Shown one piece after another: positions 1 through 23,636 of a stretch of 23,636 nt of DNA. The number at the start of each line of letters is the position of its first letter. The first letter of the stretch is position 1. The DNA comes from Verrucomicrobiota bacterium (lineage in GTDB: Bacteria; Verrucomicrobiota; Verrucomicrobiia; Chthoniobacterales; UBA6821). The notes under the pieces are model-generated. The model did not search any database, had not been told where the DNA came from, and saw only the letters and a program-made list of their open reading frames with translations. The DNA lies in contig VHCR01000001.1 in the NCBI GenBank assembly GCA_016871655.1, positions 1 to 23,636 on the forward strand, read 5' to 3'. A program made the translations under genes and the position numbers.

Positions 1-25
1 CTCCAGTTATCTGACAACTCCACCT

Positions 26-208
26 CTAATAAGAGACAGAAGTACTGAAATCAAAAAGACCTGAGGAAACCAATTTACAGACGAATTGTTGCACTACCCG
101 ATGTCGTTTCAATTGCCTAGCAATCTCAGACATTGAATATCTCATTGCTTTGAGCAGTCTGATTTGCGATCTTTCTTCTCTGGTTACATCATGATAGCCT
201 TTGGCCAT
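26..208 (-). pseudogene. IS30-family transposase, N-terminal remnant
   Basis: The first 37 residues, from MAKGYHDVTREERSQIRLLK to the QLKRHR stretch, look like the N-terminal helix-turn-helix of IS30-family transposases, which typically begin with a 'LTREER..I' motif followed by 'EIARQL.R'. After RHR (near position 98) the similarity stops and the frame runs through unrelated sequence to a stop. The catalytic DDE domain is absent, so this is a truncated relic of about 60 residues against roughly 320 to 380 for a full IS30 transposase. The start is fixed by a strong SD (AAGGAG) 5 bases before the ATG, the best in the window, which fits mobile origin. The TTGTTGCACT sequence outside the start resembles an IS30-type end and recurs in the same orientation at the break point. 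Confidence 0.7.
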
Positions 209-365
209 GGTAATCTCCTTGGTTGTACACCTCAAAAATTACCACATCATGTAGCCTTTTTATTTTTTTAGTACTTGTTGCACTTCACTCTTAAATGGGC
301 CCATCCATATTCATCATTTATTCTCTAAAACTTATAATAGGTTTTTAATCAAGCCCCTAGCTTTT
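209..365. other. Spacer holding a probable IS30 terminal region
   Basis: There is no gene here. The part next to the transposase start includes TTGTTGCACT (275-284) followed by TCACTCTTAAATGGG, which resembles the outer end of IS30-type elements. The same 10-mer recurs at 86-95 in the same orientation. The rest is A/T-rich and lies downstream of thiS; I see no convincing terminator hairpin. Confidence 0.35.
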
Positions 366-566
366 TCATCCTCCCGCAGCAATTTGGAGAATTTCAATTT
401 TGTCATGCTCAACAAGCGTCGCTTTTTCCAATTCGTGACGATGGAGCGCTATTCCATTTTGTTCGACTAAAACCGTAGCAATTGGAAGCTTCAGTTCTTC
501 CAAGAGTTTAAGAAGTGTAGAAGCACAAACTTTTTTTTCTTCACCGTTAAGCTGAATTTTTTTCAT
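366..566 (-). CDS. thiS: Sulfur carrier protein ThiS
   Basis: A 66-residue ubiquitin-fold sulfur carrier ending in the diagnostic Gly-Gly (IAAGG). The C-terminal glycine is adenylated by ThiF and converted to a thiocarboxylate, which gives sulfur to the thiazole ring of thiamine on ThiG. Visible family features are the N-terminal strand MKKIQLNGE, 'VLVEQNG' in the middle and 'EHDKIEILQIAAGG' at the end; the length is normal. It starts on ATG three bases after the thiH stop, so the two are co-transcribed, with an SD-like GGAGAAAG inside the end of thiH. No thiG or thiF is visible, but the window ends about 365 bases further on, so they may lie outside. MoaD-like proteins are the main alternative; the neighbour thiH makes ThiS far more likely. 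Confidence 0.88.
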   Translation of the reverse strand: MKKIQLNGEEKKVCASTLLKLLEELKLPIATVLVEQNGIALHRHELEKATLVEHDKIEILQIAAGG

Positions 567-569
567 TTT

Positions 570-1706
570 TTACAGGTATTCTTTCTCCAAAATCACTTCA
601 TCCCAATCTTTCCACACTGCTTCTAATCCTAGATCCTCCAGGGCAGCGACTACAACTGCCGGAGAACGATTGTCAGCAATTTCAAATTGCTCCGTTGCTT
701 TTTTTTCTGAACACGAAGAAGGCACCATTTTTCCTTTGACTGTTTGATGGAGCTGTTCAGAACCTTGTCCAGTATATCCACCAGGTTCTGTATGACTCCC
801 AGCACTGATCATCGTAAAACCAAGTGGCATCAAAGCATCTCTTAACTCCACTGACTCTCGTGTACTCATCACTAAATGAAGTTGGGGAAAGGTGAGGCGC
901 AAAGCAAAAACTAATTGTGCAAAATCACGATCCGAAAATTCATAACGCGACCTGAAGCCTCCTGCAGCCGGTCTCAGCCGCGGTAAGCTGACGGAGAGTT
1001 GAGCCTTCCAACAATGCCGTTGCAAATAAAAAAGATGAGCGGCTAGCGCCAGTGCTTCTGCTCGCCAATCGGCAAGACCAAACAAAACTCCAGCACCCAA
1101 ACGGCGAAAGCCAGCCTGATAACCACGCTCCAACGCATCCAAACGCCATGAAAAATCTTTTTTGGGACCAGCCGTGTGCAACTGACGATAAATATCTTGA
1201 TCGTATGTTTCTTGATAAACAATTAATCCCTCGGCTCCTGCTGCTACGAGTGGCCAGTATTCTTTCTCTTCCATCGGCGCAACTTCTAACGCAATCGCAG
1301 GAAAAATGCTGCGAAGCCGTTCCACACATCGCTCTAAATAACCACTCGAAACAAATTTAGGATGCTCTCCTGCGACCAAAAGAATATTTCGAAATCCCTC
1401 TTCAGCGAGGTAAGTTGCCTCTTTCGCCATTTGCTCTATATCCAGGGTCACTCGCAAAATCGGATTATCACGCGAAAAGCCGCAATAAGCACACGAATTG
1501 ATACATTCATTGGAAAGATAAAGAGGCGCAAAAAGCCGCATCGTTTTTCCAAAAAAGCGGCGCGTAACAGCGAGAGAACGTTGGGCCATGGCCTCCAAAG
1601 CACCATCATCACAAGGTTCTAAAAGCTTTTGAAAAGCCAAAAGGTCTCTCGAAGGATGTTCAAGAGAGCATTGGAGTTGTTGAGAAAAAAGTTTTTTTGT
1701 CTTCAA
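570..1706 (-). CDS. thiH: 2-iminoacetate synthase ThiH (radical SAM)
   Basis: A 378-residue radical SAM enzyme that cleaves tyrosine to dehydroglycine (2-iminoacetate) and p-cresol, the glycine-derived unit of the thiamine thiazole in organisms without the oxygen-dependent ThiO route. The [4Fe-4S] motif CxxxCxxC is seen in ECINSCAYCGFSRDN near residues 68 to 82. The C-terminal half has the ThiH pattern GGYTGQG, EQFEIADNRSP and AVWKDWDEVI. HydG shares the fold but is longer (about 470). The start is TTG, supported by GGAAG 8 bases upstream; the next ATG would cut off the conserved N-terminal helix. It is the first gene of a thiH-thiS pair, 22 bases after the stop of an orphan gene on the same strand. 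ThiH is oxygen-sensitive, so its presence points to microaerobic or anaerobic capacity. Confidence 0.92.
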   Translation of the reverse strand: MKTKKLFSQQLQCSLEHPSRDLLAFQKLLEPCDDGALEAMAQRSLAVTRRFFGKTMRLFAPLYLSNECINSCAYCGFSRDNPILRVTLDIEQMAKEATYLAEEGFRNILLVAGEHPKFVSSGYLERCVERLRSIFPAIALEVAPMEEKEYWPLVAAGAEGLIVYQETYDQDIYRQLHTAGPKKDFSWRLDALERGYQAGFRRLGAGVLFGLADWRAEALALAAHLFYLQRHCWKAQLSVSLPRLRPAAGGFRSRYEFSDRDFAQLVFALRLTFPQLHLVMSTRESVELRDALMPLGFTMISAGSHTEPGGYTGQGSEQLHQTVKGKMVPSSCSEKKATEQFEIADNRSPAVVVAALEDLGLEAVWKDWDEVILEKEYL

Positions 1707-1728
1707 GAAATCGTCTTCCTATATTCTG

Positions 1729-2742
1729 TTATGGCATTATTAAGGGATTATCAACACGAGCAATATTAGACAATTCTTGATCCCTCTCACTAATTTTTTT
1801 TTCTTGTTGTCCTTTTTTAAGTTCTTCTGACTTCTGATCAATCTTCGCATTTCCTTTGAGTTGAGCTTCCGTTTCCTTTGCGTGCTCTTGTTGCTCTTTC
1901 TCAATTGCTTTTTTTTGATCAGCCGTTTCATTTAAAGAAAATGTATCATCGTTAACTGATGTCACACCTGTTCCTTGTTGAGCAGAAGAAACATTCACAG
2001 TTGGCTGCATACCTTGCTGCTGCTGTTGCGGCAATGGGGTTTCAATCGATTCCGCTGCTTTTGCTTCATGCTCTTGCATGCTTGCTACAAAAAGTGCATA
2101 GGCCTTCAGCCCTTTTACATTTGCTTCCTGAAGTTTTTGCTCAAATTGTGGATCTCCCGTAACGTCCTTCACCGCTCTTTTGATAGCACCAGGTTCTCTA
2201 TCTTCTGTCATCCTCGTTTGCACAACACGAATACTAGCCATTAAAAGTGAGTGTGACATCCTCGCTCTCACAACATTAATAGCTCCAATCAACTGCGCAC
2301 GCTCCGCTAAGTTTAACCTTGTTACTGAAACTTGTGTAGAACCATTGTCTCCTACCATCCGCCGAACAACTCTGCTTCTTCCTGCCCAAGCTGCTGCATC
2401 ATCTGCACGCCAGACATCATTCTGAGTAAAAGGTGTACCAACAGCAATAGGCCCTGATTCAAGAGGCTGGGCAACAGGGACTCGATCATCACTACTTGCA
2501 GCCGTCCCTTCGTAATATTGTACACGCCGTGCGCGCAACTCCTCAACACTCATTCCTGCACTAGAGTTAGCGGGAGGTAAAGAATTCGTTACAAATTTTC
2601 CCGGTTGCAATCTCAAATCAGATGGCACTGCATCTTCTACAGCAAATACAGCAGTAGCCTCAGCAGAAGGCAATCTCACTGCCTCAGTAGCAGATATAGG
2701 AGTAGCTTGAGCAGTAGGTATATCAGAAGAAATTTGATCCAT
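1729..2742 (-). CDS. Orphan low-complexity protein, possible secreted effector
   Basis: I do not recognise this 337-residue protein. The first 100 or so residues are rich in Ala, Ser, Thr and Pro with few charges (MDQISSDIPTAQATPISATE), and there is no hydrophobic Sec signal. The middle (about 150 to 230) is predicted helical (LNLAERAQLIGAINVVRARM). A short PQQQQQG tract follows. The last 70 residues are a charged Lys/Glu/Gln-rich helix, probably a coiled coil. A Ser/Thr-rich disordered N-terminus without a Sec signal is common in type III secreted proteins, and the window carries T3SS genes; that link is inference. It starts on ATG without an SD; a TATAGT -10-like box lies 20 to 25 bases upstream (2763-2768). 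The stop is 22 bases before thiH. Real coding status is supported by a 1-kb open frame with varied composition. Confidence 0.7.
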   Translation of the reverse strand: MDQISSDIPTAQATPISATEAVRLPSAEATAVFAVEDAVPSDLRLQPGKFVTNSLPPANSSAGMSVEELRARRVQYYEGTAASSDDRVPVAQPLESGPIAVGTPFTQNDVWRADDAAAWAGRSRVVRRMVGDNGSTQVSVTRLNLAERAQLIGAINVVRARMSHSLLMASIRVVQTRMTEDREPGAIKRAVKDVTGDPQFEQKLQEANVKGLKAYALFVASMQEHEAKAAESIETPLPQQQQQGMQPTVNVSSAQQGTGVTSVNDDTFSLNETADQKKAIEKEQQEHAKETEAQLKGNAKIDQKSEELKKGQQEKKISERDQELSNIARVDNPLIMP

Positions 2743-2776
2743 ATTTTTAGTCGATGTTTTAAACTATACCAACAGT

Positions 2777-3775
2777 TTATTTCAAAACTGAACACTCAAT
2801 TAAAGAAAAAACTTTTTCCGCTATTTCCTTCATCTCTGTCAATGTTGGTGTCTTTCCAGGTGCGCGACAATCTTCTCCAAATTTTTTTCTTTTTTTTATC
2901 ACACCATTTTTCCAAATCCAAGATTCATCTGACCAAGGCCCAACACGCAATGGATCACTCCACCGATGAATCGCTAAAGTTTTTGTCGGTTGCAAAGCCG
3001 CAGCCAAATGCATCGGACCACTATCAGAACTCACAATGAAGGCAGCTTGCCGAAAAATGGCAATAGCTTCTAAGAGCGTCGTTCGATTAGTCCAATCGAT
3101 CACGTTAGCAGGAAGCCCAGTCATGATTTCTCCTTTTCCCACCAAGACGACTGGAATATTTTTTAGTCTTTCTGAAAAAACAATGACTTGCTCTTGTGTC
3201 AGATTTTTCCCACTACCACGAGCATAGGGATGGAGCACTACAAATGGCTGCGTCACTAAAAAACCAGATGGCAATGTTCCTTGCGGAAGAAAAAATTGTG
3301 GCGATGTTGGCCTTGGAATGCCCAATACATCAAGAATAGCGAGCAATTGATTTACAGCATGCTCCTTTTTATTTACCGTTGCAACGCTATCATAGAATAA
3401 AGAAGCTCCCTCCCGTGCACTGCTCAGTCCAATAATTTTTTTAGCACCAGAACAGCGTGCCATCAAAGCACTCCGCAACAAGCCCTGCAAATCAATCGCA
3501 AGATCCGGCTGCCAACTCCGCAGAGATCGCGCCCAGACCAACGATTTAATCCAACCTTTTAATCCGCGAAAGTTTTCTCGAGGAAAAGAAATGATTTCTG
3601 TCACTCCCGGATGTCCTTCGACCAAGTCACGCCATGCAGGTTGCAGAAGCCAACTGATCTCACTATCAGGCCACGCTTCATGCAATGCAGCGACGACAGG
3701 CAGCGCATGGATCACATCACCCATAGAGCTGGGCTTGATCAAAAGAATTCGGCGCGGAGAAGAAGAAAAATTCAC
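2777..3775 (-). CDS. Heptosyltransferase, GT9 family (WaaC/WaaF-like)
   Basis: A 332-residue glycosyltransferase of the ADP-heptose:LPS heptosyltransferase family, which adds heptose to the LPS inner core at the cytoplasmic face of the inner membrane. The N-terminal signature RRILLIKPSSMGDVIHALPV is a classic GT9 opening, followed by PDSEISWLLQP, DLAIDLQGLLRSALMA and, in the C-terminal nucleotide-binding half, SDSGPMHLAAAL and IHRWSDPLRVGPW. The DLQGLLRS and SSDSGPMHLA motifs favour the WaaC (heptosyltransferase I) branch, but WaaF or a related enzyme cannot be excluded. Length is normal (320 to 350). The only workable start is GTG at 3775, with no SD; later in-frame ATGs fall inside the conserved motif. 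It implies an LPS with heptose, so a Gram-negative envelope. Confidence 0.88.
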   Translation of the reverse strand: MNFSSSPRRILLIKPSSMGDVIHALPVVAALHEAWPDSEISWLLQPAWRDLVEGHPGVTEIISFPRENFRGLKGWIKSLVWARSLRSWQPDLAIDLQGLLRSALMARCSGAKKIIGLSSAREGASLFYDSVATVNKKEHAVNQLLAILDVLGIPRPTSPQFFLPQGTLPSGFLVTQPFVVLHPYARGSGKNLTQEQVIVFSERLKNIPVVLVGKGEIMTGLPANVIDWTNRTTLLEAIAIFRQAAFIVSSDSGPMHLAAALQPTKTLAIHRWSDPLRVGPWSDESWIWKNGVIKKRKKFGEDCRAPGKTPTLTEMKEIAEKVFSLIECSVLK

Positions 3776-3869
3776 AGGGATCGAAGTGATAGAAGATGAA
3801 GAAAAAAATAATATTGCGTATTGGTTTTGAAAAGGTTCTCAATAAATTTTAGCGGTGTATTTTAAAAAT

Positions 3870-4682
3870 TTATTTCGAATTGAGAAAACTTCTTCTATCC
3901 CTTCCATCTCTGTGAATCTCTACCGCAGCCAAAAACCTCGTCCCAACATCTTCTCCAGCTAACGCCCTCGTAATTTGCTTCGTTTTTCTTCCATGCACAA
4001 TAAGAGTTTCAATGCCTGCTTTCGTTGCTGCAGCAACAGCTTGCAGCTTTGTTGCCATACCACCCGTAGAATGTTCTCCTTTTTCTGCAGTCACGTGATG
4101 AAGTACCTCACTAAGATTAGTCACCCGATGAATTCGTTTGGATCCTGTTTTTGTTTTCGCCCTGAGCCCATCAGAGCTAGTAACTAAGATTAAAGAACAA
4201 GCTCCCATCATTGCTGCAACCTCAGCAGAGAGCTCATCGTTATCACCTAATTTCAATTCTTCAACCGCCACCGAATCATTTTCATTAATGATGGGAAGAA
4301 CATGTGACGACTCAAGCAATCGCTTCAATGTTGTTTGCGCATTATGTCGCCGTGGCTCTGTGTAGATATCTTCATGTGTCAAGAGAAGTTGGGCAGTTGT
4401 GATGCCGTGCTTCAAAAAATATTTTGCATACGCGGCCATCAGAGCTGGTTGTCCTACGGCTGCACAAGCCTGCTTACCAGCTTGATCAGTCGGTCGCTGT
4501 GGAAGTTTTAGCGCATGAACTCCAGCTGCAATCGCAGCACTACTCACGATGATGCAAGGAACTCCTTGTTTCATGAGCGCTGAAATTTCTGATGCGATGC
4601 GACGAATCTGTTTATGATCGATCGCGCAACCACCGGGAGTTGCGAGAACGCCGGTTCCGAATTTTAAAATGACGGGATTCAT
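3870..4682 (-). CDS. proB: Glutamate 5-kinase, short form without PUA domain
   Basis: A 270-residue amino-acid kinase that phosphorylates L-glutamate, the first and regulated step of proline synthesis. Seen are the N-terminal KFGTGVLATPGG, the VSSAAIAAG loop (usually VSSGAIAAG, so one Gly to Ala change), PIINENDSVAVEELKLGDND for substrate binding, and GEHSTGGMATKLQAVAAATK near residues 205 to 224. The protein ends at RSFLNSK just after the kinase fold: the C-terminal PUA domain of E. coli ProB (367 residues) is absent. PUA-less glutamate kinases are known, so this looks like a natural short form rather than a truncation. The ATG start has no SD. No proA is adjacent. The gap to holB is 13 bases, so it probably belongs to the tmk-holB-proB transcription unit. 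Confidence 0.9.
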   Translation of the reverse strand: MNPVILKFGTGVLATPGGCAIDHKQIRRIASEISALMKQGVPCIIVSSAAIAAGVHALKLPQRPTDQAGKQACAAVGQPALMAAYAKYFLKHGITTAQLLLTHEDIYTEPRRHNAQTTLKRLLESSHVLPIINENDSVAVEELKLGDNDELSAEVAAMMGACSLILVTSSDGLRAKTKTGSKRIHRVTNLSEVLHHVTAEKGEHSTGGMATKLQAVAAATKAGIETLIVHGRKTKQITRALAGEDVGTRFLAAVEIHRDGRDRRSFLNSK

Positions 4683-4695
4683 AAAATAAATTAAT

Positions 4696-5622
4696 TCATT
4701 TTTTCTCTGCCAATTCTAAAAAACCCGCTTCCAGCGCCAGCGTTTCTTGCACGCCTCCTTCCAAGCTGCTGCGTAATTTTTCTACAATTTCTAATTTGCG
4801 CAGCAGCAAGACAATTTCATTTTGATCAGATTGTTGTGATACTGTTCGTAATTTTTCTCCAAAATACGTCGCCACTGCATCGATGAGTAAAGATCTTTGA
4901 GACAATACCGAGGCTTCTGCAGAGGCCTTGAAATATTGTTCCCGCGCCCCTTCCCAGTTGCCTTCCGTGGTTTTTCCAAAGTGTTGCTTTTCTAAATCAA
5001 ACTCTTCTTCGGCTGTCTCAGTCGCTTCTGCTCGAATGGCTGCCAACAATTCCTGAAAATGACGCACGAGTTGAAACGCAGCTGCAACATCATAGCTTGC
5101 TCCTTCATCAAAAAAAGTTTTCATTAAAGCGGCTACTTTTTTTTCATGCTCACTCTTCGGTGGTTCTTCAGCGCTATAAATCGGAAGTCGAATACAACGC
5201 GATCGGATCGTTTCTAGCAGCGCCTCTGGGATTGATGTCGTCAACAAGAGCAATGTTTGATCGGGCGGCTCTTCCAAAGTTTTTAAAAAAGCATTGGCGG
5301 CTGAAGAAACCATTCGTTCCGCATCGTGTATAATCGCAATTTTGTAATGACTCTGCTGCGGCTTCAAATGTAACGCTTCTTCTAAACCACGCATTTGTTC
5401 GGTCAGAATTTTCCGAGATTTTGATTCTGGCTCCACAATGTGGACATCAGGATGCATCTTCACTTCGAGAAGAGAACAAGACAACACCATCGCCGCCAAC
5501 TCTTCCGCAATCGTCTCCATACCATCATGGAAAGAACCTGTGATCAGGTAGGCGTGACCGAGACGTTGTTCCTCCATCGCTTTTTTCAAAAGAGCTAGAG
5601 CTTGAGTTTTAGAAAAAGACAT
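4696..5622 (-). CDS. holB: DNA polymerase III subunit delta' (HolB)
   Basis: A 308-residue AAA+-type clamp-loader subunit that helps load the beta clamp on primed DNA. The opening GHAYLITGSFHDGMETIAEE is the DnaX/HolB fold with a degenerate P-loop (no GKT), as expected for delta', which does not hydrolyse ATP. KIAIIHDAERMVSSAANAFL, the LKTLEEPP motif and the SRC motif (TIRSRCIRLPI) are the diagnostic parts. The Zn-binding cysteine cluster seen in E. coli HolB is not apparent. The C-terminal third (about 170 to 308) is helical and poorly conserved, as usual. The ATG overlaps the tmk stop by one base (TGATG), so translation is coupled. tmk-holB adjacency is widespread in bacteria. Confidence 0.88.
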   Translation of the reverse strand: MSFSKTQALALLKKAMEEQRLGHAYLITGSFHDGMETIAEELAAMVLSCSLLEVKMHPDVHIVEPESKSRKILTEQMRGLEEALHLKPQQSHYKIAIIHDAERMVSSAANAFLKTLEEPPDQTLLLLTTSIPEALLETIRSRCIRLPIYSAEEPPKSEHEKKVAALMKTFFDEGASYDVAAAFQLVRHFQELLAAIRAEATETAEEEFDLEKQHFGKTTEGNWEGAREQYFKASAEASVLSQRSLLIDAVATYFGEKLRTVSQQSDQNEIVLLLRKLEIVEKLRSSLEGGVQETLALEAGFLELAEKK

Positions 5623-6293
5623 CAGACAAGGTGAAGGGTTGAAGAGGTGAAGCGGTGAAGAGTTTTTAAAATTTGCTCTGTCACTTCATCGATAGTTTGC
5701 AATGCATCAATGACGATGATTCTCTTTGGATTTTTTTTAGCTAATTCTAAATAACCTTGCCGCACTGCTTCGTAAAATTCTTCCGGCTCTTGCTCCATGC
5801 GATCGACAATAGCCGATGCAACGTTGCGCTTCTTCATTCGCTCGCGTCCGTACGCAGCCTCCATGTCGAGCAAAAAAGTTAAATCAGGCACCACTCCTCC
5901 AATCGAAAAATTATTAATCATTTTCACGTGCTCCGCATCAAGAGCCCGTGCCGCCCCTTGATAAGCCGTCGTCGAATCAAAAAAACGATCACAGAGCACG
6001 ATGGCTCCCCGCTCTAATGCGGGTTGAATCACCTCACGCACGAGCTGCGCGCGACTGGCAGCAAACAAAAGCAGTTCGGCTTCTGGAACAATATCCACAG
6101 AAGAATCTGCATGTTGAAGCACGTGACGAACCTGCTCGCCTAAGGCTGTCCCACCTGGCTCTCGAAGAGTGAGCACTTCGCGATCACGATTTTCTCGGCG
6201 CAATTTTTCTGCGAGACGAGCAATCTGTGTTGACTTGCCACAGCCTTCTGAACCTTCAAATGTAATAAAAATTCCTGATCTCGACGAAGACAT
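5622..6293 (-). CDS. tmk: Thymidylate kinase
   Basis: A 223-residue dTMP kinase that makes dTDP for DNA synthesis. Visible are the P-loop FEGSEGCGKSTQ (about residues 12 to 23), the dTMP-binding LREPGGTALGEQVR, the DRF motif in VLCDRFFDSTTAYQG, the LID region RERMKKRNVASAIVDRMEQE and a normal length. The ATG start has no SD; the gene is preceded by a spacer shared with a divergent gene. The last 12 or so residues (HRFTSSTLHLV) are encoded by a degenerate GGTGAAG tandem array, so the C-terminal tail of this essential enzyme appears to have been supplied by repeat DNA. It is the first gene of the coupled tmk-holB-proB unit. Confidence 0.95.
   Translation of the reverse strand: MSSSRSGIFITFEGSEGCGKSTQIARLAEKLRRENRDREVLTLREPGGTALGEQVRHVLQHADSSVDIVPEAELLLFAASRAQLVREVIQPALERGAIVLCDRFFDSTTAYQGAARALDAEHVKMINNFSIGGVVPDLTFLLDMEAAYGRERMKKRNVASAIVDRMEQEPEEFYEAVRQGYLELAKKNPKRIIVIDALQTIDEVTEQILKTLHRFTSSTLHLV
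5628..5662. repeat. Degenerate GGTGAAG array at the tmk 3' end
   Basis: Repeats of GGTGAAG, GGTTGAAG, AGGTGAAG and CGGTGAAG with period 6 to 9 occupy the last codons of tmk up to 6 bases before the overlapping holB start. No matching inverted array is seen nearby. This looks like a solo member of the family of short arrays found at other gene boundaries in the window. Confidence 0.6.
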
Positions 6294-6380
6294 TGGCTCA
6301 TTCTAGACTGAGTTTTTTTCTTTCACAACTCTTCCCAACAGCGCGGACTATAAAAATTCAGAAAAGCAAAAAAAGAAATT

Positions 6381-6411
6381 TTTTCTGTTCCACCCTTTTT
6401 AGCATTATAGT
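6381..6411 (+). promoter_or_regulatory. Possible promoter of the exported repeat protein
   Basis: TATAGT at 6406-6411 could be a -10 box, with only a T-rich, weak -35 region upstream. Transcription would begin near 6418, the TTG start of the next gene, giving a leaderless or nearly leaderless mRNA. This fits the absence of any SD. It rests on sequence pattern only. Confidence 0.3.
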
Positions 6412-6417
6412 CGTCTT

Positions 6418-8263
6418 TTGTCAGTGCACTCATTGAAAACACACACCCTTATTCCACTCCTCATGCTCCTTCAACTGGGAGCAGCAACCTTGCAAGCAAT
6501 TCCATCTTCTGGAGAAGAAACTTTTTCTTTAGAAGAAGCAAACACATCTTCGTCAGCAGCAGAACAAATCAGACGTCAACAACAACTGCGTGCTGCAACA
6601 GCAGGGAGAAGTGCCAGCTCAGCTCCCGCAGCGCGTGCCAAGGACGGAATGAGCACTGCAGTTGATGAAACATTTTTTTCTAGTTACGATGATGATGCTT
6701 CTGCTAGAAATGATGCCATCGAAACGCCCGCTTTATCTGGCTCCGCAGCAGCTAACCCTGCATCAGCCGCGAGTGCTGCAGCTGCTGATAATATCGAAGA
6801 AGAATTTGCTGAGAGTGCCGCAGTAGGCCACATGTCTCTTGTTCGAGGAAATGTAAAAGTTCAACCAACTTTTTCCGATCGATCAGCGGAAGTGATTCAT
6901 GAGAAAGCTCTCTCTTCTCAAGCCCCTCCAGATACTTCAAAGACATGGAAATCTGTACTAACAGAAAACTTCTCTAAACTGAGAGTCCCACTCATCACTC
7001 AGTATAATTCTCGTCTAGAGATCATTGATCGAAAGATAAAGTTTTTCCTAGCTTCTCCTGAAGATCAGGACAGTAAGCGTAGCACTCTCCTCTCACTCTG
7101 CGAAAGAGCAAAAGCATATCATGGAGCGTGCATGAGTCAGCTGACTTCTAATAAGGCGGCTGTAGCTTTTTGGGAAGGACGTCTTAAAAAGAAGGACACC
7201 TCAAAAATGGGGAGCGCTTCAAAACTTATTCTTGATTTAGGTAGCATTCAAAAACTCAATGCTCGCCCTAACAAAGTAGAACAAATCATGACACGTGTTG
7301 AGGCAGCTTTTCAAAAATTGGAAGAGTGTCAAACAAGATTATCCGAAGTAGAAACTAAAATAAATGATCTTCAAGGAAACGAAATGTCTCCTGAATTAGC
7401 TTCTTTCATTGAAGCGAAAGGTTTCCTCAACACAGCTATTTCTCGCTATCGAGATCTTATTGAGGCCGAAAAAAACCTAGCTCAGTGCATTACTCTTCCT
7501 TTTGAAACAGAAAAAAATGAAGCCCACATTGCAAATGAGCGAAATCGTAACATCCAGCACATTGCGTCCCTAAAAGCATATTTTCAAGCAGTGCATATTT
7601 TATATGCAAGTGTTAACAACTTTAGTCGAGCACGCTATATTCGTAGGGCCATTAATACCCTTGATTACGCCGCTCTAGAAGCTCAGAAAGCGGCACCCAA
7701 TGAACTTGTTATTGATCGTTTTTTCAATCCGCAGAGCTTCACCAGCAGGCTGCTGCAGTCCGTGATGATGATCAAACCGAACAAGGAGAAACCTATGCAA
7801 TCTATCTCAATTATGCGGGTGATTCTTTTCATCAAGCCGCTCTAGAAGCTCAGAAAGCGGCACCCAATGAACTTGTTATTGATCGTTTTTTCAATCCGCA
7901 GAGTTTCACCAGCAGGCTGCCGAAGCCCTTAATGCTGGTCAAACCAAACTAGCACTCTATCTGAGTAACGCGGGTTATTCTTTTCATCAAGCCGCTCTAG
8001 AAACTCAGAAAGAGACACCCAATCAATTTGTTATTGATCGTTTTCTTCAAGCTGCAGAACTTTCGCAGCAGGCTGCTGCAGTCCGTGATGATAATCAACC
8101 CCAACGAGCAAAATATCTCAATGATGCGAGTCTTTCTTTTTTTGGAGCCGCTCTAGAAGCTCAGAGAGAGGAACCTAATCAAGCACGCATCGAATCATTA
8201 CTTCAGGACGCCGCCGATAACCTGCAAAAAAGTAATTCGAATTCATCATGCACGATCATGTAG
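6418..8263 (+). pseudogene. Exported orphan repeat protein with two frameshifts
   Basis: The uninterrupted frame runs from 6418 to 7845 (475 residues). It begins with a plausible Sec signal (LIPLLMLLQLGAATLQA), followed by an acidic, Ala/Ser-rich low-complexity region (about 30 to 135) and long charged helices, probably coiled coil. From 7669 the DNA is a tandem repeat whose intact unit codes for 52 residues, as in the third copy (AALETQKETPNQFVIDRFLQ onward). The first and second copies each lack one base at the same site: T6 at 7719-7724 and 7886-7891 where the third copy has TTTTCTT. The first deletion shifts the frame into a stop at 7845. Adding one base at each site restores one frame of about 615 codons ending at 8261-8263. 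The start is TTG without an SD; ATG at 6463 is an alternative but would remove much of the signal peptide. Function unknown. Confidence 0.7.
7669..8190 (+). repeat. Tandem 156-bp coding repeats (3 full plus 1 partial)
   Basis: Copies begin at 7669, 7836, 7991 and 8147, each opening with GCCGCTCTAGAA (AALE). Unit lengths are 167, 155 and 156 bases. The first has 12 extra bases (4 codons) and one deletion; the second has one deletion; the third is intact. The fourth diverges after AALEAQREEPNQARIESLLQ. The first two copies are nearly identical over their first half, which suggests recent duplication or gene conversion that also copied the one-base deletion. Confidence 0.9.
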
Positions 8264-8289
8264 CATGTCCCGTAAAATTAGAAAAAAAG

Positions 8290-8309
8290 AAAAGGGGTCA
8301 AAAGGGGTC
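8290..8309 (+). repeat. Tandem AAAAGGGGTC pair, REP-like
   Basis: Two exact head-to-tail copies of AAAAGGGGTC, followed by GGTTCCAGATATTGCG. 'AAAGGGGTCAGGTC' style sequences commonly border REP-associated tyrosine transposase (rayT) genes. No transposase is present here, so this may be a relic end. Confidence 0.35.
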
Positions 8310-8600
8310 GGTTCCAGATATTGCGTATTTTGGTGCCAGTGCATTAGTTTTTTTGAAAGCCCACCAACGAGAAACGCTCGCATTTGACTGCTATCGCTCG
8401 TTCAAAAACGCCCGTGATAGATGACACCTCCCAAAAACGACCTCTCAAAAAATCACTTTTTTATCATATCTTTCCTTATGTAAGCATGTTGCAACAAGAT
8501 TAAGATTCCCGTTGCGCCGAGGTTTTAAAATTCTTCTCTGTAGAACTTCTCTCAATTCTTCTCCATTTTGAGCGAAATCTGAAAGAAGGGTGTCAAAAAA

Positions 8601-8632
8601 AGGCTGCAGGCGATAGGCTGTAGGCTGTAGGT
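8601..8632. repeat. Heptamer array, GGCTGTA type
   Basis: Four to five degenerate 7-base units (GGCTGCA, GGCGATA, GGCTGTA, GGCTGTA, GGT) lie upstream of the EVE-domain gene. No clear inverted partner is seen in the same spacer. Confidence 0.65.
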
Positions 8633-8740
8633 CAAATCAGCTCTCTACAACTCGCTACTTTCTTACTTACAAGGCAGCAGCTTTACAAATTAACCCTTCT
8701 GGACAGAGTCTGTTTAACATATTTTAAGAAGAGTAATTCT

Positions 8741-9166
8741 ATGAAAAAATCAACATCCCCTTCCTACTGGCTCGTCAAACAAGAACCAATCGCTTACTCC
8801 TGGTCTACTTTTGTTAAAGATGGAGGAACGGAGTGGACGGGCGTTCGGAATTTCCAGGCACGCAATAATCTTCGCGCGATGAAAAAAGGAGATCAGGTTC
8901 TTTTTTATCACAGTGTTGTTAACCCGAGCGTCGTTGGCGTAGCAGAAGTTACTCAAGCCGCTTACCCTGATCCCACAGCCACCGAAGGAGATTGGAGCGC
9001 CGTGAAGCTTAAACCCCTCCATGCCTTAAAAAATCTAGTAACATTAGCCGACATTAAAAAAGATGCTCGCCTCGCTGACATAGCGCTCCTCAAACAATCA
9101 CGACTCAGCGTGATGCCTCTCACGGAAAAAGAATTTGAGATGATTGTAGAAAAAGGAAATGGTTAG
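8741..9166 (+). CDS. EVE-domain protein (PUA-like fold)
   Basis: A 141-residue single-domain protein of the EVE family (bacterial relatives of THYN1). Seen are YWLVKQEPIAYSWSTFVKDG at the N-terminus, TEWTGVRNFQARNNLRAMKK in the second part, then GDQVLFYHSVVNPSVVGVAE and DWSAVKLKP; all match the EVE pattern, including the aromatic residues around the binding pocket. The domain is known to bind modified bases in DNA or RNA, such as methylcytosine derivatives; its role in most bacteria is unknown. It starts on ATG behind a purine-rich AAGAAGAG, one of the few ribosome binding sites here. It is monocistronic and its stop overlaps the stop of the convergent MFS gene by 3 bases (9164-9166 against 9163-9165 on the other strand). 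Confidence 0.9.
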   Translation: MKKSTSPSYWLVKQEPIAYSWSTFVKDGGTEWTGVRNFQARNNLRAMKKGDQVLFYHSVVNPSVVGVAEVTQAAYPDPTATEGDWSAVKLKPLHALKNLVTLADIKKDARLADIALLKQSRLSVMPLTEKEFEMIVEKGNG

Positions 9167-10431
9167 TTTGCTTTTTTTCTTAACACAACCGGCACTCCCA
9201 AAAGAAAAAGCGCTCCTAAAAAATAAGCGCAGCCGCTCATCGAAATCGTGAGGCTCATCCGCCCGATCGCAGAGGAAGACGCTCCGCCATAGGTTGCGAT
9301 CGCACCGAGCAAGAGTGGGCCTAGCGCTCCGCCAAAATAACCAAAAGAAATCACCAAGCCAGCAGCGCTCCCACGCACATTCGGTTCCATGTAATCAAAG
9401 AGCGCTCCAAAAATTCCGGCGTCGTATCCGCTTTTGCAGAGCCCAAACAAAATCATCATCGCAGCGAGCAGCGAAAATTTTGTTCCTAATCCAATCGCAA
9501 TAATCGCAAATGTTCCCACCAACAGCGAAATCACTTGGACTGCAAGACGCCCATGCTTCATCTTGCGTGTAAGCCAATCTCCGCTCCAACCGCAGAGAGG
9601 AGCGCTTAACGCGCTTGTCAGCTGGATAAAAATGACTGAATAAAAACCGGCTTGGGTTAAAGTCATGTGAAATTTTTCATACAGAAACGTTGGCATCCAG
9701 GTCAGAAAAATCATCGCCACCATGTTGACGCAAACAAAAGCTGCGATCAAAAAAAGGAGCTCAGGACGTTTCATCAAATCACAAAAAGTGAGCGCCACGG
9801 AATGTTGTGATGCAGCGCCGTGACGATGAGAGCGATCAGCTTCTTTTAAAAAGAAAAACAGGATGATCGAAACAATGACACCCAACCCTCCAAAAAAATA
9901 AAATCCATAGCGCCAACCGTAATGCTGCGCCAACCAGGCTCCGAAGGCGCTTCCAGCAATAGTTCCAAAATAGACACCCGATTGATGAAACGAGAGAGCC
10001 GTTGAGCGATGTGCATGCTCGTGATAATCAGCAATCATTGCGTTGGAGGAAGGAAAATAGCACGATTCGCCAAGCCCCTCTAAGCCACGCACCGCCAAGA
10101 ACTGCCAAAATAGAGAACACCATCCCGTCAGCATTGTGACGAGGCTCCAAAACAAACACCCTCCTAGAATCAAATTTTTTCTGTTCACGCGATCGCTTAC
10201 CATCCCCATAAACACAACCAGTGAGGCATAGACCCACATAAAAATTGACCCAATCATGCCGAGTTGAAATTTTGAAAACCCAAACTCTTTTTCAAGCGCT
10301 GGAAAAATGCCGGAGAGGACTTGCCGATCCGCATAATTCAGAAAACAGACCATCCAGAGCATGGCGACAACAATCCAAGCGTAGGAGGTTGTAGGTCGTA
10401 GGTGATAGGTCGTAGGTCGGTCAGAATCCAT
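9163..10431 (-). CDS. MFS transporter, ACS-like (organic anion symporter)
   Basis: A 422-residue inner-membrane carrier with about 12 hydrophobic segments. The first helix SYAWIVVAMLWMVCFLNYAD is followed by the family motif NYADRQVLSGIFPALEKEFG, then the loop 2-3 motif (GMVSDRVNRKNLILGG, an MFS motif A variant), GLGESCYFPSSNAMIADY and STALSFHQSGVYFGTIAGSA. This pattern is typical of the anion:cation symporter and hexuronate or sugar-phosphate groups, and Spinster-like carriers are also similar; the substrate cannot be read from sequence. The predicted N-terminus MDSDRPTTYHLRPTTSYAW is encoded by a GTAGGTC-type heptamer array, with PTTY and PTTS coming from repeat units. The next ATG would lie inside the first helix, so the repeat-coded start is probably real. 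No SD is seen. Confidence 0.88.
   Translation of the reverse strand: MDSDRPTTYHLRPTTSYAWIVVAMLWMVCFLNYADRQVLSGIFPALEKEFGFSKFQLGMIGSIFMWVYASLVVFMGMVSDRVNRKNLILGGCLFWSLVTMLTGWCSLFWQFLAVRGLEGLGESCYFPSSNAMIADYHEHAHRSTALSFHQSGVYFGTIAGSAFGAWLAQHYGWRYGFYFFGGLGVIVSIILFFFLKEADRSHRHGAASQHSVALTFCDLMKRPELLFLIAAFVCVNMVAMIFLTWMPTFLYEKFHMTLTQAGFYSVIFIQLTSALSAPLCGWSGDWLTRKMKHGRLAVQVISLLVGTFAIIAIGLGTKFSLLAAMMILFGLCKSGYDAGIFGALFDYMEPNVRGSAAGLVISFGYFGGALGPLLLGAIATYGGASSSAIGRMSLTISMSGCAYFLGALFLLGVPVVLRKKAN
10381..10421. repeat. Heptamer array, GTAGGTC type, inside the MFS start
   Basis: Units GGAGGTT, GTAGGTC, GTAGGTG, ATAGGTC and GTAGGTC occur in a row, period 7. It forms codons 4 to 17 of the MFS gene and pairs, inverted, with the CCTATAA array at 10513-10537. 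Confidence 0.75.
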
Positions 10432-10512
10432 ATCACTAAGGTTAATACTAATCCCGCGTAATCTGCAGAAAAATTTTCGCTCTGCTTTTTAAATTTATTG
10501 CCGATCTCACAA

Positions 10513-10537
10513 CCCTACTACCTATAACCTATAACCT
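10513..10537. repeat. Heptamer array, CCTATAA type
   Basis: CCTACTA, CCTATAA, CCTATAA, CC: period 7, inverted relative to the array at the MFS start. Together they bracket the roughly 90-base MFS leader, and this array sits 7 bases from the 3' end of the tRNA gene. Confidence 0.7.
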
Positions 10538-10543
10538 TGCAGA

Positions 10544-10633
10544 TGGCGGAGGGGGTGGGATTCGAACCCACGAAGGCTTTTACACCTCTCCGGTTTTCAA
10601 GACCGGTGCAATCAACCACTCTACCACCCCTCC
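10544..10633 (-). tRNA. tRNA-Ser, anticodon TGA, CCA encoded
   Basis: Read on the minus strand, GGAGGGG and CCCCTCC form the acceptor stem, followed by G and an encoded CCA. The anticodon arm is CCGGT-CTTGAAA-ACCGG, so the anticodon is TGA (reads UCA and related serine codons). A variable arm lies between anticodon and T arms, as expected of a class II tRNA, and the T arm GTGGG-TTCGAAT-CCCAC is perfect. It is 90 bases with CCA. Period-7 arrays flank it closely on both sides (10513-10537 and 10638-10670). Confidence 0.97.
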
Positions 10634-10637
10634 TAAA

Positions 10638-10670
10638 CAGGTTGCAGGTTACAGGTTGCAGGCCGCAGGG
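10638..10670. repeat. Heptamer array, GGTTGCA type, at the tRNA 5' side
   Basis: CAGGTTG, CAGGTTA, CAGGTTG, CAGGCCG, CAGGG: clear period 7, starting 5 bases outside the tRNA 5' end. It is opposite in orientation to the array on the other side of the tRNA, though the unit differs. Confidence 0.8.
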
Positions 10671-10742
10671 AACAGAAAAAAATTCAATTACAAAATTGCG
10701 TTATGAAAAATTAACATTTTATTTTAAATACTCGAAATGAAA

Positions 10743-12071
10743 TTAGAAGTTGACCGTCGCGCGCAATCCAACTACTAGCGCATTCCCAACTTGCGATGTT
10801 GCTCCGGGATGAATGATGTATTGCAAATCGGGCTGTAACACCATCCAAGGCGTAACTTGAGCCACATAACTTGTTTCAAAAGCCATTTCATAATTGAGCG
10901 AGGTTGCTGTTACATCAGGCGGTGTAAAAGTCGGATTGCCACCCACATCAGCCTGTGGAGATCTCATTCCATTACTCACTTGTCCATATGCAAAACCAAT
11001 TCCAAAAATATCATTGTGGCGAGTTGGGATAAGGCCTTTGTAGTCAAATCCTGTATCACAATAAAAATCCATAAAGTTACGATCGGAAGGCTCATATGAA
11101 ACACGTCCAAAAACTCCTAGCCCCTCATCACTCAGTTTATGAGATTGTTCATGGCAGCAGGGAGAGCGATAAAGCATTTGATCAATAATTCCATAATATC
11201 CTGTATTCCCCCAAACGGTAGTATTCGGATTATTAACGCTTGGCATTGATCCCGTAAGAAACCAAGCACCTGCCTTAACTTGGCCAGGCATTGCATACTC
11301 TTCATATTGATAGCAAGCCTCACTCATGTACAGAAATCCATTATCTGCACTCAAATCCCAGGTGAAGCCATGATTGTTAACATTTTGAGCAAAGACGTTT
11401 CCTTGATAGACAGCAAACTTCAACGTGAGCGGCTCAATGGGTTTTAATTTCAAATAAACTCCAGGAGCACCCACAGGATAGTTGGGACCACCGTTCGGAA
11501 TACTTGTATAAAGGAACGCAGGCCATCCAAATGTAGAATTAATAAAAATGGCTCCATACTCTGAAATTGCAAAATCAGAATCGGCTTCAAGCTGACCAAC
11601 TCGAAGTGCTACTTTATCATCGACTAATTTCTGCTCAATCCAGAGATCAATATTTCGAAAGGTGCTATAACCAGCAATATTGGAAACTGTAAAAATATTT
11701 CCAACAAGATTCGCCGCAGGATCTTGTCCGTAAAGGTAGAGCCAGCGCGAATAAAAACTAGCCCCTTTCCAGCCCATCAATTTTTCTAAATCGACTGCGG
11801 TCGCTCCCTGCAATAACGAAGTTGTGACACACCCTCGCTGAATTCCTCCCATTGTATTTCCCCACACTTCATTCACCGTAGAAAAACCAATATTGATACC
11901 TCGTTCTTCCAGCCGCTTTCCATAACCCAGCCAATCTTCGGTCAGTGTATCGGATTCTAGCCATGGTTTAAATTTGCGCACGGTCAATTCTGGCTCAGAA
12001 ATAAGAATCGGATCTCCTCGCAGAGGAAAAACGGTAAATAAAAAAAGTAATGGGAGGATATATTTCTTCAT
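10743..12071 (-). CDS. OprB-family outer-membrane porin
   Basis: A 442-residue beta-barrel porin. The start is ATG at 12071, giving a Sec signal (MKKYILPLLFLFTVFPLRGD); a longer frame upstream only re-reads the permease gene. Mature-region features match OprB carbohydrate-selective porins: the N-terminal LGYGKRLEERGINIGFSTVN followed by EVWGNTMGGIQRG, alternating amphipathic strands, a basic-aromatic mid-region, and a terminal phenylalanine (ATVNF) typical of BAM substrates. The start overlaps the stop of the metal ABC permease in an ATGA pair, so it is translationally coupled to that transporter. This suggests the barrel lets the same substrate through the outer membrane, although OprB members are usually linked to sugars. 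A CCHEQSH segment near the middle is rich in possible metal ligands; that is an observation, not proof. Confidence 0.85.
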   Translation of the reverse strand: MKKYILPLLFLFTVFPLRGDPILISEPELTVRKFKPWLESDTLTEDWLGYGKRLEERGINIGFSTVNEVWGNTMGGIQRGCVTTSLLQGATAVDLEKLMGWKGASFYSRWLYLYGQDPAANLVGNIFTVSNIAGYSTFRNIDLWIEQKLVDDKVALRVGQLEADSDFAISEYGAIFINSTFGWPAFLYTSIPNGGPNYPVGAPGVYLKLKPIEPLTLKFAVYQGNVFAQNVNNHGFTWDLSADNGFLYMSEACYQYEEYAMPGQVKAGAWFLTGSMPSVNNPNTTVWGNTGYYGIIDQMLYRSPCCHEQSHKLSDEGLGVFGRVSYEPSDRNFMDFYCDTGFDYKGLIPTRHNDIFGIGFAYGQVSNGMRSPQADVGGNPTFTPPDVTATSLNYEMAFETSYVAQVTPWMVLQPDLQYIIHPGATSQVGNALVVGLRATVNF

Positions 12072-12871
12072 TTTTTGATAATTCCAGCAATTAAGTAACC
12101 TAAAAAAAGAATTCCGGTGATCCAAAAGCTGGGCGGCCAATTCGTATAACATGCCAGAAAAATTCCACTCCAAACGGTCACGAGCGCAATGATAATCGAA
12201 CCCAAAAATCCACTCCAAAAACAATGCGTCAGTCGCGTGGCAATGCTCGCAGGCCCAATAACCAAGGCAAACACCAGCAAAATACCAACGACTTGACTGG
12301 CGAGAGTCACGGCAACAGCAATCAAAAACATAAACCCAATCGACAACCACGTGAGTGAAATACCTCTCGCTTCTGCCAAGTCAGGATGCAGGCTCGCAAA
12401 GAGAAGCCTGCGTGATCCGATCAGTAAAAGCATCATCGTTATTAAAAAAAGAAAAAACATTTGGATTACTTGCTCGCTGGTAACACCAAAAATATTTCCA
12501 AAAAGAATACTGGTCGCTTGCCCAGAGAAACCTTGATAAAGCGATAAAAAAAGCATGCCGATGCCGAGCGCTGCTGAGAGAACCATCCCGATGGCTACAT
12601 CACTCCGCTGCAAGCGCTCTCCGATTGCTCCCATGGCAATTCCCGCGATCACGGCAAGAGCTAGCATTCCATTGAGAGCACTCATTCCGAATATCGCTGC
12701 GCCCGCTGCGCCTGTAAAACCAATGTGTGCGAGCGCATGCACAGCAAATCCAACATGCCTCAAAACGACAAAATATCCAACAATAGCCCCGAGCACAGCT
12801 GCCAGCGATCCTGCGACGAGAGAATGCCTCACAAATTCATAATCGAGATAGCCTGTCCAAAAGTAAGTCAT
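12068..12871 (-). CDS. Metal ABC transporter permease (ABC-3 family)
   Basis: A 267-residue inner-membrane permease of the Zn/Mn/Fe (ZnuB/MntB/YtgC-D) family with about 8 hydrophobic segments. Typical parts are YEFVRHSLVAGSLAAVLGAI at the N-terminus, VVLRHVGFAVHALAHIGFTG, ERLQRSDVAIGMVLSAALGI and DLAEARGISLTWLSIGFMFL followed by VTLASQVVGILLVFALVIGP. I chose ATG at 12871, which gives the family's usual N-terminus; a longer frame to about 13003 is only array and spacer sequence. A GTAACGA-type array lies between this start and the ATPase stop, 79 bases away. The gene ends with an ATGA overlap into the OprB porin. Confidence 0.92.
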   Translation of the reverse strand: MTYFWTGYLDYEFVRHSLVAGSLAAVLGAIVGYFVVLRHVGFAVHALAHIGFTGAAGAAIFGMSALNGMLALAVIAGIAMGAIGERLQRSDVAIGMVLSAALGIGMLFLSLYQGFSGQATSILFGNIFGVTSEQVIQMFFLFLITMMLLLIGSRRLLFASLHPDLAEARGISLTWLSIGFMFLIAVAVTLASQVVGILLVFALVIGPASIATRLTHCFWSGFLGSIIIALVTVWSGIFLACYTNWPPSFWITGILFLGYLIAGIIKK

Positions 12872-12923
12872 TGTTTTAAACGAAGTAATAATTTTATTTG
12901 AAGACTGAAATAACTGCAGAAGA

Positions 12924-12944
12924 AGTAACGCGTAACGGATAACG
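12924..12944. repeat. Heptamer array, GTAACGC type, before the permease
   Basis: GTAACGC, GTAACGG, ATAACG: three period-7 units in the ATPase-permease spacer. It is of the same unit type as the T3SS cassettes at 20005-20156. Only one side is present in this spacer. Confidence 0.65.
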
Positions 12945-12950
12945 ATTTTC

Positions 12951-13763
12951 TCACGCATGAGCGTGTCCACAACAAGTGTTTTCGAGAACATTACTTTCTG
13001 CATTCACGATAAAAACACGGCCTTCTGCGCGAATAACGTGCATGGAGGCTCCATAAAGATGAGTGAGAACATTGTTGGAAAGAACTTCTTCCAACGTTCC
13101 AAGCGCAGCCTTTTTTCCTGCTAAATACCAAACACGATCCATGACATGAAGCAGCGGATTAATATCATGTGTAATAAAAAGAATTGTCGTGCCAGTAATT
13201 TTTTTGATGTTAAAAATAATTTCGACCAACTGTTGCTGATGATAAGGATCTAGACTGGCAAGGGGTTCATCGAGCACCAGCAGTTTTGGTTTTCCCAACA
13301 ACGCCTGCGCCAGCTGTACCCGTTGTTTCTCCCCTCCCGAAAGCTTATGAAATGGTTTTCCCGCGAGATGCTGAAGCTCTACGAGTTTCAAGACTTCATC
13401 AACTTCACGACTCGCTACGGTAGAGCACCACGGCATTCCCCAGTGCTCCCCTGATTGAACGGCCATCATCATGGCACGCACACTCAATCCCACAGTATCT
13501 CCGGTCGTCATCATTTGCGGCATATAGCCAATTTGACGAGAACCTTTTTTTACCGGCTCTCCAAAGAGCCTCATCGTTCCAGCTTCAACACGAATTAATC
13601 CGAGCAAGGCGCGAACCAGGGTCGTTTTTCCCGCCCCATTCGGACCAAAAATACCGATAAATTCTCCAGCATGAATGGTGGCATTCACGTTCTGGAGAAT
13701 TTCATTTTTCCCAGCTTTCAATGAAACATCAGAAAGAAGGATGATGGGATTGCTAATGTTCAT
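12951..13763 (-). CDS. Metal ABC transporter ATP-binding protein
   Basis: A 270-residue ABC ATPase of the zinc/manganese/iron uptake type. Walker A is GPNGAGKTT, the Q loop is in IGYMPQMMTTGDTVGLSVR, the signature is KLSGGEKQRVQLAQAL, Walker B is LLVLDEPLASLDP and the H loop is FITHDINPLLHV. The ATG at 13763 (MNISNP) is preferred; a longer frame begins with TTG in spacer sequence. The C-terminus is extended beyond the core fold and ends in CCGHAHA, a Cys/His cluster that could bind metal. It lies 112 bases after the binding-protein gene, with a paired inverted array in that spacer. Confidence 0.93.
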   Translation of the reverse strand: MNISNPIILLSDVSLKAGKNEILQNVNATIHAGEFIGIFGPNGAGKTTLVRALLGLIRVEAGTMRLFGEPVKKGSRQIGYMPQMMTTGDTVGLSVRAMMMAVQSGEHWGMPWCSTVASREVDEVLKLVELQHLAGKPFHKLSGGEKQRVQLAQALLGKPKLLVLDEPLASLDPYHQQQLVEIIFNIKKITGTTILFITHDINPLLHVMDRVWYLAGKKAALGTLEEVLSNNVLTHLYGASMHVIRAEGRVFIVNAESNVLENTCCGHAHA

Positions 13764-13800
13764 TTTATTTTTCGAAAATTGATGTTTCAAAAAAAATTCA

Positions 13801-13861
13801 TTTCAAAGAGCACAAAAGAAAGAAATCATAATTTGTTTGTGTTCCTTGTTTTCTTTTGTGG
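13801..13861. repeat. Paired inverted CACAAAGAA-type array
   Basis: Two imperfect inverted halves, TTTCAAAGAGCACAAAAGAA and TTGTTTTCTTTTGTGG, face each other around a short A/T-rich centre containing TCATAATT (TTATGA on the minus strand). The transcript of this spacer would form a long imperfect hairpin. The same type of unit occurs between tsf and ptsN. Confidence 0.65.
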
Positions 13862-13875
13862 CTATTTTCTTCCTC

Positions 13876-14742
13876 CTATTTTTCTAGCAAAGCATGTTCA
13901 ACACTGCTGAGTTGATCAAGCATCCACGATTGATAATTAGGAACACTCAGCGGTTGTAACTCCGTAATGCCAACAATCGGAATATGATTTTTTTCTGCTA
14001 AATTTTGTAATTGCTGAGTCGAAGGACTCGTCACCTGACGATTATAAAAAAGAAGTCTCACTTTTTTAGCATTAAGGCTCTCATGATAATCGGCAATCTG
14101 CTGAAAACTTGGCTCCGTGTCATTCATGATGGCCCATTGATAATTTTCGTGAAGCATCTTCCACCCCAAAGCATTTGCCATCGGTGTGAATAGGGGCTCG
14201 GTTGCTGTTACAGGAAGATTGGGATAATGTGCTTTTAAAAAAGCTATTTTTTCAAAAATCGGATTCATCTCTTGATAAAAATGAACTGCAGCGGAAGGGA
14301 TTTTTAAAACTTCTGACAATTGATCAGCTAACAACAACATGGTTGCGGGATTATACCAAAAGTGAGGATTTTGTTTTGGCTCCTTTTTAACAAAATCGGC
14401 AACATTGATCACGACGCGATTAGGATTTCCTTTTGTGGCAATCAGTTTATCGATCCAAGAATCATAACCGTCACCATTTTTAATCACGATATCGGCATCT
14501 GCAACTTCCTTTGCTGTTGCTGCTGTTGGTTGAAATTCGTGAGGATCTTGATTGGGATTGTTCAGGATGCACACGACGCAGACCTTTTTTCCGCCTACTT
14601 GCCGAGCGATGTCGCCATAAAAATTTTCTGCAGCAACAATTCGAATGGGTCGAAAAGAGGCGTTTGAGTTTTTTGCAGCAATCAAACTACTGCTAAAAAA
14701 AGCGACCAGCGCTAAGAAGAATATTTTTGAAAAAGCACTCAT
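13876..14742 (-). CDS. Metal-binding lipobox-free periplasmic protein (TroA/ZnuA family)
   Basis: A 288-residue substrate-binding protein of the cluster A-I (Zn, Mn or Fe) ABC importers. A Sec signal (FSKIFFLALVAFFSSSLIAA) precedes RIVAAENFYGDIARQVGGKK. Expected metal ligands are in NQDPHEFQPTAATAKEVADA (first His) and NPHFWYNP (second His). Later DTEPSFQQIADYHESL and TELQPLS complete the typical C-lobe. There is no Cys in a lipobox, so it is probably soluble. Start ATG at 14742 places the signal correctly; a longer frame from 14784 only reads a palindrome. The start codon lies inside one arm of a perfect 40-bp palindrome, and no SD precedes it. It heads the unit: binding protein, ATPase, permease, porin. 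Metal identity cannot be told from sequence. Confidence 0.92.
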   Translation of the reverse strand: MSAFSKIFFLALVAFFSSSLIAAKNSNASFRPIRIVAAENFYGDIARQVGGKKVCVVCILNNPNQDPHEFQPTAATAKEVADADIVIKNGDGYDSWIDKLIATKGNPNRVVINVADFVKKEPKQNPHFWYNPATMLLLADQLSEVLKIPSAAVHFYQEMNPIFEKIAFLKAHYPNLPVTATEPLFTPMANALGWKMLHENYQWAIMNDTEPSFQQIADYHESLNAKKVRLLFYNRQVTSPSTQQLQNLAEKNHIPIVGITELQPLSVPNYQSWMLDQLSSVEHALLEK

Positions 14743-14776
14743 TTTTATTGATAAATTATTATCAATAAAAATGAGT
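14737..14776. promoter_or_regulatory. Perfect 40-bp palindrome over the metal operon start
   Basis: Two 18-base arms, ACTCATTTTTATTGATAA and its exact complement, surround ATTA. The core TTGATAA-ATTA-TTATCAA resembles Fur-family boxes (TGATAAT-type). The binding protein's ATG (14742-14740) is in one arm, so the site could act as an operator for a Fur/Zur/DtxR-like repressor or as an mRNA hairpin hiding the start codon. Confidence 0.75.
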
Positions 14777-14826
14777 ACTGTCAACTTTTTTGATAATGAG
14801 GGCCTGTCATCAATTAATCATTTTCT

Positions 14827-14835
14827 ATTTTAGCA
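14827..14835 (-). promoter_or_regulatory. Possible extended -10 of the metal transporter operon
   Basis: On the minus strand TGCTAAAAT has the TGN extension and a TAAAAT -10. The same TGCTAAAAT occurs in front of sctD (17015-17007). A start near 14820 would give a leader of about 78 bases that contains the whole palindrome. Confidence 0.35.
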
Positions 14836-14847
14836 CAGAAAAAATAA

Positions 14848-15012
14848 TATAGTGTATTAAATTGAAAAGGGCATGTTAGAAGCGCTGAAATTTTTTCTTA
14901 GAACAAGGCCGAAGATCGAAGCGCTATCCGAAGATAACATGAGATCTGAGAACGCAGTTCTAAGGAAAAAGAGCAAGCTTATCGCGTGCCCTTTTCAATT
15001 TAATACACTATA
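14848..15012. mobile_element. 165-bp MITE-like element with 26-bp perfect inverted ends
   Basis: The ends are exact inverted repeats over 26 bases beginning TATAGTGTATTAAATTG; similarity continues inward imperfectly to TTCTTAGAAC and its partner GTTCTAAGGAA. There is no coding capacity. The outer TA on each side fits a TA target, as in IS630/Tc1-mariner elements, so this is probably a non-autonomous element moved by a transposase elsewhere. Immediately outside, AAAAAATAA and TTATTTTTT extend the symmetry further. Confidence 0.75.
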
Positions 15013-15195
15013 GTTTATTTTTTAGAACGAGGTCACTATACGCCGAACTGCGATTCCCGCGAATGCGGAAAAGAATACTATGGGTCCTCGCCTTCGTAGG
15101 AAGGACACTTATTATGTAAGCGCTACTAGATTAAAATTAGTAAGAACTGTTCTTTTATTGATGGGGATTTTGATACTTTGAAATGATGACAGAAT
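15013..15195. other. Gene-free spacer beside the MITE
   Basis: Together with the flanking MITE this makes a gap of over 400 bases. It contains a small hairpin (GTCCTCGCCTTCGTAGGAAGGAC region, about 15090-15112) and the 10-mer CTACTAGATT at 15123-15132, which recurs inverted at 15193-15202 across the stop of the next gene. No gene or terminator with a T-run is evident. Confidence 0.4.
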
Positions 15196-15450
15196 CTAGT
15201 AGCCACCAAAACCCATGCTATCATCTTGCTCCACAAGAACCTTATCTAAAATCCGACCAGCAATAGTCAAGGCTCGCATCATAGCTTCTAGGCGAGACAA
15301 CTGCTCACGATCAACTTCTTTTTTAACCTTTTCTTCCGTTTGACGTCGCAGCTCCAAGACGCGATTGCGAAGCATTCCACGATAGCTTCCATTGCGATCG
15401 TTCGTGAGATGTTTTCCCATATCTGTTAACTGCTTCTTTTCGGTATGCAT
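15196..15450 (-). CDS. Small helical protein, SctE-like needle chaperone candidate
   Basis: An 84-residue protein, mostly two helices (MLRNRVLELRRQTEEKVKKE, then REQLSRLEAMMRALTIAGRI) with a short DDSMGFGGY tail. It directly follows sctD on the same strand, the position of yscE or cdsE, whose products are small helical co-chaperones of the needle subunit. The C-terminal helix pattern is like that of YscE, but similarity this short is weak evidence. The expected next genes, sctF (needle) and sctG, are not here; a MITE and the metal operon follow instead. ATG at 15450 is chosen; ATG at 15420 (MGKHLT) is possible. No SD. Confidence 0.5.
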   Translation of the reverse strand: MHTEKKQLTDMGKHLTNDRNGSYRGMLRNRVLELRRQTEEKVKKEVDREQLSRLEAMMRALTIAGRILDKVLVEQDDSMGFGGY

Positions 15451-15527
15451 AAAAGGAATCTAAGTTTTACAAAAAGAAATCTCTTATGTCAACAATTCGT
15501 CATTCATGCGCGAAGCGCCTTACATGG

Positions 15528-15553
15528 CCTGCAACCTGTACCCTGTATACCTT
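15528..15553. repeat. Heptamer array in the sctD-sctE spacer
   Basis: On the minus strand: GGTATACAGGGTACAGG TTGCAGG, period 7, starting 5 bases beyond the sctD stop. A hairpin AGGCGCTTCGCGC lies next to it. Only one side is seen in this spacer. Confidence 0.65.
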
Positions 15554-15557
15554 TCGT

Positions 15558-16934
15558 TCACTGCCCCGAAAGAGAAATCCATCTTTTGCTCCCCTGCCCC
15601 ACCAGTTCTATTCCTTTTGTGGTAATCGCTTCTACGGTGTAACCATTTCTTACTTTTGCTCCAATAAAAATATGTTCTCCATTTTGAAGTACAGCATAAG
15701 GAAATGAGGAGACAGAAACAGAGACAACAGGGGCGTTAAAGAAAATCTGCTGTTGCACGGGTGTAGGGCTCACCAAAACTAAATTAGCAAATTTTACTTT
15801 ATTTCCAAAAGTTGTTTCCAACTCTTGAATAGCTTTTTTCCAACGCGGTTGATCTCCGTCAAAAACAGATCCTGTCAAGGTTAGATTGTTTCGCTCTGGC
15901 GTTACAACAATCGCCCCAAATTGATTTTTCATCAGAATATTCATGGCCTTTTTTGCCGCCTCTTCTCCTAAAATAATATGAAACGTATTTTCTGTGATCG
16001 CTGGAATGTCTCTTGCTATCTGCTCTTTCATCGAATCAAAAACTTTTTGCGTAGGCACATATCCTGTCCATGTTGCTCTCCCTCTTTCATCAACAGTAAT
16101 AGAAACCGAAAGATTCAATGCCTGCATCATCGCTGTTCCACTATCATCAATATCATCAATGCTGATAAGAAGGCTGGCAACTGGGAGATTTCTTTTGTTA
16201 AGAATACGTCTCACTTCATCATATTCAATTTGATCTTTGGTATAGATATAACAAACGTTTTGTCCATTAACATTCACTGGCTTGATATAAATTTTAGGAA
16301 ATAATTTCTGTAAATTTTGAATAGCTGACTGAGTCACCTTTTGGTCTTGTCGCATATCAACTTCTTCTGTCTGTTGAAAAGAGGATGGCTTAAACTCCAG
16401 TTTATTAACCATAAGATTTTTGTGGACCAAGATTTTCAAAAAAGAAATTCCTAAAAATAAAAATGCTCCAACAATAATAAGACTCAGGATAGATGGGCGC
16501 GAAAGGGCAAATCTTTTTTTAAGCGACGTTGCCTTCGGCATCGCTGCTGGGGGTACTTTTGGCTCTTCCCTTGCGGGAGCAGGAGCAGCCTCCGCCCTGA
16601 CTTCCTGAATATTAGGAATAGTCACGGGAGGCCACAACTGCTCACTGGGACCTCCTGTCAAATGCGTACTTCCCAAAGTTAGCACATCTCCCAATTTTAA
16701 TTTTCCTGCAGCTTCTTCCAATTTTTTACCGTTGATAAAAACGATTCCTTCTTTGGGAACGATATCAAAGGATTCCTCTTCACCTTTTTTAATCTGACAA
16801 TGAACCGAGCAGATATGGGGATCATTAAGAATCAGATCGCAATCAACAGAAGTGCCCACGGTCACTTCTCCAGAAACAAGAATTTGCGCTCCTGCATTAG
16901 GACCGTTGAGGACTTTAATCAGCCAGGGTTTCAT
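15558..16934 (-). CDS. sctD: T3SS inner-membrane ring protein SctD (YscD/CdsD family)
   Basis: A 458-residue single-pass inner-membrane protein of the outer ring of the T3SS basal body. Residues 1 to about 100 form an FHA domain (KPWLIKVLNGPNAGAQILVS, GTSVDCDLILNDPHICSVHC, VFINGKKLEE). A Pro/Ala-rich linker precedes one membrane segment, ILSLIIVGAFLFLGISFL (about 150 to 170). The periplasmic part (about 200 to 458) has small alpha/beta ring-building modules and ends in a compact beta region (GTVEAITTKGIEL-like, seen as GYTVEAITTKGIELVG). The length is close to YscD (419) and far below the chlamydial CdsD (about 830). The ATG follows the array motif CCTGCAACCTG by 3 bases. It is 170 bases after sctV on the same strand. 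Confidence 0.85.
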   Translation of the reverse strand: MKPWLIKVLNGPNAGAQILVSGEVTVGTSVDCDLILNDPHICSVHCQIKKGEEESFDIVPKEGIVFINGKKLEEAAGKLKLGDVLTLGSTHLTGGPSEQLWPPVTIPNIQEVRAEAAPAPAREEPKVPPAAMPKATSLKKRFALSRPSILSLIIVGAFLFLGISFLKILVHKNLMVNKLEFKPSSFQQTEEVDMRQDQKVTQSAIQNLQKLFPKIYIKPVNVNGQNVCYIYTKDQIEYDEVRRILNKRNLPVASLLISIDDIDDSGTAMMQALNLSVSITVDERGRATWTGYVPTQKVFDSMKEQIARDIPAITENTFHIILGEEAAKKAMNILMKNQFGAIVVTPERNNLTLTGSVFDGDQPRWKKAIQELETTFGNKVKFANLVLVSPTPVQQQIFFNAPVVSVSVSSFPYAVLQNGEHIFIGAKVRNGYTVEAITTKGIELVGQGSKRWISLSGQ

Positions 16935-16937
16935 AAA

Positions 16938-17061
16938 CAGGTTGCAGGACTAAAAAGAACTACCTTTGCTCCAATTGATATTTTGTAATACGGTTTCATT
17001 TTTTTGATTTTAGCATAAGCCTTACTTTGATCTGTAACATGCAACCTGTAACCTGTAACCT
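16938..17061 (-). promoter_or_regulatory. sctD promoter cassette between inverted heptamer arrays
   Basis: On the minus strand the spacer reads: array AGGTTACAGGTTACAGG (17061-17032), then an extended -10 TGCTAAAAT at 17015-17007, then array CCTGCAACCTG (16948-16938), then the sctD ATG. The two arrays share the GTTACAG unit in opposite orientation. A run of read-through RNA from sctV could pair the arrays, while RNA started at the -10 could not. Promoter activity is inferred. Confidence 0.5.
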
Positions 17062-17104
17062 TAGTCTCTACAAGCCCATATTTTCTAGCTTCCAAAGCAT
17101 CAAC

Positions 17105-19237
17105 TCACAACGAAATACGTCCGAGCGGCTGAATATTAATCTCCTCTGTCAACTCCTGGTGAGAAAGAACATTGAGATTAGGAATATCGAGTTCAATTAA
17201 TTTTTTCATGTAGCGTCGCACATCCATGGAGGTGATTAATACAGGAGGCCGCTCTTTCATAGAAATATCACCAACCTGAGCTTTGACATTATCGATGAGT
17301 CGCTTGCTCGTTGCAGGGTCCATGGCTAAGAAACTTCCGGCAGATGTTTGCCGAATCGCTTTTCTAATTTGCTCCTCCGCAGCGGGCTCTAGAATGTAGG
17401 CAACAAGGACATTCCGGCCGCCGCTAAAATGATAGCTGATATAACGACGTAGAGCGATTCGCACATATTCGGTCAGCAACAACACATCTTTTTCTTTAGG
17501 AGCCCACTCGATCAATGCTTGAAAAATCAGACGAAGATTGCGGATGGAAATATCTTCTTGAACAAGACGCTGCAAGACTTCTGCAATTTTAGTCGGTGGC
17601 AACACGCGTTGCACTTCTCGAATAACTTCTCCATTTTCTGCTTCCATTTGCGAAAGCAAGGTTCGCGTTTCCTGCAACCCAATAAAGTCAGCAGCATATT
17701 TTTTGAGAATTAAAGAAATGTGGAAGCTCAATAACTTCGCTGAGTCCATACCAAACAATCCAATTTGTTGAAGTAATTTTTGCTGTGATCCTGCAACCCA
17801 GACTGCTGGAATTTGATCAGGAGGATGTTCGACAGGCTCAAAGGGAATATGAAAAGCTAATAAGTGTTCTTGACTCTCTTTGACATAAAGATAACCAGGC
17901 CTCAACACACCCATCGACATCGGCACTTCTTGGAGGAGTAATTGATATTGCCCCTTTTTAAGATTTTCATTAAATCGCAAATGAATACCTGGAAAAGGCA
18001 CCCCCAGGTCGTGATAGAGCGCACGCCGTACATAAATCAATTCATCATTTAAAGCCTCAGGTGAAATTTGTTCTTGGATAGCAGCATCAATTTCTAACAA
18101 AACGGGAACTGTAATAGAAAAATCATTCTCCTTAGCCGGTTCTTCCCCGGGCTTTCCTCCTCCCGCGGGACTTCCAGGAGTACCGCTACCCGCAGCTGCT
18201 GCTGGTGTTTTGCCGGGAGATAATAAAACAGAACCTTTTTTAAGCAGTGGTTGCAATGTTCCTCGCTGAAGCATGTACCCAAACGACAAAATAAAAATCG
18301 CCAAAATACCAAATTGAATTTTTGGAAATCCAGGAACAACAACAAGACCGAGCAAGATTACTCCCGCGATGATCATCGCTTTTGGCACCGCCAACACCTG
18401 CCCAAAAATATCAGTACCAAGACCCGCTTTTTCTTCCGAGCCAGTACGCGTGACAATAATACCTGCTGTGATGGTAATCAAAAGACCTGGAATCTGCGAT
18501 ACCAAAGCATCACCAATTGACAAGATGGAATAAGTCTGAACCGCAGCACCCACCTGCATTTTTTTCATCAGCACTCCAATGGTAATTCCTGCGATAATGT
18601 TAATCGAAACAATGATCAATGTTGCGATTGCATCTCCTTTTACGAATTTCATAGCACCATCCATCGCACCAAACACTTGGCTCTCTTTTTCAACATTCGA
18701 ACGTCGACGTTGCGCTTCTTTAATATCAATCACCCCTGCTCTCATATCGGCATCAATACTCATTTGCTTACCGGGCATAGCATCCAACGTAAAACGAGCA
18801 GCTACTTCTGCTACACGTTCAGAACCTTTGGTGACAACGATGAATTGAACAACGAGCAAGATTAACCAGACAACGACACCGACTACAAAATTTCCTCCAA
18901 CAACAAAATTTCCGAAAGCATAAATGACCTCTCCTGCATAACCATCGAGCAAGATCATACGCGTGGAAGTAATATTGAGCGACAATCGAAAGAGTGTTGT
19001 AATCAGGAGGACACTCGGGAAGGTCGAAAAGGCTAAGACCGTAGGCACATAAAGAGCCATCATGACCAAAATAATCGAGATTGTGAGGTTCAACGAAATG
19101 AGGCTATCCAACAACCATGCCGGAATCGGCAAAATGAAAAGCGCAATAATCGCAATAATCAGAATCGCGATATAAAGATCTCCAAATTTCTGTGCGCGGG
19201 TAACCCAGCCATGAAGTTGGTTTAAAAAATCAGTCAT
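17105..19237 (-). CDS. sctV: T3SS export gate protein SctV (YscV/LcrD/CdsV)
   Basis: A 710-residue export apparatus protein of the FHIPEP family, which forms the nonameric gate that receives substrates from the ATPase. The first 330 or so residues hold 7 to 8 membrane segments; the FHIPEP-type motif RFTLDAMPGKQMSIDADMRA and NVEKESQVFGAMDGAMKFVK are diagnostic. A Gly/Pro/Ala-rich linker (about 345 to 375, TPAAAAGSGTPGSPAGGGK) joins the cytoplasmic nonamer domain, which contains EWAPKEKDVLLLTEYVRIAL and the C-terminal RPPVLITSMDVRRYMKKLIE. Several features (Ysc-like neighbours SctX and SctY) favour the T3SS branch over flagellar FlhA. The ATG overlaps the sctY stop (ATGA), indicating coupled translation. 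Confidence 0.96.
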   Translation of the reverse strand: MTDFLNQLHGWVTRAQKFGDLYIAILIIAIIALFILPIPAWLLDSLISLNLTISIILVMMALYVPTVLAFSTFPSVLLITTLFRLSLNITSTRMILLDGYAGEVIYAFGNFVVGGNFVVGVVVWLILLVVQFIVVTKGSERVAEVAARFTLDAMPGKQMSIDADMRAGVIDIKEAQRRRSNVEKESQVFGAMDGAMKFVKGDAIATLIIVSINIIAGITIGVLMKKMQVGAAVQTYSILSIGDALVSQIPGLLITITAGIIVTRTGSEEKAGLGTDIFGQVLAVPKAMIIAGVILLGLVVVPGFPKIQFGILAIFILSFGYMLQRGTLQPLLKKGSVLLSPGKTPAAAAGSGTPGSPAGGGKPGEEPAKENDFSITVPVLLEIDAAIQEQISPEALNDELIYVRRALYHDLGVPFPGIHLRFNENLKKGQYQLLLQEVPMSMGVLRPGYLYVKESQEHLLAFHIPFEPVEHPPDQIPAVWVAGSQQKLLQQIGLFGMDSAKLLSFHISLILKKYAADFIGLQETRTLLSQMEAENGEVIREVQRVLPPTKIAEVLQRLVQEDISIRNLRLIFQALIEWAPKEKDVLLLTEYVRIALRRYISYHFSGGRNVLVAYILEPAAEEQIRKAIRQTSAGSFLAMDPATSKRLIDNVKAQVGDISMKERPPVLITSMDVRRYMKKLIELDIPNLNVLSHQELTEEINIQPLGRISL

Positions 19238-19581
19238 TTAAATTGAAGAAATTGATACGCAGCCATACCTGAATCTTCAAGTCGTTGTAACCTCCACAAC
19301 ACACGACTCAAGATTAAAAAAGTTGCTGCTCGTTCTTGTTGAGTCATCTCTAATTCAAGACTCTCTTCTAAAATTTCTTTCGCTCGAGCTGGATTACCTG
19401 ATTCCAACTCACTCCGTGCTAAAGCCCGCAGCAAGCGACTCTCACTCGGACGTAATTTGACCAAGAGCCTCAAATAATCACGAGCTCGTTCCGGCTTTCC
19501 ATAGATCATATAAAGATAACTCAACACATCCAGCAGTGCATGCAACCGTTCTCGATGGCTAGGATGAAGGTGTCGACTCAT
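19234..19581 (-). CDS. sctY: TPR protein, SctY (YscY-like) export chaperone
   Basis: A 115-residue protein of three TPR-like helical pairs: LLDVLSYLYMIYGKPERARD, LRALARSELESGNPARAKEI, and a C-terminal ILSRVLWRLQRLEDSGMAAY pair ending in QFLQFK. In Yersinia YscY (114 residues) is a TPR chaperone that binds the early substrate YscX and docks on YscV, and the gene order yscX-yscY-yscV is the same as here. The end, LSR followed by AYQFLQFK, has the same layout as the YscY end, which closes with a 'LSRA...AYQHYLELK' pattern. I use ATG 19581, giving the YscY length; TTG or GTG starts near 19620 would overlap sctX and add 12 to 13 residues. Coupled by ATGA to sctV. Rated below certainty because TPR similarity is general. 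Confidence 0.72.
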   Translation of the reverse strand: MSRHLHPSHRERLHALLDVLSYLYMIYGKPERARDYLRLLVKLRPSESRLLRALARSELESGNPARAKEILEESLELEMTQQERAATFLILSRVLWRLQRLEDSGMAAYQFLQFK

Positions 19582-19609
19582 TGGTGAGAAAAAAACAGAT
19601 TCATTATGA

Positions 19610-19996
19610 TTACCCACCAAGAAGAGTTCGTCGAAATGCTGCTAACAATTCGTGATTCATGATTTCTTCTTGGAGCATCTCTTGAACACGAGCAATATCA
19701 TGCATAGGAGCAATTCCTCCTGCTGCGTCAAGGAGGGGCACCATATCGGCAATCAATGATTTGAGGGATTCTTTTGACAAAATTTTGAGCGTCTCCGGTG
19801 GAAGATTCAGTGAATTCGTCTCTACCTCATCAAGCTGATAACTTTTAAAGAGCTCTTCCAACTTACCTCCAACGGGCGCTTCTCCTAATACTGGTGGCGA
19901 GGGATCTTCTTTTGGCAAGGCAGCAAAAGGAGTAAACTGACTAACAGTAATGACTCCTGACGTAAAATCAAATGGCGAAAGACCCTCGATGGACAT
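19610..19996 (-). CDS. sctX: SctX (YscX-like) early T3SS substrate candidate
   Basis: A 128-residue protein at the position of yscX, directly before a YscY-like gene and sctV. It begins MSIEGLSPFDFTSG, has a Pro-rich disordered region (FAALPKEDPSPPVLGE), then helices ending VQEMLQEEIMNHELLAAFRR. YscX is 122 residues, with a similar 'GIEKLS' opening and a helical C-terminus that binds YscY. Sequence identity is low, so synteny carries most of the weight. The ATG at 19996 is chosen; a longer frame starting at TTG 20056 would be made only of heptamer array and hairpin sequence. A YscX-YscY pair is a mark of the Ysc family and is not known to me in standard chlamydial T3SS. Confidence 0.6.
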   Translation of the reverse strand: MSIEGLSPFDFTSGVITVSQFTPFAALPKEDPSPPVLGEAPVGGKLEELFKSYQLDEVETNSLNLPPETLKILSKESLKSLIADMVPLLDAAGGIAPMHDIARVQEMLQEEIMNHELLAAFRRTLLGG

Positions 19997-20004
19997 GGGA
20001 AGAA

Positions 20005-20156
20005 AGTAACGGGTAACGAGTGGCGAGTAACGAGTGAAGTTACTTGCCTTCGGCAAATTTATAAAACAATAACGCTATCATAACACGTTAATTTAATCAA
20101 TTCGATGAACTTCGCCTATTTGCTTACTCGCTACCCGCCACCCGTTACTCGCTACT
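20005..20156 (-). promoter_or_regulatory. T3SS cassette A: array, TGTTATGAT promoter, hairpin, array
   Basis: On the minus strand, toward sctX: a GTAACGA/GTAGCGA array (20156-20123, overlapping the chaperone stop), AAATAGGCGAAGTTC, an extended -10 TGTTATGAT (20085-20077), hairpin TTGCC-GAA-GGCAA (20056-20044), then the inverted array CTCGTTACTCGCCACTCG (20038-20005), 9 bases before the sctX ATG. Cassette B at 20651-20773 is a diverged copy on the other strand. Promoter function is inferred. Confidence 0.6.
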
Positions 20157-20511
20157 GCAGCATCTTATCCATCGTGTCAGTCAATCCATCCAGAGCCTGA
20201 GAAAGAAAAGCTGCAGTTACTTCACTCTCTTCAAAAATATAAAAAATCCCAAGCATTTCATCATGAACTTGCGCATGGAGTGGATGAAAATTGTTTTCTT
20301 TAAAATGACACATTCCTAAAATATTTCGTGCACTAAATAAATAAGGATTTTCAATTTTTCTAGTCAGCCCCATGAGTAACTTATTTTTGATATTAAAAAA
20401 TTGAAGATCACCAACTCCCTCAATCGAAAGGCGCAGCTTGCCCTCCTCTCCCATCAAGACTCCTTGGAGCCCATATTGATTACAAAATTCTTGAATGGTA
20501 TCTGAAATCAT
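20152..20511 (-). CDS. T3SS chaperone, SycN-like
   Basis: A 119-residue small acidic protein with the alpha/beta layout of class I T3SS chaperones: an N-terminal helix MISDTIQEFCNQYGL, central strands GKLRLSIEGVGDLQFFNIKN, another strand pair ILGMCHFKENN and GIFYIFEESE, and a final helix AFLSQALDGLTDTMDKML. The opening and the closing helix resemble SycN, which with YscB chaperones YopN in Yersinia, and the order sycN-yscX-yscY-yscV is the Ysc order. The gatekeeper sctW, its likely partner, is on the opposite strand 1 kb away. The ATG follows the array motif CCTGTAACCTG by 5 bases, with no SD. CesT/SycE-type chaperone is the alternative. Confidence 0.6.
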   Translation of the reverse strand: MISDTIQEFCNQYGLQGVLMGEEGKLRLSIEGVGDLQFFNIKNKLLMGLTRKIENPYLFSARNILGMCHFKENNFHPLHAQVHDEMLGIFYIFEESEVTAAFLSQALDGLTDTMDKMLQ

Positions 20512-20515
20512 GAAA

Positions 20516-20549
20516 ACAGGTTACAGGGTACAACGTTTCAGGGTACAGG
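20516..20549. repeat. Heptamer array before the SycN-like gene
   Basis: Plus strand: AACAGGTTACAGGGTACAAC then GTTTCAGGGTACAGG, period 7, GTTACAG type. On the coding strand of the chaperone gene it reads CCTGTAACCTG just before the ATG. Its best inverted match is the array before sctW, about 1 kb away. Confidence 0.65.
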
Positions 20550-20650
20550 AAATATTCGAGTTAATTTTGATATGTAGACTCTGTCCTAGGGGATTTCTGT
20601 TTTAGTGTTATGATTCCAGAAGCTTGATGAGTTCTGGTGTTTCAAACAAA

Positions 20651-20773
20651 GTACCGAGTAACGAGTAACGATTGAATAGGCTGAAACTCACTATTCCGAC
20701 AATATTGGCATGTTATGATGTCGTTATTTTTTATGAATTTGCCGTAGGCAACTATTGCATTCGTTACTAGTGA
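20651..20773 (+). promoter_or_regulatory. T3SS cassette B: array, TGTTATGAT promoter, hairpin, array
   Basis: Plus strand: GAGTAACGAGTAACGATT (20656-20673 region), AATAGGCTGAAACTC, extended -10 TGTTATGAT (20711-20719), CGTTATTTTTTATGAATT, hairpin TTGCC-GTA-GGCAA (20739-20751), then TCGTTACTAG. It matches cassette A throughout but in the opposite direction, pointing at the SPOA gene. The hairpin loop differs (GTA against GAA) while both arms are kept. Confidence 0.6.
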
Positions 20774-20933
20774 CTTTTTCTATAGTTGCATCGATCATCA
20801 AACAACAATAGACCTGCATTTTCAAAAACGACTCACTTTTCAATAGGCTCTATGTATTCTGAGAAGTCGATTTTTTGAGGTGCTGATGCGTTGGTGGTTT
20901 GACCTCTCTTGAAATTTGGGTTATGAATGGAAC

Positions 20934-21470
20934 ATGCTTGATCCTGAAGAAAAAAAAACAGAGCCAGAACAAAACCCTTCTTCAGTAGCAGAGAATTCCA
21001 TTCCTGCCTCAGAAAATTTGAGCCTTTCTGAGTCAAGAGAAGAGGTTGTTTTAGAAGCTGCTCAGGCAGCAACGCTACCACAAAGGAATCCTTTGCAATC
21101 TGCTCCTCTTCCAAAAGTGGAGTTAAAAAAACATGCGACAGCTGTAGCTCTGCCGCATACAGCAACACCGCCTGCTTCAGGAGCTCCAGCTTCACTTACA
21201 ACGGAACCAGTTTTAACTAGCCTCAAAAAAGAAGATAATACGAATTTGCCTCGATTATCAATAGAAGTAGAAATAGATTTTGTCTTAGATCGCAAGTGCA
21301 TTCCCTTGTCAGCATTGAGCACTCTTGCCGTAGGAGAGATGATCACGTTGAGTGGTGCTGATTTTAAGGCGACACTCTTTTTGCAAGAAAAAGCAATTGG
21401 AGAAGGAGAACTCGTGCTGGTCGACGAAAAGCCAACGATTCAAATAACAAAAATTTTTAATGTCTCTTGA
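20934..21470 (+). CDS. Single-SPOA SctQ/FliN-like C-ring protein
   Basis: A 178-residue protein. The first 105 or so residues are Ser/Pro/Ala/Glu-rich and look disordered (ALPHTATPPASGAPASLTTE). The C-terminal 70 residues are a SPOA domain: RLSIEVEIDFVLDRKCIPLS, ALSTLAVGEMITLSGADFKA, and GEGELVLVDEKPTIQITKIF. SPOA domains build the cytoplasmic sorting platform (SctQ) or flagellar C-ring (FliN). A full SctQ has about 300 residues and two SPOA domains; here only the C-terminal one is present, resembling the short SctQ-C product made by internal initiation in other systems. The start is uncertain: ATG 20934 is used, TTG 20916 is possible. Its position between cassette B and sctW supports a T3SS role. 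A minus-strand frame over it is a shadow. Confidence 0.75.
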   Translation: MLDPEEKKTEPEQNPSSVAENSIPASENLSLSESREEVVLEAAQAATLPQRNPLQSAPLPKVELKKHATAVALPHTATPPASGAPASLTTEPVLTSLKKEDNTNLPRLSIEVEIDFVLDRKCIPLSALSTLAVGEMITLSGADFKATLFLQEKAIGEGELVLVDEKPTIQITKIFNVS

Positions 21471-21503
21471 GCGAAAGATTCATTGAGAATTTTTTTTGCT
21501 GCG

Positions 21504-21532
21504 ACCTGTAACCTGGAACCTGTAACCTGCAG
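21504..21532. repeat. Heptamer array just before sctW
   Basis: ACCTGTAACCTGGAACCTGT then AACCTGCAG, period 7 (CCTGTAA, CCTGGAA, CCTGTAA, CCTGCAG). It ends 3 bases before the sctW ATG, where a ribosome binding site would normally be. Confidence 0.8.
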
Positions 21533-21535
21533 CAC

Positions 21536-22735
21536 ATGTTTAACACACGCATCACTTCTCGACATTACGAGCCAGTAGGAGGTGGCATAGATACTTCCGA
21601 TCTGCAGGGCGTGGGGCTTTATCGTGGCAGAGAAATCAAAAAATCAAAAGTCAGTGATGATATCGATTTTGGCGTGCACGAAGAGCAAGATGATCAGGAG
21701 GGAAAATCATCAGGGAGCTCTAAAGGAGAATTAAAAATCAAATTTCAAGAACGTGAAAAACAAGCTTTTTCTGATGAGCAAGAACACCTTCCTGACTTTG
21801 AAGAATTTGCTAATTCTCCTGGGTTTAAAAAATTCATGGCTCAACTTCGAAAGGGGCAACGGAGTGAGACCTACGAAGAAATTAAGGAAGCTTTAGACAC
21901 GACCTTCGATGATCCAACATTAAAGCATGCTGCGCTTGTTGGAGCTATCAAACTTTTGGAAGACCAGCCTGATCAAGAAGAGCTCAAAGAATTATTGCAG
22001 CAGATTCTTAACGAATTGCTTGATAGCAGCGGTGCTGAGGTGCGAGCAGGTTACAATGTTTCTCATGTTGCTGAGTCGATGTCGGAAGGGGCAACAGATC
22101 TCATCGCACAACTTCGAGATTTTTATTGTCAGGTTGTTTTTAGCGATCAAAGCCTTGTTGATACTTATCGTACCATCATGAACGATTTTCCAGATCAAGT
22201 AGAGCGAGAAAAAAAAGAGAAAGAAAAAAAGAACAAGCAGCAGTATGTACCCGAAGAGGTCGATGGTCCCGAAGGGCAACTGCGATTAGAAAAAGCATTA
22301 GAATTTCTTATGAAAGGATTGGGAGCAGAATTAAAATCCAATCGCCCCTCTTTAGAGCCAGGGATGCTAAAAAAAGTTTTGGATGGAATTTGTGGAATGG
22401 AGTTTTTTCGTAATACGTATCGTAACTTTTTGGAAATGCTGACCAAATTAAACAAAGATTGCCAAAGCATTCCCATAAAACCATCACGGCTCATTAACGA
22501 AATATTGAATCGTGTCATCCAAGACAAAATTAGCGATGAAGATTTTTTAAAAGTTGCTCAACAATTTGGTGTCCCTCCATTGCAACTTTCCATTTATTTT
22601 TTAACACGAGTTTATGAAATGGTGCGTCTTTTCCCGGAACGTATTTTTCCGAGTGGGAAAAATAGAGAAGTTTGTTTAACTGCTATTCAACATGCATTAG
22701 ACTCCGCCATTGCAAGAGAAAGTGAAGTCGCATAG
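21536..22735 (+). CDS. sctW: T3SS gatekeeper SctW (YopN-TyeA/CopN family)
   Basis: A 399-residue gatekeeper that controls the switch from translocator to effector secretion. The N-terminus is polar and disordered (about 1 to 75, MFNTRITSRHYEPVGGG), as expected for a secreted plug with a chaperone-binding region. The three-helix-bundle repeats follow: FKKFMAQLRKGQRSETYEEI, HAALVGAIKLLEDQPDQEEL and EVRAGYNVSHVAESMSEGAT, which has the HrpJ/YopN-type pattern. The C-terminal part, QFGVPPLQLSIYFLTRVYEM onward, corresponds to TyeA, so YopN and TyeA are fused as in CopN (about 420) rather than split as in Yersinia. A charged EKKEKEKKNKQ insertion lies at about 225. ATG, no SD; a CCTGTAACCTG array lies just before it. 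It follows the SPOA gene by 65 bases. Confidence 0.85.
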   Translation: MFNTRITSRHYEPVGGGIDTSDLQGVGLYRGREIKKSKVSDDIDFGVHEEQDDQEGKSSGSSKGELKIKFQEREKQAFSDEQEHLPDFEEFANSPGFKKFMAQLRKGQRSETYEEIKEALDTTFDDPTLKHAALVGAIKLLEDQPDQEELKELLQQILNELLDSSGAEVRAGYNVSHVAESMSEGATDLIAQLRDFYCQVVFSDQSLVDTYRTIMNDFPDQVEREKKEKEKKNKQQYVPEEVDGPEGQLRLEKALEFLMKGLGAELKSNRPSLEPGMLKKVLDGICGMEFFRNTYRNFLEMLTKLNKDCQSIPIKPSRLINEILNRVIQDKISDEDFLKVAQQFGVPPLQLSIYFLTRVYEMVRLFPERIFPSGKNREVCLTAIQHALDSAIARESEVA

Positions 22736-22798
22736 AGTCTATCCAAATGCCCTGTGAGCGAAAGGTGTGTTCTTGGTGCTTAATTTTCTTCCTTGCTT

Positions 22799-23275
22799 CT
22801 ACTTTTCACGCCGTAAGATTTGCATGATGTCATTCGCATCATGAGCATTGGTCAGAGCTTCACGCGTGGCGCGATCATTGAGAAATTTAGCAATCGCAGA
22901 AAGTGTTTTGAGGTGCGTTTGAAATTGGGCAGCAGGAACAAGAAAGAGAACGACAAAATGGACAGGCTTGCTATCAAGCGACTCAAATTCAATTCCTGTT
23001 TGAGAACGTCCGAAGGCAATCACAATTTTATCGACAGCCTCTGAGGAAGCATGAGGAACGGCTACTCCAAAACCAATACCCGTACTCATCGTCTCTTCAC
23101 GATGAAACAAAGAACCAAGAATATTTTCTTTTTCTTTTCTGGGAAGATGTCCCCCTTCGACTAAAAAGGAAACGATCTCCTCAATGGCTTGCCATCTTTC
23201 TGTGGCTTGCAAATTTGGGATAATCTGACTCTCGCAGAGTAGAGTTCCTAAAGTTTCTGAAAGTGGCAAATTCAT
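22799..23275 (-). CDS. PTS IIA-like protein (PtsN family)
   Basis: A 158-residue EIIA of the fructose/nitrogen-regulatory type. The phosphorylatable histidine is in GFGVAVPHASSEAVDKIVIA; KENILGSLFHREETMSTGIG precedes it and PVHFVVLFLVPAAQFQTHLK follows, all as in PtsN proteins. No EIIB or EIIC is fused or nearby, so a regulatory role (nitrogen-type phosphotransfer chain) is likelier than sugar transport. The ATG has no SD; a paired inverted array separates it from tsf upstream. It faces sctW with 63 bases between the stops, where I find no terminator. It may be co-transcribed with tsf. Confidence 0.85.
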   Translation of the reverse strand: MNLPLSETLGTLLCESQIIPNLQATERWQAIEEIVSFLVEGGHLPRKEKENILGSLFHREETMSTGIGFGVAVPHASSEAVDKIVIAFGRSQTGIEFESLDSKPVHFVVLFLVPAAQFQTHLKTLSAIAKFLNDRATREALTNAHDANDIMQILRREK

Positions 23276-23298
23276 GAATGAGGAAAGAAGAAGAATTC

Positions 23299-23358
23299 AC
23301 CACAAAGAAAACAAAGAACACAAATTCATTTTTTGCGCTCTTTGCGTTCTTTGCGGTT
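23299..23358. repeat. Paired inverted array, CGCAAAGAA type, tsf-ptsN spacer
   Basis: On the minus strand AACCGCAAAGAACGCAAAGA begins the left half and TTTGTGTTCTTTGTTTTC begins the right half, around a short A/T-rich centre. Units have period 9. The halves pair as a long imperfect hairpin; the left uses GCAAAGAAC and the right ACAAAGAAC, so G-to-A changes are tolerated by G-T pairing. Confidence 0.75.
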
Positions 23359-23366
23359 AATTATTT

Positions 23367-23636
23367 TTATCCTGCGATTTCTTCGCCAACCATATAGCGC
23401 GTAAAACGTCGTATGACAATATTTTCTCCGAGTTCTGCAATTTTAGAAGAGACATAGTCCTTGATCGTTAAATCAGGGTTTTTGACGAAAGTTTGTTCCA
23501 TCAAGCAGACTGTACTATAAAATTTATCCAATTTCCCATCAACAATTTTTTCCATGATGGGCTCAGGTTTGCCTTTTACTTGCTCGCGATAGATTGCTCG
23601 TTCTGCTTCGACGAGCTGAGCATCGACCTGTTCGCG
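23367..23636 (-). CDS. tsf: Elongation factor Ts, C-terminal part
   Basis: The last 89 codons of tsf; the gene continues beyond the window. The read-through includes REQVDAQLVEAERAIYREQV, KGKPEPIMEKIVDGKLDKFY, STVCLMEQTFVKNPDLTIKD and GENIVIRRFTRYMVGEEIAG, the C-terminal dimerisation and core part of EF-Ts, the nucleotide exchange factor of EF-Tu. The end RRFTRYMVGEE matches the usual 'RRF.R..VGE' finish. Stop TAA; 91 bases to the ptsN start. Confidence 0.93.
   Translation of the reverse strand, partial: REQVDAQLVEAERAIYREQVKGKPEPIMEKIVDGKLDKFYSTVCLMEQTFVKNPDLTIKDYVSSKIAELGENIVIRRFTRYMVGEEIAG

Follow-up and report, generated by a model that had tools for sequence, protein, structure and literature searches.

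The paired inverted tandem arrays that frame intergenic spacers in this Verrucomicrobiota genome are probably the two arms of foldback- or MITE-like intergenic elements, which fall into several families, spread as units, and have matching arms mainly by inheritance. Each element would have a purine-rich array of tandem 6-9 base units, a loop, and an inverted array; several families would share one genome, each having its own unit and, in many cases, a loop that can be recognized. Spread of elements as whole units is suggested by dispersed homologous loops, presence/absence differences, and nesting, and the arms would match mainly since copies inherit the matched arms of the family founder. The founder arms may have come to match, and occasionally have switched unit jointly, most likely through slippage within an array combined with template switching between the inverted arms; template switching is reported to homogenize inverted-repeat arms (PMC8604942).

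Array pairs in the window and across the genome

An earlier note on the window (the whole stretch of 23,636 nt that was analyzed) had named six spacers with paired arrays. When each left arm was compared with the reverse-complemented right arm (500 shuffles each), five of them stood. The score was reached in 0/500 shuffles for the MFS/tRNA-Ser, sctX/chaperone, and ptsN/tsf spacers (in the last, the compared stretches overlapped by 5 bases) and for the spacer upstream of the SPOA gene, and sctD/sctV gave p = 0.004 with a left side of just ∼1.5 units. The match was not significant in the binding-protein/ATPase spacer (13804..13861; p = 0.17, 500 shuffles).

The MFS/tRNA-Ser pair has a forward left array of an AGGTYRT-type unit (10386..10419, found by TRF) and a reverse right array of AGGTTAT/AGGTAGT units (10514..10537; TRF, 10520-10537). 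It had been described as a pair at 10381-10537 whose right array precedes a start codon; the pair ends instead at the tRNA-Ser gene. The left array and the 5' end of the MFS frame may overlap. On the opposite side of the called tRNA-Ser lies a solo forward AGGTTGC array (10637..10669, TRF), and tRNA was the sole Rfam match in the window at gathering thresholds. In the sctD/sctV spacer, a forward remnant of ∼1.5 AGGTTGC units (16938..16948) is paired with a reverse AGGTTAC array (17032..17061, TRF), and at the place corresponding to the remnant two other genomes of the genus, G004 and G005, have a longer AGGTTGC array.

The sctX/chaperone element consists of a forward AGTAACG/AGTGGCG array (20005..20037), a loop homologous to other AGTAACG loops in loop comparisons (20038..20124), and a reverse AGTAACG/AGTRGCG array (20125..20156), both arrays being detected by TRF. 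It matches another element of the source genome (G000:C5) at 75% over its whole length; a plasmid search with the element (20005-20156) gave no match. Upstream of the SPOA gene, a forward AGTAACG array (20650..20671, TRF), a loop (20672..20760), and ∼2 reverse AGTAACG units (20761..20775) form a second element, the interior of which, read in the opposite orientation, is homologous to that of the first (score 72; best of 300 shuffles 31).

Two spacers carry 9-mer pairs of a related type. The ptsN/tsf pair joins a forward CACAAAGAA array (23302..23324) to a reverse CGCAAAGAA array (23332..23355), both in the TRF list, and the degenerate CACAAAGAA-type pair of the ATPase spacer, read from the sequence and given no strand, has arms at ∼13804-13822 and 13836-13861. 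The ptsN/tsf left arm scores 20 against the ATPase-spacer right arm and 17 against its own partner, and the ATPase-spacer left arm scores 12 against the tsf right arm and 11 against its own; because of these cross-matches, spacer-specific matching is not universal even in the window. By eye, the right arm of the ATPase-spacer pair resembles a 9-mer element of G004. A further 9-mer pair, GATGGAAG, which the earlier note did not list, was found by an inverted-repeat scan (left arm 3770..3796, forward; right arm 3891..3917, reverse; 0/500 shuffles).

Solo arrays are present at all seven positions previously listed. In addition to the one beside tRNA-Ser, these are a forward AGGTGAAG 8-mer array (5629..5662), a forward AGGCTGT array (8601..8631), a forward AGGTTAC/AGGGTAC array (20516..20549), and a reverse AGGTTAC array (21504..21529), all in the TRF list, together with those listed at 12924 (forward AGTAACG, 12923..12944) and 15528 (reverse AGGTTGC/AGGGTAC, 15528..15551), which are degenerate, absent from the TRF list, and visible when the sequence is read. 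The G004 spacer corresponding to the solo array at 21504..21529 carries an AGTAATG pair instead.

The arrays are real, and they occur genome-wide. In the sample of the source genome (G000; 41 of 350 contigs, 555,952 bases), inverted repeats scoring at least 18 numbered 92, of which 40 had periodic arms; one first-order Markov control gave 0, and an outside control of 80 loci from other genomes (1.51 Mb) yielded 4 periodic inverted repeats. Neighboring arrays have a preferred polarity, with a purine-rich array followed by a pyrimidine-rich one (R-Y) in 52 cases, YY in 12, RR in 9, and Y-R in 7; the corresponding counts for the outside control loci are 15, 11, 8, and 10. Arm similarity was 0.754 within and 0.394 between pairs (29 period-7 pairs; equaled in 0/20,000 permutations), which bears out the claimed match between the two arrays of a spacer. 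The mainly intergenic location also holds, period-7 arrays being ∼18-fold denser outside genes than inside. Period-7/14 arrays outside and inside called genes number 109 and 43 in G000 (genes covering 87%), 90 and 22 in G004, and 67 and 25 in G005, the gene calls behind these and the orientation counts below being crude.

No partner was detected for 181 of the 292 arrays sampled in G000. Paired-element entries number 61 in G000, 54 in G004, and 31 in G005, and include some chance array neighbors within genes (10, 1, and 4 entries, respectively, lie inside called genes); 8 of the G004 entries are ordinary TA-flanked MITEs. Typically, the arms are ∼31 nt of a 6-9 base unit, the loop is mostly 10-180 bp, and the whole element is ∼50-250 bp.

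Unit families, shared loops, and turnover

At least eight unit types were found, and several families coexist per genome, each with its own unit, in agreement with the statement that the unit differs from spacer to spacer. The idea that pairing is spacer-specific is for the most part not supported: the units belong to genome-wide families, loops are shared, and own-arm similarity does not exceed that between arms of different copies in five of the eight arm sets (GRAGATR, p = 0.37; AGGCTRT, 0.30; AGGCTRA, 0.96; AGTRAAG, 0.995; AGTRACG, 0.46). An own-arm excess was seen for the 9-mers (0/5000), AGTTKRAG (p = 0.049), and the pooled AGG class (p = 0.0002). Given its absence from five of the eight sets, template switching cannot be frequent at present.

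Loops of 30-300 bp were compared by single linkage, which placed 91 of 129 entries in clusters and left 38 as singletons. Unit families are mixed in the two large clusters (40 and 35 entries), and ordinary TA-flanked MITEs account for 8 of the 129 entries. GAAGAT elements are nested inside 9-mer elements at two loci (L043 and L089; by eye). A few loops occur with differing units in both arms, and this is the part of the drift-with-pairing reading that survives. In one orthologous element (L055:2889 and L208:8469), the unit has changed in both arms on an alignable, conserved loop, and an AGTAACG element (L202:3186) and an AGTAAAG element (L208:10259) share a loop with a score of 47 (best of 300 shuffles 36). 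A candidate AGG loop lineage spanning AGGCTGT, AGGCTRA, and AGGCTAC elements was set aside as weakly supported (scores 52/38/42 against best shuffles of 40/35/42).

Among relatives, loss and replacement are frequent. G004 and G005 share 89%-93% nucleotide identity in the single stretch aligned. In the G005 sample, 14 of the 54 G004 entries could be located; judged by eye, the same family was found in 2, another array family in 5, one arm lost in 1, and no array in 6 (one of the six being an ordinary MITE). The 11 of 31 G005 entries placed in G004, with two spacers common to both lists, gave the same class in 3, a partial element in 2, another family in 4, and none in 2. When a spacer of the first-named genome carried an array motif, its ortholog in G000-G005 had no motif in 13 cases, a motif of another family in 11, and one of a shared family in 4; the corresponding numbers are 8, 4, and 3 for G000-G004 and 14, 5, and 7 for G004-G005. 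The compared sites are not clean insertions, as several nucleotides adjoining the element differ as well.

There are also genome-specific bursts. A GRAGATR 20-mer has 113 matches in G000 (control 3), 3 in G005, 0 in G004, and 2-11 in five sister-genus genomes. The exact AGGTTAC 18-mer is present in 3 of 22 genomes of the family, and is absent from the three other genus genomes searched.

Could the pairs arise and persist in place, with an array first made by slippage and then copied to the far side of a hairpin by template switching, and the spacer drifting thereafter with its arms kept homogeneous, all without transposition? The joint unit change at the orthologous L055/L208 element fits such a process, as do the own-arm excesses of the 9-mers and the pooled AGG class, the agreement of RGTRANG position 6 between arms in 21 of 21 cases (13.1 expected), and the different-unit arrays in orthologous spacers, some of them at the same edges. 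However, different loci have loops in common, bursts are specific to a genome, elements are nested, and most arm sets lack an own-arm excess, and we regard this explanation as unlikely. We favor foldback-like elements that spread as units, with template switching contributing, presumably, to the matching of founder arms.

RNA pairing, cis function, and the means of movement

Another reading gives the pairs a cis function, as RNA hairpins, terminators, insulators, or protein-binding sites, with pairing selected whatever the unit. The one element folded, that of the sctX/chaperone spacer (19998-20160), does give a strong predicted hairpin (z −7.4), polarity is constant, arms are of similar size, and an array element tends to be retained in orthologous spacers, often one from a different family. 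Carriage of some array is correlated between G000 and G005, with 15 orthologous spacers having one in both genomes, 13 and 6 in a single genome, and 51 in neither (Fisher p = 3e-5). Tolerant spacers could account for this correlation, and so would a kept function. Against this, the sense-strand mismatch asymmetry expected from selection on RNA pairing gave no sign of it (G.U 53 vs. A.C 51), and RNA structure kept by selection was dropped as an explanation. Many orthologous sites lack an array, and, as noted, the exact AGGTTAC 18-mer is missing from the three other genus genomes searched.

Nor do the pairs clearly prefer tandem, divergent, or convergent spacers. The counts are 36, 8, and 6 in G000 (n = 50; background 138/44/31 of 213 spacers) and 33, 10, and 7 of 50 in G004, TA-flanked MITEs included (background 130/47/35 of 212), and a terminator or promoter role was dropped for want of a clear orientation bias in these two genomes. 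The small G005 sample gave 20/5/0 of 25 (background 93/34/19 of 146), with no convergent cases. Overall, we consider selected cis elements unlikely. The earlier proposal that pairing is kept while sequence drifts mostly lacks support, in view of the mismatch counts and of orthologous spacers that often have no element or one of another family; a small part stands, in the agreement between arms at positions that distinguish unit types (RGTRANG position 6, and AGG positions 4 and 7 in 32 of 37 cases), the few both-arm unit changes, and the correlated carriage.

With regard to movement, the elements are <500 bp, multicopy, and have inverted-repeat ends, as MITEs do. We do not claim MITE membership because target-site duplication was not clear and no autonomous copy with such arms was found in the 1.58 Mb sampled. 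Across 131 elements, the mean flank match was 3.52 (3.33 shuffled) and none was clear; flank matches of length at least 6 numbered 7 against ∼3 expected, in what is a weak test, since the arm ends are uncertain by roughly one unit. Among unpaired arrays, five R...Y matches at 300-5000 bp were considered as autonomous copies and rejected on inspection by eye: ordinary genes lie within four of them, and the fifth is a G004 element with a nested MITE.

A transposase encoded in the same genomes (Y1/HUH or IS630-type DDE) might instead move the pairs, which would then be true MITEs or REP-type elements. Matches to Y1_Tnp and DDE_3 occur in exactly three of six genus genomes, and these are the array-rich ones (G000, G004, and G005), but the three probably form one clade, so that the correlation may represent a single event. 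Moreover, no period-7 array was seen within 2.5 kb of the three Y1 genes checked, from five Y1 matches, two of the three lying at a contig end with one side missing, and the array elements show no clear target-site duplication. Y1 transposase was accordingly rejected as the mover, REP/RAYT systems having such repeats beside the gene, and we give the MITE/REP reading little weight. Two of the three Y1 genes are flanked by repeated GACCCC-type sequence.

Relation to known repeats

We know of no accepted explanation for the period of 7, or for the convergent pairing, of intergenic heptamer arrays in bacteria. Where a genome combines numerous unit families, shared loops, genome-specific bursts, and close relatives, as here, it becomes possible to test how such elements move and how separate arms acquire one new unit.

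The earlier note knew of no described element of this kind; however, Rehm et al. (2015; PMC4692102) report GGGAATC heptamer arrays in Xanthomonas, with 70 and 75 convergent pairs in two genomes. The pairs here are likewise intergenic heptamer arrays in convergent inverted arrangement, with the G-rich arm first and close to a gene end; most of the Xanthomonas arrays have four units. Unlike here, one unit type was studied there, compared with at least eight and shared loops, and 83% kept their gene context from one of two species to the other, whereas loss and replacement are frequent here (PMC4692102). Apparently new relative to those pairs are the many unit families per genome, the shared loops, the turnover, and the bursts. 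Abundant intergenic heptamer arrays are also reported for the TAACTGA repeats of Beggiatoaceae, which are direct arrays with one inverted case in the genome (PMC4679880), and for cyanobacterial heptanucleotide repeats, which are direct with few pairs in Nostoc (PMC4692102).

The terminal inverted repeats here are made of tandem subrepeats, as in foldback elements. Drosophila foldback elements and Galileo similarly have internally repetitive terminal inverted repeats of variable copy number, but they are eukaryotic and kilobase-sized, and the Galileo transposase is known (P superfamily), whereas arms here are ∼31 nt (PMC3573991). Bacterial MITEs are also short, intergenic, and multicopy with inverted-repeat ends, and differ from the array elements, the arms of which are tandem arrays and which lack a clear target-site duplication (PMC10969869). 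In BrickBuilt elements, it is the body rather than the arms that is built of repeats, and small inverted-repeat ends enclose it (PMC4596501).

It is conceivable, if on balance doubtful, that there is a general bacterial foldback class in which movement is set by arm architecture (∼31 nt, a purine-rich 5' arm, period 6-9) and not by sequence, leaving the unit free to radiate without loss of the match between arms. A rumen genome (RUG11483) and the published Xanthomonas data (PMC4692102) show this architecture with units of other sequence. Units of the Xanthomonas type have G-tracts (GGG) able to form quadruplexes; the commonest units here (AGGTTAC, AGGCTGT, GRAGATR, and AGTAACG) lack GGG, but GGG-bearing variants exist (e.g., 23 copies each of AACGGGT and AGGGTAA in G005).

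Array pairs in the window and its genome

The elements studied here consist of a purine-rich left array, a loop, and an inverted, pyrimidine-rich right array. The sample of the window's genome, G000 (41 of 350 contigs; 555,952 of 1,797,839 bases, window included), holds 92 inverted repeats scoring at least 18 within 600 bp, 40 of them with periodic arms, compared with 0 in one Markov control. Array neighbours <300 bp apart in this sample are ordered purine-rich then pyrimidine-rich in 52 cases and the reverse in 7 (both pyrimidine-rich, 12; both purine-rich, 9). Genome-wide, the period-7 units are AGGTTAC, AGGCTGT, AGGCTGA, GRAGATR, and AGTRANG; others are GTTGAAGC (period 8), AGTTGAAG (period 6/13), and CACAAAGAA and GATGGAAGC (period 9). 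As the earlier note had proposed, arms match within a pair better than with random partners (0.754 vs. 0.394 for 29 period-7 pairs; 0 of 20,000 permutations as good), and arrays are mainly intergenic (109 period-7/14 arrays outside and 43 inside genes in this genome, a density ~18× higher outside).

In the window, Tandem Repeats Finder recovers arrays at most of the places named in that note. It had claimed six pairs, of which four hold up, in that none of 500 shuffles equals the arm match (MFS/tRNA-Ser, which adjoins the tRNA-Ser gene; sctX/chaperone; upstream of the SPOA gene; ptsN/tsf). The sctD/sctV match is weak (p=0.004, 500 shuffles; left side ~1.5 units), and that of the binding-protein/ATPase spacer is not significant (p=0.17, 500 shuffles). 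In the two 9-mer spacers (binding-protein/ATPase, ptsN/tsf), the opposite arms of the other spacer match better than the spacer's own. A seventh pair, at 3770-3917, had been overlooked, and the loop at 20672-20760 is an inverted homologue of that at 20038-20124.

Pfam matches in 10 scanned window reading frames include SctV (FHIPEP) and SctD, components of a zinc-type ABC system, a SycN-type chaperone, and two further proteins, one SPOA and one HrpJ/TyeA. As a pair, the genes of these last two (20895-22731) stand in the opposite orientation at L057:16821-18745, a locus of the same-genus genome G004. At 10361-10431, the left array may contribute to the 5' coding end of the MFS gene, whose start could thus have been rewritten by an array. 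A long open reading frame stopping at 7845 ends in a tandem repeat of ~156 bp (3.2 copies; 7669-8182).

Element families and agreement between arms

Paired arrays had been thought undescribed, but convergent inverted pairs like those of G000 are already published for GGGAATC arrays in Xanthomonas; that report gives 70 and 75 such pairs, with 83% retaining their gene context between two species, and assigns them no function (Rehm et al. 2015, PMC4692102). The architecture is therefore already in print. What seems to be new is many paired unit families with common loops in one genome; among the papers listed by a literature search (subscription journals sparsely covered), none describes this.

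Loops are alike across different places for GAAGAT, AGTTGAAG, AGTAACG, and AGGCTGT elements, some in both orientations. Nor is a pair, for the most part, private to its spacer, as had been supposed: in five sets of 7-14 elements, own arms are no closer than those of other family elements (GRAGATR, 0.718 vs. 0.712; AGGCTRT, 0.698 vs. 0.687; AGGCTRA, 0.587 vs. 0.626; AGTRAAG, 0.600 vs. 0.656; AGTRACG, 0.746 vs. 0.744), and thus much of the match noticed earlier is family membership. An own-arm excess is found in the 9-mers (0.770 vs. 0.611), AGTTKRAG (0.712 vs. 0.644, p=0.049), and the pooled AGG class (0.649 vs. 0.535).

The suggestion that pairing is kept while sequence drifts survives at positions that distinguish unit types: arms agree at RGTRANG position 6 in 21/21 (expected 13.1) and at AGG positions 4 and 7 in 32/37 each (expected 16.6 and 18.7; the AGG pattern picks up some 9-mer and GAAGAT elements as well). 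At purine-degenerate positions it survives in the AGG class (position 6, 25/37, expected 16.6) and fails elsewhere, agreement being not above expectation at RGTRANG positions 1 and 4 and GRAGATR position 7 (5/15, expected 7.5). Two cases of a unit differing in both arms around one loop were found. L055:2889 (left AGGCTRT, right AGG-NN-T) has an alignable loop in its orthologue L208:8469 (AGGCTRA; right arm only ~1.5 units), and L202:3186 (AGTAACG) and L208:10259 (AGTAAAG) have a loop score of 47 (best of 300 shuffles, 36). Small hairpins on the outer sides of both arrays are kept between species at L055:2889-3267 and L208:8469-8829; similar cTTCGg-type hairpins adjoin other arrays.

Selection for RNA pairing is expected to favour G.U mismatches. 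Across 87 elements in tandem spacers, sense-strand arm mismatches number 53 G.U and 51 A.C (the same counts when repeated), and so give no sign of such selection. This leads us to prefer a reading in which whole elements would have spread from founders already bearing matched arms, their units being renewed rarely, through slippage and template switching. Template switching is reported to homogenise inverted-repeat arms and invert the spacers between them (PMC8604942).

Turnover and candidate movers

G004 and G005, array-carrying genomes of the same genus, are 89%-93% identical in nucleotides over one aligned stretch. The G005 sample allowed 14 of 54 G004 entries to be anchored; by eye, the G005 site has the same family in 2, a different array family in 5, one arm lost in 1, and no array in 6; conversely, 11 of 31 G005 entries were anchored in G004 (same class 3, partial 2, other family 4, none 2). 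By motif labels, array-bearing G004 spacers have no array in G005 in 14 cases, a different family in 5, and a common family in 7. Unit repertoires are led by AGGCTGT, AGGTTAC, and GRAGATR in G000; AGGTTAC, AGGCTGA, AGGTTGC, and AGTAATG in G004; and AGTAAAG, AGTAACG, and AGGTTAC in G005. A GRAGATR 20-mer has 113 matches in the whole G000 genome, 3 in G005, 0 in G004, and 2-11 in five sister-genus genomes (one of which also shows 6 control matches). Three of 22 family genomes contain the AGGTTAC 18-mer, which has 0 matches in the three other genus genomes; the exact paired 9-mer pattern is present in 2 of 288 phylum genomes. GAAGAT elements are nested, by eye, within 9-mer elements. Judged from sequence, this turnover, the genome-specific unit counts, and the nesting look like the work of mobile-type repeats. 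Speaking against this, element flanks show no clear target-site duplication, compared sites give no clean filled/empty contrast, and no autonomous copy was seen in the sampled sequence. It seems to us quite improbable that a Y1 or DDE_3 transposase moves the elements: matches to both are confined to the three array-rich genomes of six, yet none of three Y1 genes with flanking sequence examined has period-7 arrays beside it.

Orthologous spacers of G000 and G005 tend to agree in whether they bear an array (both 15, one only 13 and 6, neither 51; p=3e-5; p=0.001 for spacers ≥60 bp in both), as do, more weakly, those of G004-G005 (p=0.03; 0.20 under the same length limit) and G000-G004 (p=0.03; 0.12). 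This could reflect a retained role of the elements; it is most simply explained by tolerant spacers. Where both spacers bear arrays, the family label differs in 11/15 (G000-G005), 5/12 (G004-G005), and 4/7 (G000-G004).

Other repeats and outside genomes

The window also carries an ordinary MITE-like element (14848-15012; inverted ends ~27 bp, beginning TATAGTGTATTAAATTGAAAAGGGCATG). Distinct from it is the TATAGTCAAATTACTTAG family (14 copies in the samples, G004 only), for which an IS630-type transposase is a possible mover, given that DDE_3 is present. Repeats of AAAAGGGGTC with a TGGTGCCAGTGCATTA segment (8290-8346) look, by eye, like the sequence flanking the G004 and G005 genes for Y1 (REP-type) transposases.

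In 80 loci (1.51 Mb) of other genomes, four periodic inverted repeats were found; the two with loops of comparable size both belong to the rumen genome RUG11483, where a GTGCTTG 18-mer has 548 matches at ≤2 mismatches (control, 8). Over five stretches of that genome, the array order is G-rich then C-rich in 6 cases and the reverse in 1, four of the five having been chosen for arrays, not order. Its loci (L106, L258, L265, L268; genome G312) carry the heptamer units GTGCTTG, GATTGAG, GTGGCTA, and GGACAAA, in most with the G-rich array preceding the C-rich one.
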